Assembly: GCF_001636405.1 (NCBI RefSeq)
Contig: NZ_KV440950.1
Coordinates: 3,266,778 to 3,330,777, forward strand
Direction: 5' to 3'
DNA: 64,000 nt
DNA from: Peribacillus frigoritolerans
Lineage (GTDB): Bacteria > Bacillota > Bacilli > Bacillales > DSM-1321
Under the pieces are notes generated by a model that worked only from the letters and a program-made list of their open reading frames with translations, did no database searches and was not told the origin of the DNA. The number at the start of each line of letters is the position of its first letter. Position 1 is the first letter of the stretch. Below, piece after piece: positions 1 to 64,000 of the stretch. A program made the translations under genes and the position numbers.

Positions 1-44
1 TTTATTATAACTATTAAGAATATTAATAATAAGGAGAAATTTCT

Positions 45-953
45 ATGTACTATGATGCTCTAAAAACATTTGTGACCCTTGTGGAAGTCAAGAACTTTAC
101 AAAAACAGCAGAAATTCTTCTTATGTCGCAACCAAGTGTTAGTTTGCATATTAAAAAATTAGAAGAAGAGTTCCAAACCAAATTATTCCTCCGTTCTCCT
201 AAATTTTTGAAAGTCACCTTAACGGGAGAAATTCTTTACGACCGGGCCAAGCAAATGATCACAATCTATGAACAGACCAGACAAGACATACAGGAACACG
301 ATAGGTCCATCAAGGGCGAATTAAAGATAGGTGCGAGTTTTACAATAGGAGAGTATATCCTTCCCTCTTTACTCATCGACCTGCAAGAGGAATATCCTGA
401 ACTTGAACTTCAAGTGGTAATTGGGAACACGGAAGAAATCGTTCAAGCCGTTCGGCTATACAAAGTGGATATTGGTTTAATCGAAGGTCAAACTAATGAA
501 AAAGAGCTTTCTGTTCACCCATTCATGCAAGATGAACTATTCATTGTGTCTTCTAACAATCATGAACTTGCTAATAAAGACGATGTGGAGATCACTGATT
601 TACATGACCAAGCATGGGTAACGAGGGAAGTTGGATCTGGTACACGAGAATACCTGAACCATGTCATACGTTCAAATGGTTTGAAAATTAAATCGATACT
701 CACGATAAGCAGCAATCAAGGAATTAAAGAAACACTTATAAAAAACGGCTCAGGGCTGGCCCTGCTTTCCCGAAGTGTCATTGAAAGGGATGTACAAAAT
801 AAGATCATTTCTATCATTCAGGTAAAAGATGAATCCTTTAACAGGACACTTTCTTACGTCTATTCCCCAATTATGAAAGATAAAAAAAATGTAAAGACTT
901 TTATAACTGAATTAAACAAAAAATGGCCCATGAAAACAAAGCCGATAGGATGA
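45..953 (+). CDS. LysR-family transcriptional regulator
   Basis: A 302-residue LysR-type regulator, the usual family length. An N-terminal winged helix-turn-helix spans about residues 1-62 (with AEILLMSQPSVSLHIKKLEE), and a periplasmic-binding-protein-like effector domain spans about 90-295. An AAGGAG Shine-Dalgarno sits 8 nt before the ATG. Such proteins are cytoplasmic DNA-binding regulators that respond to a small metabolite and often control a divergent neighbour. The upstream neighbour lies outside the window, so the target cannot be named. The family assignment is firm; effector and regulon are unknown. Confidence 0.93.
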   Translation: MYYDALKTFVTLVEVKNFTKTAEILLMSQPSVSLHIKKLEEEFQTKLFLRSPKFLKVTLTGEILYDRAKQMITIYEQTRQDIQEHDRSIKGELKIGASFTIGEYILPSLLIDLQEEYPELELQVVIGNTEEIVQAVRLYKVDIGLIEGQTNEKELSVHPFMQDELFIVSSNNHELANKDDVEITDLHDQAWVTREVGSGTREYLNHVIRSNGLKIKSILTISSNQGIKETLIKNGSGLALLSRSVIERDVQNKIISIIQVKDESFNRTLSYVYSPIMKDKKNVKTFITELNKKWPMKTKPIG

Positions 954-995
954 TCATTGCAAAGAAAGCTATTCCAAAGATGGAGTTACAGACAC

Positions 996-1130
996 ATGGT
1001 GTTTGAACTTATTTGTGATTTTATTAAACAACATAAGCCTGATGAACGGGAATATCGGCTATATTATATCTTATGCACATTAACTTATAAACAATTGGGT
1101 ATACGAATGAATAGAGGATTGTATAGATAA
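996..1130 (+). CDS. Possible small hypothetical protein (44 aa)
   Basis: A short frame starting MVFELICDFIKQHKPDER and ending NRGLYR, downstream of the LysR gene. It has no convincing Shine-Dalgarno. An in-frame TTG at 957 would lengthen it. Composition is plausible for a real peptide (alternating charged and hydrophobic residues), but I recognise no family. It could be a gene remnant. Confidence 0.2.
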   Translation: MVFELICDFIKQHKPDEREYRLYYILCTLTYKQLGIRMNRGLYR

Positions 1131-1153
1131 AAAATAATATGGGAGCGGGTTTT

Positions 1154-1468
1154 ATGGATATTGAGATTAAAGAAGCAGCGATTGAACAACTATTAAAAGT
1201 GAATTATGAAGAGAATGAAGGGGTTCGTATCGAAGCCATTTATGTTGGGAGCTGTTCAATTTATGTGGAACATGAATTGAAAATTGATAATAAGAACGAA
1301 GATGATGAGAGATTCATAATTGCTGGAGTCCCCATATTAATTTCAAGTGAGTCTAAAAAGCATCTTCCGGATAAAGTCTTCCTCAATTACAGTGACGGAC
1401 TTGGATACAAATTATATTCAGACGATGAAACATTGAGGTATAATCTCCAATTGAAGAGAGTGAATTAA
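1154..1468 (+). CDS. HesB-like / iron-sulfur biosynthesis-family small protein
   Basis: About 104 residues beginning MDIEIKEAAIEQLLK, resembling the short HesB/IscA-fold proteins that Bacillus carries in several copies (YqkB/YneR type). An ATG at 1139 would add five residues, but GGGAG at 1141-1145 lies 8 nt before ATG 1154, so 1154 is the better start. The canonical IscA cysteines (C-terminal CGC) are absent; only one cysteine (GSCSIYV) is present. This fits the divergent non-scaffold HesB-like group, and a real Fe-S role is not shown. The gene is followed directly by a Rho-independent terminator. Confidence 0.65.
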   Translation: MDIEIKEAAIEQLLKVNYEENEGVRIEAIYVGSCSIYVEHELKIDNKNEDDERFIIAGVPILISSESKKHLPDKVFLNYSDGLGYKLYSDDETLRYNLQLKRVN

Positions 1469-1482
1469 AAAATGAACATAGT

Positions 1483-1517
1483 AAAAAGCCCATGTGTTTC
1501 AGTTGGGCTTTTTTTCT
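1483..1517 (+). terminator. Rho-independent terminator after the HesB-like gene
   Basis: AAAAAGCCCA pairs with TGGGCTTTTT across an 11-nt loop and runs into a T tract, 15 nt after the stop codon at 1468. Confidence 0.85.
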
Positions 1518-1703
1518 TGTTATACTCAGAGAATATTTTAACGGCATGATAACTAGAGGGATTTTATTTCCCATAGGATAGCACTGCACTAACTGCTCTA
1601 TTATCAGGAAAATGCTTTAATAAGTACTTTTATCTATTCTATTAATTGTTTCAATGTTATTTTACAAATTAATAATGACCGAAAGTTTAAAGAATGATTG
1701 TTA

Positions 1704-2354
1704 TTATTCTTCCACTCTTCTGGACTCGAGGTGCCGCTCCAGCTTCCTTTTTACCCGCTGAAGTGCATTATCGATCGTCTTTTTTTGAACATTCAGTTCC
1801 TTTGATATTTCTAAATAAGTTTTTCCTTCCAGGTACAAGTCCACAACACTGCTTTCCAACTCACTAAGGACTTCGGTTAAAATTAGCTCAATATCACAAA
1901 TTTCTTCTGATTTTATTAAGATCGTGACTGGGTCATTTTGTCTCTGTTCAGGGATTAGATCAATTAGACCCTGTTCCGACTCCCCTTGATGGATAGGCAT
2001 ATACAATGAAACATAATTATTTAAGGGAGAATGCTTTTGACGAATCGCCGCTTTAACGGCCGTTATGATTTGTCTTGTAATGCACAGTTCCGCAAATGAT
2101 CTGAAAGACGCCTTTTTGCAATTTTTATAGTCTCGAATGGCCTTATATAGCCCAATCATCCCTTCCTGAAAGACGTCTTCCTTATCTCCACCCGTTAAAA
2201 AATACTTCAATGCATTTGATTGAACGACACATCTGTATTTATTGATTAAAAAGTCCAGTGCATCCTCATCACCATTATGGATTTTCCCTACCAACATTGC
2301 ATCTTCCATATGAGTATAGTTTTCCATACGTTTCTTCTCGATGATTACACTCAT
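1704..2354 (-). CDS. SigH-type RNA polymerase sigma factor (sigma-70 family)
   Basis: A 216-residue sigma factor matching the sporulation/stationary-phase SigH (sigma-30) type in length and motifs. Region 2 contains EDVFQEGMIGLYKAIRDYK (about 58-76) and SFAELCITRQIITAVKAA (about 86-103). Region 4 contains YLEISKELNVQKKTIDNAL (about 176-194), a helix-turn-helix. A GGAGG ribosome site lies 7 nt before the ATG. Known SigH genes sit in the ribosomal-protein/nusG region, and nothing of that kind is here. This may therefore be an extra SigH-like paralogue rather than the housekeeping sigH. The N-terminal and inter-region segments look diverged from B. subtilis SigH as I recall it. No anti-sigma gene is adjacent. 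Confidence 0.85.
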   Translation of the reverse strand: MSVIIEKKRMENYTHMEDAMLVGKIHNGDEDALDFLINKYRCVVQSNALKYFLTGGDKEDVFQEGMIGLYKAIRDYKNCKKASFRSFAELCITRQIITAVKAAIRQKHSPLNNYVSLYMPIHQGESEQGLIDLIPEQRQNDPVTILIKSEEICDIELILTEVLSELESSVVDLYLEGKTYLEISKELNVQKKTIDNALQRVKRKLERHLESRRVEE

Positions 2355-2825
2355 TTATTTTCCTCCACTCACTTAATTGAGCCCCGATATAAAGAACGCA
2401 TTATTACTTCAATGTATTAAAGTGCATTCAATATTATAATATCTCAGAAATGACGATAATGATATTCGCAAATAACGACATTTTTCAACAAAATCCAGAT
2501 ATTTATAACTAGAAACTTTCAGTCAGCTTTAATTGATTTGGTAAAGATTTTTTCATTATAGTCGTTTTGTTTAACTCCTGATCATTGACGGATATAGTTG
2601 TGCCGGTGGTTGTGGTAATTATGGCGGGGGTACAGCATATGGCGGCTTACAAATAGCATGCTTATAATAATAATCTTAAAGAACTATTCTGCACTAATGA
2701 TTTAATAGAGAGGAAAAGACCGAATCTCCCCTACCTTCATTAGCTTTAGATGGAAAAATAAGGGTTGTATTTAAAACATTATCTCTAATAAATTAGCTGA
2801 TTTCATTTAAACCCTTCTTTCGCAA
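2355..2825. other. Intergenic region between the sigma factor and DinB genes
   Basis: An AT-rich spacer upstream of the sigma gene. The only coding-like stretch is the glycine-rich fragment at 2575-2667, listed separately. No other gene, RNA or repeat is evident. Confidence 0.5.
2575..2667 (+). pseudogene. Possible remnant of a glycine-rich YjcZ-like small protein
   Basis: This frame reads DGYSCAGGCGNYGGGTAYGG and then ends shortly after. It resembles the glycine/tyrosine-rich N-terminus of the small YjcZ-family sporulation proteins of Bacillus, which normally continue into a hydrophobic segment. There is no ATG/GTG/TTG start (TAA occurs at 2572-2574) and the hydrophobic tail is missing. A decayed copy is the likeliest reading. 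Chance composition is possible. Confidence 0.3.
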
Positions 2826-2853
2826 AATAAAAAAGCACCCTTCAAAGGATGCT
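2826..2853 (-). terminator. Rho-independent terminator of the DinB gene
   Basis: On the minus strand AGCATCC pairs with GGGTGCT (one G-U) and is followed by a run of T, about 100 nt past the DinB stop codon. Confidence 0.75.
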
Positions 2854-2953
2854 AAAACATATTATTAACTCAGTCATAAAATGGAGTAGTGGATTTAATT
2901 ATTCGCCAATGTCCCGGTATGTAGAAGGTCCTGACTTAAGCATTCATAAGTCC

Positions 2954-3457
2954 TTAAAGCGGTGGATTTTCCACACCTAAATGAATCCAATCTTCTTTTG
3001 GCGGTCCATAAACCCCAGAAGGTTTAATTCCTGCTTGACGCATCAGAACCGTAACTTGTCCGCGATGATGAACAATATGCTTGATTAGCCCCATAAGGAT
3101 GGAAGCATTTGTTTCCTGTCTTCCGAACGCTTCTTGTATTTGTCCCAGGGATTCGTCTGTCCATTGTTGTTCAATAATTTTGGCTGCATGAGAACTTACA
3201 TTTTTAAAAGTGATGGCAATTTCCCGGGCTGAAGATGGAACGTTTTCCGAACTTTCTATCCGGTCTATCTTTAACCCGAAATGAGCTAGATAATCTGGAA
3301 TACTCGTGGTGAAATGCCACACAATTCTTCCTAAAGTGCGACCTTCAGGATAAACTTGTTGTTCTAAGGATTCATCAGTCAAACCATCCAAGACATTTTG
3401 AGTGAGTGTAGCTTCTTTATTCCATTCTTTAATAAAATCTGAAATTGAAATATACAT
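2954..3457 (-). CDS. DinB-family protein
   Basis: A 167-residue four-helix-bundle protein of the DinB/YfiT type. The family's metal-binding histidine triad is visible as H48 (IVWHFTTS), H127 and H131 (LIKHIVHHRGQ). DinB-like proteins are a broad Firmicute family; some are thiol-dependent S-transferases and most are uncharacterised. The gene stands alone with its own terminator. The function is not predictable beyond a probable metal-dependent small-molecule enzyme. Confidence 0.85.
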   Translation of the reverse strand: MYISISDFIKEWNKEATLTQNVLDGLTDESLEQQVYPEGRTLGRIVWHFTTSIPDYLAHFGLKIDRIESSENVPSSAREIAITFKNVSSHAAKIIEQQWTDESLGQIQEAFGRQETNASILMGLIKHIVHHRGQVTVLMRQAGIKPSGVYGPPKEDWIHLGVENPPL

Positions 3458-3834
3458 ATAATACCTCCCCTATTTCGATTGATAATTACTTAAAGTACAT
3501 TATAAAACATATGTTCCCTAATTACAAATTCCTCATTAAACATGCAATAAATAATATCCATTCTAATTAGAAAACCATTGCATTTGCTTTGTACTGGACG
3601 CCTGGAAGTTTCGGTTACAAGTTTTCAAGAAAAACTGTTGAACCTCTTCTGCATTTTGATCCTTTAAGTCCAAAAAAGTATACTCATTTCAAGAGCTGAA
3701 ATGGGTAACCCTGATTAAATCGAATACTGGACGTGTAAGTTTGTGACTGCAATTTTATGAATGCGGTGCTCTACAAATATTCCTGCCACTAGCTATACAC
3801 AACAGGAATCGCTACTTTATAATAGGGGGAAATC
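3458..3834. other. Intergenic region, no gene seen
   Basis: AT-rich spacer between the divergent DinB and MerR genes. It must hold both promoters, but I see no convincing operator, repeat or coding frame. Confidence 0.5.
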
Positions 3835-3879
3835 ATGTTATTAATATATATAAATTCAGTATTGGTTAGGAGAAAAGCC

Positions 3880-4761
3880 ATGCAAAATAAGCTTAGTATA
3901 GGAGAAATGGCGAAGTTGCGAGGTGTAACCGTAGATACGTTGCGCCATTACGATAAAATTGGATTGCTAAAGCCTTTTCATATTGACCCCGAAACTGGCT
4001 ATCGTTATTACTCCATTTCCCAGTATGAGGTTCTCGGAACGATCAAAGAGTTAAGGAGCATCGGGTTTTCCTTAGAAGAAATCAAGCAGTTTCTTACGGA
4101 TCGCAATGTCAAAAAGTCGGTTCAATCACTTCAAAAATCAATGGCTAATATACAGGAAGAAATTAAGAAATTGCAAGGTATCCATAATATTTTGATGACA
4201 CGATTATACAATATTGAACATTTCACAAACAGTTACAGGAATTCGGATATCGTGATAAAGCAATTTGAAGAACGGGAATACATCCAGCTAGACAGATCGG
4301 TAGCTTGGACGGATACAGAAAATCTTTATTTTGGATATTTGGAGCTCGAAAACAAGATTGGTGGGATCATCCCTGCTTTGGCCAGCAATAAATTTGGAGA
4401 TTTCATCAAGAAAGAGTATTTTGATGAAATTCGTCAATCATCTGACTTTTCCGTTAATCTAAGTGACTATCAATCTCAATCATTCATTCTTGTTCAGGGT
4501 GAGGAGTCAGAGCAACCTACCAAAAAAATTGAAAAAGGGCTATTTTTATGTTCCTATTATGGAGGACTTACAAGCGAGAAAATGCTAACCCAGCTAAAAA
4601 AGCTACTCCATCATTGTGATACTCATGACTATATTATTACCGGTGACGCCTTTCGAATTATGCAGGTTGACGTTTCTCTGACCGATCAATATGATGAAGC
4701 TTATTATGAAATACAAATTCCGATTCAAGAAAAAGTAATAAGTGAACAGCCTTCGAAATGA
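3880..4761 (+). CDS. MerR-family transcriptional regulator
   Basis: A 293-residue MerR-type activator. The N-terminal DNA-binding domain (about 3-73) contains LSIGEMAKLRGVTVDTLRHY and GYRYYSISQY, followed by a coiled-coil dimerisation helix (about 80-115) and a C-terminal ligand-binding region of BmrR/GyrI-like length (about 130-290). The frame is open from 3835, but homologues begin at M-x-N-KLSIGEMA, and AGGAG lies just before ATG 3880. BmrR-like regulators bind aromatic or cationic drugs and activate efflux pumps. No pump is adjacent, so the target is unknown. Confidence 0.9.
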   Translation: MQNKLSIGEMAKLRGVTVDTLRHYDKIGLLKPFHIDPETGYRYYSISQYEVLGTIKELRSIGFSLEEIKQFLTDRNVKKSVQSLQKSMANIQEEIKKLQGIHNILMTRLYNIEHFTNSYRNSDIVIKQFEEREYIQLDRSVAWTDTENLYFGYLELENKIGGIIPALASNKFGDFIKKEYFDEIRQSSDFSVNLSDYQSQSFILVQGEESEQPTKKIEKGLFLCSYYGGLTSEKMLTQLKKLLHHCDTHDYIITGDAFRIMQVDVSLTDQYDEAYYEIQIPIQEKVISEQPSK

Positions 4762-4793
4762 AAGCATTATCATTTCGAAGGCTGTTTTTTTGT
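4745..4793 (+). terminator. Rho-independent terminator overlapping the MerR stop codon
   Basis: ACAGCCTTCGAAATGA pairs perfectly with TCATTTCGAAGGCTGT and is followed by seven T. The left arm includes the last codons and the stop codon of the MerR gene. Confidence 0.92.
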
Positions 4794-4918
4794 ATCGCAA
4801 CTGTTTACTCTCGTGTTAGACGAGACTTTATAATGGATTTATACATAATGAATGGAGTGATGCATTCCTAAATGAAAACAGCAAAACATTATTATGAAAA
4901 ATCATTTTGTTCTAAGGA

Positions 4919-5122
4919 GTGATACCTTTTATTAAAAAGTGTGACATCAAAAAGACAAGGCCATGTTGTTCCTTGCATTATGCTACTCTTCTTTACCAAC
5001 TCCTCTGTTCGGCCGATTGGAGGACAGGCAATTATGAAAAAATGGTTAAAAGCATTCAGTCAGAGCTCAAATTGTATCCGTTCACAAGTAGTTACTATTT
5101 ATATTATGTTCTCCTTAAATGA
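4919..5122 (+). CDS. Doubtful small ORF (67 aa) in the intergenic region 4794-5261
   Basis: A GTG-started frame whose later part (HYATLLYQLLCSADW, NYEKMVKSIQSELKLYPF) has protein-like helical composition, but the Shine-Dalgarno AAGGAG abuts the start codon. A second overlapping frame (4941-5168) is equally open. I recognise no family. This may be a decayed gene; nothing else was seen between 4794 and 5261. Confidence 0.2.
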   Translation: MIPFIKKCDIKKTRPCCSLHYATLLYQLLCSADWRTGNYEKMVKSIQSELKLYPFTSSYYLYYVLLK

Positions 5123-5261
5123 ATCCAGACAAATAACCTTTCCATTGACTGAATTTACGGAATTTTAAATTAAATAACCCGAATAATCCGCTTATTCACG
5201 ATGTGCACATTAATGAATGTGTACGATCGTTAGTAAAAAAATTCACAAGGAGGATTGATTA

Positions 5262-6605
5262 ATGGAAAATACGAATTCACCAACTCTTAAACGTACTCTT
5301 ACTTTGAAGTATGTCGTCTTTTTTGGATTGGCTTTCATGGCTCCAAAAACGTTTTTCTCAACTTATGGGGTTGCTGTAGACAGCACCAGCGGGATGATGC
5401 CAACGGCTTATGCCATCGCTTTAGTTGTCATGTTATTTACAGCTTATAGCTATGCCCAATTAGTGAAAGCGTTCCCAAAAGCGGGAGCAGCATATACGTT
5501 TACGCAAAAATCTATAAGTCCACATATAGGGTTTATCGTTGGTTGGACAATCATCATTGATTATATGTTTAGCCCGATGATCAGCGCCCTAATCGTCGGA
5601 ATTTCATTGAAAGCTTATTTTCCATCCATTCCAATGTTTGTTTGGATCATTTTATTTATTGTGATTATAACTTCTGTCAACATCCTTGGCATTAAATTAG
5701 CAGCGAAACTTAATACGTATATGCTTTTCTTGCAATTTTTATTGTTTGCACTATTTTTTATTTTGTCCATTAAAGGTCTTCTTGAAGGAAAAGGAACAGG
5801 GACATTATTTTCCACCGTTCCTTTTTATGATCCTGAAATTAGCGCACCGGCTCTCCTATCTGTTATCCCAATTCTTTGTTTTAGCTTCTTAGGCTTTGAT
5901 GCAGTAACTACTCTTTCAGAGGAGACGAAGGATCCTACGAGAACGTTGCCAAAGGCGATCTATTTCATAACGATGATTGGCGGATTTTTATTTATCACAA
6001 GTTCTTATTTTGCACAACTAATTTTTCCGGAGTTCCATTCTTTCACTAACCCTGAATCCGCCTATTTAGAGATCGCGATGTATATCGGCGGAAACATTTT
6101 TGTGAGCTTCTTTGTGGCAGTGGGGCTAACCTCCACCACAGCTTCAGCCGTGGCATCGGGAACGAGCGCCTCTCGTATTTTGTATGCGATGGGAAGGGAA
6201 AATGTATTGCCGAAAAAAATCTTCGGCTATCTATCACCGAAATACCGGACACCTGTGTTCAATATTTTACTCATTGGCGGGATTGCATTAAGCGCCCTTT
6301 TCTTAAATCTAACAACAGCTGTATCTCTTATTAGTTTTGGTGCGTTATTTGCCTTTTTCTTTGTGAATCTTTCGGTTGTTTCTTATTATTTTTTCCAAAA
6401 GAAACAGAGCTCTTTTAAAGGAACGATTCAATATTTGATTATCCCGCTTACTGGTGCAGCACTAATTGGATTGTTTTTCATAAATCTAGATAAACATTCA
6501 CTAATACTAGGTGGAACTTGGCTTCTTATCGGATTTATTTATCTATTAAACTTAACGAAAATGTTTAGGCAGCCGCCTCCTGAGCTTGCCTTTGAGGAAG
6601 CTTAA
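5262..6605 (+). CDS. APC-superfamily amino acid/amine permease (copy 1)
   Basis: A 447-residue membrane protein with about 12 hydrophobic helices, typical of APC amino acid-polyamine-organocation permeases. TM1 (FFGLAFMAPKTFFSTYGVA) carries the helix-breaking region that binds substrate in this family. AAGGAGG lies upstream of the ATG. It is followed 30 nt later by an amidohydrolase, and the same pair recurs at 8488-11504. The pairing suggests import of an N-acyl or amide substrate that the hydrolase then cleaves. That link is inference; the permease family is clear. Confidence 0.9.
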   Translation: MENTNSPTLKRTLTLKYVVFFGLAFMAPKTFFSTYGVAVDSTSGMMPTAYAIALVVMLFTAYSYAQLVKAFPKAGAAYTFTQKSISPHIGFIVGWTIIIDYMFSPMISALIVGISLKAYFPSIPMFVWIILFIVIITSVNILGIKLAAKLNTYMLFLQFLLFALFFILSIKGLLEGKGTGTLFSTVPFYDPEISAPALLSVIPILCFSFLGFDAVTTLSEETKDPTRTLPKAIYFITMIGGFLFITSSYFAQLIFPEFHSFTNPESAYLEIAMYIGGNIFVSFFVAVGLTSTTASAVASGTSASRILYAMGRENVLPKKIFGYLSPKYRTPVFNILLIGGIALSALFLNLTTAVSLISFGALFAFFFVNLSVVSYYFFQKKQSSFKGTIQYLIIPLTGAALIGLFFINLDKHSLILGGTWLLIGFIYLLNLTKMFRQPPPELAFEEA

Positions 6606-6635
6606 TAGAGCTATAAAAGAAGGGAATGATTGATG

Positions 6636-8255
6636 ATGAGTCAACAAGTAGCTGACGTAATTATATCAAGTAATACTGTATTTACAGGTCTTTCCGACCA
6701 ACCTGAACCCGCCTCCATTGCAATTAAGGACAACAAAATTGTTGCGATTGGTACTGAGGAAGAAATTAAACACTGTGCAGGTGAGCACACGAAAATCTAT
6801 CAGTTTAAAGACCAATTAATTATGCCGGGATTCCATGATTTCCACCTTCATATCATGCAAGGTGCCGTTGCCCTCAATAGTGTCAATCTCTTCGCGGCTC
6901 GCTCAGAAGATGAAGCGCTGGAAATGATTGGTGAATTCGCCGAATCAAAACCGGAAAATCAATGGGTAATCGGATTTACTTGGGATGCAGGTTATTGGGA
7001 TACACAACAATTACCGACTCGACATTCATTGGATCATATTCTTCCTGACCGTCCGGCACTCATGTTTCACGCTGAAGGCCATTATGCATGGGTGAATACG
7101 AAAGCTTTGGAGATTGCTAATATTACTCGTCATTCGGAAAATCCATTCTATGGCATTATAGGAAAAGATGAAAATGGCGAACCCAATGGTATTTTATATG
7201 AAAAAGCAATGGATGCGGTTATCCGCCATGCCTTTCATTTTTCAAATTCACAAAAAAATGAAATCTTCTCCAATTTCTTGGCATACGCAGCAAGCTTAGG
7301 GGTGACTTCTGTCAATGACTTACATGGTTTAAAAACAATAGAATCACTAGATGTTTTCAAAGAATTCGAAGACAACGGTAAATTAACAACGCGGATTCAT
7401 TTATGGCCTGCATTAAATGGCGATCTTGGGCACTCCAAACAATTGCGAGAGACATATCTATCGGATAAACTCCGTGTGTCGGGACTTAAACAATTTATCG
7501 ATGGCGTCATTACCGCCCGTACAGCTTATCTACTCGAGCCTTATGCGGATCAACCAGAAACACGCGGTGAGACGTCTTTCCCTCCTGAAACGATCAAGAA
7601 ATGGGTCGTTGATGCAGATAAAGAGGGCTTCAGCATTCGTTTTCACGCGATTGGAGATGGAGCAATCCGTCTTGCCTTAGATGCCTATGAGGAAGCGCAA
7701 AAGACAAATGGTAAACGAGATTCACGACATTCCGTCGAACACATTGAAGTTATTCATCCAGATGATATTCATCGTTTTAGTGAGCTGGGTGTTACGGTCT
7801 CAATGCAGCCAGATCACTTAGCGATGTCTGAAAGAGGTGTTTACACCGAACAAATTGGTGCTGAACGAGAAAAGTATGTCTTCTCGATTAATACTTTGCA
7901 AAAAACCGGTGCGAAACTGGCTTTTGGAACGGACTTCCCAATTGATTTTTTGAATCCGCTCCTCCAAATTTATCGTGCGGTAACGAGGATCGACAGCAGC
8001 GGAAAAACGGTATGGCATCCACATGAGTGCATCACACTTGCCGAAGCATTGAAAGCTTATACCAGTGGCCCAGCCTACGGTACATTTAGAGAGCAGGAAT
8101 TAGGGACATTGGAAGTAGGTAAACTTGCTGATATTATCGTCTTGGAACGAAATCTCTTTGAAGTGCTTGTGGAAGAAATACCAGATATAAAGGTACTGTT
8201 AACAATGGTTGACGGTCAAGTAGTTTATGATTATGCCGGTTCTTTAGTAAGATAA
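6636..8255 (+). CDS. YtcJ-type metal-dependent amidohydrolase (copy 1)
   Basis: About 539 residues of amidohydrolase family 3. The early metal motif HxH is in GFHDFHLHIMQG, a later conserved histidine in RFHAIGDGAIRLALDAYEEA, and the catalytic/metal aspartate region in FGTDFPIDF. The C-terminal strand (ELGTLEVGKLADIIVLER) completes the composite beta-sandwich seen in these enzymes. TTG 6630 and ATG 6633 are alternative starts; 6636 matches the paralogue's M-x-QQ N-terminus. It is cytoplasmic, with no signal peptide. The family hydrolyses amides and cyclic amides; the substrate here is unknown but presumably imported by the preceding permease. Confidence 0.88.
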   Translation: MSQQVADVIISSNTVFTGLSDQPEPASIAIKDNKIVAIGTEEEIKHCAGEHTKIYQFKDQLIMPGFHDFHLHIMQGAVALNSVNLFAARSEDEALEMIGEFAESKPENQWVIGFTWDAGYWDTQQLPTRHSLDHILPDRPALMFHAEGHYAWVNTKALEIANITRHSENPFYGIIGKDENGEPNGILYEKAMDAVIRHAFHFSNSQKNEIFSNFLAYAASLGVTSVNDLHGLKTIESLDVFKEFEDNGKLTTRIHLWPALNGDLGHSKQLRETYLSDKLRVSGLKQFIDGVITARTAYLLEPYADQPETRGETSFPPETIKKWVVDADKEGFSIRFHAIGDGAIRLALDAYEEAQKTNGKRDSRHSVEHIEVIHPDDIHRFSELGVTVSMQPDHLAMSERGVYTEQIGAEREKYVFSINTLQKTGAKLAFGTDFPIDFLNPLLQIYRAVTRIDSSGKTVWHPHECITLAEALKAYTSGPAYGTFREQELGTLEVGKLADIIVLERNLFEVLVEEIPDIKVLLTMVDGQVVYDYAGSLVR

Positions 8256-8320
8256 GTAAACGATTCGGAAAAAGATGATCAACTAGCGGATGTACATCTT
8301 TGTCATCAAACGTTTACTTA
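8253..8320 (+). other. Long interrupted stem-loop after amidohydrolase copy 1
   Basis: TAAGTAAACG (8253-8262, starting with the stop codon) pairs perfectly with CGTTTACTTA (8311-8320). An inner pair AAAGATG (8271-8277) and CATCTTT (8295-8301) stacks inside it. There is no clean T tract, so it may be a weak terminator, an mRNA-stabilising hairpin, or a scar. It lies between the two duplicated modules. The rest of 8321-8487 holds only a short frame ending KNDYEAAI, which I cannot assign. Confidence 0.5.
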
Positions 8321-8487
8321 ATATGCAACTTATTATTTTTAGAAATTCAATACGAAAATAGACCATTCTATGGAAAATAAAAACTATAGAAAAGTTGGGC
8401 ATGGAGATCGGTCTGCTTTGCAGAATCAGTATGGTATTGGAATAAAGAATGACTATGAAGCAGCCATTTAAATAGGGGGACTGATAT

Positions 8488-9831
8488 ATGAATAATTCAA
8501 ACTCACCAACTCTTAAACGTTCACTTCCATTAAAATATGTTGTGTTTTTTGGTTTGGCTTTTATGGCCCCAACTACTTTGTTTTCAACATATGGAGTTGC
8601 TGTTCATAGCACGAACGGGATGATCACTACTGCTTATATCGTTGCCTTTATCGTTATGCTATTTACAGCATACAGTTATGCGCAAATGGTCAAAGCCTTT
8701 CCAAATGCGGGTGCAGCCTATACGTTTACGCAAAAATCCCTAAGTCCTCACATTGGTTTTCTCGTAGGTTGGACCATTATTTTGGATTATATGTTCAGTC
8801 CAATGATCAGTGCTCTATTGTTAGGAATTGCAATGAAAGCCTATTTCCCTATAATTCCTATGTACGTCTGGATTATTCTCTTTATCGTCACGGTTACGAT
8901 TATAAATATTCTCGGTATTAAGGTAGCGGCTAAGCTTAATATGGGGCTTCTATTCTTGCAATTCGGAACACTTGCGTTATTCATCATTTTTTCAATAAAG
9001 GGGCTTTTAAATGGTCAAGGTGCAGGAACGCTCTTTTCGATCCTCCCGTTTATTGATTCAAATATAAATATGCCGGGCTTCATGTCCATAATCCCTATTT
9101 TATGCTTTTCCTTTTTAGGGTTTGATGCAGTAACAACTCTTTCTGAAGAAACGAAAAACCCGCGAAAATCCATACCTAGGGCCATTTATCTTGTAACAAT
9201 CATTGGTGGATTATATTATTTTATCGGTTCGTACTTTTTACAGCTTGTCTGGCCTGACTACCAATCATTTAAAGCCCCGGAAGCAGCCTATATGGAAATT
9301 GCAATGTATATCGGGGGTAACTTTTTGATAAGTTATATGCTTGCTGAAGGAATCATGTCAAGTTTTTCATCAGCTATTGCGTCAGGGACAAGTGCTTCAC
9401 GTATTTTATTTGCAATGGGACGTGAACGTGTACTTCCTGCCAAAATATTTGGATATCTTTCTCCTAAATATCGTACACCTGTCTTCAACATATTAATTAT
9501 AGGAGGCGTTGCTCTAAGCGCACTTTTCTTAAGCCTTACAACTGCCGTATCTCTTATAAATTTTGGTGCATTATTCGCTTTTACTTTCGTTAATCTTTCG
9601 GTTATCGCTCACTATTATTTCCGAAAAAAGCAGCGTTCCTTAATGGGGACCATTCGGTACCTTATCATTCCGTTAATTGGTGCTTCTCTTACAGGTTTCT
9701 TTTGGATAAAGTTAGACATCTATTCGTTAATACTGGGAGGAACTTGGTTTGCGATCGGATTTGTGTACCTTCTTAACCTTACAAAAATGTTTAGACAGCC
9801 GCCTCCTGAGCTTGCCATTGAACAAGCTTAA
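8488..9831 (+). CDS. APC-superfamily amino acid/amine permease (copy 2)
   Basis: 447 residues, the same length as copy 1 and closely related along the whole protein. Examples are the N-terminal SNSPTLKR motif, FGLAFMAP in TM1, SGTSASRIL in the middle and KMFRQPPPELA at the C-terminus. About 12 membrane helices. Nucleotide differences are spread over all codon positions, so the duplication is not recent. Divergence is concentrated in some loops and in the TM8 region (residues about 285-305), compatible with a changed substrate range. A GGGGGA ribosome site precedes the ATG. Followed 41 nt later by amidohydrolase copy 2. Confidence 0.9.
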   Translation: MNNSNSPTLKRSLPLKYVVFFGLAFMAPTTLFSTYGVAVHSTNGMITTAYIVAFIVMLFTAYSYAQMVKAFPNAGAAYTFTQKSLSPHIGFLVGWTIILDYMFSPMISALLLGIAMKAYFPIIPMYVWIILFIVTVTIINILGIKVAAKLNMGLLFLQFGTLALFIIFSIKGLLNGQGAGTLFSILPFIDSNINMPGFMSIIPILCFSFLGFDAVTTLSEETKNPRKSIPRAIYLVTIIGGLYYFIGSYFLQLVWPDYQSFKAPEAAYMEIAMYIGGNFLISYMLAEGIMSSFSSAIASGTSASRILFAMGRERVLPAKIFGYLSPKYRTPVFNILIIGGVALSALFLSLTTAVSLINFGALFAFTFVNLSVIAHYYFRKKQRSLMGTIRYLIIPLIGASLTGFFWIKLDIYSLILGGTWFAIGFVYLLNLTKMFRQPPPELAIEQA

Positions 9832-9872
9832 TAATAGAAGCTATTCTATAGAATTGAAAGGAATGATAGATA

Positions 9873-11504
9873 ATGAATCAACAACTAGCTGATGTAATTA
9901 TTTCAAGTAATGCTGTATTTACAGGACTTTCTGATCAACCGGAGCCCGCCTCAATTGCGATTAAGGACAATAAAATCATTGCGGTTGGTTCTGAAGAGGA
10001 GGTTAAACCTTATTCAGGCGAGAATACCAAAATCCATCAATTTGATGACCAATTAATTCTACCGGGTTTTCATGATTTCCATCTTCACATGATGGATGGG
10101 GCTGTTTCGATGAATAGTGCCAATTTATTCCCAGCCCGTTCAGAAGAAGAAGCGTTGGAAATGATTCGTGAATTTGCCGAATCGCACCCGCAAGATCCTT
10201 GGATAATCGGCGCTTCATGGGATGCAGGATATTGGGATACGCAGCAATTACCGAATCGGTCTTCATTGGACCGCATTCTCCCCGACCGTCCGGTGCTTAT
10301 GTTTCACGCCGAAGGTCATTACGCATGGGTAAATTCAAAGGCACTTGAAATCGCTAATATTACCCGTCATACGGAAAACCCTTCGTATGGAATGATTGGA
10401 AAAGACGAAAATGGGGAACCTAATGGTCTTTTATACGAAAAAGCAATGGACGCGGTTATCCTCCATGCCTATGATTTTACAAAAGAACAAAAGAGAGAAC
10501 TTTTCACGAATTTCCTCACTCATGCGGCTGGTTTAGGAGTAACATCCGTCCACGACTTATTCGCAATAGAAGCATTGGAAATGCTTAATGATTATGATGT
10601 TTTCAAAGAATTTGAAGACAATGGAGATTTAACTGCCCGTATTCATTTATGGCCAGCTTTAAATGGCAATCTTGAACGTGTCAAAAAATTACGAGATACG
10701 TATCAATCGGACAAACTTCGTGTGTCAGGACTTAAACAATTTATCGATGGCGTCATTACAGCCCGTACCGCTTATTTACTTGAACCTTATGCTGATCAAC
10801 CGAATACACGAGGTGAATCATCGTTCCCTCCTGAAACAATCAAAAGATGGGTCGTTGATGCTGATAAAGAAGGCTTCAGCATTCGTTTTCATGCAATTGG
10901 CGACGGAGCGATTCGCCTTGCTTTAGATGCCTATGAGGAAGCGCAAAAGACAAACGGTAAACGAGATTCGCGTCATTCCGTTGAACACATTGAAGTGATC
11001 CACCCTGATGATATTCATCGTTTCAAAGAGCTAGGAGTGACCGCTTCAATGCAGCCGGATCACTTTGCGATGTCTGAAAGAGGTGTTTATACCAAGCGGA
11101 TTGGTACAGAACGAGAAAAGTATGTTTTCTCGATTAATACACTGCAAGAAGCCGGAGCGAAATTGGCATTCGGAACGGACTTCCCAATCGATACCCTTGA
11201 TCCACTTCTTCAAATCTATCGGGCAGTAACGAGAATCGACAGCAGCGGAAAAACGGTATGGCATCCACATGAGCGCATCACACTTGCCGAAGCATTGAAA
11301 GCTTATACAGCCGGATCAGCTTATGGTTCCTTTAGGGAGAAGGAATTGGGAACATTCGAAGTAGGAAAACTTGCTGATATCGTAGTATTAGAACGAAATC
11401 TCTTTGAAATACCAGAAGAAGAAATTCCCAATACAAAGGTAATTCTAACGATCGTGGATGGTAAAGTTGTTTTTGAACATACGAAGTCTTTAATCGAAAG
11501 ATAA
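9873..11504 (+). CDS. YtcJ-type metal-dependent amidohydrolase (copy 2)
   Basis: 543 residues, paralogous to the gene at 6636-8255. The same metal motifs are present (GFHDFHLHMMDGA, RFHAIGDGAIR, FGTDFPIDT), and long stretches are identical, for example VSGLKQFIDGVITARTAYLL. It is longer by four residues because of a short insertion near residues 231-234 (EALEMLNDYD region). AAAGGA precedes the ATG. Retention of both copies with intact metal ligands suggests both are active, perhaps on related substrates. Confidence 0.88.
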   Translation: MNQQLADVIISSNAVFTGLSDQPEPASIAIKDNKIIAVGSEEEVKPYSGENTKIHQFDDQLILPGFHDFHLHMMDGAVSMNSANLFPARSEEEALEMIREFAESHPQDPWIIGASWDAGYWDTQQLPNRSSLDRILPDRPVLMFHAEGHYAWVNSKALEIANITRHTENPSYGMIGKDENGEPNGLLYEKAMDAVILHAYDFTKEQKRELFTNFLTHAAGLGVTSVHDLFAIEALEMLNDYDVFKEFEDNGDLTARIHLWPALNGNLERVKKLRDTYQSDKLRVSGLKQFIDGVITARTAYLLEPYADQPNTRGESSFPPETIKRWVVDADKEGFSIRFHAIGDGAIRLALDAYEEAQKTNGKRDSRHSVEHIEVIHPDDIHRFKELGVTASMQPDHFAMSERGVYTKRIGTEREKYVFSINTLQEAGAKLAFGTDFPIDTLDPLLQIYRAVTRIDSSGKTVWHPHERITLAEALKAYTAGSAYGSFREKELGTFEVGKLADIVVLERNLFEIPEEEIPNTKVILTIVDGKVVFEHTKSLIER

Positions 11505-11510
11505 CATTAA

Positions 11511-11545
11511 AAGAGGATTCTACAACTGTAGAATCCTCTTTAGAC
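11511..11545 (+). terminator. Hairpin after amidohydrolase copy 2
   Basis: AAGAGGATTCTAC (11511-11523) pairs perfectly with GTAGAATCCTCTT (11528-11540), starting 6 nt after the stop codon. The T tract is short on the plus strand. The A-rich left flank makes it equally usable on the minus strand. An IS1182-related sequence starts immediately after it. Confidence 0.75.
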
Positions 11546-12117
11546 TGTAGACAAACTCAAAATCGAGTTTGTCCTTTTTTATGGCTTGTGTACAATTTGG
11601 ACGTTGATTGGAACGTTGGGCACTCGCTTTCCGCGGGCGGTCCGCCCTCGGCTTTCGCCTTTGGGGCGCACTTTTCCCCCAGGAGTCTCGTACACCCGCT
11701 CCAATCAACTTTGACTTACCTTTTAGATAGAACACTTTTCCCTAGAGTCATTTTTTGTTTTAGGCTGTTTTCACATACTTTGTTGCTATTTACCAGGTAG
11801 TGAGTTGTGGTTGATTTCCCCTCCAGATGCTCGCTTTCCGCGGGGCGGGCGGTGAGCATCCTCGGCATAAACGCCTGTGAGATCTCACCTGTCCCGCTGC
11901 TCCCGCAGGAGTCTCGCACTTCCGCTCCAATCAACCTTAAATAGTTTCATTTTAAAAACATCAATCTTTACGAAAAGAGCCTTATTTTAAAATAGATCTA
12001 TTAAAAACTTGGGGTGATGAGGATGCTTCCGAAACATCATTCTATTCAACGAGGTCAACTTGAAATGATTACTTTAGACCAACCAACTGGTGCCGGCGAA
12101 CCAGTTGGTTCGTAAAC
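11541..12117. repeat. Nested palindromic repeats and IS1182 remnant (intergenic)
   Basis: The stretch is similar to 51285-51660. It starts AGACTGTAGACAAACTC, with a hairpin GACAAACTC/GAGTTTGTC and T tract. A GC-rich palindromic repeat follows at 11603-11709 (GTTGATTGG ... CCAATCAAC), then a second, differently worded copy at 11809-11936. Finally comes the N-terminal transposase fragment at 12023-12115. Relative to the other locus, the second repeat and its flanks split a sequence that is continuous there (TTTTGTTTTAAAATAG), so it was inserted later. The repeat type, with GCTTTCCGCGGG and GCTCCAATCAAC, is common between Bacillus genes. Confidence 0.8.
12023..12115 (+). pseudogene. IS1182-family transposase N-terminal remnant
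   Basis: This reads MLPKHHSIQRGQLEMITLDQ, the start of IS1182-family transposases. A 4-bp insertion (CCAA) relative to the copy at 51552 shifts the frame into a stop after 30 codons. The rest of the transposase is missing; the next gene begins five bases later on the other strand. Confidence 0.8.
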
Positions 12118-12119
12118 GC

Positions 12120-13112
12120 TCAATTAAAGAGAGACGTATTGGCGTATAGCGATGAAGCACCGCCAGAGTGAACAAATAGAATGTTATCCTCCGGCTTAAA
12201 GGTGCCTTTTTGTATTAAATCGATGAGTCCCGCTGCCGCTTTCCCCGTATATACCGGATCCAGCAGTATCCCTTCCGTTCTTGCCATTAGCTTAACTGCT
12301 TCCACCATTTCAGGTGTTGGTAAAGCATAACCCGGGCCGACATACTCATCAAAACACGTAACAGCCTCACGAGGAAGTGAATTCGGAATGCCGATATGTG
12401 TTAAAGTTTCCTTAACAAGCTGAAAAACTTTCTCTTCTTGTTCAGCTTTCCCTCTGCTTACGTTTATTCCAATTACCGATACTCCACTGTGATTTCCATG
12501 AAATCCTGCCACCAAACCAGCATGCATTCCTCCACTGCCGCTTACACAAATAACTGCTTTCAAATCAATTCCTTGCTCAAAGGACTGGGCCAAGATCTCC
12601 TGAGCACATGCAACGTATCCCGTCGCACCAATGACATTGGATCCCCCAACCGGGATGATGTAAGGTTGATGTCCTTTCTCTGTCACCTCTTTAGCCACTT
12701 TTTGCATTTCTTGCATTAAGTCAGCTCCATTAGGCACTACTTTGATTTGTTCAGCGCCTAATAAATGGTAGAGAAAATAGTTACCGTTAAAATCAGGTTC
12801 AGAATTTGAAAGGCCCTCTTCCAACACAAGGATGCATTTCATTTTCTCTTTAACCGCAGCAGCTAGTGTCAAGCGGCAATGATTTGATTGAATGCCTCCA
12901 CATGTAATCAATGTATCCGCGCCTTTATCCAATGCATCGGCAACAAGGAATTCCAGTTTCCTTGTTTTATTTCCGCCTGCCGTCAGACCAAGCATATCGT
13001 CTCGTTTAACGTAAATGGATGGGCCCCCAAGAACTTCAGAAAAATGATCCAGCCTCTCAACTGGTGTATATGTCGGTGTATATCGTTTCCTGGGAAATTG
13101 TGCTAAGTTCAT
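12120..13112 (-). CDS. dcyD: D-cysteine desulfhydrase / ACC-deaminase family PLP enzyme
   Basis: 330 residues of the fold-type II PLP family containing D-cysteine desulfhydrase and 1-aminocyclopropane-1-carboxylate deaminase. GGNKTRKLEFL (about 46-56) carries the PLP lysine (K49 or K52). SNHCRLTLAAA binds substrate and CVSGSGGMHAGLVAG binds phosphate. D-cysteine desulfhydrase makes pyruvate, H2S and ammonia; ACC deaminase makes 2-oxobutyrate and ammonia. Naming between the two is uncertain from sequence alone. A strong ribosome site (GGAGGAG) precedes the ATG. It is divergent from the GntR gene about 500 bp away. Its 3' end abuts an IS remnant. Confidence 0.8.
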   Translation of the reverse strand: MNLAQFPRKRYTPTYTPVERLDHFSEVLGGPSIYVKRDDMLGLTAGGNKTRKLEFLVADALDKGADTLITCGGIQSNHCRLTLAAAVKEKMKCILVLEEGLSNSEPDFNGNYFLYHLLGAEQIKVVPNGADLMQEMQKVAKEVTEKGHQPYIIPVGGSNVIGATGYVACAQEILAQSFEQGIDLKAVICVSGSGGMHAGLVAGFHGNHSGVSVIGINVSRGKAEQEEKVFQLVKETLTHIGIPNSLPREAVTCFDEYVGPGYALPTPEMVEAVKLMARTEGILLDPVYTGKAAAGLIDLIQKGTFKPEDNILFVHSGGASSLYANTSLFN

Positions 13113-13614
13113 TAATAACTCCTCCTGCTTCCTCTATGTATATTAAAAGCAAAGAAAATATCAATCTGATATTCTCTTTCGTTTAAAATAAGCTTCGAAT
13201 TCAATCATAGCATCTTTATGTAATCGAGCAACATGAATCTCCCTTCTAGCATGGTTATCGTAAAAAAGAATTTTCATATACATCATTCGTCAGGGCAAAA
13301 TGATATCAAAACCTACTATTAGTGCTTCCGCTTATTCTATGACCACCTTTTTCCCCAAAAAGTATCAGGCAGTTTCCCAGTTACAGCATATATCAGGGCT
13401 ACCTGGAATTTTTCATCTTGCCAATAAGGTCCGATTGCCTTGTGAGCGTCTATGGTTATAATTGTTTCATAGTTCAAATAATCAACGTTTTTATGAACTA
13501 AAAGCTCATTGAAATGTATAAACAATCAAAAGTCTGAAGCAGAGAATGACTTCAATCGTTTTTTAAGATAAAATAAATATACTTGTATATAATTGGATTT
13601 TAGAAAGGAGCACC
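13113..13614. other. Intergenic region with weak ORF traces
   Basis: Two minus-strand frames are present: 13161-13286 (41 aa, MMYMKILFYDNHARREIHVA...) and 13337-13525 (62 aa, TTG start, containing IDAHKAIGPYWQDEKFQVAL). Neither has a clear ribosome site and I recognise neither, so they are probably relics. The GntR promoter probably lies near 13580-13590 (TATAAT within TTGTATATAAT). Confidence 0.35.
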
Positions 13615-14328
13615 ATGGAAACCAATCACTATCAATATATTACAGAACAAATAGAACATTATTCTTCTAAGCCCTTAAGGGAAGCTATATTTTTTGTTAT
13701 TAAAAATGCGATCATTGAAGGGATATTTTTGCCCGGAGACCGTTTAACGGAAGATGATATCGCCCAGCAATTCAATTGTAGCCGTACACCGGTTCGCGAA
13801 GCATTGAGGAAATTGGAACAGGAAAATTTGCTTCAGGTGAAACCTGGAATAGGGATGGTCATTTCCAATGTGGATATTGAACTTTTGCATCAAGAATTGG
13901 AAATTAGGAAAATGCTCGAAAACCATTCTATACAAAAAGCTTGTGAAGGTATTACGGAAGAGGAATTAAAAAAACTGGAATGGGCAACGGATAAACTGCA
14001 ACAAGCAATAAATAATAATGACCGAATAGCGGCAAGTCGTGCAAACATTGAATTTCACCGCTTATTATATTCCTACTCGAGGAATACCTTTCTCCAAAAG
14101 ACTACAGATTCATTATGGCTTTCTTTTCGAATTTCCTTTTTATCGGCCCGTAATGAGGATGTTTCAATGGTTGATAAATCTTGGTATGAAGAACGAAACA
14201 ACGAGCACTTACAGTTAATCCAGGCCATTCGTGACAAAGATGTTGAAAAAGCAATAAAGGTCAATACAATCCATATCCAAAAAAACTATGATTATTATCT
14301 TGATTACATAAAACGTGTATCACAATAA
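13615..14328 (+). CDS. GntR-family regulator, FCD (FadR) subfamily
   Basis: 237 residues. The N-terminal winged helix is at about 17-85 (LTEDDIAQQFNCSRTPVREA is diagnostic), and an all-helical FCD effector domain is at about 92-225, typically metal- and organic-acid-binding. AAAGGAG precedes the ATG. Members usually repress catabolic genes and release DNA on binding an acid. It flanks the catabolic island and is divergent from the PLP enzyme, so either could be its target. ATGTATACAT at 22005-22014, upstream of CoxG, has the look of an FCD-type operator. Confidence 0.92.
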   Translation: METNHYQYITEQIEHYSSKPLREAIFFVIKNAIIEGIFLPGDRLTEDDIAQQFNCSRTPVREALRKLEQENLLQVKPGIGMVISNVDIELLHQELEIRKMLENHSIQKACEGITEEELKKLEWATDKLQQAINNNDRIAASRANIEFHRLLYSYSRNTFLQKTTDSLWLSFRISFLSARNEDVSMVDKSWYEERNNEHLQLIQAIRDKDVEKAIKVNTIHIQKNYDYYLDYIKRVSQ

Positions 14329-14336
14329 AATCAAAT

Positions 14337-14390
14337 AAAAGGGAGCCTGATTGCGAGTATTCAGTCCGCAATTGTAGGAACCCTTTTTAA
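14337..14390 (+). terminator. Rho-independent terminator of the GntR gene
   Basis: AAAAGGGAGCCTGATTGCG pairs with CGCAATTGTAGGAACCCTTTTT with small mismatches, ends in T, and lies just after the stop codon. It is also positioned to stop minus-strand readthrough from the island. Confidence 0.8.
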
Positions 14391-14478
14391 ATCTTCAGGC
14401 AGCATTTCGAACAATTCGGGGTTTTTCGGCCTTCTCTCTTTTTTTTGACGTTCCGCTCGATATTCAGACCAGGATTAC

Positions 14479-15108
14479 TCATTTGGATTCAATGTTTTGC
14501 ATTGAATCCAAATGAAGTTTCACTTTATGGATGTCTTCAGGCGTATCAATGTCAAACCCCCACATTGAATTGTCAAAAGAAACGGTCTTAGTAACCGCAT
14601 CATATTTTTTAATGATGCTTTTACCCCCTTGATCACCTTTTATTGAATGAAATTCATTGAGTATCGAGGCATCCACTAATATCGGATGTCCTACCCTTCC
14701 TTTATATTTTGGTCGGACGATTCGTACTCCTTCCTCTTTACACTCTAAATATTTTTCTATTAAAGCTCGTATGACCTCAAGGGAAGTAAGGGGCTGATCC
14801 GCAAGGAAGATCATGACTGCATCCACATGTTCTTTTATGGATTGAACTCCAAGTTTTAGAGAGGTGGACATTCCATCTATATAATTCGGATTATGAATAA
14901 TCTTCAATTCTGGATAATCTTCACTTTGTTGCCGGATTTCTTCTATATATTCACCGGCAACCAAATGGATGGGCTGCATGGAACTGCCAAGGATAGAATC
15001 AATGACATGCAGAAATAGAGGTTTGCCCGCCAAAGGAAGTAACAGTTTAGGTTCTCCCATTCGAATCGACATGCCTGCCGCAAGTATGATCACGCCTATT
15101 TTAGGCAT
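14479..15108 (-). CDS. mocA: MocA/PucB-type molybdenum cofactor nucleotidyltransferase
   Basis: 209 residues of the MobA/MocA nucleotidyltransferase family. The NTP-binding signature is at the N-terminus (ILAAGMSIRMGEPKLLLPL, about 8-26), with the catalytic aspartate motif FLADQPLT near residue 103 and GHPILVD near 155. MocA makes the cytosine dinucleotide form of the molybdenum cofactor used by xanthine-dehydrogenase-family enzymes. The gene overlaps xdhC by 8 bp and lies downstream of the Mo-hydroxylase genes, consistent with maturation of that enzyme. It is the last gene of the minus-strand island. Confidence 0.88.
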   Translation of the reverse strand: MPKIGVIILAAGMSIRMGEPKLLLPLAGKPLFLHVIDSILGSSMQPIHLVAGEYIEEIRQQSEDYPELKIIHNPNYIDGMSTSLKLGVQSIKEHVDAVMIFLADQPLTSLEVIRALIEKYLECKEEGVRIVRPKYKGRVGHPILVDASILNEFHSIKGDQGGKSIIKKYDAVTKTVSFDNSMWGFDIDTPEDIHKVKLHLDSMQNIESK

Positions 15109-16150
15109 GAATTTTCACTTTTCCATGCAAGGGTGCAGGAATCCTTCCATTTCTAACCGACATCAATTCCGACACAATACTTAGTGCAACTTCTTCCATC
15201 GTTTCAGCACCGATATCCAAACCAATTGGTGAGTGGATCGGACCGCTGTTGAAGTCTTCTCCGATTGTATCAAGCATTTCCGTTGTACGGGAGATTGGGC
15301 CAAGCACCCCAATATATCTTGGGTCACTTTTCAAAGCCACTTGTAAGGTCTTCTCATCCAAGGACTGGATATGATTCATGACTACCCACCATGATCCAGT
15401 ATATTCAGAAGGGTCAATTTCTTCTGGGTATTTTTGTAAATTATGAACTGAAGGGAACAAACAATCATTATTGAAATCCTTACGTGAATCCAATACCGTC
15501 ACGGAAAACCCAGCTTTGGCTGCCAATTCGGCAACTGGAACAGCATCCCTTCCAGCTCCGGCAATAATCAAGTGCTCGCTTGGTTTTATAGCATCAATTA
15601 GATATCGTTTTCCCTCCAGGTTCATCAATTCCGCTCGAGTTTGTGTATCTATTACCATCCTTGCTTTTTCAACGACTTCAGATGGCACACTTCCATGATT
15701 TCCAATGAGGTTACCATGTTTATCCACGATTAGACCTTTACCGGAGGATACATCCAATATCATGGTGAATTTCTGACCTTTCTGGATAATTTGATTTGTC
15801 ATCATCCAGAATTCGTCATCTGGCTCAATAGGTAGGATAGATATATCCAATTTACCTTTGCATCCTATTCCCAACCCCCAAATTTCATTCTCGCTCAAGT
15901 CATATTGGTGTGTAACGCAAGTGTTAGTCTCCATAGCCTTTTCCGCCCAGCCATATAAATCACTTTCCAAACATCCGCCACTTATCGTACCAAACATATG
16001 ACCGTCCGTTGCCATCATCATTTTTGCACCTGGAAGTCTGTATGCTGAACCCTTTACACCTATCTGCATGACCATGGCTGCTTTTTCGTGCCGCTCCCAT
16101 GCGGATCTTATATTTTCCAACACGTCTTTTAATTCTTGTAACCTTGACAC
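15101..16150 (-). CDS. xdhC: XdhC/CoxI-family Mo-enzyme maturation factor
   Basis: 349 residues. An N-terminal XdhC_CoxI domain (about 15-90; GVKGSAYRLPGAKMMM and SGGCLESDL with its conserved cysteine) is followed by a C-terminal Rossmann domain (about 188-330; LIIAGAGRDAVPVAELAA). XdhC proteins bind the molybdenum cofactor, aid its sulfuration and insert it into xanthine-dehydrogenase-type enzymes. GTG start with GAAGGGGG upstream. Separated from the MFS gene by a terminator, so it may have its own promoter or rely on readthrough. Confidence 0.9.
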   Translation of the reverse strand: MSRLQELKDVLENIRSAWERHEKAAMVMQIGVKGSAYRLPGAKMMMATDGHMFGTISGGCLESDLYGWAEKAMETNTCVTHQYDLSENEIWGLGIGCKGKLDISILPIEPDDEFWMMTNQIIQKGQKFTMILDVSSGKGLIVDKHGNLIGNHGSVPSEVVEKARMVIDTQTRAELMNLEGKRYLIDAIKPSEHLIIAGAGRDAVPVAELAAKAGFSVTVLDSRKDFNNDCLFPSVHNLQKYPEEIDPSEYTGSWWVVMNHIQSLDEKTLQVALKSDPRYIGVLGPISRTTEMLDTIGEDFNSGPIHSPIGLDIGAETMEEVALSIVSELMSVRNGRIPAPLHGKVKIHA

Positions 16151-16189
16151 TCCTTAACCCCCTTCTGGTATTCACATATGTGGAAGAAG

Positions 16190-16232
16190 AAAAAGGGAGA
16201 CAAATAGAAAATGCCCTATTTGTCTCTCCCCC
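16190..16232 (-). terminator. Rho-independent terminator after the MFS carrier gene
   Basis: On the minus strand the arm CTATTTGTCTCCC pairs with GGGAGACAAATAG (a 2-nt bulge on one side) and then runs into CCCTTTTTTC. It marks the end of a coxG-to-MFS transcript. Confidence 0.8.
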
Positions 16233-16264
16233 ATCATTCATTTTCAACGATTTAAATCAGAACA

Positions 16265-17560
16265 CTAATATCCTTTTCTGACTAAGAAAACACTTAAGAA
16301 AAGGGAGAGGGCAACAAAACATAAAAGGGCAATGAACCCGCCATTATATGAACCGCTCATTTGACTGAATAAACCGACAACCATGGGCCCAAGAGCTGCA
16401 ATTAAATACGATACACAGCCGAAAACCCCACTGATGCTCCCCATAACCTCAGGTGAAGCGACACGGTGAAGCATGGTCATGGTCAGGGCAGCTGGCATGA
16501 ACAAAAGACCTATCAATAAAATGCTCAAGACGGCCGCAACTGTGCTGTTAGTAGTGAAGAGTGAGAAGAGCATGAAAACGATGATAAGCCCGCATGCACC
16601 GCCTACAAAGATCGCCCTCTTCATGAATCGATCGGAGAGAAACCCAGCCACCATTTGTACAACAATGGCTAATGCGAATCCACCGGCATTTATAACAGCG
16701 GAATTTACAAAAGCTATCCCTTTTTCTTCAGTCAAATAACTTGGTAAAAATGTGGAAATCCCATAATAGGCAATGGAAATGCAAGAATATACAATCGTTA
16801 AAGTCCAGAACATCGGACTCGCAAGAACCGCTTTTACATTGCCTTTACTTGCGGTTGTGGTTTTCCCCGCTTTTTTATTACTTTGAATATAATTCAATTC
16901 CATTGAATTAACCGCGTAATGCTTCGCCGGATTATCCCTTGTCATGATTACAAATAAAATCAAACATACGACAGATAATGCCGCAAGAATAAAGTAGCTT
17001 TCCCTCCAGCCATAAGCGGAGGCTATTATCGCTATTAACGGAAGCCCCAGAACTGGTCCTATCGCATTTCCGTTATACCAAGTTGTCTGTGCCTTTGCTT
17101 GTTCATTCTGCGGGAACCAGCTTGAAGTTAATTTCAATGCCATTGGATACAGAACTCCTTCACCGATTCCCAATATCGCCCTGGACCATAAAATCCCTCC
17201 GATGGAATCGGCCATTCCACCTAAAACCATCGCAAAAGCCCACAAAGCAATCCCGATGAAACCGCTGCGCAGTGCACCTATCTTATCGATGATGAAGCCC
17301 CAAGCCAATTGACCAAAAGCATAAGTCACTAAAAATATGCTGCTGAGTGTTCCTTTCACTAAGTTACCATCAATGCCCAAGTCAGTCAGAAAAGGCTTGT
17401 TGGCTAGCAAAATATTAATGTTTGCCTTATCCATCATGGAAACAGTGAAAAGAACAAGCAAAGGAAAAGCCGTGAAGAGCCAACGGGCATTCGTCATTTT
17501 GCCTGATGAATCATGTAGTTGTGGATTTAAATTATTCAAAATATCAGCCCCTATTATCAT
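16265..17560 (-). CDS. MFS transporter, anion:cation symporter type
   Basis: 431 residues with about 12 membrane helices. The MFS motif between helices 2 and 3 (WGFIIDKIGALRSGF) and the following GGMADSIGGILWSRAILGIG fit the ACS family, which imports organic anions such as aromatic acids. The start is uncertain: AGGGG at about 17547 favours TTG 17539, and an ATG at 17497 (MTNARWLFTAF) is also possible. It lies directly behind the Mo-hydroxylase genes and before the terminator, so it probably imports that pathway's substrate or exports a product. Confidence 0.85.
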   Translation of the reverse strand: MIIGADILNNLNPQLHDSSGKMTNARWLFTAFPLLVLFTVSMMDKANINILLANKPFLTDLGIDGNLVKGTLSSIFLVTYAFGQLAWGFIIDKIGALRSGFIGIALWAFAMVLGGMADSIGGILWSRAILGIGEGVLYPMALKLTSSWFPQNEQAKAQTTWYNGNAIGPVLGLPLIAIIASAYGWRESYFILAALSVVCLILFVIMTRDNPAKHYAVNSMELNYIQSNKKAGKTTTASKGNVKAVLASPMFWTLTIVYSCISIAYYGISTFLPSYLTEEKGIAFVNSAVINAGGFALAIVVQMVAGFLSDRFMKRAIFVGGACGLIIVFMLFSLFTTNSTVAAVLSILLIGLLFMPAALTMTMLHRVASPEVMGSISGVFGCVSYLIAALGPMVVGLFSQMSGSYNGGFIALLCFVALSLFLSVFLVRKGY

Positions 17561-17680
17561 GAAATGTCCAAATCAGTGTAATCCCCTATTTACACTTCCA
17601 TTTTCATGCTCGTCTGTTCTTCTGTCATGGCATAGGGCATTATCCATCAACAATGAATTCTAAACCGCTAAATGAACTTT

Positions 17681-20058
17681 TTAACTTATTTCGATTTTGT
17701 GCTTTTTCGTTTCCGCTTCCTTAATCCAATTTCTGAGTTTACTTGGGCTAATGGGCAATTGATTGATCGTGATATCTAATGGTGCGAGAGCATCGACGAC
17801 AGCATTCGCAATGGCTGCTGGCGGGGAAATGGCTCCGCCTTCACCCACCCCCTTGATACCAAGTGGATTTCTGGTAGAGAGGAATTCCTGGTGGGACTTT
17901 TCAACAGTCGGAATCTCCATGGCAGTAGGCAATAAATAATCCATATAAGAGCCGGTCAAAAGTTGGCCTTTCTCATCGTAAACGACTTCTTCATATAGAG
18001 CTGCACCAATCCCCTGGGCTATGCCACCTTGCACTTGACCATCAACTATCATTGGATTGATGACCTTTCCTGCGTCATGAACCACACTATAACCCTTCAA
18101 CTCGGCAAAACCCGTCACCTTATCCACTTCCACGATGGCAATGTGGACGGACGATGAAAAAGTAACAGTGGGCGGAACGAAGTAATGTGTGACTTGCAGG
18201 CCTGGTTCCATTCCAACAGGCATCTTGCATCTGTTTCCTGGACGTGCCGCTCCAGCAATTTCCTTATAGGTCATACATTTTTCAGGTTCGGTCCTAACAA
18301 AGACTTTACCATTTTCCATTTGTAAGTCAGCGGCTTCAACTTCAAGCATGGTAGCTGCGACCGCCAATATTTTTCCCCTTAATTTCGCTGAAGCTATTTG
18401 AATGGCGGATCCAGCATTTACTGCACTCCGGCTTGCGTACGTTCCGGCACCAAAGGCCAAGTTCGCTGTATCCCCTACCCTTATGGTAATCTCATCTGGG
18501 CAAAGCATTAATTCATCCGCACAGATTTGGGAAAATACCGTTTCGTGACCCTGCCCCTGCGGGGATGCTCCAAGGTATGCCACAACTTGACCGGAACCAT
18601 CAACTGAGACATAGGCACTTTCGAACGGACCTGCACCGGTGCCTTCTACATAAGTGGAAATGCCGATACCAACTAGCTTCCTTGCTTCTTCAACTCATTT
18701 TGCCGCTCTCTAAATCCTTCGTAATCGACCATTTTCAAACCTTGTTCCAGTGCAGCGGGATAGTCCCCGCTATCATATATCAGTTTTGCTCCATCCTTAA
18801 CCAAAATCCCTTGATCATAGGGCATATCCTCCGCTTGAATCATGTTCTTTCGCATTACGTCCACTGGATCTTTTTTCAACTTTCTAGCGATCATATCGAT
18901 TATTCGATCCATTACGAAAACGACCTCTGGTCTCCCTGCTCCCCGAAATGGAACATTCGGTGTTTTATTCGTTAACACAATCTGGCAAGTAACATCATAG
19001 TTTGGAATCTTATATGCTCCCCTTAGATGGTAGGCACTATTGTAGGCACAGGTTAATCCGAAATAATTGACAGCGCCGCTATCTATGATGAAATGATCTT
19101 TTATTCCCAAAATAGTTCCATCCAGATTATAAGCAACCTCAACATCATGGATTTGATCTCGTGAATGGCGGGCACTTGTCAAATGTTCCAGGCGGTCTTC
19201 AATCCACTTGACAGGTCTTTTCAATAGCTTGGATAGATATGGGACCAAGATTTCTTCAGGGTGAACCCCGCCTTTTGGTCCGAAACCACCACCTACGTCA
19301 GGTGCAGTCACCCTGATTTGCTGTTCAGCCAAATCCAATGATCTTGCAATATAAGTTCTAATTTCAAAAGGAAGTTGAGTGGAAGAATAAACATGCAATT
19401 GATCTGTACGGTTTTCATGGATGGAAACGACTCCCCTCGTTTCGAGCGGGTTGGAAGAAACTCTAGGCGTTTGGATTCTTGCTTTCAGAATATGATCTGC
19501 ATCTTTAAGCGCCTGTCCAGCATTTCCAGTCGTGACATGAAAATCTGCCTGGACGTTATTCTGTAAATGCTCTTGAATCAATGGGGCACCTTTTTCCATT
19601 GACTTGAATGGGTCGACAACCACTGGAAACGTCATATATTCCACTTTTATCAAATCGGCTGCATCTTCAGCCACATACCTGTTTTCTGCAACGACGACGG
19701 CAATGGGCTGCCCGACATACATCACCTTATTCTTGGCCAGGACATCTTCATAACAATAATGGATAGTGGGATTGATCGCTTCCTCCAGATTGGCAGGCAA
19801 AGCACAATGTGATTCAAATTGGACAAGAGGCTTTATTATCCCATCTATATCCATTCCGGTGAGAATGGCATGCACCCCTTCCAATGCCTGAGCTTCGGAG
19901 ATATCGATCCCCTTGATTGCAGCATGTGCATGTGTGCTGCGGACAAAGACTGCTTCAACCATATTTGCCGCTCGGATATCTCCCACGAATTGCCCTGTAC
20001 CTGTAACCAAACGATAATCTTCCTTCCGCTTAACACTTTGACCAACGTATTTTGTCAT
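17681..20058 (-). pseudogene. Mo-hydroxylase molybdopterin subunit (CoxL/XdhA-like), frameshifted
   Basis: Large catalytic subunit of a xanthine-dehydrogenase-family hydroxylase, split into two frames. 18673-20058 (461 aa) holds the N-terminal domain (DYRLVTGTGQFVGDI) and the Mo-cofactor motifs VGGGFGPKGGVHPE and VPFRGAGRPEVV. 17681 to about 18680 continues with LVGIGISTYVEGTGAGPFES, GASPQGQGHET and the active-site loop GVGEGGAISPP. The first frame stops at KKQGS; one extra base there would restore GRLVGIGIS and a protein of about 790 residues, normal for the family. VPFRGAGRPE in place of the CODH VAYRCSFR loop argues against CO dehydrogenase and for an aromatic/heterocycle hydroxylase. Either a true pseudogene or a sequencing error. 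Confidence 0.85.
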
Positions 20059-20071
20059 GCCTGTTCCCCCC

Positions 20072-20551
20072 TTAATTGGACACAGTTTGGGCAGCCTGCT
20101 TCACAGCTTTAATAATATTGGAGTAACCGGTGCATCGACATAAATTTCCTGAAATGCATTTTCTTATTTCTGCTTCACAAGGGTTTGAATTTTCTTCCAG
20201 AAAACTTGAAACCGTCATTAAAAATCCTGGTGTACAAAATCCGCATTGCAAGGCATGATTATCCGAAAATGCTTGCTGTAGGTGATTAAGGTCCCCATTC
20301 TCCTGGATAAGTGACTCAACAGTCTTGACTTCACATCCATCCGCTTGAACTGCAAGCATTAAACATGAGCGGACCGGATCACCGTTAACATGGATTGTAC
20401 AAGCTCCGCAAACACCATGTTCACATCCAATATGCGTTCCAGTTAGTAACAGGTTCTCCCTGATGAAATCCGATAATAGCAATCTAGCGTCTACTTCCCT
20501 GGATATATCTTGTCCGTTTACTTTTAGATTTATCTTAACTCCATCCATCAC
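20072..20551 (-). CDS. Mo-hydroxylase [2Fe-2S] subunit (CoxS-like)
   Basis: 159 residues, typical for the small iron-sulfur subunit. Ferredoxin-type cysteines are C43, C48, C51 and C63 (GCEHGVCGACTIHVNG...C). The second helical-domain cluster is C103, C106, C138 and C140 (CGFCTPGF and CRCTGY). All eight ligands are present. It passes electrons from the Mo centre to FAD. The start overlaps the end of the FAD subunit by 4 bp and the CoxL gene follows 13 bp later, so the three subunits are cotranscribed in order M-S-L. Confidence 0.95.
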   Translation of the reverse strand: MMDGVKINLKVNGQDISREVDARLLLSDFIRENLLLTGTHIGCEHGVCGACTIHVNGDPVRSCLMLAVQADGCEVKTVESLIQENGDLNHLQQAFSDNHALQCGFCTPGFLMTVSSFLEENSNPCEAEIRKCISGNLCRCTGYSNIIKAVKQAAQTVSN

Positions 20552-21429
20552 ATCACCCTGCCCCCTTGTGCACGAATGGTCGCTTTCTTCAAAGCCCGGA
20601 TGACCATCGTTCCAGATAGTTCCCTTCTATATTCAGCTGTACCATGGAGATCTGATTCAGGTTCTACCAGCTCCATTGTTAAATCGCTCGCCTTCTTAAA
20701 AAGTTCTTCATTCGGTTCCTTTCCAAATAAAAGTCTCTCCACATCCTCTAAAGCTGTAGGAATGGAATTAACGCCGCCAATGGCTAATTTAACCTCAGAA
20801 AAACTTCCTTCTTCACTTAAATCCACTACTGCCGCCACCTCAACCAGTCCAAAATCCCCATGCCTTCTAGCCACTTCAACAAATGCCGATCCACTAGCCG
20901 GCTTTATTATCGGGAACCGAATTTCTTTAACCAATTGATCCGGCTGTAAGGATGTTAGCATATAGGTTAGGAAGAACTCTTCAGGGCTTACTATTTCTTC
21001 GCCATTTTCATCGGCAAGAACTATTTCTCCTCTTAAAGCAGTTAGCACACATGGCAGCTCCGCAGATGGATCACCATGGGCGATGCTGCCGCCAACAGTT
21101 CCACGATTTCGAATTTGTTCATGGCCTACCCAACGGATCGCTTCTGAAAGCAATGGACACTTTTCCTTAACCAACTTGGATTTTTCTATGTCCCTGTGTT
21201 TCGTCAAAGCACCGATGACCAGTGATTCACCATCTGCATGTATATAACTCAACCCTCCAACCCTCCCTATATCAATAATGTATTTTGGCGTTGAAAGCCT
21301 CATATTCAATAATGGGATCAAACTTTGTCCTCCGGATAATACTTTCGCATCATCACCGTATTCTGATAAATAGTGGACCGCTTCTTCCAAGCTCGAAGGC
21401 CGAAGGTAATTAAACTTAGCTGGTTTGAT
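20548..21429 (-). CDS. Mo-hydroxylase FAD subunit (CoxM-like), apparent ATC start
   Basis: FAD-binding subunit. VLSGGQSLIPLLNMRL and NRGTVGGSIAHGDPSAELP are the two flavin-binding motifs, followed by the CO-dehydrogenase flavoprotein C-terminal domain. The only ordinary start in this frame is TTG 21390, which has no ribosome site and cuts off the usual N-terminus. Reading upstream gives IKPAKFNYLRPSSLEEAVHY, where homologues have M-K-P. The first codon is ATC (21429-21427), 5 nt after GGAGGGG. So the start codon appears to be ATC, a mutated ATG, or a base error. About 293 residues from there. Confidence 0.88.
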   Translation of the reverse strand: MKPAKFNYLRPSSLEEAVHYLSEYGDDAKVLSGGQSLIPLLNMRLSTPKYIIDIGRVGGLSYIHADGESLVIGALTKHRDIEKSKLVKEKCPLLSEAIRWVGHEQIRNRGTVGGSIAHGDPSAELPCVLTALRGEIVLADENGEEIVSPEEFFLTYMLTSLQPDQLVKEIRFPIIKPASGSAFVEVARRHGDFGLVEVAAVVDLSEEGSFSEVKLAIGGVNSIPTALEDVERLLFGKEPNEELFKKASDLTMELVEPESDLHGTAEYRRELSGTMVIRALKKATIRAQGGRVM

Positions 21430-21481
21430 AGGAACCCCTCCATTCGTGATTCACCTTTTACATGGGTAAGAAAGACCGGCA

Positions 21482-22006
21482 TTAAATTCTTTGGTGAGTT
21501 TTCAACTGTTTCTCCATATCTTTAAAGAATTTACCTGCCATGAATTTTGCAATGCCACCAATGACCCTGCTTCCTACACCAGCAATCATTCCACCTATAT
21601 CTGCGTTGCATTCCCAAATCAATTGACAACCATTACCAACAGGTATGATTCTACAGTCCATTTCAGCAGAAACAAAACCTGGTTTCCCGCTGCCTTCAGC
21701 ATTTAAAATATACCGATGGGGCACTTCCAAATCCTTCAATTTCACCTTTCCCGTGTAGTCACCTTTTACAGCTGCAACACCAAGTTTAAGTTCAACGTCA
21801 TACTCGCCAGCAGCAACTAATGAAAGGTTTTGACATCCTGGAATGGCATTCTTGAGTAATTCAGGATTATGCATGGCTTCCCAAATCACTTCTGCACTAT
21901 AATCAAAGTTAATCTTTCCTGATATCTCCAATTCCCCTCGCCCCCGATTATACAAATTTTTTATACCCTTTTGCTCCTTTGGAAAAAAGGCATCACCTGC
22001 ATACAT
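21482..22006 (-). CDS. CoxG-like SRPBCC protein of the Mo-hydroxylase cluster
   Basis: An SRPBCC-fold (START-like) protein of the carbon monoxide dehydrogenase subunit G family. Homologues begin near LEISGKINFDYSAEVIWEAM, which is residue 26 here, so the real start may be TTG 21931 (after GAGGGG). The frame is open from ATG 22006. AIPGCQNLSL and the C-terminal IGGIAKFMAGKFFKDMEKQL amphipathic helix match CoxG, thought to recruit the enzyme to the membrane. First gene of the CoxG-M-S-L-MFS transcript. Confidence 0.85.
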   Translation of the reverse strand: MYAGDAFFPKEQKGIKNLYNRGRGELEISGKINFDYSAEVIWEAMHNPELLKNAIPGCQNLSLVAAGEYDVELKLGVAAVKGDYTGKVKLKDLEVPHRYILNAEGSGKPGFVSAEMDCRIIPVGNGCQLIWECNADIGGMIAGVGSRVIGGIAKFMAGKFFKDMEKQLKTHQRI

Positions 22007-22014
22007 GTATACAT
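22005..22014. promoter_or_regulatory. Candidate GntR/FCD operator upstream of CoxG
   Basis: ATGTATACAT is a perfect 10-bp palindrome, overlapped by a second one (ATACATGTAT, 22001-22010). FCD-type GntR regulators commonly bind short T-G-T-A-T-A-C-A-type palindromes. It falls inside the long version of the CoxG frame, which supports the downstream start. Assignment to the regulator at 13615 is inference. Confidence 0.3.
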
Positions 22015-22334
22015 CTTAGTTTAAAAAAATATCAAGCTGATGACTACTTTCAATAATATTAATATTCTGAATTATTTGTCAATGTTTTTTTCCTATGATG
22101 TTAAATTTTTCACTTTTATTCGAACCGTACAAGGCCATGGTTGAAGTCCCCTTCCCGACCATTGCCTTGTATGCTTTTTACGGTTGCGCTTCTAGGTAGT
22201 TATTCAGCTGATTAGGTGGGAAAATGGCTAGGTTTTTCGATTGAATGACCCCTGGGGTTCTTATTCCTAATTATGTAAGCTCCAATTGCCCGGACAATCA
22301 TCCATACACCTTTTGATGATCAATGGTTACTTGT
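22015..22334. other. Intergenic region with one hairpin
   Basis: Contains a 14-bp stem with one mismatch: TACAAGGCCATGGT (22128-22141) and ACCATTGCCTTGTA (22158-22171), followed on the plus strand by TGCTTTTT. It lies downstream of the VOC gene and may end that transcript. No gene seen. Confidence 0.5.
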
Positions 22335-23294
22335 TTACTCATCGTAACGTTCCAGCAATTCAATAATCACTTTAAAGGTCGCTTTTGTATCCATATAGGC
22401 ATACCGGCCTTTTCCGTTAAAAAAGTTTCCTGTCTGTATGACCGGATAGCCCATTTCTTCCAGCATCTTCATTTTAGCCTCCATGTCTTTAACGACAAAA
22501 GAGATATGGTGAACACCCTCACCATATGTTTCTAGATGATCTTTCCACGTACTGGGTGATTCGTCCGGCTCGATCAATTCAATTTGAATTAACGGAGTAT
22601 TGATGAACATATATTTTGATTTGCCTTCAGTGGGCTTCCCTTTGTAAATCACGTTTGTCATATCGGATGAACCAGAATGGATGATGGGAGGTTTTTCAAC
22701 ACCCAACAACTTACTGTATGCATCTGCAGCCGCATCAAGGTCTTTGACAACAAACGCAAGCTGTTCCACTTTGTTAGTCCCTAGTAGCGGCTGAATGCTG
22801 TCATCTTCCGGTCTTTCCCATGCCGTTACTCTTGGCTCCGCACTTTCAAGCAGTTCAACTAACGTTTTGTGATCATCTAGTGTATCCACATATACATATC
22901 GGCCGTCACTTGAAGTGAAATCACCCGTTTGCAAAGCTGGGTAACCATTTTTCTCCATGATTGGCAGCCTCTTTTGGATAGAGTCCACATCAAAAGCTAT
23001 ATGGTGGATCCCTTCACCTACTTCATCCAGGAACTCACGCATCGTTCCTGGATTTTTATCGGGTTCTATTAGTTCAAATTGGACGGTCGGTGTATTCAGG
23101 AAAGCCAGTTTGGATTGCGATTCCGTTGGTACACCTCTAAAAGTGACTTTGGAAACAGAACTGTCACCAGTTAGAAATGGTTCTGCCTCCTTAATGCCCA
23201 GCAGTCTTGTGAAAGCTAGATTAGCAGCTTCAATATCTTTTACAACAAATGCGAGTTGATTAATATTCCTATTGCCCAATAGTGATTCAGCCAT
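22335..23294 (-). CDS. Two-domain VOC (glyoxalase/dioxygenase superfamily) protein
   Basis: About 319 residues made of two homologous VOC units (about 8-150 and 170-315). Each starts with a QLAFVVKD motif and ends with VELLE or IELLE. Within each, HHIAFDVD or HHISFVVK and the C-terminal glutamate are metal-ligand candidates. It resembles methylmalonyl-CoA-epimerase-like or lactoylglutathione-lyase-like paired proteins rather than classical extradiol enzymes. ATG 23315 is open, but ATG 23294 (MAESLLGN) has a better ribosome site (GTAGG). It lies between the Rieske-pathway genes and CoxG. The reaction is unknown. Confidence 0.8.
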   Translation of the reverse strand: MAESLLGNRNINQLAFVVKDIEAANLAFTRLLGIKEAEPFLTGDSSVSKVTFRGVPTESQSKLAFLNTPTVQFELIEPDKNPGTMREFLDEVGEGIHHIAFDVDSIQKRLPIMEKNGYPALQTGDFTSSDGRYVYVDTLDDHKTLVELLESAEPRVTAWERPEDDSIQPLLGTNKVEQLAFVVKDLDAAADAYSKLLGVEKPPIIHSGSSDMTNVIYKGKPTEGKSKYMFINTPLIQIELIEPDESPSTWKDHLETYGEGVHHISFVVKDMEAKMKMLEEMGYPVIQTGNFFNGKGRYAYMDTKATFKVIIELLERYDE

Positions 23295-23334
23295 ACTAAT
23301 AAACCTACTTCCCATAGTTTATTTTATTATGAAC

Positions 23335-24123
23335 TCAACCCAGTCCGCGAACGGACAATCCTCCATCACTGGAGATGACTTCACCTGTAATAGCACGCGC
23401 TGCGTCTGATGCCAATAGGACATATGCAGCTACATGATCTTCGGGCAGCTGTGCAAGCTGAAGAGGGTTTCTTTTTTTTATGCTATTTGCCTTCGTTTCA
23501 TTATCCACCATTTTAACGAATGGACGTAGGGGAGGAATGACCGATAATGCGGTCAGAGTGCCACCAGGCGCTACAGCATTCACCCTGATGTTAGGAGCGA
23601 GTTCAAAGGCAAGTTGGCGCATCAGCCCTATTTGGGCATGCTTGCTTGCTGTGTACCATACCCCGCCGCCATCCGGATAAAAACTGGCACCGGATACGGT
23701 GAAAATAATATTTCCATTCGATTTTTGCAGTTCTTCAAGAGCGGCTTTAGCACCGAAGAATGATCCTTTAACGTTAATATCAATCAGAAAATCATATGCA
23801 TCGGAAAGTGCATCGGGAGTTACGTCGGCAAATTTAGCAAATCCATCAAAGACTCCTGCATTGGCAACGAAAACATCCAGCTTTCCAAATTGCTCGACAG
23901 TGGCCTGGACAGCCCTTTCATTGTCTTCATATTTGCTTACATCGCCTTGGTTAATGAGAATCTCTTCACCAAATTCCGCTTTCATTTTCTTTAGCGTTTC
24001 TATCGAGCGGCCGATGATGCTGACTTTTGCCCCTTCTTGTATGAAACGTCTAGTGACAGCCTCCCCGATACCTGAATTGCCACCGGTAATCAGCACTACT
24101 TTATCCTTTAACGCCATTGCCAT
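23335..24123 (-). CDS. SDR, cis-dihydrodiol dehydrogenase type (HcaB/BphB-like)
   Basis: 262 residues from ATG 24123, preceded by GAGGAGG (the frame is open to 24174). The NAD-binding TGGNSGIGEAVTRRF is at about 11-25, NAG at about 88, and the catalytic Y-x-x-x-K in GGGVWYTASKHAQIGLMRQL. The segment around the active site and FELAPNIRVNAVAPGGT resemble HcaB/BphB dehydrogenases, which rearomatise cis-dihydrodiols made by Rieske dioxygenases. It sits immediately downstream of the dioxygenase beta and alpha genes, supporting that role. Confidence is high for SDR, moderate for dihydrodiol dehydrogenase. Confidence 0.85.
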   Translation of the reverse strand: MAMALKDKVVLITGGNSGIGEAVTRRFIQEGAKVSIIGRSIETLKKMKAEFGEEILINQGDVSKYEDNERAVQATVEQFGKLDVFVANAGVFDGFAKFADVTPDALSDAYDFLIDINVKGSFFGAKAALEELQKSNGNIIFTVSGASFYPDGGGVWYTASKHAQIGLMRQLAFELAPNIRVNAVAPGGTLTALSVIPPLRPFVKMVDNETKANSIKKRNPLQLAQLPEDHVAAYVLLASDAARAITGEVISSDGGLSVRGLG

Positions 24124-24157
24124 TGTAACCAGCCTCCTCTTTTTAACCAAGTCAATA

Positions 24158-24667
24158 TTATACGAAGATAGCAAGATTTCTGGTATTTATCGTTGATTGA
24201 TCAACAATGAATATTCGTTTGGAAAGTTTCCATTTACCTTCTTCGAAAATGAATTCATCATTTCGTTCCCCCGAAATCAGATCATGCTGAATATCCGTGC
24301 TGCGGCTGCGATAGATGAGCAGGTAGCTCTTGACGACTGCCTTTTCACCTTCAACATAGTCTTTAACGCGTACATTTGAGACAAAACGCCGTGTTCTTGA
24401 TGGCGGTATTTCCGCCCATGCATAATCCGTTTTCAAACGATCCACTCGCAGTTTCAGCAACTCAATATCATCATTAAATGTAAACATTTCCGTTGAATAA
24501 TCCGGGCGTTCCACCCCTTCTTTATTAACACGTACAGGCATTTGATAGTGTAAACTCGAGTGCATTAAATCGAACCAATCATCAAATTCAATATCATCCA
24601 GTAATTGAGCTTCATCATACAGCCATTGTTCAAATTGACATTTGAGCAACATTTTCTCCACATTCAT
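24158..24667 (-). CDS. Aromatic-ring-hydroxylating dioxygenase beta subunit
   Basis: 169 residues, the normal length for the small structural subunit (SnoaL/NTF2-like fold). Landmarks are WLYDEAQLLDDIEFDDWFDL near the N-terminus, MPVRVNKEGVERPD, and the C-terminal SKRIFIVDQSTINTRNLAIF. Beta subunits pair with the Rieske alpha subunit in an alpha3beta3 hexamer and carry no catalytic metal. It lies 21 bp behind the alpha gene. No ferredoxin or ferredoxin reductase gene is present in the island, so electrons must come from elsewhere. Confidence 0.9.
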   Translation of the reverse strand: MNVEKMLLKCQFEQWLYDEAQLLDDIEFDDWFDLMHSSLHYQMPVRVNKEGVERPDYSTEMFTFNDDIELLKLRVDRLKTDYAWAEIPPSRTRRFVSNVRVKDYVEGEKAVVKSYLLIYRSRSTDIQHDLISGERNDEFIFEEGKWKLSKRIFIVDQSTINTRNLAIFV

Positions 24668-24688
24668 TTCCGTTCCTCCTCCCGTTTA

Positions 24689-25990
24689 TCATTTCGTCAT
24701 CAATTCAAGCCAGTACTTGTAAAAATTCCTTTGGCTCGCTTCAGTGAATTTATCATCGTAAGCAACACCAGGACCTATAAAATCAACTGGTTCACGATGA
24801 AGACCCATTGTATAATTGTAGGTTAGATTCTTTAGGAAAGGCATTGGTCCTTGGGCTGCTTCAGTGATATCAGTAAAAACTTCCGTATCATCCTGTTCGA
24901 AAATACCGGATGGGCTAAAGGTCAAGATAAATGAATCTCTTGATCTATCTTTCCAATCTTGGGAGGCGTTCTTTTCCACGAGCATCCAAGCAATCACTTC
25001 CATTTTATTGTGACCGATTGGCCGCCACATCCTTATTGAAGTGTTGGAGATGAATTGGTCTTTGATTTTTGTATGGGATATTAAAAATGATAGGTTAGGG
25101 AAGACATTCCCAATCATATTCTTTAAGTTTGATAACACTCCATATTGTTCTTCAGACAAATTAGTTTTAAATTCATCTTTCAATTCTTCCGGGAAAGCGA
25201 AGTCAGGATTAGGAGTCCCTAAGTTTAGTCCATGCCCGTTATCCGTATGGATTTGAAAACCGCGCTTTGAATAGGTAGCATTGGGCACCATGCCCAGTTT
25301 GGCAATGGATCCGTGTGTGACCATCGTGTGATAGGAATCACCAACAAAGTTATCGGAACCAACTTTCCAGTTTGAATTAACAACGAATCTTTGCGGAACT
25401 CCGATTACTTCCATTTCTGCTCGTCCTACAAGGATATCCAAATACCATTTAATGTCTCCAAGAAACTCTTCAAGCGGCTCTGCATTTTCATTCCAAGTTC
25501 CAAATAAAAGACCTTTATAGGATTCAAGCTTTACTTTGTGAAGGCCCATTTCCGAGCGGTCAAGGTTACCCCCATATATATCCTTTTGTAATGGCACTCC
25601 TACGAGTTCACCAGTGTTTTTAAAATTAAACCCATGGTAGGGGCAAGTAAATAATGACTTGTTCCCTTTATCTGCACGGCATAATTTCATTCCGCGATGG
25701 GTGCACATATTATAAAACGCCCTGATTTCCCCTTCAGCATCACGAGTAATGATGAGAGAGTAGCCAGCAAGTTCACGGGTCATGAAGTCTCCTTTGTTCG
25801 GTACTTCAGAATCATGGCCGATAAAAACCCATGTTTTCAAAAACACTTTTTCATGTTCTATATCATAAACCTTTGGGTCTCCAAGGAGGTATGCAGGTAT
25901 AACGCCTTCCTCTGGTTTAACCGTTTCGTTCAAATAGTCAACAACTTGCTGTTTCGACATTTCTTCTAAGGATTTTTCAGTTTTAAGCAT
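24689..25990 (-). CDS. Aromatic-ring-hydroxylating dioxygenase alpha subunit (Rieske)
   Basis: About 433 residues from ATG 25990 (GGGAGAG upstream; the frame is open to 26029). The Rieske [2Fe-2S] ligands are C96 and H98 (CTHRGMKLC) and C116 and H119 (CPYHGFNF). The catalytic iron site is DNFVGDSYHTMVTH with H221 and H226, and the bridging aspartate D218. The enzyme adds O2 to an aromatic ring to give a cis-dihydrodiol. Substrate range cannot be judged by eye; relatives act on benzoate-, phenylpropionate- and biphenyl-type compounds. Both metal sites are intact. Confidence 0.93.
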   Translation of the reverse strand: MLKTEKSLEEMSKQQVVDYLNETVKPEEGVIPAYLLGDPKVYDIEHEKVFLKTWVFIGHDSEVPNKGDFMTRELAGYSLIITRDAEGEIRAFYNMCTHRGMKLCRADKGNKSLFTCPYHGFNFKNTGELVGVPLQKDIYGGNLDRSEMGLHKVKLESYKGLLFGTWNENAEPLEEFLGDIKWYLDILVGRAEMEVIGVPQRFVVNSNWKVGSDNFVGDSYHTMVTHGSIAKLGMVPNATYSKRGFQIHTDNGHGLNLGTPNPDFAFPEELKDEFKTNLSEEQYGVLSNLKNMIGNVFPNLSFLISHTKIKDQFISNTSIRMWRPIGHNKMEVIAWMLVEKNASQDWKDRSRDSFILTFSPSGIFEQDDTEVFTDITEAAQGPMPFLKNLTYNYTMGLHREPVDFIGPGVAYDDKFTEASQRNFYKYWLELMTK

Positions 25991-26028
25991 ACTTTTTCTC
26001 TCCCTTCCAAGCTTTACATCATTATGCA

Positions 26029-26814
26029 TTACCCGATCTGAACGCTTTTTTCCTTGTTTTGCAGAGTCGCCAAAACGCTTAATGCCGCTAGATAACTCGT
26101 TTTCGGATTATTTGGCATCGGATCATTTTCCACTTCCAGTTTCAGTTTCCCGAACGAACCTGACGCTTCTATCAGGTGATTGTTTTTTAACACATTTGGA
26201 TCGGCAATGATTTTCACTTTCGTCTTTTCTGATCCAAGACCAGCCATAGACAGCACAATCGCAACATTGATGTTTCTCGGAAACTGCTTGATCGCTTCTG
26301 CAGCAGTTCCTTCAAATAATACCGTTTCTTCTGTCACTGAAGACCCTTCCGGCAATGCGTTTGGCGGTTTTCTTGTGGTAATGCAAACAGATTCAAGGCC
26401 ATTCACCGCTTTTGCCGATTTAAGTACATCTAGACCTCCAATCGCACCAGACGGAAGGAGAATATTCACGTTATTCAATTTACAAATCTGGTTTGATTGT
26501 TCTTCAAAGGCGGAATTCGCCATAACGCCAATGCTGCTTAGCAAGAGATCCTTCCCGCTTTTAAGCACTTTCAATGCATACTCTTCAGCTGCTTCTATCG
26601 TTGCAGCCTCTATGACTAAATCAACATCGGATTTAAGAAGTTCGTCGACATCACGATATGGCTGTGTCCTGAATTCTTCAGCTAATTGTGCCGAAACTTC
26701 TTCACGGCGGGCATAAATCGCAACGATTCTTCCACCTGGAAGAAGCCCGTCGTTATTAATGGCCTGAAGCAGAAATTTTCCGATATTACCGCACCCGATT
26801 AAACCTAACTTCAT
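26029..26814 (-). CDS. Aspartate dehydrogenase-like NAD(P)-dependent enzyme
   Basis: 261 residues of the NadX/aspartate dehydrogenase family. The Rossmann motif GLIGCGNIGKFL is at about 4-15, PSGAIGGLDVLKSA at about 121-134, NINVAIVLSMAGLG at about 181-194, and the conserved active-site histidine H213 in NNHLIEASGSFG. Family members oxidise L-aspartate to iminoaspartate/oxaloacetate, or run in reverse. NAD biosynthesis genes are absent here; the neighbours are aromatic-catabolic. The enzyme may instead handle an amino- or imino-acid intermediate. The stop codon overlaps the long form of the dioxygenase alpha gene. Confidence 0.85.
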   Translation of the reverse strand: MKLGLIGCGNIGKFLLQAINNDGLLPGGRIVAIYARREEVSAQLAEEFRTQPYRDVDELLKSDVDLVIEAATIEAAEEYALKVLKSGKDLLLSSIGVMANSAFEEQSNQICKLNNVNILLPSGAIGGLDVLKSAKAVNGLESVCITTRKPPNALPEGSSVTEETVLFEGTAAEAIKQFPRNINVAIVLSMAGLGSEKTKVKIIADPNVLKNNHLIEASGSFGKLKLEVENDPMPNNPKTSYLAALSVLATLQNKEKSVQIG

Positions 26815-26830
26815 GTAGTTTCATCCTTCC

Positions 26831-28282
26831 TCAATCAGCAAACCCGTATGAGTCCGCAAAGAATTCCAACCCGCAATGTCTTGTTTCCCGCGAAACACCG
26901 CTTTCTTTTAAGCCAGGGAAGTCCAGGGCCAAGTCACTGAAAACGGTATGATTATTATGGAATACCGCACCAGCTTCAAGGCGATCTGCCATTTCGACAG
27001 CGATATCTTCATTCTCGGTCCAAACAGATGCACGCAGCGCAAACTCACTATCATTCGCTAATTTTACAGCTTCATCGATATCATTGAAAGGTAAAATTGG
27101 AATGATCGGTCCGAATTGTTCCACTCGAACCAATTCGCTCTGCTGATCGACGCCAGTAATAATGGAAGGAAGCATATAATAACCTTTATCCCAAGTTTCC
27201 GGATTCAGCTGGATGCCGGTTGTGATTATATTTCCCCCTGACTTAGCGGTGCGTTCGATCAAGCCATTCACAAAGTCATATTGTGCTTTATTATTCAATG
27301 GACCCATGGTTACATCAGGCTGAATTCCATCACCGATCACCATCCGGCTGAACTCTTTGGTCAGCTTCTCCACAACTTCATCATATCGTGATTCTTGGAC
27401 GTACACTCTTTTTACAGCAGAACAAACCTGACCCGCCGCTCGTAAAATCCCCATCCTCAAACGTTTGATAGCCGCTTCATCCATATTGGCATCTTCCAAA
27501 ATGATGGCAGGATCATTGCCGCCAAGTTCCATATATACTTTTTGCAGATTTCCAGCTGATTTCTGCATGATATCTTTCCCGGTTTCCGTACTTCCGACAA
27601 AAGCCAATGTCCTTACGCGTGAATCGGAACATAATGTGTCGCCGATTGCTTTTCCTGATCCTGAGACTATATTGATGACTCCTGGAGGAAAATGTTCAGC
27701 AACTACTTTTAAACAGGTCATGATCGTTAAAGGACAATTCGTTGCAGGTTTTACGACAACGGCATTGCCTGCCAAAACAGCAGGTATGACCCTTTTAAAT
27801 GTTAATATCATCGGAGAATTCCACGGTGTGATTATTGCCGTGACACCTCTTGCCCTTCTTCGGATTTGGACTTTTTGTTTTCCTGGAAGCACTTCAGGCT
27901 TCCACCAATCAAGTAACTCCGCTGCACAGCCCTTCATTACTTCAACACAGCGCAGTAAATCCTTTTTAGCTTCAACAAGTGTTTTGCCATTCTCACGTAC
28001 AAACACGGTAACATTTTCCTCGATAACTTTTGATAGTTCTTCTGCCGCAGTGTTCATCCTGTTTGCCCGTTCCCCGATATCAGAGCGAGACCACGTTTCA
28101 AAAGCATTTTCTGCCGCTTCAATAGCACCATTCACGATTTCTTCAGAGCATTTTGCCACCTGGCCAACTACTTCCGATGTATTTGCCGGATTTACAACAT
28201 CGACTTTTTCCGGTAATTCTATCCATTCTCCATTAACTAGATATTTTCCTGAAACAAATGGGTATGTCGAAATCATTCTCAA
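26831..28282 (-). CDS. Aldehyde dehydrogenase family protein
   Basis: 483 residues, the usual ALDH length. NAD-binding segment TPWNSPMILTFKRVIPA near 150, FVGSTETGKDI near 228, the general-base glutamate in MELGGNDPAI near 251, and the nucleophilic cysteine in AAGQVCSAVKRV near 286. All catalytic residues are present. It oxidises an aldehyde to an acid with NAD(P). It stands between a ThDP-dependent enzyme and the aspartate-dehydrogenase-like gene with short gaps. A decarboxylase-then-ALDH step, 2-oxo acid to aldehyde to acid, is a reasonable guess. Confidence 0.92.
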   Translation of the reverse strand: MRMISTYPFVSGKYLVNGEWIELPEKVDVVNPANTSEVVGQVAKCSEEIVNGAIEAAENAFETWSRSDIGERANRMNTAAEELSKVIEENVTVFVRENGKTLVEAKKDLLRCVEVMKGCAAELLDWWKPEVLPGKQKVQIRRRARGVTAIITPWNSPMILTFKRVIPAVLAGNAVVVKPATNCPLTIMTCLKVVAEHFPPGVINIVSGSGKAIGDTLCSDSRVRTLAFVGSTETGKDIMQKSAGNLQKVYMELGGNDPAIILEDANMDEAAIKRLRMGILRAAGQVCSAVKRVYVQESRYDEVVEKLTKEFSRMVIGDGIQPDVTMGPLNNKAQYDFVNGLIERTAKSGGNIITTGIQLNPETWDKGYYMLPSIITGVDQQSELVRVEQFGPIIPILPFNDIDEAVKLANDSEFALRASVWTENEDIAVEMADRLEAGAVFHNNHTVFSDLALDFPGLKESGVSRETRHCGLEFFADSYGFAD

Positions 28283-28288
28283 TCCTCC

Positions 28289-29977
28289 TTATAGTTTTTT
28301 GGGCTTGAATGCTTCCGCAGCTCCCGGTGGTCCGCCAAATGGTTTGGCCATTGGCCCCACAGCTTCCATATCAACGACGATCATTGAAGGTTTACGTCTT
28401 TCCTTAGCCTTTTTCAGTTCGGATATGAACTCATCTCCAGAACCAATACGCACTGCATCAAAATGCATGGACTCAGCCAGTTTCACAAAATCAGGGCTCA
28501 ATAAGTCCACAGCTACCTGCCGACCATATGCCGCTGTTTGGATATTGCGAAGAACTCCATAGCCTGAGTCATCGAACAATACGATGATAACTGGTAAGTT
28601 TTCTTCGGCTGCCGTAACCATTTCCCCGACGTTCACCATAAACCCACCATCTCCAGCCATAAGAACGACGGTTTTATCTTGACATCCCATTTGGGCACCG
28701 ATTGCTGTTGGAAGACCTTGACCGATTCCGCCGCCTGATGCATGAATCGATGTTCTCGGTTCATAGATTTCAAATAAACGGCTGCCCCAAACATTTGCCT
28801 GTACGGTCACATCACGAACTAGAATGGTATCCTCTGGTAATATCTCCCTCATGCCATCTACAAATTGCTCATACGGTCCAAGCGTTTCCCTGAGTTGAGC
28901 GCGCACTTCATTTCTAAGTGAAAGAACTTCTTGTAAATAAGATGGCTCTGCATGAACTGAATGTTCTTCAAGCTTTTGAATGATGGCGGCAAGCATATCT
29001 TTTGCATCGCCAACCAAACCTAACGTGGCTTTATAGTTCCGGTTAATGGCCTGCCAATCCGCATCGATCGCTATATGTTCTTGTGGCACCGGCACTTTCC
29101 AGTTGGACGTTTCATTCCCCCTAAACCTTACACCTACGCTGATCAATAAATCTGCATTTCTTAAAAACTCTTTTGTAGTTTCATATGCCGCAAAATGTCC
29201 GATGCATTGTTCATGGTTTTCTGGAATCGATCCTTTTCCTGACTGACTGGTTATAACCGCTGCACCAAGGATTTCCGCCAATTTTTGCAGCTCTTGCGAA
29301 GCATTGGCACTGATTACCCCACCACCGGCCCATATGACAGGACGGCTTGCGCTTACCATTTTTTGAACGGCTAGTTCAGGAATAATTGGCATTGAATTTG
29401 TTTCTGAGGGCGAAGTTCGTAGCCCTTCGAGTGAAAGATCTTCTATGATCACCGATTGATAGTCAATTGGAATTTCCAATGTAACCGGACCCGTTGGTGC
29501 AGTTAAAGCTTCTTGGATTGCCTTCCTTACTACTGCTGCGGTTTGGTCAGGGTTTCTAAGCCTCACTGCATTTTTACATGCTCCGCTCATCATTGAAAGC
29601 TGGTCTTTACACTCATGTATGTATCCTTTGCCTGTACCAAGATAAGAAGAAGCCACCTCACCTGTTAGATGAAGAAGGGGGACACCAGCTGCCCAAGCTT
29701 CCACTAGAGAACCAGCTGCATTTCCTGCCCCTGTTCCAGTACTGGTAATCACTACACCCAATTTCCCGGTTGCGCGTGCATATCCATCAGCCATATTTAC
29801 AGCACCGCTCTCACCGCGTGAACAAATGAGTTTGATGCTCCCTTCCCTAAGAATTGCATCATAGATGGGCATATTGTGAATGCTGACAATCCCGAAAGCA
29901 GCTTCCACACCTGCTTGAACAAGCTCCTTTACGATGGAATCGGCGGTCGTAAACTCTATTTCTTCTTGTATTTTCAT
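28289..29977 (-). CDS. Thiamine diphosphate-dependent enzyme (AHAS/benzoylformate decarboxylase type)
   Basis: 562 residues with the three-domain ThDP layout. The N-terminal Pyr domain has the activating glutamate (CSRGESGAVNMADGYAR, about 52-68). A central domain follows (about 195-330). The C-terminal PP domain has the metal/ThDP motif MAGDGGFMVNVGE (about 439-451) and FDDSGYG. It is related to acetolactate synthase large subunits and benzoylformate/oxalyl-CoA-type decarboxylases. No regulatory small subunit or branched-chain genes are nearby, so a decarboxylase or carboligase acting in the catabolic route is likelier. Substrate unknown. Confidence 0.88.
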   Translation of the reverse strand: MKIQEEIEFTTADSIVKELVQAGVEAAFGIVSIHNMPIYDAILREGSIKLICSRGESGAVNMADGYARATGKLGVVITSTGTGAGNAAGSLVEAWAAGVPLLHLTGEVASSYLGTGKGYIHECKDQLSMMSGACKNAVRLRNPDQTAAVVRKAIQEALTAPTGPVTLEIPIDYQSVIIEDLSLEGLRTSPSETNSMPIIPELAVQKMVSASRPVIWAGGGVISANASQELQKLAEILGAAVITSQSGKGSIPENHEQCIGHFAAYETTKEFLRNADLLISVGVRFRGNETSNWKVPVPQEHIAIDADWQAINRNYKATLGLVGDAKDMLAAIIQKLEEHSVHAEPSYLQEVLSLRNEVRAQLRETLGPYEQFVDGMREILPEDTILVRDVTVQANVWGSRLFEIYEPRTSIHASGGGIGQGLPTAIGAQMGCQDKTVVLMAGDGGFMVNVGEMVTAAEENLPVIIVLFDDSGYGVLRNIQTAAYGRQVAVDLLSPDFVKLAESMHFDAVRIGSGDEFISELKKAKERRKPSMIVVDMEAVGPMAKPFGGPPGAAEAFKPKKL

Positions 29978-30007
29978 CGCATTATCCTACCTTTTTCAGT
30001 AATATAT

Positions 30008-30808
30008 TTATAGTGCCTTTCCGATCGCTCCTGCCGTCTCAATCGTCGAACCCGCTACATAACTTGCTTTGTCTGAAGCAAGGAAAACAATGACACTGGC
30101 CACTTCTTCCGCTTCCCCTACGCGGCCGAGAGGGATATTCCGTTTTTTCGCTAGGTCCCCGTAATACTCTTCAGGGTCCATATCAGGCGCATTTTTCAAC
30201 CTTCTTCGCTCCCATTGATCGGTCCGGATCAATCCAAGACTCACTGAATTCACCAATATATTGTCAAAGGCCAATTCCTGGGACAAGGTTTTGCTTAAAT
30301 TAAGGAGGCCAGCCCTTGCTGCTGCAGTCGCTACCATATGACGTTCAGGTTCTTTGGCAAGCGTTGCATTAATATTAATGATCCGTCCTCCTCCCCTTTT
30401 CACTAAATGAGGATGCGAAGCACGAACGGCATATATGATGGCAAAGAACTTTAACTGAATCTGTTCTTCCCACTGCTCATCCGTTATGTCAAAAAAGTGA
30501 CCCATCACGCTTTGACCGGCTGCATTCACCAAAATATCGATTCCGCCAAACCTCTCAGCGGTACCATTAATGAAAGAATCCACATCCGATTTTGAGGTGA
30601 CATCACACGTTGATGCAAAAATATCTTCCTTTTCACCAAATGAGAGCAATTGACTTTGTGCACTTTCCATACGCTCAGCACTTCTGCCGCAAATAGCCAC
30701 TTTCGCTCCTTCAGCTAAAAACATTTCTGCTGTTTTTAATCCCACGCCCGACGTGCCGCCCATAATGACAGCCACTTTTCCTTGCAATCCTAAATCCACT
30801 CTCTTCAC
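30008..30808 (-). CDS. SDR-family oxidoreductase
   Basis: 266 residues. Dinucleotide motif GGTSGVGLKTAEMF near 17-30, and NAAGQSVMG near 95. The segment where YxxxK is expected reads HMVATAAARAGLLNLSKTLS, so the usual catalytic tyrosine is replaced while the following helix and substrate region are kept. The Y/K dyad is therefore degenerate: either the reaction differs from ordinary SDR dehydrogenation or activity is lost. It is not the closest relative of the other SDR in this cluster. It lies between the extradiol gene and the ThDP gene. Confidence 0.85.
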   Translation of the reverse strand: MKRVDLGLQGKVAVIMGGTSGVGLKTAEMFLAEGAKVAICGRSAERMESAQSQLLSFGEKEDIFASTCDVTSKSDVDSFINGTAERFGGIDILVNAAGQSVMGHFFDITDEQWEEQIQLKFFAIIYAVRASHPHLVKRGGGRIININATLAKEPERHMVATAAARAGLLNLSKTLSQELAFDNILVNSVSLGLIRTDQWERRRLKNAPDMDPEEYYGDLAKKRNIPLGRVGEAEEVASVIVFLASDKASYVAGSTIETAGAIGKAL

Positions 30809-30899
30809 TCCTTTTCAAAGCCATTTTCCTCAAATGCTGTCCTTTAATCAACAAGATCCTAACTAGCGCAAGAATCATGGGAGGAAATCAAACTCCTCC

Positions 30900-31838
30900 T
30901 CATTTTTTCGCCATGAATGAACCACCTATATGAGAATCAACCCAGCCTGGATCGGGATCTCCTCCCATTGCTTTGCGCGCTTCAGGTTTCGGCGGCCCTG
31001 CAATCCCCCACTGATCCATTAAATGCGGAACCCGTTTCCATACACGTGCTCTCCACTCAGATTCATCTTCGATCGTTTCCAGATAACATGTATACTCCAT
31101 TACAAAACCGCCTGGGTCTTGAAAATAACAGAAAATATTGTCCCCCGGCCCATGACGTCCAGGTCCCCAAAGTTCTGACAAGCCCGCTTTTCGGACATTG
31201 CTTATTCCTCGCATCAATTCATCCACGGAATCGACTTCGTATGCGATATGATTGACTGACGCATGCTCATCTTGATTGAAGGCGATGGAGTGATGCTTTC
31301 TGTTGCACCGGAGGAATGACATTTGATGCTCACTCCAATCAGTGACTTTAAAACCAAGTACATCCGTATAAAACTCAACGATCATATCTAAGTTCTTCGT
31401 GTTCATTACAACATGATTCAATTTCACTGGATCAACATTTTTCTTGCTCCAAATAGACGTTTGCACTTCCACCCAAGCCGAAAGCTCGATCACGCGGTTT
31501 TCTGGATCAATAAACCGCAGGCCATAACCGGCACCTGCTTCATCCAAATATCCAGGCGGTTCAATAATTCGAACGCCCTTCGATTGTAATATCCCTGCTG
31601 CACGGTCCACCGCATTTTTATCGACCATGCCAAAAGCTATATGGTGCAATCCTCGTTTTTCTCCCTTGTGAAGGCTAAGAATATGATGTTCCGGTCCAGC
31701 CCCCCGGAAATAAACCGTATTCCCCTCTTCCGGAACATCCACCCTATCCAGACCCCAAACCTTTTCATAAAACTCTGCTTGATCGTCGAAATTCGGAGTA
31801 ATCATGCTTATATGTCGTAAATGAGTAATCCCAAGCAT
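30900..31838 (-). CDS. Extradiol ring-cleavage dioxygenase (VOC, type I, two-domain)
   Basis: 312 residues with two VOC domains (about 1-125 and 140-265), as in catechol-2,3-dioxygenase-type enzymes. In the C-terminal catalytic domain the Fe(II) ligand candidates are the histidine of VKLNHVVMNT (about 142), the histidine of SVNHIAYEVD (about 198) and the glutamate of PGGFVMEYTC (about 251). These enzymes open catechol-type rings next to the hydroxyls. Position in the island fits a cleavage step after dihydroxylation. No typical meta-cleavage hydrolase follows it. Confidence 0.85.
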   Translation of the reverse strand: MLGITHLRHISMITPNFDDQAEFYEKVWGLDRVDVPEEGNTVYFRGAGPEHHILSLHKGEKRGLHHIAFGMVDKNAVDRAAGILQSKGVRIIEPPGYLDEAGAGYGLRFIDPENRVIELSAWVEVQTSIWSKKNVDPVKLNHVVMNTKNLDMIVEFYTDVLGFKVTDWSEHQMSFLRCNRKHHSIAFNQDEHASVNHIAYEVDSVDELMRGISNVRKAGLSELWGPGRHGPGDNIFCYFQDPGGFVMEYTCYLETIEDESEWRARVWKRVPHLMDQWGIAGPPKPEARKAMGGDPDPGWVDSHIGGSFMAKK

Positions 31839-31960
31839 TTTTTATACCTCCCATAATTTAGATTGCCCTTTAGATCATTCGCATTGGCCATATTTAACAA
31901 TCTAATCGAAAAGGGCGCCTCATTAATTTTCATAATGCAGGTGCCCTTTCGGCTAAATGA

Positions 31961-32493
31961 TCAATCTTTAATGATGGCTTCTCTTTCTTTAGAGCGTTGT
32001 TTACGCAGTTCTTCCAGTTCACTGCCTTCAGGGTATGTCGGTAAGTTAGGCTTCACTGCCCCAAGCATCACTAGCATGCGCGCCTCTACATCCCCGTCAT
32101 TCCTAATTCCCCGATAAACCCCCGGCGGGCTGCTTATGCAGTCTCTCGCACTTAATTTAATTTCATGCACTTCACTGTAGCTGTCCTCTTGAATTAATGC
32201 CGTGACTTCACCCTCAAGAATGAAAAACACTTCTTCAACATCGTCATGAAGATGCAAAGGACCGATACATCCCGGAGGGAGCACCATCGTACTTAAAGTG
32301 AAATGTTCACCTGCAATTACATTCGTATCGTTATTGGCAGTGGCACCACGTCCGATATATCTCATCTGTGCGCGTCTATAAGCGGGATCAATTTCTTCTT
32401 GGAACTTCAAGACATTCCAATCAAGAGTACGGTCTTTCAATCGGGCAACATATTTTTTTCAAAATCCTTCACTGAGAAAGTTTCTTTTGTCAT
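31961..32493 (-). pseudogene. Cupin-domain protein with an N-terminal frameshift
   Basis: The readable frame (31961-32440, 159 aa) carries a cupin barrel with metal histidines in GPLHLHDDVEEVFFILEGE and later PPGVYRGIRNDGD. A good start, GGGAGG then ATG at 32493, opens a frame MTKETFSVKDFEKN that stops after 18 codons. One additional A in the seven-A run (T-run 32453-32459) would join it as DFEKKYVARLKDRTLDWNVL. So the gene probably spans 31961-32493 (about 177 aa) and is either truly frameshifted or misread in a homopolymer. It is the first gene of the island. Cupins of this type can be ring-cleaving or isomerising enzymes. Confidence 0.75.
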
Positions 32494-32537
32494 TTTAAAA
32501 TTCCTCCCTTATTTGTTGTTTCTAAACTGAATTATGT

Positions 32538-32568
32538 TTCATAAGCAAAACATTGTTTTGTCTATGAA
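32538..32568. promoter_or_regulatory. 31-bp palindrome, candidate IclR operator
   Basis: TTCATAAGCAAAAC (32538-32551) and GTTTTGTCTATGAA (32555-32568) are reverse complements except at two central-arm positions, with ATT between. It starts 45 bp upstream of the cupin start, in the promoter zone of the minus-strand island, and faces the IclR gene. IclR proteins bind inverted repeats in such positions. A half-site-like copy (TTTCATATACAAAACA) occurs at 34277-34292, upstream of the MFS gene. Confidence 0.6.
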
Positions 32569-32580
32569 TTAAGTCTAAAA

Positions 32581-32594
32581 TGAAAACGCTTCAT
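32581..32594. promoter_or_regulatory. cre-like site upstream of the catabolic island
   Basis: TGAAAACGCTTCAT resembles the CcpA binding consensus with one base missing near its end. It is close to the presumed operon promoter and would give carbon catabolite control. Weak evidence. Confidence 0.3.
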
Positions 32595-32688
32595 TGTCAA
32601 TGAGTTTTTAGAATATTTAAAACTATTTTTATAATCCGAACGTTCATCACTATGGGATAAACTTGTAACGATTTGCTTTTCTTAACAC

Positions 32689-32730
32689 AAAAAAGTGTGG
32701 ATTTCCCTAATGGGAGATCCACACTTTCGA
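32689..32730 (-). terminator. Rho-independent terminator of the IclR gene
   Basis: AAAGTGTGGATTTCCC (32692-32707) pairs with GGGAGATCCACACTTT (32712-32727) with one mismatch. On the minus strand it is followed by TTTTTT, 40 nt past the IclR stop. Confidence 0.88.
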
Positions 32731-32766
32731 AAGAGACTATTCACTTATTAATCGATTTTAAATCGT

Positions 32767-33582
32767 TCAGACATCTTCGTATTGATAAGGCTTAACCCCG
32801 CTGTATCCCATATAAACGGATAACTGACGAGAAACTTCCAACAGTTTCGGCAAGGCAATTTTATCGATGAAATCCTCTTGATAAGCAGACTCTGTTGCTA
32901 CGACATTCAAGGCAGCCAATACTTTCCCAGTCCTATCAAAAATCGGGGCGGCAACCGAACGGATGCCAGGGTGGAATTCCCCGCTTGTCATCGAATAACC
33001 ATTTTGCCGAATCGAATCCAGCTGTTTTTGAAATTCACCAGGCGCGGTGAGAGTTTTGTCTGTATAAGGAGTAAGGTTCGATATTTTGAACATTTGCATG
33101 AGCAATTCTTTCGGTTGATATGCCAAAAGTAATTTTCCATTGGCCAAAGCATGTGCCGGCAACCGCAAGCCTATGTTCACATTGACAGCGGATACACCTC
33201 TGATCGGGGCACTTCCAACATAAACAACTTCCTGTCCATCTAAAATGGACAGATGGCAGGAGGCTCCGATTTCATCACGCAAGGTCTCCATATAAGGTTG
33301 GACAATTTCCTGGAATTTCAAGCTATTCAAATAGCTGAACCCCAATTCAAGAACTTTAGGAGTTAAACTATAACGTTTGGTATGTTCATCCTGAGACAAG
33401 TAACCAATATTTTGTAATGTGAATAATAAACGATATGGTACTGTTCTGCTTACTCCCAGTTGTTTTGCTATTTCTGAAAGAGACAAGCTCGGTTGCACTT
33501 CATTAAAGAGCTTAATGATTTCCAAGCCCCTAACCAATGAATTAGCACTATATTTCTCTTTCTCTTTTTCTTCGCTTGCCAT
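32767..33582 (-). CDS. IclR-family transcriptional regulator
   Basis: 271 residues. The N-terminal winged helix-turn-helix is at about 13-72 (LSLSEIAKQLGVSRTVPYRL), and the IclR effector domain at about 85-255 (GASCHLSILDGQEVVYVG, LPAHALANGKLLLA, GVRSVAAPIFD-like GIRSVAAPIF). IclR members control aromatic and organic-acid catabolism as activators or repressors. The gene is upstream of, and in the same direction as, the 18 kb catabolic island but has its own terminator, so it is expressed separately. It is the obvious local regulator. Confidence 0.93.
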   Translation of the reverse strand: MASEEKEKEKYSANSLVRGLEIIKLFNEVQPSLSLSEIAKQLGVSRTVPYRLLFTLQNIGYLSQDEHTKRYSLTPKVLELGFSYLNSLKFQEIVQPYMETLRDEIGASCHLSILDGQEVVYVGSAPIRGVSAVNVNIGLRLPAHALANGKLLLAYQPKELLMQMFKISNLTPYTDKTLTAPGEFQKQLDSIRQNGYSMTSGEFHPGIRSVAAPIFDRTGKVLAALNVVATESAYQEDFIDKIALPKLLEVSRQLSVYMGYSGVKPYQYEDV

Positions 33583-34727
33583 TCAAGTATTCCCCCCGTT
33601 GTGAATAAATCTCATTTTTCCTGACTATAACCCGTTCAGTAAAGCTTTCTTCATACCTAGAAAGAAGAACTTGCAACATATATATCCATTTTTTTCTGAT
33701 TGTTCTTTTGGTGAATGTTGATGATGCATACTTCAATGGTTGCCTATTTTCTTTTGCTTCCTTAACTAGAAAGGTACTTTGGCGCCAGTAGCGCGCACCG
33801 GCCTTTACTTTGCAAGTTTTTCCAATCATATTTCGATGGATTGTAATCAATTCAGAAGTTTCCGTTTACTTTCTTTCATGCTAACAACAGCTGGTCTATG
33901 AGTCATATCAGATATACTCAATGCTTTCAGCGCTTCCGGAAAACGGCTAGTAAAAGCCGGGAAATTTTAACCGAGCTGGTGTCTTCGAGCGCTATTCATT
34001 ACCCCTATTCCTGTTAAAGAATCAGTACCGCAAATTGGCAACCATTACTACCTTACAATCCTTAACTCTTCATGTATAAATAGAATAGTGTTTATGTGTC
34101 AATTAAAGCATATTTACATATATAAAACTATTTGGAAGGCCTAGCATAATTGACGTTTCAATAGAAAAGCTCGTTGTTATATGACCAAATATAACCAATT
34201 ACAGCAGTAAAAACAAATAAAGAATTTTCATACATCGATATTCTCTGTCAAATCGCGTAATTTTCCGTATTAAGCATTTCATATACAAAACAATATAAAT
34301 GAATTATAGATTTTCCTGATTTTAAATTCAATATCAACGAGTCAGAATCTTTAATAATTTGTAAATAATTTGTTTTTTGGACACAAAGAATCAGTATTAC
34401 TTCCATTTAAAGTCCTGGTTGATAGAGCTCCCATCTACTCAATAGGATGAAACAAAGTTCGATTTATAACCGAAAGCGCTTATAATCTAAAAATATAAAA
34501 TAGTCAAAATATTAAATTGACAATCAAATTATTTTAATTTATCGTTAAGAAAGTAAAACTTTGTTTTCCTTACAAAACACTTCTGTTTCTTTTTTCTATC
34601 AAAATTTTAAAGAAAGGCGGGAAAAATCAAAACGAACCAGTACCTTTCTAAAGGGATAACTTTAAAACACTTATTCTCAAATGTAAGCGTTTTAAGGAAT
34701 GTTAAAAAGCGATAGGGAGATGGTATT
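33583..34727. other. 1.1 kb intergenic region between IclR and the MFS importer
   Basis: AT-rich, no convincing gene. A minus-strand frame (33548-33850) overlaps the IclR start and looks spurious. Possible control sites: a cre-like CGAAAGCGCTTATA at 34471-34484, another at 34682-34695, and a half-site resembling the 32538 palindrome at 34277-34292. The length is unusual for this compact region and may include a lost gene. Confidence 0.45.
34682..34695. promoter_or_regulatory. cre-like site upstream of the MFS importer
   Basis: TGTAAGCGTTTTAA matches most of the CcpA consensus (TGTAANCGNTNNCA) except the last C. It lies about 33 bp before the ATG at 34728, a position suited to a roadblock or promoter overlap. 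Confidence 0.35.
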
Positions 34728-36020
34728 ATGTTAAATGGGCAAAAAAGATGGTTGTATATTGCCGTACCAATTTTTTTCTTTTGGTTTTTCGGACAAATTG
34801 ATAAGGTTGGCATTTCCATCATTCAAACAGATCCAGAATTCTTGCATGCACTCGGTATGACAGGTGCTGACAAAAATGCAAAGATCGGTCTTCTATCTTT
34901 TGTATTCACCATTGCTTATGGAGTTTCAAATCTTTTTTGGGGCTTCATCATTGATAAATTAGGTGCCCGAAAAACAGCCATCGCCGGTTTATTCGTTTGG
35001 ACAATCACGATGATTATGTCAGGACTGGCAAATTCATATGAAATATTTTTAATTAGCAGGATCATTCTTGGTTTTGGTGAAGGGATGATGATTCCGGTTT
35101 CCGGAAAGCTCATTTCTAACTGGTTTAATAAACGCGAACTGGGGAGGGCCCAGGCATCTTGGCTTACCGGAAACTATTTAGGACCGGCAATGGGAGCCGT
35201 TGTTTTGGTGCTTGTGATATCTTTACTTCACTGGCAAGCAGCTTTCTTTATGCTTGCAGCTTTCAACTTATTTATAAATATCCCGATGTTCATCTTAATG
35301 ACGAGGAATACACCAGAAGAACACCCCCGTATAAGTAAAGATGAATTGGCATTCATTCGCCAAACGGATGATGAAATAAAAGAAACCGCCCATTCAGAGA
35401 ATAAGAAAAGTTTCGCCCAAGATTATCGTTTCTGGATCGTTTGGTTCGGCATGCTCGTATGCTCCTTCTTATTTTTCGGAATCAGCATTTGGCTTCCTAC
35501 ATATCTCATTGAAGCAAAAGGATTCGAAAAGGAAGGAATGTCGAGCATTACTTCACTTTCCTGGCTATTCGCTTTAGGATTTGTCTTGGCATGCGGTTTT
35601 CTGGCTGACAAAACCAGACGTCCAAGTTTGATGGCCACGATTCTATTTTCATTGACGGCTGTCTTTTTGACTGTAGCAGTCTTCATCCCCAACCCTATTT
35701 TGGCCGGACTATGTATGGGATTGGCAATGGGATGTCAAGGCGGTGTGTTCCACCTAAGCAATATGCTCATGGTAAAATACTCAACACCTGAAACGGCAGG
35801 ACGAGCCGCAGGTCTAATTGGATTCACGAATATCATGGGCGGCTTTTCGAGCTATATCATGGGATGGCTTCGTGACTTGTCTGGCGGGGACTTCAGTTCA
35901 TCGATCGCCATGCTGATTTTTACAGCCCTCTTAGGCTTGGCAGCTTATTTATTCTCCATTAAGAGAGAATCCGCTGAACTGCGCTTATCACCTATACATG
36001 TACAAAAGATACAAGCATGA
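34728..36020 (+). CDS. MFS transporter, anion:cation symporter type (island importer)
   Basis: 430 residues with about 12 membrane helices. The inter-helix motif WGFIIDKLGARKTAI and SRIILGFGEGMMIPVSGKLI are typical of the ACS family that takes up organic or aromatic acid anions by proton symport. GGGAGATGG lies before the ATG. It is transcribed away from the IclR gene and ends with its own terminator. Its family and position make it the likely uptake system for the island. The exact substrate is not readable. Confidence 0.88.
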   Translation: MLNGQKRWLYIAVPIFFFWFFGQIDKVGISIIQTDPEFLHALGMTGADKNAKIGLLSFVFTIAYGVSNLFWGFIIDKLGARKTAIAGLFVWTITMIMSGLANSYEIFLISRIILGFGEGMMIPVSGKLISNWFNKRELGRAQASWLTGNYLGPAMGAVVLVLVISLLHWQAAFFMLAAFNLFINIPMFILMTRNTPEEHPRISKDELAFIRQTDDEIKETAHSENKKSFAQDYRFWIVWFGMLVCSFLFFGISIWLPTYLIEAKGFEKEGMSSITSLSWLFALGFVLACGFLADKTRRPSLMATILFSLTAVFLTVAVFIPNPILAGLCMGLAMGCQGGVFHLSNMLMVKYSTPETAGRAAGLIGFTNIMGGFSSYIMGWLRDLSGGDFSSSIAMLIFTALLGLAAYLFSIKRESAELRLSPIHVQKIQA

Positions 36021-36049
36021 AGTCCTTGTAAAATCAGTTTTATACCTCC

Positions 36050-36075
36050 AACCCTTGAATTATCAGGGGTTTTTC
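36050..36075 (+). terminator. Rho-independent terminator of the MFS importer
   Basis: AACCCTTGA pairs with TCAGGGGTT (one G-U) and runs into TTTT, 30 nt after the stop codon. Confidence 0.85.
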
Positions 36076-36274
36076 TTGTGCCGACTTAAAAGTAAGTCGA
36101 AATAACATCGCTAATTTTTTGGATTTTCCGATAAAATTTCCCACCGGTTACCCCGAATCACTCCTTTATTTGTATTAATATGTCGATAGTTAAAATATTC
36201 AAAAAATGATATTTTTTTGAATGCCCATGTTATATTATTTATGGAAAAAAATACTTGTCAAGTAAGGTGAGTGT

Positions 36275-36457
36275 GTGAATATAGAAGTTTTAATTCTCCA
36301 TTATATTCAGGAAAAACGTCAAAAGCCTAACCATGCCAATGATTTATTGGACTATATTCAGAATGAATATGTAAACGGGAAGCTGTCAATCTTGCAATAT
36401 AGAAGTCTCTGTCAGGACTTATATCTTCGAGGAGCCAAACAAACGTCTCCTGGATGA
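36275..36457 (+). CDS. yppF: YppF-family small protein
   Basis: 60 residues from a GTG start with AAGGTGAG upstream. The sequence (NHANDLLDYIQNEYVNGKLS, then LQYRSLCQDLYLRGA) fits the short YppF-like family found in Bacillus, of unknown function. It is helical and probably cytoplasmic. It stands alone between two terminators. Confidence 0.7.
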   Translation: MNIEVLILHYIQEKRQKPNHANDLLDYIQNEYVNGKLSILQYRSLCQDLYLRGAKQTSPG

Positions 36458-36587
36458 AGCTACACCCTTGTCACTAGACTAACTACTACCGATTGTGGAT
36501 GAATTTTGTTTCTGTTTTATTCCGCAACGACCAATCCATAAAAAATACAGCCGGTCATTTCTCCCCCCCAGTTTGTTCATAAATAAA

Positions 36588-36632
36588 TAAAAACCTCCGT
36601 GATCTGTCACCCCAAGACAGTTCACGGAGGTA
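36588..36632 (-). terminator. Rho-independent terminator of the glucosaminate operon
   Basis: ACCTCCGTGATCTGTC (36593-36608) pairs with GACAGTTCACGGAGGT (36616-36631) with one mismatch. On the minus strand it is followed by T-rich sequence, 40 nt past the GntP stop codon. Confidence 0.9.
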
Positions 36633-36669
36633 AATGTTACAAATCAGACATTGCAGAATTTCATTTTAA

Positions 36670-37995
36670 TTAAATGAATATATCGAAAATTAAAACCAAA
36701 CCGAATGCAACGAAGGAAAGTAATGTTTCCATCACTGTCCAAGTTTTGAAAGTTTCTTTAACGGTTAGTCCCATGTATTCTTTTACTAACCAGAAACCGG
36801 CGTCATTAACATGGGAGAACATGAGTGAGCCTGCTCCCGTGGCAATTACGAGCAATTCTAGATTAACACCCGTCATATTGGCAACGACCGGTGAAACGAT
36901 CCCTGCTGCCGTGGTCAAAGCGACGGTTGCAGAACCTGTGGCAATCCGAATCAATCCGGCCACAAGGAATGCAAGAACGATCGGTGATAAAGAAATTTCT
37001 TCAGACATGGAAGCGATTGCAGTCCCTACGCCACTATCAATTAAAATTTGCTTGAACCCTCCGCCAGCACCGATAATTAGAATTATGGATGCTAATGGCA
37101 ATAAGCATTCTTCCGTCAACTTTTTAATTAGTGATTTGTCCATTCCCTGTCTGTAGCCCAAGAAATAGTAAGCTGCAAAACAGGAGATTAATAAGGCGAT
37201 CACTGGACTTCCGATAAACAATAAGAATTTTTCAATCGAACCCGGTAGCGGCAGATAAGGCGCTACTACAGTTAAAACCATCAACAATACTGGCAAAAGG
37301 ATGATGAAGAACGATACTCCAGTGCCGGGTAATCCACTTGACTTTGTTTCGACACGGATCAATTCCGGTTCTCCAACAGGAATAACCCGCTTATGAATCC
37401 ATTTTGCGAATAACGGTCCCGCAATTACAGCCGTTGGGAATGCGATGATCAATGAGTACAGAAGTACCTGCCCCATGTTAGCATTATAAATTCCAATAGC
37501 TGTCATGGCTCCAGGATGCGGAGGCACCAGCCCATGTACGATCGATAAACCAGCAAGTACTGGAATGCCAATTAACAAAATGTTCACTTTGGTTGATTTA
37601 CGAATGGAAATGACCAAAGGAAGCAATATTACTAAACCAACCTCGAAAAATACCGGAATGCCGATGATGAAACCAGATAAAAGCATGGCCCATGGCAGGT
37701 TTTTCACACCGAATTTATTAATGAAAAAGTCAGCAACCTGCATTCCAGCTCCAGAGTCGGACATCATCTTTCCTAGGATGGTCCCTAAGGCCAATATTCC
37801 AATAAGGTGCCCAAGGACCGCTCCGACACCCGTTTCATAAGCTCCAACGATCTTGTCCATTGGCAATCCGGAAAAAATCGCTAAAAATAAACTGGCAACA
37901 GTCAGGCTGATGAACGCATGCCATTTCCACAATGATACCCCCAAAATGACGATTACGATTGCTATCAGCGTGATTCCTAATAAATATAGTTCCAT
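36670..37995 (-). CDS. GntP-family gluconate-type:H+ symporter
   Basis: 441 residues with about 12-14 membrane helices. GntP hallmarks are visible: GIPVFFEVGLVILLPLV, IVHGLVPPHPGAMTAI, IRIATGSATVALTTAAGI and LMFSHVNDAGFWLVKEYMG. These permeases take up gluconate and related sugar acids. As the last gene of an operon with DgaE and DgaF homologues, the likely cargo is a 2-amino (or N-acyl-amino) sugar acid. In the Salmonella dga system a PTS does this job, so here the substrate would arrive unphosphorylated. Confidence 0.93.
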   Translation of the reverse strand: MELYLLGITLIAIVIVILGVSLWKWHAFISLTVASLFLAIFSGLPMDKIVGAYETGVGAVLGHLIGILALGTILGKMMSDSGAGMQVADFFINKFGVKNLPWAMLLSGFIIGIPVFFEVGLVILLPLVISIRKSTKVNILLIGIPVLAGLSIVHGLVPPHPGAMTAIGIYNANMGQVLLYSLIIAFPTAVIAGPLFAKWIHKRVIPVGEPELIRVETKSSGLPGTGVSFFIILLPVLLMVLTVVAPYLPLPGSIEKFLLFIGSPVIALLISCFAAYYFLGYRQGMDKSLIKKLTEECLLPLASIILIIGAGGGFKQILIDSGVGTAIASMSEEISLSPIVLAFLVAGLIRIATGSATVALTTAAGIVSPVVANMTGVNLELLVIATGAGSLMFSHVNDAGFWLVKEYMGLTVKETFKTWTVMETLLSFVAFGLVLIFDIFI

Positions 37996-38051
37996 ATATT
38001 CTCCCCATTCCCAAGAAATCGCTTACATTCAAACCAATACAATAAATGGGA

Positions 38052-38774
38052 TTATTGTACCGGCTCGTTATATGTCACAATGTAGTTCTGTTTAGCCGTG
38101 TTGTAATATCCTTCACTGTATTCCGTAACATTTCCGTCCCCATCACTGGAAATCCTAATCCTCTTTAGTACTGGACTATTCATTTCGATTTTCAGTGTTT
38201 CGCAAATGTGATCCGGAGCGATAGCAACGGCAAACTCATCTCTGAATGTTTCAAGTTTGACGTTTTGCTCTTCCAAAAAGCGGTACAAAGAATTGATTTG
38301 GACCCCTTTTATCTCTTCTAGGTTTAAATCAAGTGAAATATAATGTGTAAAGTAAATATAAGGTTCATTGTCCAATAAATATATCCGTTCGATACTTATG
38401 CAACGGGCACCAAATAAAGAATGCAGCTTAGAGTCTGAAGAAAGGTCAATCTGACTTATGTTTAACACCTTTTTTAAAATGGAGTGCCCTTCCTCCACCA
38501 ACAGCTCTGTGAAACGTTTCCCTTTGGAAAGTTTGACAATCGAACCATTAGCTATGACTCTAGTGCCTTTGCCGCTTTTCTTTTCAACATACCCCTCTTG
38601 CACGAGTTCTTTGATTGCATTACGGACAGTAACCTTACTTACGTTAAATTCTTCTTCCAAAAGAGGCTCGGAGGGAATGTTTGTGTCGATGGCATAAACC
38701 CCATGTAAAATACGATCCTTTAATATTTCTTTTATCTGTAAATACATCGGTCCATTTTTCCTGTTCACATTCAT
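38052..38774 (-). CDS. GntR-family regulator, HutC (UTRA) subfamily
   Basis: 240 residues. Winged helix at about 8-75 (PLLEEEFNVSKVTVRNAIKE, VEKKSGKGTRV) and a UTRA ligand domain at about 95-235 (ISIERIYLLDNEPYIYFTHY). This subfamily senses sugar phosphates or related acids. The gene lies inside the operon, between kinase and permease, so it is likely autoregulated. Confidence 0.92.
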   Translation of the reverse strand: MNVNRKNGPMYLQIKEILKDRILHGVYAIDTNIPSEPLLEEEFNVSKVTVRNAIKELVQEGYVEKKSGKGTRVIANGSIVKLSKGKRFTELLVEEGHSILKKVLNISQIDLSSDSKLHSLFGARCISIERIYLLDNEPYIYFTHYISLDLNLEEIKGVQINSLYRFLEEQNVKLETFRDEFAVAIAPDHICETLKIEMNSPVLKRIRISSDGDGNVTEYSEGYYNTAKQNYIVTYNEPVQ

Positions 38775-38789
38775 TCCTAATCTCCTGCC

Positions 38790-39812
38790 TTATCTTTTAA
38801 TATCTTCCATTTTACCTTCCATTGCCGAGAGTATCTCCTTTTCGGTTGCCAAAGGAGTATCTCCAACGACAGTACATGCCAGCATTCCTGATACAGCAGC
38901 AATTCGCACTGTCTTATCAGGGGAATATCCTAGCAATTCGCCATGTAAGATTCCGCTGGTGTAAGCATCGCCTGAACCTATTCTATCATATACGGAAAAT
39001 GATAGGATATCGGAAAAGTAAAATGTTTCTTCTTTGTAAATATACCCCCTCAACGTATGGCTATTATCACTGTTGATCGAACGATGTGTCCCCGCTATCG
39101 ATTGAATTTTGAATCGCTTGGCCACTTCAGGTATCAACTCAACAAGCTGTTCTTCCCTTGTGGAGCCTTCTGACTTCATTCCTAAAATATAAAGGGCGTC
39201 TTTTTCATTCATCATGACGATATCAGCCAAAGAAAGCATTTCTTCATAATGAGGCTTTGCGTCAGCGTAACCACCCTCCCATAAGGAAGGTCGGTAATTG
39301 CAGTCGAAACAGACTGTACCGCCCTTTTCTTTGACTTTTCTTGCCAGCACCTTCATGCTTTCCCGTACATTTTCCGCCATTGCAAGCGTGATTCCGCAAA
39401 AATGGATGATATCCGTCTTTTCCGAAATCATATCCATATCATAATCGGATAAGGTGGCAGTATTAAAACTGCTTTCCAGTCGATTGGAATATGTGACACG
39501 GCTCGCCCGCTGTCCAAATCCATTTTCCAAAAAGTACATCCCCATGTATTTGCCGCCTCTAAAGATGTAGTTCCTGCCGATTCCTAAGCCCTGCAAAGCT
39601 GAAATTGCTGAATCACCAAGGGGGTTATCCGGTAACATTGTCACCAGATACCCATCATGTCCAAGTTTTGTCATCGCAGAAGCCACATTTACTCCCGTGC
39701 CTGAAAAGGAGTATTGCAGCGTGTTAGCCTGTGATAGCAATTCATGCCCTGGTACCTGCAAACGCATCATTACTTCCCCGAATGCCACAATTCTTTTAGG
39801 CATATTTTTCAA
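38790..39812 (-). CDS. kdgK: PfkB-family sugar kinase, KDG kinase type
   Basis: 340 residues of the ribokinase/PfkB fold. The N-terminal substrate motif is FSGTGVNVASAMTKLG, and the C-terminal anion hole and catalytic base are DRIGSGDAYTSGIL. The length and the middle segment CFDCNYRPSLW are typical of 2-keto-3-deoxygluconate kinases. Next to a KDPG aldolase, ATP-dependent formation of KDPG from KDG is the expected reaction. Its start overlaps the aldolase gene by 17 bp. Confidence 0.87.
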   Translation of the reverse strand: MKNMPKRIVAFGEVMMRLQVPGHELLSQANTLQYSFSGTGVNVASAMTKLGHDGYLVTMLPDNPLGDSAISALQGLGIGRNYIFRGGKYMGMYFLENGFGQRASRVTYSNRLESSFNTATLSDYDMDMISEKTDIIHFCGITLAMAENVRESMKVLARKVKEKGGTVCFDCNYRPSLWEGGYADAKPHYEEMLSLADIVMMNEKDALYILGMKSEGSTREEQLVELIPEVAKRFKIQSIAGTHRSINSDNSHTLRGYIYKEETFYFSDILSFSVYDRIGSGDAYTSGILHGELLGYSPDKTVRIAAVSGMLACTVVGDTPLATEKEILSAMEGKMEDIKR

Positions 39813-40551
39813 CCAATTTTTTCGTCATGGCCAATAATTTCCGTACATCCTCCCCATTCGTTTTACCAGTCGCTTCATCAATGATGGAAGAATATACGTG
39901 GGGAATGACTTTAGGCACTTTTGCTTCTAATGCAATTTCTAATATGGTCTCGAAATTATTTAAGTCGATTCCACCTGTTGGTTCCAAAGCAAATCCCTCT
40001 TCACCACAAGCTTTTGCTACAGCACGATATTCATCTTCATGCTTCAGCCCTTTCATAGGGAAATATTTCAAAGCATTTCCTCCCATATCGCGAACGAGCG
40101 CAATGGCAGCTTTGATTGGCACAATGGCAGTTTCACTTGCGCCTGCACTTACTGGACCAGTGGAGATATTCACATAACCGACTTTCCCAGTTGGAGAAAC
40201 AAGTGAATTTATCCAGCTATCCTTCTCGCCTAAATTGGCCCTCGTAGCACCAACAGCCGGAAAAACCTGGTTAATATGACTGCCTGGATAGTATTTTGCT
40301 ATTTCTGCGACAACTGCAGCCTGTCTATTATCGCCTGCGCCCAATCCAATTGAAACAGCCTCATCAATGGCTTTCCCGTATTCTTTCATTGCTGTAACAC
40401 CAGCTTCGACAGTTGGATAATCCTTTGAGAGTACACCAACCAATACATGTCCTTCAGCTGCTTCAAAGACTTCCACTGCATTTTCCACACTATTTGCAAG
40501 TACATTTAAGGCTACACGATCATTCAATAACCGTTTGTTTATATTTGTCAT
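39796..40551 (-). CDS. dgaF: KDGP aldolase family protein (DgaF-like)
   Basis: 251 residues of the DgaF-type 2-dehydro-3-deoxy-6-phosphogluconate aldolases, a TIM-barrel group distinct from classical Eda. NALKYFPMKGL is likely to hold the Schiff-base lysine, and EPTGGIDLNNF is a phosphate-binding segment. It cleaves KDPG to pyruvate and glyceraldehyde-3-phosphate. It overlaps the DgaE gene by 4 bp (ATGA type), which indicates tight cotranslation. Confidence 0.88.
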   Translation of the reverse strand: MTNINKRLLNDRVALNVLANSVENAVEVFEAAEGHVLVGVLSKDYPTVEAGVTAMKEYGKAIDEAVSIGLGAGDNRQAAVVAEIAKYYPGSHINQVFPAVGATRANLGEKDSWINSLVSPTGKVGYVNISTGPVSAGASETAIVPIKAAIALVRDMGGNALKYFPMKGLKHEDEYRAVAKACGEEGFALEPTGGIDLNNFETILEIALEAKVPKVIPHVYSSIIDEATGKTNGEDVRKLLAMTKKLVEKYA

Positions 40552-41657
40552 CCTTGTTTTCCTCCTAATATGGTTCTTAATCGTGATTCAATGACATTTA
40601 TATCATCACCTTGCAATGGACGCGGATCTATATCGAAAAAGCCTTGCCGTATCCCATAATCCCGTGTATAAATGGCGATATCCCCATTTTTGAGCTGCTG
40701 GTTCACTTCTTTCGCAGTCGTTTCCGTTATCAAAGGATTTATGGAAATACGTGCTCTATATATGGCACGTCCGGCTTCATCCTGAACTATCGTTACTTTT
40801 ACGCCCTCAATCGAGTCAAGTGATGTGAGAACTTGTAAACTAGCTTTTTCTTTTTCGCTATTATCCGTCTTGACAAAATACTCATCCAATGCCTGAAGCA
40901 AACCAAAGGTCGTTTCCTTTCCAACCTTCATGCTCCTTCCTATACAGTGCAATTGAACCATTACCCATTCGATATATTTTTTTCTGCCAGCAACGATACC
41001 GGATGTGGGTCCTTCAATGGCTTTTGAACCACTATAAATCGCCAGGTCGGAGAATTGTACATATTTTTCCAAATCTTCTTCCGCTGCTGCATCGACAATC
41101 AGAGGGATATTATTCGTTTTGGCCACTTCCCATGCCTCTTCGACCGATATCATATTTTTCTGGACAGCATGATGCGATTTCACATATAAAATAGCGGAAG
41201 TATTTTCATTTATGGCCTCCGCAATATGTTCTGCTTTCCCTTCATTTGCATATCCAACTTCAACCAATTTTCCGCCGCCAAGATAAATCATGGTTTCAAC
41301 CGGTGCACCATACTGAACGTTATGGCCTTTCAGCATGATGATTTCATTCTTTTGAATACGATCTTGATGAAGCCTTTCGCTTTTCCTTCTGTTTCCTTCA
41401 GTAACGATTGCCGCTACTGAAAGCGCAATTCCGCTTGATGCTGAGTTTACGACCACAGCTGCTTCAGAATGAAGCAAATCCGCTATATGCTGGCCTGACT
41501 TATCGACTAAATCAGAAATTTCAACATAATTTTGCCCACCTTTTTTCATCGCGTCCATCACTGTGTCAGTTGGGGCAGAGACTCCCAATATGCTCATTCT
41601 TCCGCTTGCATTGATGACTCTTTTCAAACCGTATTTAGCATTCAATGAATTCTCCAT
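40548..41657 (-). CDS. dgaE: DgaE-like PLP-dependent ammonia lyase
   Basis: 369 residues of the SelA-like PLP family containing D-glucosaminate-6-phosphate ammonia-lyase. The PLP lysine is in IYSGSKAIEGPTSGIVAG, and INASGRMSILGVSAPTD is the family N-terminus. The Salmonella enzyme turns D-glucosaminate-6-phosphate into KDPG plus ammonia. Here a KDG kinase is also in the operon, so this copy might act on unphosphorylated glucosaminate to give KDG. Overlaps the preceding metallohydrolase gene by 23 bp. Confidence 0.88.
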   Translation of the reverse strand: MENSLNAKYGLKRVINASGRMSILGVSAPTDTVMDAMKKGGQNYVEISDLVDKSGQHIADLLHSEAAVVVNSASSGIALSVAAIVTEGNRRKSERLHQDRIQKNEIIMLKGHNVQYGAPVETMIYLGGGKLVEVGYANEGKAEHIAEAINENTSAILYVKSHHAVQKNMISVEEAWEVAKTNNIPLIVDAAAEEDLEKYVQFSDLAIYSGSKAIEGPTSGIVAGRKKYIEWVMVQLHCIGRSMKVGKETTFGLLQALDEYFVKTDNSEKEKASLQVLTSLDSIEGVKVTIVQDEAGRAIYRARISINPLITETTAKEVNQQLKNGDIAIYTRDYGIRQGFFDIDPRPLQGDDINVIESRLRTILGGKQG

Positions 41658-42738
41658 TTATAACCACTCCTTTTACAACAACTCTTTTTTCTGCCATCCT
41701 TTTTTCGCCTTCGGAATCCAATAAAAGGGCCGGCTCATTCTCGATCGAGAATAAAGTCAGGTTCGCAATATCCCCAGCTGAAATCCTTCCAAGCTCTGGT
41801 TTATTCAACCAAGCTGCTGCATTGACCGTAACCGCATCTATTACTTCTTTTAATGGATAACCGAGGTACAAAAATTTTGTAAGCACATTTGCCATATTAA
41901 AAACTGGCCCATTCTCTCTGTTTTTCCGATATATATCCGTACTGATCGTATTGAAGCCGATTCCCTGCTTTTTAGCCATTTCTGCAGTTTTAAAAGAAAA
42001 GCTTGCCGTTCCATGACCTACATCCAAATGTACACCACGTTCAATCGCCTTAATCAACTCAGGCAGCGGCTCTTCTCTTTCATCAAATAAATTATTCGCT
42101 TTACCATTTAGAAAATGAGTAATAATGTCCTTTTCCTCAAGTAATTGAAGGACTTCCTTAATATCAGGCGGCCCTGAACCGATATGAACCATTAATGATA
42201 AACCCGTTTCAGCCGAGAACTTCCTAGCGATTTTTAATGGCTCGACACCATTTGGACCAACTACACTTTTACTTATTCTCGCTTTAAGTCCAACGACAAA
42301 ATCCCCATACTTGGAAATTGCCTTCATTAATTCTCCTTCGTCCAGCCATGAAATATCCGATAACTCATCAACCCTTTCCAATCCAATCCGCGAAATATTC
42401 AGAAAGGCGAAAACATTCGTTTTGGAATTTTCACAACTTCTAACCAGATCGGTTATCCTATCTGCCCCCGTGCTTCCCGCATCTATGACCGTTGTTACAC
42501 CAGTTTTATATCCAATCTCATCAACCTCATCACCATAAGGATCGAATTCGGGGAAAGCATGTACATGCATATCAATCCAACCGCTCGAAACAAAAACTTT
42601 TTGATCATAATCTATTATCTTATCTCCTGTTGCAGTTCCGGGTCGTGCAATTTCCTTAATCATCCCATTTTCCAGGATGATATCCGCTGCTTTTCCCTCT
42701 ACCATTTTTACATTCTTCAGAACTAACGTATCTGTCAT
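41635..42738 (-). CDS. Amidohydrolase/deacetylase-family metallohydrolase
   Basis: About 367 residues from ATG 42738; an earlier ATG at 42747 abuts the ribosome site. First metal motif HVH in GWIDMHVHAFPE, a carboxylated-lysine candidate in VVGLKARISKSVVG, and later histidines in SLMVHIGSG and DVGHGTASF. Relatives are found beside DgaE/DgaF genes and are thought to be N-deacetylases or related hydrolases. It is first in the operon; removing an acyl group from an N-acyl-glucosaminate would feed DgaE. That step is inference. Confidence 0.85.
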   Translation of the reverse strand: MTDTLVLKNVKMVEGKAADIILENGMIKEIARPGTATGDKIIDYDQKVFVSSGWIDMHVHAFPEFDPYGDEVDEIGYKTGVTTVIDAGSTGADRITDLVRSCENSKTNVFAFLNISRIGLERVDELSDISWLDEGELMKAISKYGDFVVGLKARISKSVVGPNGVEPLKIARKFSAETGLSLMVHIGSGPPDIKEVLQLLEEKDIITHFLNGKANNLFDEREEPLPELIKAIERGVHLDVGHGTASFSFKTAEMAKKQGIGFNTISTDIYRKNRENGPVFNMANVLTKFLYLGYPLKEVIDAVTVNAAAWLNKPELGRISAGDIANLTLFSIENEPALLLDSEGEKRMAEKRVVVKGVVINGEFIEC

Positions 42739-42997
42739 TTCCCTCATCCTTTTCAGTACATCCTATCGATTGAAAGTACTTTGTATACGGTTACACTGAA
42801 TTGTATAAGAATTCATTAATTTCTCTTTACAAAAATAGATTATCATATTTTGTCGAACTAATCAATATAACGTTATAATGTTTGATTTAAATTTACAGAA
42901 TTTTTATAAGATCAAGGCTATTTTTTCTTTGTGCTTCTTAGTTTCTTCATATAATATAATCTCATTAGGTTTTTTAAAATTTTTCATGCTACCCATG

Positions 42998-43050
42998 AAA
43001 AAAAGGCGGGAAGAAAAACAATCTGTTTTTCTCCCCGCCTTTTTTTTTAC
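42998..43050. terminator. Strong bidirectional terminator-like hairpin
   Basis: AAAAAAGGCGGG then AGAAAAACA pairs with TGTTTTTCT then CCCGCCTTTTTT around a 3-nt loop, with A and T tracts on the two sides. It sits in the spacer 42748-43156, which otherwise shows no gene. Confidence 0.85.
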
Positions 43051-43156
43051 GAATTCACAAAATCCATTGATGAAAGTTTCTACTCTAATTATCCCGGAAA
43101 TAATGCTTTTATTAAAAAACTTACTCTAATTTTCCAAAAAAATATTAGATATTGTT

Positions 43157-43416
43157 ATGAAAATGAAGAAAAAGTCCTTATTTCCAATACTAATAATCAG
43201 TTTATTAGTATTCTCACATGTCCCCAATACATTGGCCGAAGAGAAAAATGAATACCTTCATCAACAGTCAACCCCATTGTGGAAGTCAAATTAATTAGTG
43301 ATGATGTTATACAAATACAACCAACAGCAAGCATCATTGAAATGAGCAAACCTATTGCTCATCAAAAGGGAACAACATGGTTAAGCATCGTAAGTACTGT
43401 ACATATATTACACTAA
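43157..43416 (+). pseudogene. Small secreted protein with an internal frameshift
   Basis: Opens with a signal peptide (MKMKKKSLFPILIISLLVFS then HVPNTLAEEKNE), with a likely cleavage after LA. This frame soon stops. One extra A after GAA would carry it on as IPSSTVNPIVEVKLISDDVI to a stop at 43414, giving about 86 residues. I recognise no family. The ribosome site is weak. It may be a decayed gene or a homopolymer reading error. Confidence 0.5.
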
Positions 43417-43503
43417 GTCAAATCTTTCATTTAGAAGCCCTCGTTAATTAATCCTTCCTGCTCCTAATATTAAAGTGGAAATGTTGCTTTCCATAATATA
43501 AAA

Positions 43504-43540
43504 ACCAAGAATGCTTATTTAAAAGCATTCTTGGTCTTGT
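43504..43540. terminator. Hairpin terminator between the small protein and acyl-CoA synthetase
   Basis: ACCAAGAATGCTT (43504-43516) pairs perfectly with AAGCATTCTTGGT (43523-43535). T-rich on the minus-strand side (TTTTTAT), so it can end the acyl-CoA synthetase transcript. Confidence 0.8.
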
Positions 43541-43613
43541 TAATTGCCATACTTCATTTGATTTTCCTTTTTACGACATTCACTTAATATATATCCCGTT
43601 CCTATGAAAGCAG

Positions 43614-45203
43614 TTAATTTACCTTTTTCGATCCTTTCCAATGGATTTCCCTCAATCGGTATTTTTGTAGTTTACCTGTTGCCGTTTTCGGTAAAGACTC
43701 TACGAATTCAACTTTTGTCGGTGCTTTAAAGTGAGCCATTTTTGAGCGGCAAAAGGTAATGATTTCATTTTCTGTCACTTTTGCATCGGGCTGCAGCACA
43801 ATGATTGCCTTAGGCGTTTCTCCCCATTTATCGTCTGGAATGGCAATGACCGCAGCCTCCAAAACATCTGGATGTTTATACAATACCCCTTCTACCTCTG
43901 TTGAAGAAATATTTTCCCCGCCGGAAATGATTAAATCCTTAGCCCTGTCCTGTATCTCAATATATCCATCAGGATGGGTAACTGCCAGATCCCCGGTATG
44001 AAACCAGCCATCCCTAATTCCTTCGGCCGTCTTTTCCGGATCCTTATAATATCCTTCCATTACAACATTGCCGCGAGTAATGATTTCCCCCAGTTCCTTT
44101 CCATCCCAAGCGACTTCTTTCCCTTCTTTATTGACTACCATCGTTTCCCCATTAAAAACCAATTCAATACCTTGTCTTGCCTTTATTATTGCTTGTTCGT
44201 CCGCAGATTTAGCTTCAAACTCATCCTTCCACTCGTTATATAGGATGAATGGGGAAGTTTCTGTTAATCCATATACGTGGATCATATTCAAACCAAGGAT
44301 TTCTTGTGCCTTTTGTATAAGCGCTGCTGCTGGAGGAGCACCTGCTGTTGCCATCCTTGGACGCACTATGATATTTGTTTCTTTTGCTTTAGGGTCATTT
44401 ACCAGCATATTGACGACAGTAGGCGCTCCACATAACAATGTAATATTATGCCGGGCGAATAATTTGAGGATAAGAGGGGGATCGACTTTCCTTAAACATA
44501 CATGAGTCCCGCCAGTAGCCGTTACCGACCATACCCCTCCCCAGCCATTAGCATGAAACATTGGCAATGTATGTAAGTATACATCGTCATGCTTCACCCC
44601 TAGGTGATAAATGAAATTAGCGGCGTTCATGTAATTCCCGCGATGAGTTAGCATGACCCCTTTTGGTTTTGAAGTCGTTCCACTCGTGTAATTTATAGTC
44701 AAAAGTTGATTTTCATCGATTTTAACCTCCGGCAGTCCATCATCATTTGAATGCAAAATGAAATTCTCATAATCTATTCCAGGTAAAGTGGTTTCATATC
44801 CTTCAACAGGCACGATGATGATCTTTTCCAAGGAAAGTTTAGTAATGATCTTTTCGATCGGAGCGGTGAATTCTTCATCGACTATCAACATTTTTGAATC
44901 GCTATGCTTGATGATATATTCCAAATCCTCTGCAGCAAGCCTATAATTCAAAGGAACCATTATCGCTCCCATTTGACAAATGCCATAAAAACATTCCAGC
45001 ATATAATGCGTATTTGGCAACATAACTGCAATATGGTCACCTTTTTCAATTCCCGAAGAATACAAAGCTTTGGAAAGTTGATCTGTTCGCTGCCCGAATT
45101 CCTTATATGTAAACTTTTTCTCTTCATCGATGACTGCCACTTTATGAGGATAATATTTTACGGCCCTGCGCTTCCAATCAATTGGAGTTAATGGGGAAAA
45201 CAT
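43614..45203 (-). CDS. Acyl-CoA synthetase (AMP-forming)
   Basis: 529 residues of the ANL superfamily. AMP/ATP motif YTSGTTSKPKGVMLTHRG near 182-199, MIHVYGLTETSPF near 310, GWFHTGDLAV near 408, and the catalytic lysine in PKTATGKLQKYRL near the C-terminus. It makes acyl-CoA from a fatty or aromatic acid with ATP and CoA. ATG 45203 has AAGGAG at proper distance, while ATG 45212 abuts that site. It is monocistronic, so it is probably a general medium/long-chain or organic acid CoA ligase. A link to the aromatic island 11 kb away is only a possibility. Confidence 0.9.
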   Translation of the reverse strand: MFSPLTPIDWKRRAVKYYPHKVAVIDEEKKFTYKEFGQRTDQLSKALYSSGIEKGDHIAVMLPNTHYMLECFYGICQMGAIMVPLNYRLAAEDLEYIIKHSDSKMLIVDEEFTAPIEKIITKLSLEKIIIVPVEGYETTLPGIDYENFILHSNDDGLPEVKIDENQLLTINYTSGTTSKPKGVMLTHRGNYMNAANFIYHLGVKHDDVYLHTLPMFHANGWGGVWSVTATGGTHVCLRKVDPPLILKLFARHNITLLCGAPTVVNMLVNDPKAKETNIIVRPRMATAGAPPAAALIQKAQEILGLNMIHVYGLTETSPFILYNEWKDEFEAKSADEQAIIKARQGIELVFNGETMVVNKEGKEVAWDGKELGEIITRGNVVMEGYYKDPEKTAEGIRDGWFHTGDLAVTHPDGYIEIQDRAKDLIISGGENISSTEVEGVLYKHPDVLEAAVIAIPDDKWGETPKAIIVLQPDAKVTENEIITFCRSKMAHFKAPTKVEFVESLPKTATGKLQKYRLREIHWKGSKKVN

Positions 45204-45496
45204 TTTTACCATCTCCTTCTTCCAAATTCACTCTATACAGCACCCTGCTTGGTTCGTCATGATGGATTCTGAGAAAAAACTTCGTATCCTTTTAATACAT
45301 ATTCATTTTCCAGCCGTCATATCTTCTTTAATGGATTTCCATTTAAAGATTTTTGAATGGCCTATCCGCTTTGAAATGAAAAATTCAAATATTTTTAATT
45401 ATTCTGATAATTAATCTCCTAAAAACAGTGAAATTCACTGCTTTAATAATATAGTTCTTCTTTCTATTATAATGGAAACTATACACGTCAGGAAGA

Positions 45497-45952
45497 TTAT
45501 ATTTTATTATCTATGCATGCCGACAGATGTTCGGTAAGTTTCCCAACGATTTGTTTGAGTCGTTCCGTTTCCTCTTCATTTAGTACACCATAAAAGTCAC
45601 GAAAGGTTTTGGTAAAACACTTATTGATGGAATGATAGGTACTCCATCCACTTTCGGTGGATTGGATAAAAACGACCCGCCGATCATCCTCACTGTGTAC
45701 CCTCTCAATCAACTTCTTCCGTTCAAGCCGATCAATTAGTGCAGTTCCTGCTGCAGGTTTAATCTTCAAATGATTCGAAACATCTTTAACCGCTATGGAT
45801 TCATTCAAGACTATTAATTGCAATGCGCGATACTGTACAGAAGTTAAATCATATTTAACCAGTAACGGTTCCACCAATTCCTGTGATAGGCTGCTTAGTT
45901 CCCTGATCTCTAGATGTAAATTATACAATTCACTTGAATGCATGTATGACAA
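45497..45952 (-). CDS. MarR-family transcriptional regulator
   Basis: 151 residues, normal for MarR. Winged helix with IAVKDVSNHLKIKPAAGTAL and the wing RVHSEDDRRVVFIQ (D-x-R motif). It is divergent from an MFS efflux-type gene with about 110 bp between them, the standard layout in which MarR represses the pump and is released by a phenolic or drug ligand. Confidence 0.92.
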   Translation of the reverse strand: MSYMHSSELYNLHLEIRELSSLSQELVEPLLVKYDLTSVQYRALQLIVLNESIAVKDVSNHLKIKPAAGTALIDRLERKKLIERVHSEDDRRVVFIQSTESGWSTYHSINKCFTKTFRDFYGVLNEEETERLKQIVGKLTEHLSACIDNKI

Positions 45953-45962
45953 TCCTTTCTTA

Positions 45963-45991
45963 TTGACACTATCTATCTAAAACTATAACAT
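45963..45991 (+). promoter_or_regulatory. Candidate sigma-A promoter of the MFS efflux gene
   Basis: TTGACA at 45963-45968, 17 bp, then TAACAT at 45986-45991. Perfect -35, imperfect -10. It is about 75 bp before the ATG at 46065 and also overlaps the MarR promoter zone. Confidence 0.45.
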
Positions 45992-46064
45992 AATTAACGT
46001 ATCAAAAAATTAACCATGCGAATTAAATTGGTTATTGATTTTTAAAGAGAGAGAGAGGCTGTCC

Positions 46065-47252
46065 ATGTCAGCAGAACAACGCAAAAAGATCATTATCCTC
46101 ATGATCAATATGTTTATAGCAATAGGGAGTTTCGGTATCATCATTCCCATTTTACCAGCATACCTGGCCTCCATTAATCAAGGCGGAACCGCCGCTGGCC
46201 TAATGATTGCCATTTTCGCAGGTGCACAACTTATCTTTTCGCCAATTGCCGGAAAATGGACTGACCAATTCGGGCGCAGAAAAATGATCATTTATGGATT
46301 GGTCGGTTTGACATTATCCATGTTCATTTTTTATGCAGTCAATTCCATTTGGTTATTATATGCTTCACGTATCATTGGCGGAATCGGGGCAGCTTTGCTT
46401 ATACCCGCAATTTTTGCTTATGTTGCCGATATCACCACATTTGATCAACGCGCTAAAGGCAATAGTTTAGTATCTGCCGCCATGTCCCTGGGAATTGTAG
46501 TCGGTCCAGGAATTGGAGGTTTTTTAGCTGACTTTGGCTTGAAGTTTCCCTTTTTGATTTCTGCGCTGGTATCCCTATCGGCAGTCGTATTTTCGATTTT
46601 TGTTTTAAAAGAAAGCGAAACGGCACAGGTTACTCAATCCATGGATGCAAAAACTGAAACGATGCTTCGGAAGATTGCTTTATCCGTGAAAAAGCCCTAT
46701 TTCATCCCACTCATCATAACTCTTGTAATGAGCTTTGGCTTAATGGCCTATGAATCTGTAATTGGTCTTTATCTTGATAATCAATTCAATTCGACTCCTA
46801 AGGACATCGCCGTCATGGTTACGGCCACCGGTATCGTCAGTGTAATAGTTCAATTGTTTGTCGTCGATCGGATCGTACAGCGTTTCGGGGAAGTGAATGT
46901 GCTGAATATCTTTATCAGTGTTGCGGCCATCGGTTTCCTCCTATCACTTTTTGCATCAAATTACCTGATTTTCTTTTTGATTTCACTTATCATCTTCCTT
47001 TCCACTTCCATCTTACGTCCAGTTCTTAACACACTGATTTCCAAGATGGCAGGGAATGAGCAAGGTTTTGCAATGGGTATGAATAATGCGTATATGAGCA
47101 TCGGAAATGTCCTTGGACCAACACTTGCGGGAATGATGTATGATGTCCACATTACCTATCCGTTCATGTTGGGTCTTATCCTCTTATTCATTACTTTAAT
47201 GATTACTATGGCTTGGCAAAAGCGATCACTTCATGCAAAAGCATTATCTTAG
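46065..47252 (+). CDS. MFS multidrug efflux-type transporter
   Basis: About 395 residues with 12 membrane helices. Motif A is GKWTDQFGRRKMIIYG, and motif C (antiporter) is SLGIVVGPGIGGFLADFG in helix 5. These mark the DHA1 drug:H+ antiporters of the Bmr/NorA/TetA type. The frame is open from 46035; ATG 46065 follows GAGAGAGAGG. Controlled most likely by the adjacent MarR. A terminator follows. Confidence 0.9.
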   Translation: MSAEQRKKIIILMINMFIAIGSFGIIIPILPAYLASINQGGTAAGLMIAIFAGAQLIFSPIAGKWTDQFGRRKMIIYGLVGLTLSMFIFYAVNSIWLLYASRIIGGIGAALLIPAIFAYVADITTFDQRAKGNSLVSAAMSLGIVVGPGIGGFLADFGLKFPFLISALVSLSAVVFSIFVLKESETAQVTQSMDAKTETMLRKIALSVKKPYFIPLIITLVMSFGLMAYESVIGLYLDNQFNSTPKDIAVMVTATGIVSVIVQLFVVDRIVQRFGEVNVLNIFISVAAIGFLLSLFASNYLIFFLISLIIFLSTSILRPVLNTLISKMAGNEQGFAMGMNNAYMSIGNVLGPTLAGMMYDVHITYPFMLGLILLFITLMITMAWQKRSLHAKALS

Positions 47253-47287
47253 AGCTTAAATGGCATTTCAAAATTTATTCCTTACCG

Positions 47288-47325
47288 AACCCCCCGAGTA
47301 GCATCCGCTATCCGGGGGTTTTCAT
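47288..47325 (+). terminator. Rho-independent terminator of the MFS efflux gene
   Basis: AACCCCCCGAGTAGC pairs with GCTATCCGGGGGTT with small mismatches, then TTT, 35 nt after the stop codon. Confidence 0.85.
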
Positions 47326-47380
47326 TATGATTTTTTTATCTTTTCTTCTTTTAATTGAAATCCTCCAAAACAGTTTAATA

Positions 47381-47622
47381 ACGAGTAACACTTCAATCTC
47401 TTGAGAACTAGCCCCAATTTCATACGGAAACTTCTCATATTTTTGCGTAACACTCGAATTCACGAGTATTTGCTTCAAACTCACGAGTAAATGCGTCAAT
47501 TTCACGAGTATTTGCTCCAAATTCACGAGTAAATGGCTCCAAATTCACGAGTAAATGGCTCTAATTCACGAGTAACGCTTCCAACTCATGCGCATCCTCT
47601 ACAATTTATAAGTATTTGCTCC
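47381..47622. repeat. Intergenic 21-bp tandem repeat
   Basis: Six clear units of about 21 bp, each starting CACGAGTA (47461-47586), for example CACGAGTATTTGCTCCAAATT. Degenerate units lie on both sides, from ACGAGTAACACTTCAATCT at 47381 to AAGTATTTGCTCC near 47620. One unit has 22 and one 20 bases, so a coding repeat is unlikely in either direction. It fills the spacer between the MFS efflux gene and the oxidoreductase. Confidence 0.85.
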
Positions 47623-47659
47623 ATTCTTTCCTAAAGTTGAAGCTTTTATTTCACCAAAA

Positions 47660-47697
47660 TAAAAAGCGACCTTATTTTTAGAATAAGGCCGCTTATC
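47660..47697 (-). terminator. Rho-independent terminator of the Gfo/Idh/MocA oxidoreductase
   Basis: AAGCGACCTTATT pairs with AATAAGGCCGCTT with one mismatch. On the minus strand it is followed by TTTTTATTTT. Confidence 0.85.
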
Positions 47698-47740
47698 ATT
47701 CAGTTTTCTCATTTCATATTGTTATAAAGGGAAATTAATT

Positions 47741-48784
47741 TCATTTAATATAAATGGCTTTCTTTCCTTTACTGCTTTCAAAAGCCGCATCAATGATTTT
47801 AATGACCGCTAACCCCTCTTGGGCAGTGACTGGAGCTTTTTTCCCGCTCAATATACTATCGGCAACTGCCTGGTAATACGTTAAATAAGAACCATGCAGT
47901 GTTTCAATGGTTTCATGTATCTCATTTTCTCCTTCAACCGTAACCAGCTTACCATAGAATTCGGGATCATCTGCACCCCAAGAGTCATCCACTGGTTTTT
48001 TCCCCTCACTTAAATCAGCCTCTTGGCAATCAAGACCGTATTTGATAAATGATCCTTTACTTCCATGCACCTGATACCGCGGTCCATTATACGGAACGAT
48101 TGAGCCCGAATGCAAGATAACCCTCAGCTTTTCATATCCTAATATCACATGGAAATAATCATCCGTTTCTGCATTTTCTTTTTGGGAAAATACATCTGCT
48201 GAAACGAATTGCGGCAATCCAAACAAATGAAGTGCTTGATCGATGAGATGTGATCCTAGATCATAAAGCATGCCTGATCCCGGGCCCGGTTTTTCCCTCC
48301 ATCTATCCCTGACCACAGGCCGGTATCGATCATAATGGACTTGGTATGTATTGATTTCCCCAAGCACTCCATCATCCATAAGTTTTTTCACGGTCAAAAA
48401 GTCATTATCCCATCTCCGGTTATGATAGACGCTTAATAGCAGATTCTTTTCCTCGGCAATCTTGATGAGCTCCTTCGCCTCCCAAGCTTCCACAACCATC
48501 GGCTTTTCGAGGATGACATGCTTCCCGGCTAACAAGCTTTGCTTGGCCATTTCATAATGCAAACCACTCGGTGTCGTAATAACAGCCAAATCAATGGACG
48601 GGTCTTTAAGAATTTCCTCTAAGCTTCCTACCACTTCCACATCTTTCAAATCTTTTTGGACTTTTTCCTTATTGGAGCTCACAACTTTCACTATTTGAAA
48701 CTGCTCTAAAACACTTAGTAATGGCGCGTGGAAAGTAGCTCCTGACAATCCGTACCCAACTATGCCCACTTTAATTTTTCTCAT
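47741..48784 (-). CDS. Gfo/Idh/MocA-family oxidoreductase
   Basis: 347 residues from ATG 48784 (a GTG 12 nt earlier is itself within the ribosome site). The Rossmann motif is VGIVGYGLSGATFHAPLL, the family motif HVILEKPMVVEAWEA contains E-K-P, and a C-terminal alpha/beta domain with GPGSGMLYDLGSHLIDQALH supplies the catalytic histidine region. These NAD(P) enzymes act on sugars, inositols or biliverdin-like compounds. It stands alone, so no substrate can be proposed. Confidence 0.9.
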   Translation of the reverse strand: MRKIKVGIVGYGLSGATFHAPLLSVLEQFQIVKVVSSNKEKVQKDLKDVEVVGSLEEILKDPSIDLAVITTPSGLHYEMAKQSLLAGKHVILEKPMVVEAWEAKELIKIAEEKNLLLSVYHNRRWDNDFLTVKKLMDDGVLGEINTYQVHYDRYRPVVRDRWREKPGPGSGMLYDLGSHLIDQALHLFGLPQFVSADVFSQKENAETDDYFHVILGYEKLRVILHSGSIVPYNGPRYQVHGSKGSFIKYGLDCQEADLSEGKKPVDDSWGADDPEFYGKLVTVEGENEIHETIETLHGSYLTYYQAVADSILSGKKAPVTAQEGLAVIKIIDAAFESSKGKKAIYIK

Positions 48785-48829
48785 TTTCAATCCCACTCGC
48801 TTTCTTGTTCCTCTTAAACAAACATTTTA

Positions 48830-49258
48830 TTATATTTCATTGTCCGGGTATGTATCTCTCAAAAACTTGACAGATTGATTAATCAATTCTTTCAATACAT
48901 TAATATTGATATCTGCCACTTTATTGATGTAAACACACGCTTTTCCGGAAGTGTGTTTTCCAAATACCTGTAACAATTCTTCTCTTTTTTTGTCCCCTGG
49001 AGCAAAGTATAAACTGATTTTTGCTTTTCGAGGTGAAAAGCCTACCAGTGGGGCATCGCCTTCGTGACCTGATTCATATTTATAATGATAGGTTCCGAAC
49101 CCAATTATGCTAGGCCCCCACATCTTTGCCTCATAACCTGTCGTTTCGGTAAAAACATTCAACAATTCGTAGGCATCTTCACGTTTTTTCGAATTATCGA
49201 CGTTTTCGATGAACTCAATGACACTACTGTCCGTCTCTTTGGTTTTTTGTTTATACAT
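48830..49258 (-). CDS. DUF1801-domain protein
   Basis: 142 residues of the YdhG/DUF1801 type, a fold resembling frataxin/Fe-chaperone-like domains. Motifs are TGYEAKMWGPSIIGFGTYHY, GFSPRKAKISLYF and the C-terminal KACVYINKVADINI. Such proteins are frequent single genes in Bacillus; function unknown. Own promoter, no clear operon partner. Confidence 0.85.
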   Translation of the reverse strand: MYKQKTKETDSSVIEFIENVDNSKKREDAYELLNVFTETTGYEAKMWGPSIIGFGTYHYKYESGHEGDAPLVGFSPRKAKISLYFAPGDKKREELLQVFGKHTSGKACVYINKVADININVLKELINQSVKFLRDTYPDNEI

Positions 49259-49626
49259 GACCGGAACCTCCCTTATATTAAAAGGCAGAAAAAATTCATA
49301 AGATATCGCTTGCTCAGTATCTTAATACCCTATACAATCGTGTTTTTAGGTTGTTGTGTATGTATACAGCCCTCATCACCGATGTTTCAATGATTGGCGG
49401 ACGAGCTCCTTTACTATTTCTCTAAGCTTCATGGCAAATCCTTCATTCAATACCCTTATATATTATAGAACATTGATTCGTTTTATTCTATTTTAAGAGC
49501 AGAGTTTATTAAGTAAATCTTTCGCGCTTTAAAAATCAGTCCTTTACCATAATAATCTCTACGATCAGAAATTATTATTCTGATCGTAGATTTTTTCATT
49601 AAAAGGCAAACTGCGTTTAACCAGAT
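49259..49626. other. Intergenic region with a strong hairpin
   Basis: No gene is seen. TCTACGATCAGAA (49558-49570) pairs perfectly with TTCTGATCGTAGA (49578-49590) and is followed by six T on the plus strand. It is a Rho-independent terminator with no plus-strand gene just before it, or a bidirectional stop for the PTS gene. Confidence 0.7.
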
Positions 49627-51102
49627 CTATTGCCGCCTGATCTTTTCTATTTCATCAGCTATGAATTGTACCTGTGTCCCTACGATGACTTGAATGCTTT
49701 GGGGACCCACAATATTGATTCCGGCAACCCCTGCTGATTTGATTTTATTCTGATCGACAGCTCCCATATTTTCCACTTCAACCCTTAAACGGGTAACACA
49801 GTTATCTACAGATGTTACGTTAGCGTCTCCGCCTAATCCCTCATAAATAGCGGAAGCCATTCCAAAGAATTTACTCTCATTATTCCCGCCTTGACCGCTG
49901 TCTGCTTCCGCAATCGCTCCTCCGCCATCAAGCTCATCTTCTGTATCATCTTCTCTGCCGGGAGTCATTAAATTGAACCTAGTTATCAAGAATCGGAATA
50001 AGAAATAGTAGATGACTGCAAAAGCCAGTCCTTGAAGAAGCAGCATATAAGGTTCATTTGCCATTGGCAATCTTGAGCTTAAAACAAAGTCAATGAATCC
50101 TGCACTAAAACCGAACCCTGCTGTCCATTGGAAAGTTGCAGCAATAGCCAACGATATTCCTGTCAATAAGGCATGCACAACGAATAGGGCTGGTGCAACA
50201 AACATGAAAGCAAATTCCAAAGGTTCAGTAACGCCTGTGAAAAATGAAGCGAAGCCGGCTGCGAGCATTAATGAGGCCACTTGTTTTTTCTTCCGTGATT
50301 TTGCCGAATGGTACATGGCAAGAGCCGCTGCCGGCAAACCGAACATCATGACGGGAAAGAAGCCGGCTTGATACATGCCTGTGGTTCCTTTTATTCCCGT
50401 TCCAGCCCAGAATTTACCGATATCGTTAAGACCTATTACATCGAACCAGAATACGGAGTTTAACGCATGATGTAAACCTGTTGGTATCAAAAGCCGATTG
50501 AAGAACCCATAGAGTCCTGCTCCAGCGGCACCTAATTCACTTATTCCTTCCCCAAATACAACTAACCAGGAGTAGATGAGTGGCCATACGAAGAATAATA
50601 TTAGGGAAACCAGTAACATGGCAACCGCAGTAAGGATCGGGACAAGGCGTTTACCGCTAAAGAAAGCGAATGCATCCGGGAGTTCTACCTTACTGAACCG
50701 ATTAAACATAGCTGCCGCTATAAGACCCGAGAGGATTCCGACAAATGCATTTTCTATTTTCTCAAATGCTGGATTTACATCTTTTGCATCAATTCCTTGC
50801 AGCATCGCCACCGTGTCCGTGGAAAGCAATGTCGTTACGACTAGATAGGCTACCAGCCCGCTCAAAGCGGCAGCTCCATCTTTTCCTTTAGACATCCCCA
50901 ACGCCACTCCAACGGCAAACAAGATTGCCATATTGTCAATGATCGAAGAACCTGCTTTGATTAAGAAAGCTGCTAACGGACTTCCTGCTCCCCATCCTGC
51001 TGGATCTATCCAGTAACCAATCCCCATTAAAATGGCGGCTGCCGGCAATACGGCTACTGGCAGCATCAAGGAACGCCCTATTTTTTGAAGATATTTTTTC
51101 AT
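49627..51102 (-). CDS. nagP: PTS EIICB permease, GlcNAc/glucose family (NagP-like)
   Basis: 491 residues. An EIIC membrane domain of about 10 helices (1-370; IPTGLHHALNSVFWFD and GVTEPLEFAFMFVAP are family motifs) is followed by a charged linker and a C-terminal EIIB domain with the phosphocysteine in SVDNCVTRLRVEV (about residue 435). No EIIA domain is fused. The sequence fits the N-acetylglucosamine group. It lies near the MurNAc operon, whose NagZ and NamZ release GlcNAc and MurNAc, so a role in cell-wall sugar recovery is plausible. Confidence 0.87.
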   Translation of the reverse strand: MKKYLQKIGRSLMLPVAVLPAAAILMGIGYWIDPAGWGAGSPLAAFLIKAGSSIIDNMAILFAVGVALGMSKGKDGAAALSGLVAYLVVTTLLSTDTVAMLQGIDAKDVNPAFEKIENAFVGILSGLIAAAMFNRFSKVELPDAFAFFSGKRLVPILTAVAMLLVSLILFFVWPLIYSWLVVFGEGISELGAAGAGLYGFFNRLLIPTGLHHALNSVFWFDVIGLNDIGKFWAGTGIKGTTGMYQAGFFPVMMFGLPAAALAMYHSAKSRKKKQVASLMLAAGFASFFTGVTEPLEFAFMFVAPALFVVHALLTGISLAIAATFQWTAGFGFSAGFIDFVLSSRLPMANEPYMLLLQGLAFAVIYYFLFRFLITRFNLMTPGREDDTEDELDGGGAIAEADSGQGGNNESKFFGMASAIYEGLGGDANVTSVDNCVTRLRVEVENMGAVDQNKIKSAGVAGINIVGPQSIQVIVGTQVQFIADEIEKIRRQ

Positions 51103-51291
51103 TCCGCTTTCCTCCTGACAATTACTGATTTAGGGCAAACCCCATATTCTATTAGACAACGGTTCCTTCCATTTTAGAACTTCATTTCATTTATAAATTT
51201 GACTATATTCAGGAATAAAGTCTTAGCGATTTACTACGCCTTCGAAAACCCATAAAAAAAGAAAAGTCCAACGCGGACTTTTCTCAGACTG

Positions 51292-51330
51292 TAGACAAAC
51301 TCGATGAAAATCGAGTTTGTCTATTTTTAT
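51292..51330 (+). terminator. Perfect hairpin with GAAA loop inside the IS derivative
   Basis: TAGACAAACTCGAT and ATCGAGTTTGTCTA are exact reverse complements around GAAA, and TTTTT follows. A very stable Rho-independent terminator type structure. The related copy at 11546 has a shorter 9-bp stem. Confidence 0.75.
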
Positions 51331-51551
51331 GTCTTGTACAATTTGGACGTTGATTGGAACGTAGGGCACTCGCTTTCCGCGGGCGGGCGGCCCTCGGCTT
51401 TCGCCTGCGGGGTCTCCCCTAGACGCGCTTTTCTAAGCAGGAGGCTCGTACACCCGCTCCAATCAACTTTGTCTTACCTTTTAGATAGAACACTCTTGCC
51501 TAGAGTCATTTTTGTTTTAAAATAGAAGTATTAGAACCTGAGGTGATGAGG

Positions 51552-51689
51552 ATGCTTTCCAAACATGATTCTATTCAGCGAGATCAACTTGAAATGATTA
51601 CTTTAGATCAACTGGTGCCACCGAACCATTTGGTTCGTAAAATGGAGGCTGCCATTAATTTAAAGAAGATACCAATTGGACATGGCTAG
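51552..51689 (+). pseudogene. IS1182-family transposase, N-terminal fragment
   Basis: Begins MLSKHDSIQRDQLEMITLDQ and continues LVPPNHLVRKMEAAI, the canonical IS1182 transposase start. After NLKK it runs into unrelated sequence and stops at 45 residues; a full enzyme is several hundred residues. An internal deletion joined this to the element's right end. Confidence 0.85.
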
Positions 51690-51846
51690 GTCCAAAAATG
51701 GCTAACATAGTGGGCTCGTAGAGCCAAATCTCTTAACTTTAGGCGAAATTCAGAGGGAATTTCAAAAGGGGTTCAGAATTTTTTAATTCCGAACCCCTTT
51801 TGTCTACAAACTGAGAAAAGTCCAACCCGGACTTTTCTTTTTTCAC

Positions 51847-53085
51847 TTATTTATAGAGCAAGTAATTTTTGCGAACCTTTTTAAAAGCATCCTGCTTTAC
51901 TTGATATTCTTTCAAGATTTCATTTACTGTTGTCCCTTCTTTAATTCTAGACATTATCCAGCCATTGCCAATCAATAAATTGAAATTGTTGGCTGCAAGG
52001 AATTCGAAATCACCGGGATATAGATCCTGAATGGTCTTGATGATGTGAAGTCCTGTAGGTACAGCCTTGAACTCTTCTCTATCCGTTATATAAATTTCCA
52101 CTCCGTGGCTAAGTTTACCTGCATGTTTTGAAAATGTAGGTGTAAAGGACGCTGCCCTGAATTTTACACCGGGTAACCTTATTGCATTTAACTTCCCGGC
52201 AAGCTCATCACCGTTTATATAAGGAGCACCTATCAACTCGAATGGTTTGGTCGTTCCTCTGCCTTCCGAGACATTCGTTCCCTCGATCAAGCCTGTAGCC
52301 GGATATGCGAAAGTAGTGGAAACTGTCGGCATATTCGGTGACGGCAAGACAAAAGGGAGACCAGTATCGTCATAATCCATATCTCGCTTCCAGCCTTTCA
52401 TCTTGATGACCTTGAGATCTGCTCCAATTTTAAATTCCTTATTGAACAAAGTCGCGAGTTCCCCAACCGTCATCCCATGCTTAAGCGGGATTGGATACAA
52501 ACCAACAAACGATGAGAATTCAGGTTCAAGGACCGGCCCATCTACCGTCTCCCCGCCTTGTGGGTTCGGCCGGTCCAGCACGATAAAGGGGATATCATTT
52601 TCTTTGGCTGCTTCCATTGCATAAGCCATCGTATAGATATAAGTGTAATAGCGTGTTCCGACATCCTGGATATCAAAAACAAGGACCTCAACATCCTTTA
52701 ACATTTCAGGCGTCGGTTTTTTCGTTTTGCCATATAAACTATAAACGGGCAATCCTGTTTTTTCATCAATATAATATTCAACGCTTGCACCAGCTTGCGC
52801 ATCTCCACGCACTCCATGTTCAGGACCAAATAAAGCCGTTAAATGAATATCCGGATCATCATGAAGGAGATCGACGATGCTGGTTAATTTAGAGTCGATG
52901 CCAGTTGGATTCGTAATCAAGCCGACTTTCTTTCCGCTTAAAACGTTCTTTTCTTCTTTTAAAAGAACTTCAATACCGGGACTGACCTTTTGTTTTTTCT
53001 TCTCTTTAACAGCTGTTACACTTTTTGAGGAACCGATGCCGAAAGAAAGCAGACAAATGGCAAATAGGATTATCATTCTTTTCAA
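51847..53085 (-). CDS. namZ: Exo-beta-N-acetylmuramidase NamZ (DUF1343)
   Basis: 412 residues with an N-terminal signal peptide (MKRMIILFAICLLSFGIGSS) and the DUF1343 domain (about 36-410): GLITNPTGIDSKLTSIVDLL, FGPEHGVRGDAQAGA and PTVSTTFAYPATGLIEGTN. B. subtilis NamZ (YbbC) removes MurNAc from the non-reducing end of wall fragments. It follows nagZ by 13 bp, as in B. subtilis, so the two secreted enzymes act in turn. Last gene of the operon; the IS derivative lies just beyond its stop codon. Confidence 0.9.
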   Translation of the reverse strand: MKRMIILFAICLLSFGIGSSKSVTAVKEKKKQKVSPGIEVLLKEEKNVLSGKKVGLITNPTGIDSKLTSIVDLLHDDPDIHLTALFGPEHGVRGDAQAGASVEYYIDEKTGLPVYSLYGKTKKPTPEMLKDVEVLVFDIQDVGTRYYTYIYTMAYAMEAAKENDIPFIVLDRPNPQGGETVDGPVLEPEFSSFVGLYPIPLKHGMTVGELATLFNKEFKIGADLKVIKMKGWKRDMDYDDTGLPFVLPSPNMPTVSTTFAYPATGLIEGTNVSEGRGTTKPFELIGAPYINGDELAGKLNAIRLPGVKFRAASFTPTFSKHAGKLSHGVEIYITDREEFKAVPTGLHIIKTIQDLYPGDFEFLAANNFNLLIGNGWIMSRIKEGTTVNEILKEYQVKQDAFKKVRKNYLLYK

Positions 53086-53098
53086 ATTACTTCTCTCC

Positions 53099-55039
53099 TT
53101 ATTTTTTAATGGTTCTTCCAGATTTAATATCTAATCCATATCCATATTTATAAAGGATTTCAGAGGGCTTAGTTACGGAAGGTATAGCGACCGGCAACGT
53201 GCCTTTAGGTCTTGATTCTCCAAAAATGGTCGAGATGCCTGCCGGGATATTCGGCTGTCTATAACGCCCATTTGAATACCCTTTAAACCCGTAAACAGCA
53301 AGAACCGCCTTCGCTTCTTCAAAGTTTGCAACATCATAAGGGTTTCTTAAACTCATTAAAACAAATTCTTTGTCTTTTTTCTTTGCATGATTCATGGCCG
53401 CTCTAGGGAAGGCTGTTGCCCACTTCGACGAATCTTGAATGCTATCATCTATCACCCCATCATTGACAGCCGGATCGTTTTTGACAATATAGGAACCAGT
53501 TATGACAAAGTCCGATTCATCAATGAGTCTGGCCACTTGATCTGTAAATGACTTTCCTGAAAAACTCATACCCGTTATTTGGACTTTCTTTATTTTCTTT
53601 TTATCAGCTAATTCGCTGATGCTCCTGGACATGGATTCAATTTGGTCATCAAAAGGAGCAAGAATTAAAACTTTATCATTTTTCTTAGGTTTGAAAGGCA
53701 ATGTTTTGTGTTCATTTTTCAATAGAGTGATGGCATCTTCCGCCATTTTCCTTTCATTTTTTAAATGATCTTCATTCCCGACCACTTGAAGCGCGGTTTC
53801 GATTTTTTTATCTATCGGAGTATCTTCCGGGTTTAATATCCCTCTTTTCACTTTTAGATCAAGTATCCTCGTTACAGATTGATTGACTTGATTTAGAGGA
53901 ATTTCCCCGCTTGCCACTGCCGCCTTCACTGCATTGAATACAGAGGTTATATTCTTTTCCATTTGAAGCGAATTTACCTGTGCCGGCATCAAAGCAATAT
54001 CAACACCAGATTTCAGGGCAAGGACCACAGCTTCTTCCTGTCCGAAGTTGTCCGCGATGGCTTTCATATTCAAAGCATCTGTAACCACAACACCGTCAAA
54101 TCCCATTTCTTCACGTAATAGACCCGTGATGACCTTTTGTGACAGCGTTGCAGGAACCATAATTTCTTGACCGTCTTTTTTACTGATATAGGTTGTGTCA
54201 TCGAATGCAGGAAATTGAACATGTGCAGTCATCATCATATCAACTCCAGCATCGATGGCTCTTTGGAAAGGAAGCAGCTCGATGGAGCGCAAACGCTCTT
54301 TATCATGAGAAACAAGGGGAAGACCATAATGACTGTCGACTGCTGTATCTCCATGGCCAGGGAAATGTTTGGTCGTCGCTATCATGTTCTGGTTTTGCAA
54401 TCCTTTTATCATCTGAATGCCAAGTTTGGATACAAGTTCCGGATCGGAACTGAAGGAACGAACGCCAATAACAGGATTTCCGGGATTATTATTGACATCG
54501 ACAGACGGGCCGAAATTGACATTTATGCCAAGTGCCGACAGTTCATTGCCAATAATTTCTCCGGATTGATAAGCGTAACTCTCTTTTCTGGCTGCACCAA
54601 GTGCCATATTACCAGGAAGATTCGTTCCAGTTTGAAGACGAGTTACGATTCCTCCTTCCTGATCAATCGTTATGAACAGCGGAAGGTCCGGGCTTGCCAT
54701 CTGCAAACCATCGGTGAGCCGAACCGTTTGTTCGGTATCGACTACATTCTCAGCAAACAGAATCACACCGCCCAGATTATATTTTTTGATGATGCTTGCA
54801 ACTTCCGAGTTCATTTCAATAAACCCGGTTGCCTTTGTTTCTCCTTGTTTTTGCCAATTACGAAAATCTGGCATGAGCATTTGACCGACTTTTTCATCGA
54901 TTGTCATGTTTTCTACGATTTCCTGAATATCTGAAACCGTTTTCTCATTCTCGTATCCCTTTGCTGTCGCATTCCCTCCCATAATGGATAAAACCAAACA
55001 TAATGCGATTCCAGCTGGGGCACATATCCTTTTTATCAT
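53099..55039 (-). CDS. nagZ: Beta-N-acetylglucosaminidase NagZ (GH3), secreted
   Basis: 646 residues. Signal peptide about 1-26 (ending NATAKG), GH3 catalytic domain about 35-390, and a C-terminal alpha/beta domain about 420-640. [20 protein letters not shown] carries the NagZ-type acid/base Asp-His pair, and [11 protein letters not shown] holds the nucleophilic aspartate. The two-domain secreted form is typical of Bacillus. It cleaves GlcNAc from muropeptide ends outside the cell. Coupled to namZ. Confidence 0.93.
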
Positions 55040-55112
55040 TCAGGCTTCCTCCCTTGTATTCTTTTTAGTTCTGTTAGCAACAATTCCAAACCACTGCCGT
55101 GAAGGGGTAAAA

Positions 55113-55280
55113 ATGAATGGAAATGAACTATATAGATCCTATAAAGAAATCAAGGCAGCATCGGGAATCCCAGCAGCTGCCTCTATAAAAAGCCTTCATG
55201 AAACGTATCCATTTATCCCTGGATCCTTTGAGTCCAATTGTTTACTCAATTATAAGTTTTATCGTTTGACCAAGCTTTAG
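55113..55280 (+). CDS. Possible small ORF (55 aa) opposite the mupG-nagZ gap
   Basis: GAAGGGG precedes ATG 55113 by 5 nt, giving MNGNELYRSYKEIKAASGIP and so on to TAG at 55278. The last 38 bases overlap the end of mupG on the other strand. No family recognised and no promoter seen. Listed because the ribosome site is unusually good. Confidence 0.25.
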   Translation: MNGNELYRSYKEIKAASGIPAAASIKSLHETYPFIPGSFESNCLLNYKFYRLTKL

Positions 55281-56252
55281 AAGGGACAGCAAGGGAATAT
55301 CTTCTTCTATAACCCTTCCTATAACGTTGACTCGGTGGTCTGCCCCTAGGTCTCTTTTGCAAATTTGAACCTCTCCCCGATACCTTCCATAAGCATCATT
55401 GTCCATCGTTATGGATCCAAGGCTTCGTGCAGCTGTATTACTCGGCTCAACATTTGCGGTGACCCGGGTATTCTGCAGCCGGAAAACATCTTGAGAAACA
55501 TCTGGCCTCAATTTATACTGTCCGCTTTGCAAAAGTCGGGATTCCACTCTAATAGTTAGAATGTTCAGATCCTTATATGCAGTTAGATTCTCAAGCAGAT
55601 TTTCCTCCGTTCCTTGATCTCCAACGTAAACTCCTTCCACATGCTGGATCAGCTCAATTCCAGCGGTGTAAGGATTCATCAACCTGTGTTTTTCAAGCGT
55701 TGGAAGACCCTCATGAAGAGGACCGCGTTTACTTCCTGCACCCGGGATGAAAGCAAAGATCGGTATGCCGTATTTCTTGAACATTCTATTCTGTTCATGA
55801 AAGAACTCTTCTTCAAGGCCCGATTCAGGCCTAGGATAAAAGTTGTGCCAAGCTATCAGACTTTCCGGTTCCACACCGCCCCCAAGCACGGCTAAAAGTT
55901 CATCTTCATTCAACGTACTTGCATTAAGTGAGAGTGAAAACACCTTAGATAAAGAAATGATCGTTTCTTTATCGAACCCATCATCAAGGCGAATCCCTTT
56001 AATACCTAATGACCATAAATCCGTAAATTTGTTAATCCCCAAATGATCAAGCGTATTTAGTGAGACATCTGCATGGATTTCCATTCCATAGTCCTCTGCA
56101 AGCTTTAAAAGCCTGATCATCCTCTTCACGAGGTCCCCCTTTTCTTCAGGAATATGGAGCGATGTAAATGCTCTCTTCACTCCCAGGTTAGCAGCATGTA
56201 TAATTTGTGTTTCTGCATGCGGGTCCTGTAGATAAAAAGAAATTCCGATCAC
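55242..56252 (-). CDS. mupG: 6-phospho-N-acetylmuramidase MupG (DUF871)
   Basis: 336 residues of the DUF871/MupG family. A TIM-barrel N-domain (about 1-240: MIGISFYLQDPHAE, GIKGIRLDDGFD, WHNFYPRPESGL) is followed by a cyclophilin-like C-domain (about 245-336). MupG of Staphylococcus aureus splits MurNAc-6-phosphate-GlcNAc after PTS uptake, in the cytoplasm. No signal peptide here, which agrees. Overlaps murP by 4 bp. It occupies the place taken by amiE in the B. subtilis operon. Confidence 0.9.
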   Translation of the reverse strand: MIGISFYLQDPHAETQIIHAANLGVKRAFTSLHIPEEKGDLVKRMIRLLKLAEDYGMEIHADVSLNTLDHLGINKFTDLWSLGIKGIRLDDGFDKETIISLSKVFSLSLNASTLNEDELLAVLGGGVEPESLIAWHNFYPRPESGLEEEFFHEQNRMFKKYGIPIFAFIPGAGSKRGPLHEGLPTLEKHRLMNPYTAGIELIQHVEGVYVGDQGTEENLLENLTAYKDLNILTIRVESRLLQSGQYKLRPDVSQDVFRLQNTRVTANVEPSNTAARSLGSITMDNDAYGRYRGEVQICKRDLGADHRVNVIGRVIEEDIPLLSLLKLGQTIKLIIE

Positions 56253-57619
56253 TTAAATTCAACCGCCATTTCATCTTTAAATCCGAACAGATAGGTAAAA
56301 ATAAACCCTGCTATATAGGAAATGAACAACCCAGCAAGGAACAGGGCGATTTGGTTTGGATGAACTAGAAAGGTAAGCGGCAGTCCGGACACACCGATGG
56401 AAGACGTGGCGATTCCGAATTGAGCTTGGAATGCTCCGCCTACTCCTGCACCTAAACATGCAGTTAAGAAGGGCCGGCCCAATGGCAGGGTCACTCCAAA
56501 TATAAGGGGTTCACCAATACCTAGCATTCCTGAAGGAAGCCCTCCTCCTATAGCCCTCTTCAAACTTGCTTTCTTCGTTTTCATATAGATGGCAAAGGCC
56601 GCTCCCACTTGGCCTGCGCCACCCATCGCCAAAATGGGAAGCAGTGGATCATCACCAATCGAATTTATCAATTCTAGATGGACAGGCGTTAAACCTTGAT
56701 GTAAACCAGTAATGACGAGAGGGAGAAAGGCCGCCCCAAGCACGAATCCAGCTACAACACCGCCAAAATCCAATACATTCAATAACCCATTCGTAATGGC
56801 ATCCGATAAAAACCCTCCTACCGGCATAAATACAATGTAAGTGACAATCCCGGTAATGAGTAAAGCGATGGTTGGCGTCAAAATGATATCCAGTGATTGA
56901 GGAATGAATTTCCTGACCTGTTTTTCCACCAAGGCTATGAAAATAGCTGCAAAGAGTACTCCTATCAACCCACCGCGGCCAGGGAGCAAATTTTCACCGA
57001 ACAATGAAATGTCGCCGACGGCCGGGTTTATGACCAAGATACCAGCAAGGGCACCAAGTGCAGGTGATCCGCCGTATTCTTTTGCAGCATTGGTCCCAAC
57101 CAATATCCCCAAGTAGGCAAACAGACCGGATCCGATAACGGTTAAAATAATGGCTAATTGTGATTCTGCTGCAAGCCAGCCCGCTTGAACGATTGCCTTT
57201 GTAATACCGGTAATCAAACCTGATGCCACTAAGGCGGGAATTAAAGGGATGAAAATACTTGCAATCCTGCGCAAAAAAAGTTTAAACGGTTTTGCGTTTT
57301 TCCTATCAATCTCTGACTTATTCTTCGAGGCCACTTCTTTTAAGTCCAAATCACCAGAAGCTTCACCCAGAAGCTTTTCAAACTCTGTATGAACCTTGTT
57401 CACCACGCCTGGCCCGAGGACGATTTGTATCGTTTCCTCTTCAATGACGCCAAAAACGCCTTCCGTATTTTTTATATCTTCCATTTTTACTTTCGATCGA
57501 TCGATTGGCAATACCCTAAGTCTGGTCATACAATGTGCAGCATCGGCAACATTAGATGCCCCACCTAATTTCCCCAATAACTCTTCTGCTAAACTGGCGT
57601 ACTTATCCCCCTTACCCAT
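56249..57619 (-). CDS. murP: MurNAc-type PTS EIIBC permease MurP
   Basis: 456 residues. An N-terminal EIIB domain (about 1-90) has the phosphocysteine in VADAAHCMTRLRVL (about residue 28), then an EIIC domain with about 10 helices (TGLHQGLTPVHLELI, GMLGIGEPLIFGVTLPLGRP). It lacks EIIA. It imports and phosphorylates MurNAc or MurNAc-GlcNAc. Located between murR and mupG with short or overlapping junctions. Confidence 0.9.
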   Translation of the reverse strand: MGKGDKYASLAEELLGKLGGASNVADAAHCMTRLRVLPIDRSKVKMEDIKNTEGVFGVIEEETIQIVLGPGVVNKVHTEFEKLLGEASGDLDLKEVASKNKSEIDRKNAKPFKLFLRRIASIFIPLIPALVASGLITGITKAIVQAGWLAAESQLAIILTVIGSGLFAYLGILVGTNAAKEYGGSPALGALAGILVINPAVGDISLFGENLLPGRGGLIGVLFAAIFIALVEKQVRKFIPQSLDIILTPTIALLITGIVTYIVFMPVGGFLSDAITNGLLNVLDFGGVVAGFVLGAAFLPLVITGLHQGLTPVHLELINSIGDDPLLPILAMGGAGQVGAAFAIYMKTKKASLKRAIGGGLPSGMLGIGEPLIFGVTLPLGRPFLTACLGAGVGGAFQAQFGIATSSIGVSGLPLTFLVHPNQIALFLAGLFISYIAGFIFTYLFGFKDEMAVEFK

Positions 57620-57651
57620 TCATAAGCCCCCTTTGTCAAATCTCGCAATAA

Positions 57652-58509
57652 TCATTTATATCGATCTGTCATCGATTTAATCGCAGACCTGGTATTATCA
57701 ATATATTGGACAGTTTCTTCATATTGCTCTGAAGCCATCCCCAAAAACAAAATGTCAATCATATATAATTGCGCCAATCGTGAGGATGTTGCTGCACTTC
57801 GAAATGGTGCTTCTTTCGAATAGGATGTAAACAAAGTGGCATCACACAAAGAAGATACCGTTGTTTGGCCATAATGAGTCAGCCCGATTGTCTTGACCCC
57901 ACGTTCCTTTGCCAGCTTCAATATATTGACAACTTCAGGTGTTTCCCCAGAGAATGAAATGGCAAAAACGATGTCATTCTCATTAGCATTTGCAATCAGG
58001 GTTGCAACTAAATGCATATCTGTAAAAGCCGTTGCTCCTTTATTGATGCGAAGTAATTTTTGCTGAGCATCCGCAGCAACTATATTCGAAGCACCGACAC
58101 CGCAAAAATGGACGGTTTTTGCATTCAGCATCAGCGTTATGGCATGTTTGAGATTATCATGATCGATTATTTCAGATGTGTCCCGGATGGTCTGAATCGA
58201 ATTACTCGTTGTTTTCTCCACAATCCGGTACAGTGATTCGGAAGGCTCGATATCCCGGTAGCCCTGTTCAACCGTCTTCATCAAATCTCCAGCAATCCTT
58301 ATTTTCAGATCTTGATATCCTTTTATTCCAAGCAATTTACACAACCTAATAACAGCAGCCCCACTTGTTTGGGCAGACGTACTTAATTCCTGTACAGTGC
58401 TGTTCACAACTTCATGAGGATTCTGTAGAATATATTCCGCTAGTTTTTGTTCTGATTGCGGCAGTTTGCTCAACATCGTCTGTATGATGGATAATCCTCC
58501 TGTAGCCAT
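57652..58509 (-). CDS. murR: MurR/RpiR-family regulator of MurNAc use
   Basis: 285 residues from ATG 58509, which has AGGAGGG at 5 nt; the frame is open to 58593 but that overlaps murQ. HTH_6 domain about 1-77 (VQELSTSAQTSGAAVIRLCKLL), SIS sugar-phosphate domain about 120-260 (FCGVGASNIVAADAQQKLLR, FAISFSGETPEVV). MurR represses mur genes and responds to MurNAc-6-phosphate. Second gene of the operon, so self-regulated. Confidence 0.92.
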   Translation of the reverse strand: MATGGLSIIQTMLSKLPQSEQKLAEYILQNPHEVVNSTVQELSTSAQTSGAAVIRLCKLLGIKGYQDLKIRIAGDLMKTVEQGYRDIEPSESLYRIVEKTTSNSIQTIRDTSEIIDHDNLKHAITLMLNAKTVHFCGVGASNIVAADAQQKLLRINKGATAFTDMHLVATLIANANENDIVFAISFSGETPEVVNILKLAKERGVKTIGLTHYGQTTVSSLCDATLFTSYSKEAPFRSAATSSRLAQLYMIDILFLGMASEQYEETVQYIDNTRSAIKSMTDRYK

Positions 58510-58519
58510 TGCTTCCCTC

Positions 58520-59434
58520 CTAATCTTCATAGATCGAGATGGCTTTTCTGACATCTCCATCCGCTTTTTCCAGTAACTCCAGTGCTTTTTCATAATCTGT
58601 TGCCGTTTTTATCATGACAATCGCTGGCTTAACTTGATTATTTGCCTTTTCAAGCGTATTCAAAGCTTGATCATAGTCAGCATTCGTTACTGTTTCTATG
58701 ATGTTTACTGCACGGTCCTTCAGTTTTTGATTACTGACATTTACATCGACCATCAGATTTTCATAGACTTTGCCCAATCGGATCATGGTTGCCGTTGAAA
58801 TCATATTGAGTACCATTTTATGTGCGGTTGCCGCTTTCATTCTCGTGGATCCTGTTAACACTTCCGGCCCGACCACCACTTCAATCCCTATATCAGCTTC
58901 TTTCGTGATGCTCGCGTTATTATTGCATGATAAAGCGACCGCTTTAGCCCCGACCTTTCTTGCATAACGTAAAGCGCCCTTCACATAAGGAGTGCGCCCG
59001 CTTGCAGCAATGCCAATAACCGTATCATTTGCTGTAAGCGCCACGTCAATCAGGTCACTTTCCCCAAACTCTTCTTTATCCTCTGCACCTTCAACAGCCC
59101 GAACAAATGCCTTTTCCCCTCCTGCGATTATTCCCAGCACCCTATCAGGCGGAGTGCTGAAAGTCGGGGGACATTCCACGGCATCCAGCACTCCGAGCCT
59201 TCCGCTCGTTCCTGCTCCGATGTATATGAGTCTCCCTCCTTTTTTTAACGATTCGCAAGCCCATTCAACTGCCTTTTCAATCTCTGGCAATACCTCGTGA
59301 ACTGCTGCTGCCACTTTAAAATCTTCTTTATTGATTGCAGAAATGATGTCCATTGTATTAACACTGTCGATATTCATCGTCTTTTCGTTCCGTAATTCAG
59401 TCGTTAATGAACGCAAATGTTCTTCCATAGACAA
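58520..59434 (-). CDS. murQ: N-acetylmuramic acid 6-phosphate etherase MurQ
   Basis: 304 residues. SIS domain with [20 protein letters not shown] (about 70-90) and [34 protein letters not shown] is the MurQ signature. The C-terminal helical part is complete. It converts MurNAc-6-phosphate to GlcNAc-6-phosphate and D-lactate in the cytoplasm. AGGAGG lies upstream of the ATG. First gene of the operon. Confidence 0.95.
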
Positions 59435-59490
59435 TTGAATCCTCCTATAAACAATAACTTAAATATAATTTCATTTTTTAATATAAAATA

Positions 59491-59507
59491 ATGAAATTAT
59501 ATTTCAT
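59491..59507. promoter_or_regulatory. Palindrome upstream of murQ, candidate MurR operator
   Basis: ATGAAATTATATTTCAT is a perfect 7-3-7 palindrome about 57 bp upstream of the murQ ATG, in the promoter zone. RpiR/MurR repressors bind palindromes there. No experimental basis in this sequence. Confidence 0.45.
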
Positions 59508-59518
59508 ATTATATTCAA

Positions 59519-59532
59519 TGATAGCGTTTTCA
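59519..59532. promoter_or_regulatory. CcpA cre site upstream of the mur operon
   Basis: TGATAGCGTTTTCA fits the cre consensus well (reverse: TGAAAACGCTATCA). About 85 bp before murQ. It suggests glucose repression of MurNAc use, known for similar operons. Confidence 0.6.
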
Positions 59533-59689
59533 TTACTGAGAGACAAGATGTTTTTGTAAAATTTGTTAACCGGCAATCTCCGTTCTTCAAAACCCCGATG
59601 CTGGCGGACTTGCATCTATCCCTTTCAGAGTGGCTTAATTTACCCAAAGGAGCCTACAATTTTTAGTGTGGATTTTTTCAACAAAAAAA

Positions 59690-59725
59690 CGTGTACCGTC
59701 ACCTTATTAGGAACGATACACGCAA
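59690..59725 (-). terminator. Rho-independent terminator of the liv operon
   Basis: CGTGTACCGT pairs with ACGATACACG with one mismatch. On the minus strand TTTTTTT follows. It lies 64 nt past the LivK stop codon. The rest of the spacer 59533-59689 shows nothing else. Confidence 0.8.
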
Positions 59726-59788
59726 TCTTGCAAAATGTTAAACTAGTATACTACGCCAGACCCGGTACACCTGTCCTCCTTTACCCAG

Positions 59789-60970
59789 TTAACGGATAGG
59801 GACCACTTTCCCGTTTTCTACTGCACCAACGACAATGGTTGATGCAAATCCTCCATTTTCATCTATCGAGGGAATATCGTATATTTTTTGATCTGGCCCT
59901 ATATTTGAAAGTCCGTCTTGCATATGTTTACGGATGGCCTTGGCATCATCAACGCTGCCTGCAGATTTCATGGCTTCCACAAACGCATACATCGCGATAT
60001 AATTCAATCCTACTTCGGAGCTTGGATCTTCCTTATAATTCTTTTGATATTTCTCGACGAATGCAGGCACAGCTTCTTCATCTGAGTCCATCAATGGCAG
60101 AACGCCAATCGAGCCTTCCAATGTTTCATATGAACCTGCAATCGGCTTCATCTGATCCAGCTTTGCTTGATCCATGATGATGAAACCGCCTTTAAATCCT
60201 AGCTCCCGAGCTTGCTTCGCCACTTTTGCCGTAGGTTCCGAAGCACCACCGATGAATAGCACATCAGGATCTTTTTTCAAGGCATTTGTGACAATCGTAA
60301 AGAAATCGGTTTCTTTGGCGAAATCAATCGAAGAATTATAAACGACTTTTCCGCCTTGCTTTTCCCAATGTGGGAGCACGGCTTCCGTCCAGTCTTTACC
60401 ATATTGCGAAGATGTTGGCAAAGCGGCAATTTTCTTGCCGAAATGTTCCATCGCATATGTTGTAAAAGGCTCGATATACCCCTCGTAATTCGGTGGGATT
60501 CGAACAGTTAATGAATTTCCGCTCTCGGTCACTGCCGGTTCACTCGTATATGCACCAATGATGAATTCCTCTTGTTCATTAAAAACCTGTAGTGCCAGCA
60601 CGCCTCCGCTGTGAGGCGTGAAAATGATCGGCGTATCATATTCCTGAATTAAACGTTTAGCATTCGACCCTGTTTCATTAGGTAAGTATTTATCGTCCAA
60701 CGATACTAAGTTCAACGTGTATTTCTTACCAGCTACTTCAAAACCACCAGCATCATTAATTTCATTGACGGCCATTTCGACACCATTCAATGTCCGTTTC
60801 CCATATAACGCTGCTGCCCCGCTTAAAGGACCGCTAAAACCGATGTTTACGACATTGTCATTTTTTCCTTTACTGCCACTGCTGGACACAGGGCTATCCC
60901 CTTTATTGCACCCGGTCAAAACAGTGATGGTTAGCAGGAGAAAGACAAATAATACTTTCAGTTTTTTCAT
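59789..60970 (-). CDS. livK: ABC transporter substrate-binding lipoprotein (LivK type)
   Basis: 393 residues. A lipoprotein signal peptide with lipobox LTGC (cysteine 21), then a type I periplasmic-binding fold (about 40-390): IGFSGPLSGAAALYGKRTLN, TGSNAKRLIQEYDTPIIF. Such receptors bind branched-chain amino acids, amides, urea or aromatic acids. It is the last gene of the minus-strand operon. The residues around the ligand pocket do not let me choose a substrate. Confidence 0.9.
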   Translation of the reverse strand: MKKLKVLFVFLLLTITVLTGCNKGDSPVSSSGSKGKNDNVVNIGFSGPLSGAAALYGKRTLNGVEMAVNEINDAGGFEVAGKKYTLNLVSLDDKYLPNETGSNAKRLIQEYDTPIIFTPHSGGVLALQVFNEQEEFIIGAYTSEPAVTESGNSLTVRIPPNYEGYIEPFTTYAMEHFGKKIAALPTSSQYGKDWTEAVLPHWEKQGGKVVYNSSIDFAKETDFFTIVTNALKKDPDVLFIGGASEPTAKVAKQARELGFKGGFIIMDQAKLDQMKPIAGSYETLEGSIGVLPLMDSDEEAVPAFVEKYQKNYKEDPSSEVGLNYIAMYAFVEAMKSAGSVDDAKAIRKHMQDGLSNIGPDQKIYDIPSIDENGGFASTIVVGAVENGKVVPIR

Positions 60971-60992
60971 AAAAATCCCCCATTCAATTTAT

Positions 60993-61700
60993 TCAGGCCC
61001 CAATATACGCTTTCCTTACTTCATCATTGGCTAATAACTCACTTGCTGTCCCTTGAACGACAATTTCCCCATTTTCAAAAACATATCCTTTATCTGCAAT
61101 GCTTAGGGCAGCATTCGCGTTTTGTTCAGCAAGCAGGATTGTGATTCCTTCGCGGTTTATTTCTTCAATGACTTGAAACATTTGTTCGACTATGAGTGGA
61201 GCGAGTCCCACCGAAGGCTCATCAAGCATCAACAATTTCGGTTTCGACATCAAAGCCCTACCAATTGCGAGCATTTGCTGTTGGCCGCCGCTCAGGCTTC
61301 CAGCTTCATCATGATGCTTTTCTTTTAAAATCGGGAATAAGTGATAGACGTATTCCAAGGAATCCTTGATCTCCGCTTTTTTCTTTCGATGCACATAGGC
61401 ACCCATCCGCAGATTTTCCTGAACGGTCATCTGTGGAAACAGTTTACGTCCTTCGGCACACTGAACGATCCCCTCCCGAACATTCTTATCCGGGGCACGG
61501 CCCCCTATCGGTATGCCTTGAAAATGGATTTCCCCCTTGGAAAGCTTACTGATTCCACTTATGGAACGAAAAGTCGTGCTTTTCCCTGCCCCATTAGCTC
61601 CTAGCAAAACAACGATCTCTCCCTCGGCAACTTCGATATTCACATGGTTTATCGCAGTGAAACTTCCATAATTCACGGCGACATCTGTTAACTTAAGCAC
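60993..61700 (-). CDS. livF: Liv-type ABC transporter ATPase (LivF)
   Basis: About 235 residues from GTG 61700, which overlaps the LivG stop by 8 bp and has GGGAGG in front. The frame is open to 61772. Walker A GANGAGKST, signature LSGGQQQMLAIGRALM, Walker B LLMLDEPSVGLAP. Standard LivF length. Drives uptake with LivG. Confidence 0.92.
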   Translation of the reverse strand: MLKLTDVAVNYGSFTAINHVNIEVAEGEIVVLLGANGAGKSTTFRSISGISKLSKGEIHFQGIPIGGRAPDKNVREGIVQCAEGRKLFPQMTVQENLRMGAYVHRKKKAEIKDSLEYVYHLFPILKEKHHDEAGSLSGGQQQMLAIGRALMSKPKLLMLDEPSVGLAPLIVEQMFQVIEEINREGITILLAEQNANAALSIADKGYVFENGEIVVQGTASELLANDEVRKAYIGA

Positions 61701-62463
61701 TGGCACTCCCTCCCAAATACGCTTTAATGACCGCTTCATTTCCGCGGATTTCCTTAGGTGTGCCCTCGGCAATTTTTTCTCCGTAATTAAGGACCATGAT
61801 GTGGTCTGCCAAGTTCATGATCATATGCATTTTGTGCTCGATTAAACAAACGGTCAGTCCCGATTGATTCAATTTTTTAATCAGTTCTGTCAAGCCTTCC
61901 GTTTCATCCGGGTTGATTCCCGCAGCAGGTTCATCAAGAAAGATGATTTCCGGTTCTGTCGCTAGGGCTAGGGCAATGGCTGTCCGTTTCTTTTCCTCCT
62001 GTGAGATGTTCGAGACCATTCTGTCAGCCGATTCCGTTAATCCGACAATATCAAGCACCTCCATAGCCTTATCCCTGCAAGCCGCTTCCTCCCGTTTTAA
62101 ACGTTTTGTTCTTAGAATGGCATCCACCAAATTGGATTTTGTTCGCAGTCTATGACCGACAATGACATTATCCAACACGGTCGATTGATCGAAAAGGCTT
62201 GTCGTTTGAAAGGTTCTTGAAATTCCGAGCCCCGCTATTTCATTGGCAGGAAGTTTGGTGATATCAATCCCTTTAAAAAGGACCGTCCCGGAAGTCGGTC
62301 GATGAAAGCCACTGATCAAGTTAAAAAAAGTGGATTTCCCTGCACCATTTGGCCCGATTATTGCATTGATTCTACCTTTTTCAATTGAAAAATCCACATT
62401 ATTGACGGCCGCCAAGCCTCCGAAACGCTTTGTCAAATTCTTAGTTTCGATTAACAAATTCAT
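61693..62463 (-). CDS. livG: Liv-type ABC transporter ATPase (LivG) with unusual signature
   Basis: 256 residues. Walker A GPNGAGKST and Walker B EIIFLDEPAAGINPDE are normal. The ABC signature, usually LSYGQQR or LSGGQ, reads SNISQEEKKRTAIALALA. LivG relatives with S-x-E-E-x-K-R do exist in Firmicutes as far as I recall, so this is a variant and not proof of inactivity. Overlaps livM by 4 bp. Confidence 0.9.
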   Translation of the reverse strand: MNLLIETKNLTKRFGGLAAVNNVDFSIEKGRINAIIGPNGAGKSTFFNLISGFHRPTSGTVLFKGIDITKLPANEIAGLGISRTFQTTSLFDQSTVLDNVIVGHRLRTKSNLVDAILRTKRLKREEAACRDKAMEVLDIVGLTESADRMVSNISQEEKKRTAIALALATEPEIIFLDEPAAGINPDETEGLTELIKKLNQSGLTVCLIEHKMHMIMNLADHIMVLNYGEKIAEGTPKEIRGNEAVIKAYLGGSASA

Positions 62464-63476
62464 CCCTCCTCAGCTTTTATGTGCAATTCGCCCCTAACCC
62501 CGGACAGCTCATTATCTTTTCGCTTTCTTTGCCAATCATAGAAGGCCCCTGCGATTCCGCGCGGATAAAAAATAATGATCACCGTAAGTAATGGTCCGAA
62601 TATCAACATTCGATATTCTTGAAGGAATTGCAGATTCTGCGACAGGATTACTAATAATAATGTTCCTACCAATGGTCCTGAAAGTGTGCCGATTCCACCA
62701 ACCAATAAATACATCAATAAATCGAACATGATGGCAGTTGATCCGATATCAGGTCCAATGAAACGAATGAATGAAGCATACAAGGCACCTGCCAAACCTG
62801 CGAAGAATGTGGATAGGACAAATGCGGTTAACTTATTCTTCATTGTGGATATACCAATCGTTTGTGCTAGATCCTCGCTGTTCCTGATGGCCATATACGT
62901 TCTGCCAGTCAACGAGCGTATAATTCGATACATGATTAAAATCACTGCAAGCAGGAAAATGAGAACGAGATAATATTGGGATGCTGCAGTATCGAATGTG
63001 ATCGGCCCTATATTCCCGGGAGCAGGGATCCCGATCAATCCCCTAACCCCCTCTGTAAGTCCCTCCCATTTATCGATCACCAGATATATGATGTAACCCA
63101 CACATAGGGTATAAATCGCGAAAAAGTGTTCCTTTGTCCTCAGCGCAATCAAACCAATTAAAAACCCAATGGCACATGTGATTAAACATGCACATATAAG
63201 TGCCAGCCAAAAGTTCATTTCCGCTTTTACTGTGAGCAACCCAAGAGAATATGCTCCAATCGCAAAAAATCCAGCATGTGCAAGCGAGAGATACCCAGTA
63301 TAGCCTGATAATAAATTGATTCCATAAACAGCTATCGCCCAGATGAACGAAAGTGTCAGCATATGGAGATAATAATCGTTTTGCGCGATATAGGGGAATG
63401 AAAAAGCAAAGATGATAAGAGCGATAATCCCATTTCTTTTCGTTAATATCCTCACACTACCTCTCCCCCTTTGCAA
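62460..63476 (-). CDS. livM: Liv-type ABC transporter permease (LivM)
   Basis: 338 residues with about 8-10 membrane helices. The LivM motifs GINLLSGYTGYLSLAHAGFF and AIRNSEDLAQTIGISTMKNK are present, as is LVGGIGTLSGPLVGTLLL. It forms the membrane channel with LivH. Its start overlaps the end of livH by 20 bp. Confidence 0.93.
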   Translation of the reverse strand: MQRGRGSVRILTKRNGIIALIIFAFSFPYIAQNDYYLHMLTLSFIWAIAVYGINLLSGYTGYLSLAHAGFFAIGAYSLGLLTVKAEMNFWLALICACLITCAIGFLIGLIALRTKEHFFAIYTLCVGYIIYLVIDKWEGLTEGVRGLIGIPAPGNIGPITFDTAASQYYLVLIFLLAVILIMYRIIRSLTGRTYMAIRNSEDLAQTIGISTMKNKLTAFVLSTFFAGLAGALYASFIRFIGPDIGSTAIMFDLLMYLLVGGIGTLSGPLVGTLLLVILSQNLQFLQEYRMLIFGPLLTVIIIFYPRGIAGAFYDWQRKRKDNELSGVRGELHIKAEEG

Positions 63477-64000
63477 AAAGACCTGTTGGTTTCACCGTTA
63501 ATATGATGACTAAAAGTATGAATGCAATGATGTCTTTATAATCATTTGAAATATAAGTTGCACCAAGGCTCTCACTGAACCCTAGGATATATCCACCTAC
63601 GATCGCCCCCGGGATGCTGCCCATCCCACCCAATATGATAATGACGAAGGCTTTTAGGATGACTAAATGCCCCATGCCGGGAAAAACAAGATTAATCGGT
63701 GATGCAAGGGATGAAGCGATGGCTGCTAATCCCCCCGATATCATGAAGGTAAGCATCGCGACTTTATTAATGTTGATTCCTACTAATGACGCCCCTTCAC
63801 GGCTTTGGGACATTGCAATTATCGTCGAACCGGCATAAGTTTTTTTTAGGAAAAGGTAAAGTAAAACCATCACTGCGATAGCTGACACGATGATCAATAA
63901 TCGCTGAAGTGTGAACGTCAGTCCCAGGATATTGACGACTTGACCATATGGAGAAGTCATAGTATGGAAGTCGGCACCCCAGACAAATTGGGCAAAAGCT
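63457..64000 (-). CDS. livH: Liv-type ABC transporter permease (LivH), cut by the window end
   Basis: The frame is open to the end of the window (first residues seen AFAQFVWGADFHTMTSPYGQ), so only the C-terminal 180 or so residues are present. SREGASLVGININKVAMLTF and IILGGMGSIPGAIVGGYILG are LivH motifs. An internal ATG at 63960 is not the true start. First gene of the liv cluster visible here. Confidence 0.92.
   Translation of the reverse strand, partial: AFAQFVWGADFHTMTSPYGQVVNILGLTFTLQRLLIIVSAIAVMVLLYLFLKKTYAGSTIIAMSQSREGASLVGININKVAMLTFMISGGLAAIASSLASPINLVFPGMGHLVILKAFVIIILGGMGSIPGAIVGGYILGFSESLGATYISNDYKDIIAFILLVIILTVKPTGLFAKGER

Follow-up and report, generated by a model that had tools for sequence, protein, structure and literature searches.

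The 18 kb of Peribacillus frigoritolerans DNA described here, part of a 64,000-nucleotide stretch analysed as the window, consist of two modules, a conserved core and an accessory molybdenum (Mo) hydroxylase block, as comparison with other Peribacillus loci indicates. We tentatively propose that the core genes form an operon for the breakdown of kynurenate (4-hydroxyquinoline-2-carboxylate), or of a closely similar quinoline-2-carboxylate, by the classical 'quinoline' pathway; this choice of substrate, drawn from gene content, seems to us possible, if somewhat short of probable. The core encodes an IclR regulator, a cupin, an extradiol dioxygenase, an atypical SDR, a ThDP enzyme, an aldehyde dehydrogenase (ALDH), NadX, the alpha and beta subunits of a Rieske oxygenase and a dihydrodiol-type SDR. 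All ten genes are co-located in 18 of 18 other Peribacillus loci examined, which exceeds chance. A check of ORFs and family matches confirmed that the genes named in an initial annotation all lie on the minus strand (14479-32440), and gene content supports the aromatic, probably N-heteroaromatic, catabolic role suggested there. That annotation had passed over a CoxG-like gene, a two-domain VOC protein, a second SDR, the IclR gene, a divergent MFS-type gene and a hydrolase remnant. The core and its flanks are arranged as follows.

34728..36020, plus strand: divergent gene beside the core, a 430-aa ORF taken as an MFS transporter
33832..33954, minus strand: alpha/beta hydrolase remnant beside the IclR gene; 66% over 41 aa to a Peribacillus sp. 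Bi96 gene
32767..33582, minus strand: IclR-family regulator (PcaR/PcaU/PobR-like), first core gene; TIGR02431, 235.6 bits, under the 284.75 cut-off
31961..32440, minus strand: cupin protein with a broken 5' end; PF07883
30900..31838, minus strand: type I extradiol ring-cleavage dioxygenase; TIGR03211, TIGR02295 and TIGR03213, all under cut-off
30008..30808, minus strand: atypical SDR (SDR2), proposed ene-reductase; NF005468, 303 bits, over the cut-off of 266
28289..29977, minus strand: ThDP enzyme, proposed 2-oxo-acid decarboxylase; NF005470, 643.8 bits, over the cut-off of 495
26831..28282, minus strand: ALDH; PF00171, 452 bits; GQVC and ELGG motifs
26029..26814, minus strand: NadX, aspartate-dehydrogenase-like imine/amino-acid enzyme; TIGR03855, 234.2 bits, over the cut-off of 206.55
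24689..26029, minus strand: Rieske oxygenase alpha subunit, a 446-aa ORF; PF00355, PF00848
24158..24667, minus strand: Rieske oxygenase beta subunit; NF007479, 155 bits, over the cut-off of 145
23335..24174, minus strand: dihydrodiol-dehydrogenase-type SDR (SDR1); NF004849, 318 bits, just under the cut-off of 330
22335..23315, minus strand: two-domain VOC (glyoxalase-fold) protein, a variable core member; PF13669 twice

The IclR gene, found in 18/18 other Peribacillus loci, falls outside the interval first annotated (14479-32493). An alpha/beta hydrolase adjoins it in many other Bacillota clusters and has decayed in the clade of the studied strain. The divergent ORF returned no NCBIfam match at 1e-50; it is taken to encode an MFS transporter solely by analogy with the MFS gene that relatives carry at the same divergent place (for example L068-L077). 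Across the 18 other Peribacillus loci, the VOC protein shows 47% identity in two and was not found in one. The cupin ORF spans 159 aa here versus 177 aa in two relatives, its late start being due to a shift of reading frame in a stretch of A residues close to the 5' end. Overall, 16 of 18 genes align to relatives' ORFs without a frame break, the exceptions being the cupin and the Mo hydroxylase large subunit.

Kynurenate, a breakdown product of tryptophan, is a neuroactive and immune-active metabolite. Its degradation in Pseudomonas, described in the 1960s, proceeds through dihydroxylation, dihydrodiol oxidation, extradiol cleavage, side-chain reduction, decarboxylation (by which the 2-oxo-acid side chain is processed) and aldehyde oxidation, and its products include amino acids. 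To our knowledge, bacterial kynurenate breakdown has been known chemically since then without genes, and no sequences or genes have been assigned to its enzymes; we found no described gene cluster for it in the open literature, and no direct biochemical or literature link between the present cluster and kynurenate. The enzyme families for the first six steps are all present and co-conserved, and the proposed route would match the Pseudomonas pathway in the kinds of reaction and their sequence. Two articles (PMC11364965, PMC10543884) name the oxopropyl, carboxyethyl and 7,8-dihydroxy compounds of the kynurenate route.

In the order of steps that we infer, the Rieske oxygenase would add O2 onto C7-C8 and SDR1 would convert the resulting dihydrodiol to 7,8-dihydroxykynurenate. 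The dihydroxylating oxygenase and dihydrodiol dehydrogenase that the kynurenate route requires are both present by family and motif. The alpha subunit contains C109/H111...C129/H132, D231..H234....H239 and EQDD at 378, and SDR1 retains a canonical Y-x3-K (YTASK at 174). The Rieske ligands are thus intact as initially annotated, although the original numbering (C96/H98/C116/H119) is shifted by 13 residues and fits a correspondingly later start. Among solved structures, the alpha subunit is closest by sequence to Rhodococcus-type naphthalene dioxygenase (2b1x) and phthalate 3,4-dioxygenase (9jp5). The extradiol enzyme, whose ligands H142, H197 and E248 are the same in all 22 sequences compared from three phyla (Bacillota, Pseudomonadota and Actinomycetota), would then cleave the benzene ring to yield 5-(3-carboxy-3-oxopropenyl)-4,6-dihydroxypicolinate. 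The initial annotation had reported a ferredoxin, a reductase and a meta-cleavage hydrolase as missing. For the electron carriers the gap is a lineage trait, since neither gene was found in any of 39 full loci with an alpha/beta Rieske enzyme; the cluster probably borrows its carriers from elsewhere. The hydrolase, by contrast, persists as the decayed remnant beside the IclR gene.

The side-chain double bond would next be reduced by SDR2, in which T161-x3-R165 replaces the usual Y-x3-K (T in 72 and R in 73 of 73 aligned sequences). Loss of Tyr and Lys in SDR2, with both retained in SDR1, fits a role for SDR2 in C=C reduction. The ThDP enzyme, one 562-aa chain with a GDG cofactor motif, would decarboxylate the 2-oxo-acid side chain to a formylethyl compound, which the ALDH would oxidize to 5-(2-carboxyethyl)-4,6-dihydroxypicolinate. 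Handling of this side chain by decarboxylation fits the constant presence of ThDP enzyme and ALDH, and no meta-pathway aldolase or hydratase family occurs among the matches listed for the 19 cluster ORFs. A second locus of the ThDP family in the same genome has no extradiol enzyme, an observation that counts against the kynurenate reading. In the seventh step, the pyridine ring would be opened and a 2-imino or enamino acid passed to NadX (RidA in other lineages), the cupin and the alpha/beta hydrolase also taking part. A role of NadX in NAD synthesis is improbable, because a separate NadB is encoded elsewhere in the genome. Cupin residues H63, H65, E69 and E70 are invariant in 21 sequences.

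The Mo hydroxylase block comprises the following genes.

21482..22006, minus strand: CoxG-like protein, start of the module; PF06240
20548..21390, minus strand: Mo hydroxylase FAD subunit; PF00941, PF03450
20072..20551, minus strand: Mo hydroxylase 2Fe-2S subunit; PF01799, PF00111
18673..20058, minus strand: large subunit, N-terminal part of a broken gene; PF02738, PF01315
17681..18583, minus strand: large subunit, C-terminal part of the broken gene, in another frame; PF20256
16265..17560, minus strand: MFS carrier; PF07690
15101..16150, minus strand: XdhC/CoxI-type maturation factor; PF13478, PF02625
14479..15108, minus strand: MocA-type molybdenum cofactor cytidylyltransferase; TIGR03310, 166 bits, under the cut-off of 186.45; PF12804

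This block occurs in 7 of 19 Peribacillus loci (this one and six relatives), its MFS carrier being found in all six. The remaining 12 loci have the core without it, although a vestige of CoxG persists in two, so the 18 kb do not form the single island first described. Genes for all three subunits are present as annotated, and the eleven cysteines of the 2Fe-2S subunit suffice for eight ligands; the large subunit, however, is split over two frames, a break found solely here, the gene being uninterrupted (792 residues) in 6/6 relatives that have it. The best solved-structure matches of its N-terminal part are 6-hydroxypseudooxynicotine dehydrogenase (7dqx), CoxL (8uem) and quinoline 2-oxidoreductase (1t3q); the first and third are N-heterocycle hydroxylases of the same three-subunit type, and CO dehydrogenases score nearly equal to 1t3q. 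Form I aerobic CO dehydrogenase carries the active-site Cys motif AYXCSFR; residue 370 of the N-terminal part instead shows PFRGAGR, and we rejected that assignment. Since the block is missing from 12 of 19 loci and its large subunit is broken here, an optional feeding role is the better interpretation of the Mo enzyme. By pathway logic it would most simply be a quinaldate 4-oxidoreductase converting quinaldate to kynurenate.

Cores homologous to this one are present in three phyla, Bacillota, Pseudomonadota and Actinomycetota; of 104 distinct loci, 76 combine the six lower-core genes with a Rieske oxygenase. The core is common to many soil and host-associated bacteria. Clusters are found in Klebsiella, Acinetobacter, Pseudomonas, Providencia, Caballeronia, Novosphingobium and Aeromicrobium; identity to Caballeronia sp. 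SBC2 is 51% for the cupin, 44% for SDR2, 43% for the ThDP enzyme, 33% for NadX, 31% for ALDH and 29% for the extradiol enzyme. In these clusters the Rieske enzyme is alpha-only and is mostly accompanied by a ferredoxin and/or a reductase; they also have an alpha/beta hydrolase, and some have RidA, whereas the Peribacillus locus has the alpha/beta type without either carrier and only a hydrolase remnant. Because Bacillota and the other phyla use different Rieske enzymes, the first substrate could differ as well. The RidA-family imine deaminase gene directly follows the Rieske gene in 17 of the 104 loci, all alpha-only; together with NadX in the core, this is evidence for a nitrogen-containing substrate. 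The Mo block varies between lineages, and in three Pseudomonadota loci (L065, L128, L131) the ThDP gene likewise has a gene for a Mo hydroxylase large subunit in its neighbourhood. Homologous clusters, whose prior description with a known substrate would have undercut the initial annotation, are indeed widespread; for none of them did the papers and listings consulted give a substrate.

A link to tryptophan was sought in gene co-occurrence. No tryptophan 2,3-dioxygenase gene was found in any of 108 loci. At genus level the gene is present in 19/19 genomes with the cluster versus 6/17 without (p 2e-5, with shared descent a possible cause), and at order level in 13/20 versus 173/377, which is not significant (p 0.11). 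A control, 4-hydroxyphenylpyruvate dioxygenase, gave 11/20 versus 110/377 at order level (p 0.02). Because the control tracks the cluster at least equally, the co-occurrence says nothing for kynurenate.

Among known systems, the lum cluster for lumichrome/riboflavin catabolism in Nocardioides simplex combines a xanthine-oxidase-type Mo enzyme with Rieske, extradiol, ThDP decarboxylase and cupin proteins (PMC12746152), and so resembles the Peribacillus cluster in enzyme types, its substrate being N-heteroaromatic. Only lum has a P450, pyrimidine-ring hydrolases, two small ThDP subunits, its own ferredoxin and reductase, and a retro-aldolase; conversely, the main text of that paper (PMC12746152) mentions neither 'aspartate' nor 'aldehyde dehydrogenase', whereas the Peribacillus cluster has NadX and ALDH. 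A lum-type pathway was rejected, as neither P450 nor pyrimidine-ring hydrolases are among the matches listed for the 19 ORFs and the ThDP enzyme is a single protein. With the hca (3-phenylpropionate) and bph systems the cluster shares an extradiol enzyme, and its Rieske beta subunit and dihydrodiol SDR are nearest to 3-phenylpropionate-pathway models; unlike them it lacks its own ferredoxin and reductase and has ThDP, NadX and atypical SDR proteins instead. A canonical meta-cleavage pathway was also set aside, no hydratase or mhp-type aldolase being among the matches listed and the hydrolase being just a remnant. The argument from a missing hydratase is weak, because the cupin LumY is a hydratase acting after ring cleavage in the lum pathway (PMC12746152), so that the Peribacillus cupin could have the same function.

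That precedent also bears on another reading, doubtful yet to be taken seriously, in which the same families act in another order on a different N-containing aromatic acid, such as xanthurenate, a different substituted acid of the quinoline or pyridine series, or an anthraniloyl or other aryl-amine compound. In that case the oxygenase itself would produce an imine for RidA to act on, and the cupin, like LumY, could serve as a hydratase. The position of RidA after Rieske alpha in 17 loci, the use of two Rieske types and the lineage-dependent Mo block all agree with this, but no aldolase is among the matches listed, and the combination of atypical SDR, ThDP enzyme and ALDH seems best explained by a fused-ring substrate. 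Degradation of a hydrocarbon or xenobiotic (PAH, phthalate), to which the structural neighbours of Rieske alpha (2b1x, 9jp5) might point, is very unlikely: NadX and RidA indicate nitrogen, and genus-wide conservation with strong purifying selection would suit a common natural compound.

The initial annotation had favoured one route using both oxygenases, in which an N-heterocycle is hydroxylated by the Mo enzyme and then passed to the Rieske enzyme, as in the Nocardioides lumichrome/quinoxaline route (PMC12746152). Mo and Rieske genes are indeed neighbours on the same strand in this locus and in six relatives, and lum has consecutive Mo hydroxylase, Rieske and extradiol steps plus a cupin. An obligatory pairing is nevertheless improbable and did not stand up: 12 of 19 loci lack the Mo block, the large subunit is broken here, and the Mo genes are under weaker constraint (dN/dS 0.061-0.466) than the core (0.004-0.149); moreover, the listed matches include neither P450 nor pyrimidine-ring hydrolase, and the lum ThDP enzyme has two subunits. 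The broken large subunit and cupin 5' end and the hydrolase remnant could alternatively mark a decaying, non-functional island in the studied strain. This too is quite improbable, given 16 of 18 genes without a frame break and the low core dN/dS; sequencing errors could also account for both frame breaks, one of which falls in a homopolymer.

The kynurenate reading, if correct, would make this the first complete kynurenate-pathway gene set, spread over three phyla, with a Rieske enzyme swapped by lineage, an optional quinaldate Mo module, a Thr/Arg SDR ene-reductase, a ThDP aryl-2-oxo-acid decarboxylase and a NadX reducing a ring-derived imine, a fuller claim that we advance still more cautiously than the substrate itself. 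The capacity to degrade kynurenate could then be recognized in the genomes of bacteria living in soil or with plants and other hosts, and in their microbiomes, and several orphan enzyme activities would become testable genes. Even with another substrate, a core common to three phyla, of which we found no description in the open literature, merits assay.

The cluster lies in a genome of 5.46 Mb in two contigs and comprises 18 genes in 19 open reading frames, all on the minus strand. The features discussed here are the following.

Minus strand, in order of transcription: IclR regulator; cupin; extradiol dioxygenase; SDR2 (an atypical SDR, 30008-30808); ThDP enzyme; ALDH; NadX; Rieske alpha; Rieske beta; SDR1 (a dihydrodiol-dehydrogenase-type SDR, 23335-24174); two-domain VOC protein; CoxG-like protein; Mo FAD subunit; Mo 2Fe-2S subunit; Mo large subunit (two ORFs); MFS carrier; XdhC; MocA
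33832-33954: remnant of an alpha/beta hydrolase gene, 41 codons recognised at 66% identity
32441-32500 and about 18679: two interruptions of the reading frame within 14 kb of each other, one of them at a homopolymer, with close relatives intact

The breaks fall in the cupin gene, whose 5' end is out of frame at a run of A, and in the Mo large subunit gene, which is read in two frames in the window and in one uninterrupted frame in all six relatives having it. The remaining 16 of the 18 genes show no frame break when aligned to open reading frames from two relatives, and the two interruptions may be sequencing errors or real, recent decay. Upstream of the cluster (36670-42747) lies a D-glucosaminate-type sugar-acid operon encoding a GntP transporter, a DgaF aldolase, a DgaE-type ammonia lyase and an amidohydrolase, which we take to be unrelated. 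Elsewhere in the window (5262-11504), the translations read as a tandem duplication in which two permease-like genes of 447 residues each alternate with two near-alike amidohydrolase-like genes (541 and 543 residues).

The initial annotation treated the region as a single 18-kb island for aromatic or N-heteroaromatic degradation, with one route running through both the Mo hydroxylase and the Rieske enzyme. The genes do stand together in the window, but comparison within Peribacillus divides them into two modules. Of 36 genomes in the genus, the same 19 carry both the ThDP and the extradiol gene. When 18 further loci were fetched, every one had all ten genes of the core, IclR through SDR1 (in one genome, G007, the genes for the ThDP enzyme and for SDR2 are both in two pieces), whereas the block from CoxG to MocA accompanies them in the window and only six of these relatives. 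Two of the 12 loci without the block retain a CoxG remnant, which suggests that the block was lost. Values of dN/dS range from 0.004 to 0.149 for the ten core genes and from 0.146 to 0.283 for the VOC protein, each against seven relatives; for the genes of the Mo block, which four of the comparisons include, they range from 0.061 to 0.466.

Homologous clusters, which the initial annotation proposed to search for, do exist outside the genus. Named genomes were scanned with a ThDP alignment, the best 80 of 564 confirmed relatives being kept, and four annotated plasmid-collection records and five more also show the core. In all, 108 loci were scored, 104 of them distinct by our count. The cupin, extradiol enzyme, SDR2, ThDP enzyme, ALDH and NadX occur with a Rieske oxygenase in 76 of the 104, the oxygenase being of the alpha/beta type in 39 and alpha-only in 37. 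The other 28 lack one or more parts, belong to other ThDP clusters (such as a second locus of the window's own genome) or are truncated where a contig ends. A sample of 397 genomes from the order gave 26 with a ThDP match at an E-value of 1e-120 or lower. Records of Klebsiella pneumoniae and K. aerogenes place the cluster between speB and tkt, and PA3504-PA3508 of Pseudomonas aeruginosa may be a further relative. Three loci of Acinetobacter baumannii, A1S_0956-0958, are annotated as aspartate dehydrogenase, betaine-aldehyde dehydrogenase and acetolactate synthase and are listed, with values of 2.18 to 2.44, in a table from a study on mucin (PMC5757984); from their names and order we take them to be the same genes. 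Mo hydroxylase large subunits also lie near the core in three loci of Pseudomonadota (L065, L128 and L131), at about 28-37% identity to the Peribacillus protein, and were possibly recruited separately.

Of the gaps originally listed for the pathway, the ferredoxin and reductase are borne out, and the ring-cleavage hydrolase is accounted for by the remnant described here. An alpha/beta hydrolase gene adjoins IclR in many other Bacillota clusters. In six of the 18 relatives the match is at 78-100% identity across the part of the gene that was fetched (one of these, L035, being the query's own genome), 11 give broken or short matches and one gives none, a rough count given that the gene is cut off at the end of some stretches. 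In the 39 full loci with an alpha/beta Rieske enzyme no ferredoxin or reductase gene was found, whereas such genes were found in 36 of the 37 full loci with an alpha-only enzyme. The window's genome encodes no PF14759 reductase and seven Rieske proteins, namely three oxygenases and proteins of 105, 527, 183 and 173 residues. Because the gene for the 105-residue ferredoxin directly follows that of an 804-residue protein read as NirB, it is probably NirD; the 183- and 173-residue proteins are taken from their length to be QcrA-like. A housekeeping ferredoxin and reductase probably serve the Bacillota Rieske enzyme.

Three features of the core point to a fused-ring, nitrogen-containing acid as the substrate. 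The family matches of the cluster's reading frames include no aldolase, a ThDP enzyme and an ALDH standing in its place downstream of a type I extradiol enzyme whose H142, H197 and E248 are invariant in 22 sequences. Where SDR1 retains the catalytic Tyr and Lys, SDR2 carries Thr in 72 and Arg in 73 of 73 sequences, substitutions from which we infer that SDR2 would reduce a C=C bond. Finally, NadX in the core, and a RidA-family gene that in 17 loci (L155:6309-6725 and 16 others, from Pseudomonas, Pigmentiphaga, Alcaligenaceae, Variovorax, Caballeronia and Aeromicrobium) comes just behind an alpha-only Rieske gene, point to imine or enamine intermediates. A role of NadX in NAD synthesis is unlikely, as NadB is encoded elsewhere in the genome. 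A reading of the Rieske pocket from alignments was set aside as too uncertain.

With these features in mind, we tentatively read the core, at somewhat less than even chance, as a catabolic operon for kynurenate or a very close quinoline-2-carboxylate, with an optional Mo feeder. The kynurenate pathway of KEGG and the literature of the 1960s follows the same sequence of chemistry as that proposed for the core, and its pyridine ring, once opened, would yield a 2-imino acid similar to iminosuccinate. The simplest fit to the optional module would be a quinaldate 4-oxidoreductase feeding kynurenate. The best solved-structure matches of the Mo large subunit are 6-hydroxypseudooxynicotine dehydrogenase, a CO dehydrogenase and quinoline 2-oxidoreductase. 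Form I CO dehydrogenase was rejected on the motif of this subunit, PFRGAGR; what we take to be the form I motif is absent. Some pseudomonads convert kynurenate into glutamate, alanine and organic acids, according to a passage of a review (PMC11354673), and metabolite names of the route appear in parts of PMC11364965 and PMC10543884. No described gene cluster for kynurenate degradation was found among the matches listed in searches of open PMC papers, which is weak evidence of absence; that the core is the first gene set for the complete pathway is conceivable, if on balance doubtful.

Other substrates must be weighed against this reading. Degradation of another N-containing aromatic acid, by the same families acting in a different order, is a serious contender, only slightly less probable than kynurenate. 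The closest N-heteroaromatic route that we found described, the lum pathway, likewise uses Mo hydroxylase, Rieske, extradiol and ThDP enzymes with a cupin, a likeness of gene content beyond which the remaining genes differ; its cupin, LumY, is a hydratase (PMC12746152). By analogy, the cupin of the window cluster may also be a hydratase, in which case step 7 of the kynurenate route, or the whole lower route, would change. Membership of the ThDP family is not enough to settle the chemistry, since a second ThDP locus of the window's genome (G000:C1:3780646-3783752, within L036) pairs a paralogue of 57% identity with a Rieske alpha of GbcA type, a protein resembling thioredoxin reductase, an M20 amidohydrolase and an ALDH; a permease for amino acids and a sigma-54 regulator belong to it as well, and no extradiol enzyme was found there. 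An IS6 transposase and the glutarate dioxygenase gene glaH lie near that locus, and Rieske, ThDP and ALDH genes also occur together in three Neobacillus loci (L094, L097 and L099). Degradation of polycyclic aromatic hydrocarbons or phthalate is very unlikely, as it leaves NadX and RidA unexplained.

The distribution of tryptophan 2,3-dioxygenase does not favour kynurenate. Its gene is present in none of the 108 loci, and no physical link to the cluster was found. Within the genus, 19 of 19 cluster genomes encode it versus 6 of 17 others (p 2e-5), in what is a set of close relatives. For the order as a whole, a ThDP match at 68% identity or above was taken to represent the cluster, and the counts are 13 of 20 versus 173 of 377 (p 0.11). 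Because a control gene, 4-hydroxyphenylpyruvate dioxygenase, associates as well (11 of 20 versus 110 of 377, p 0.02), the co-occurrence lends kynurenate no support and was dropped. Among 15 genomes searched for the dioxygenase gene, six that carry the cluster lack it, those of Acinetobacter baylyi (a species whose homologous cluster is locus L107), A. guerrae, Providencia rettgeri, one Aeromicrobium and two Pseudomonas. The locus reads as an ordinary-looking catabolic island of a widespread pathway for which we found no description, and kynurenate is our best single guess at its substrate.
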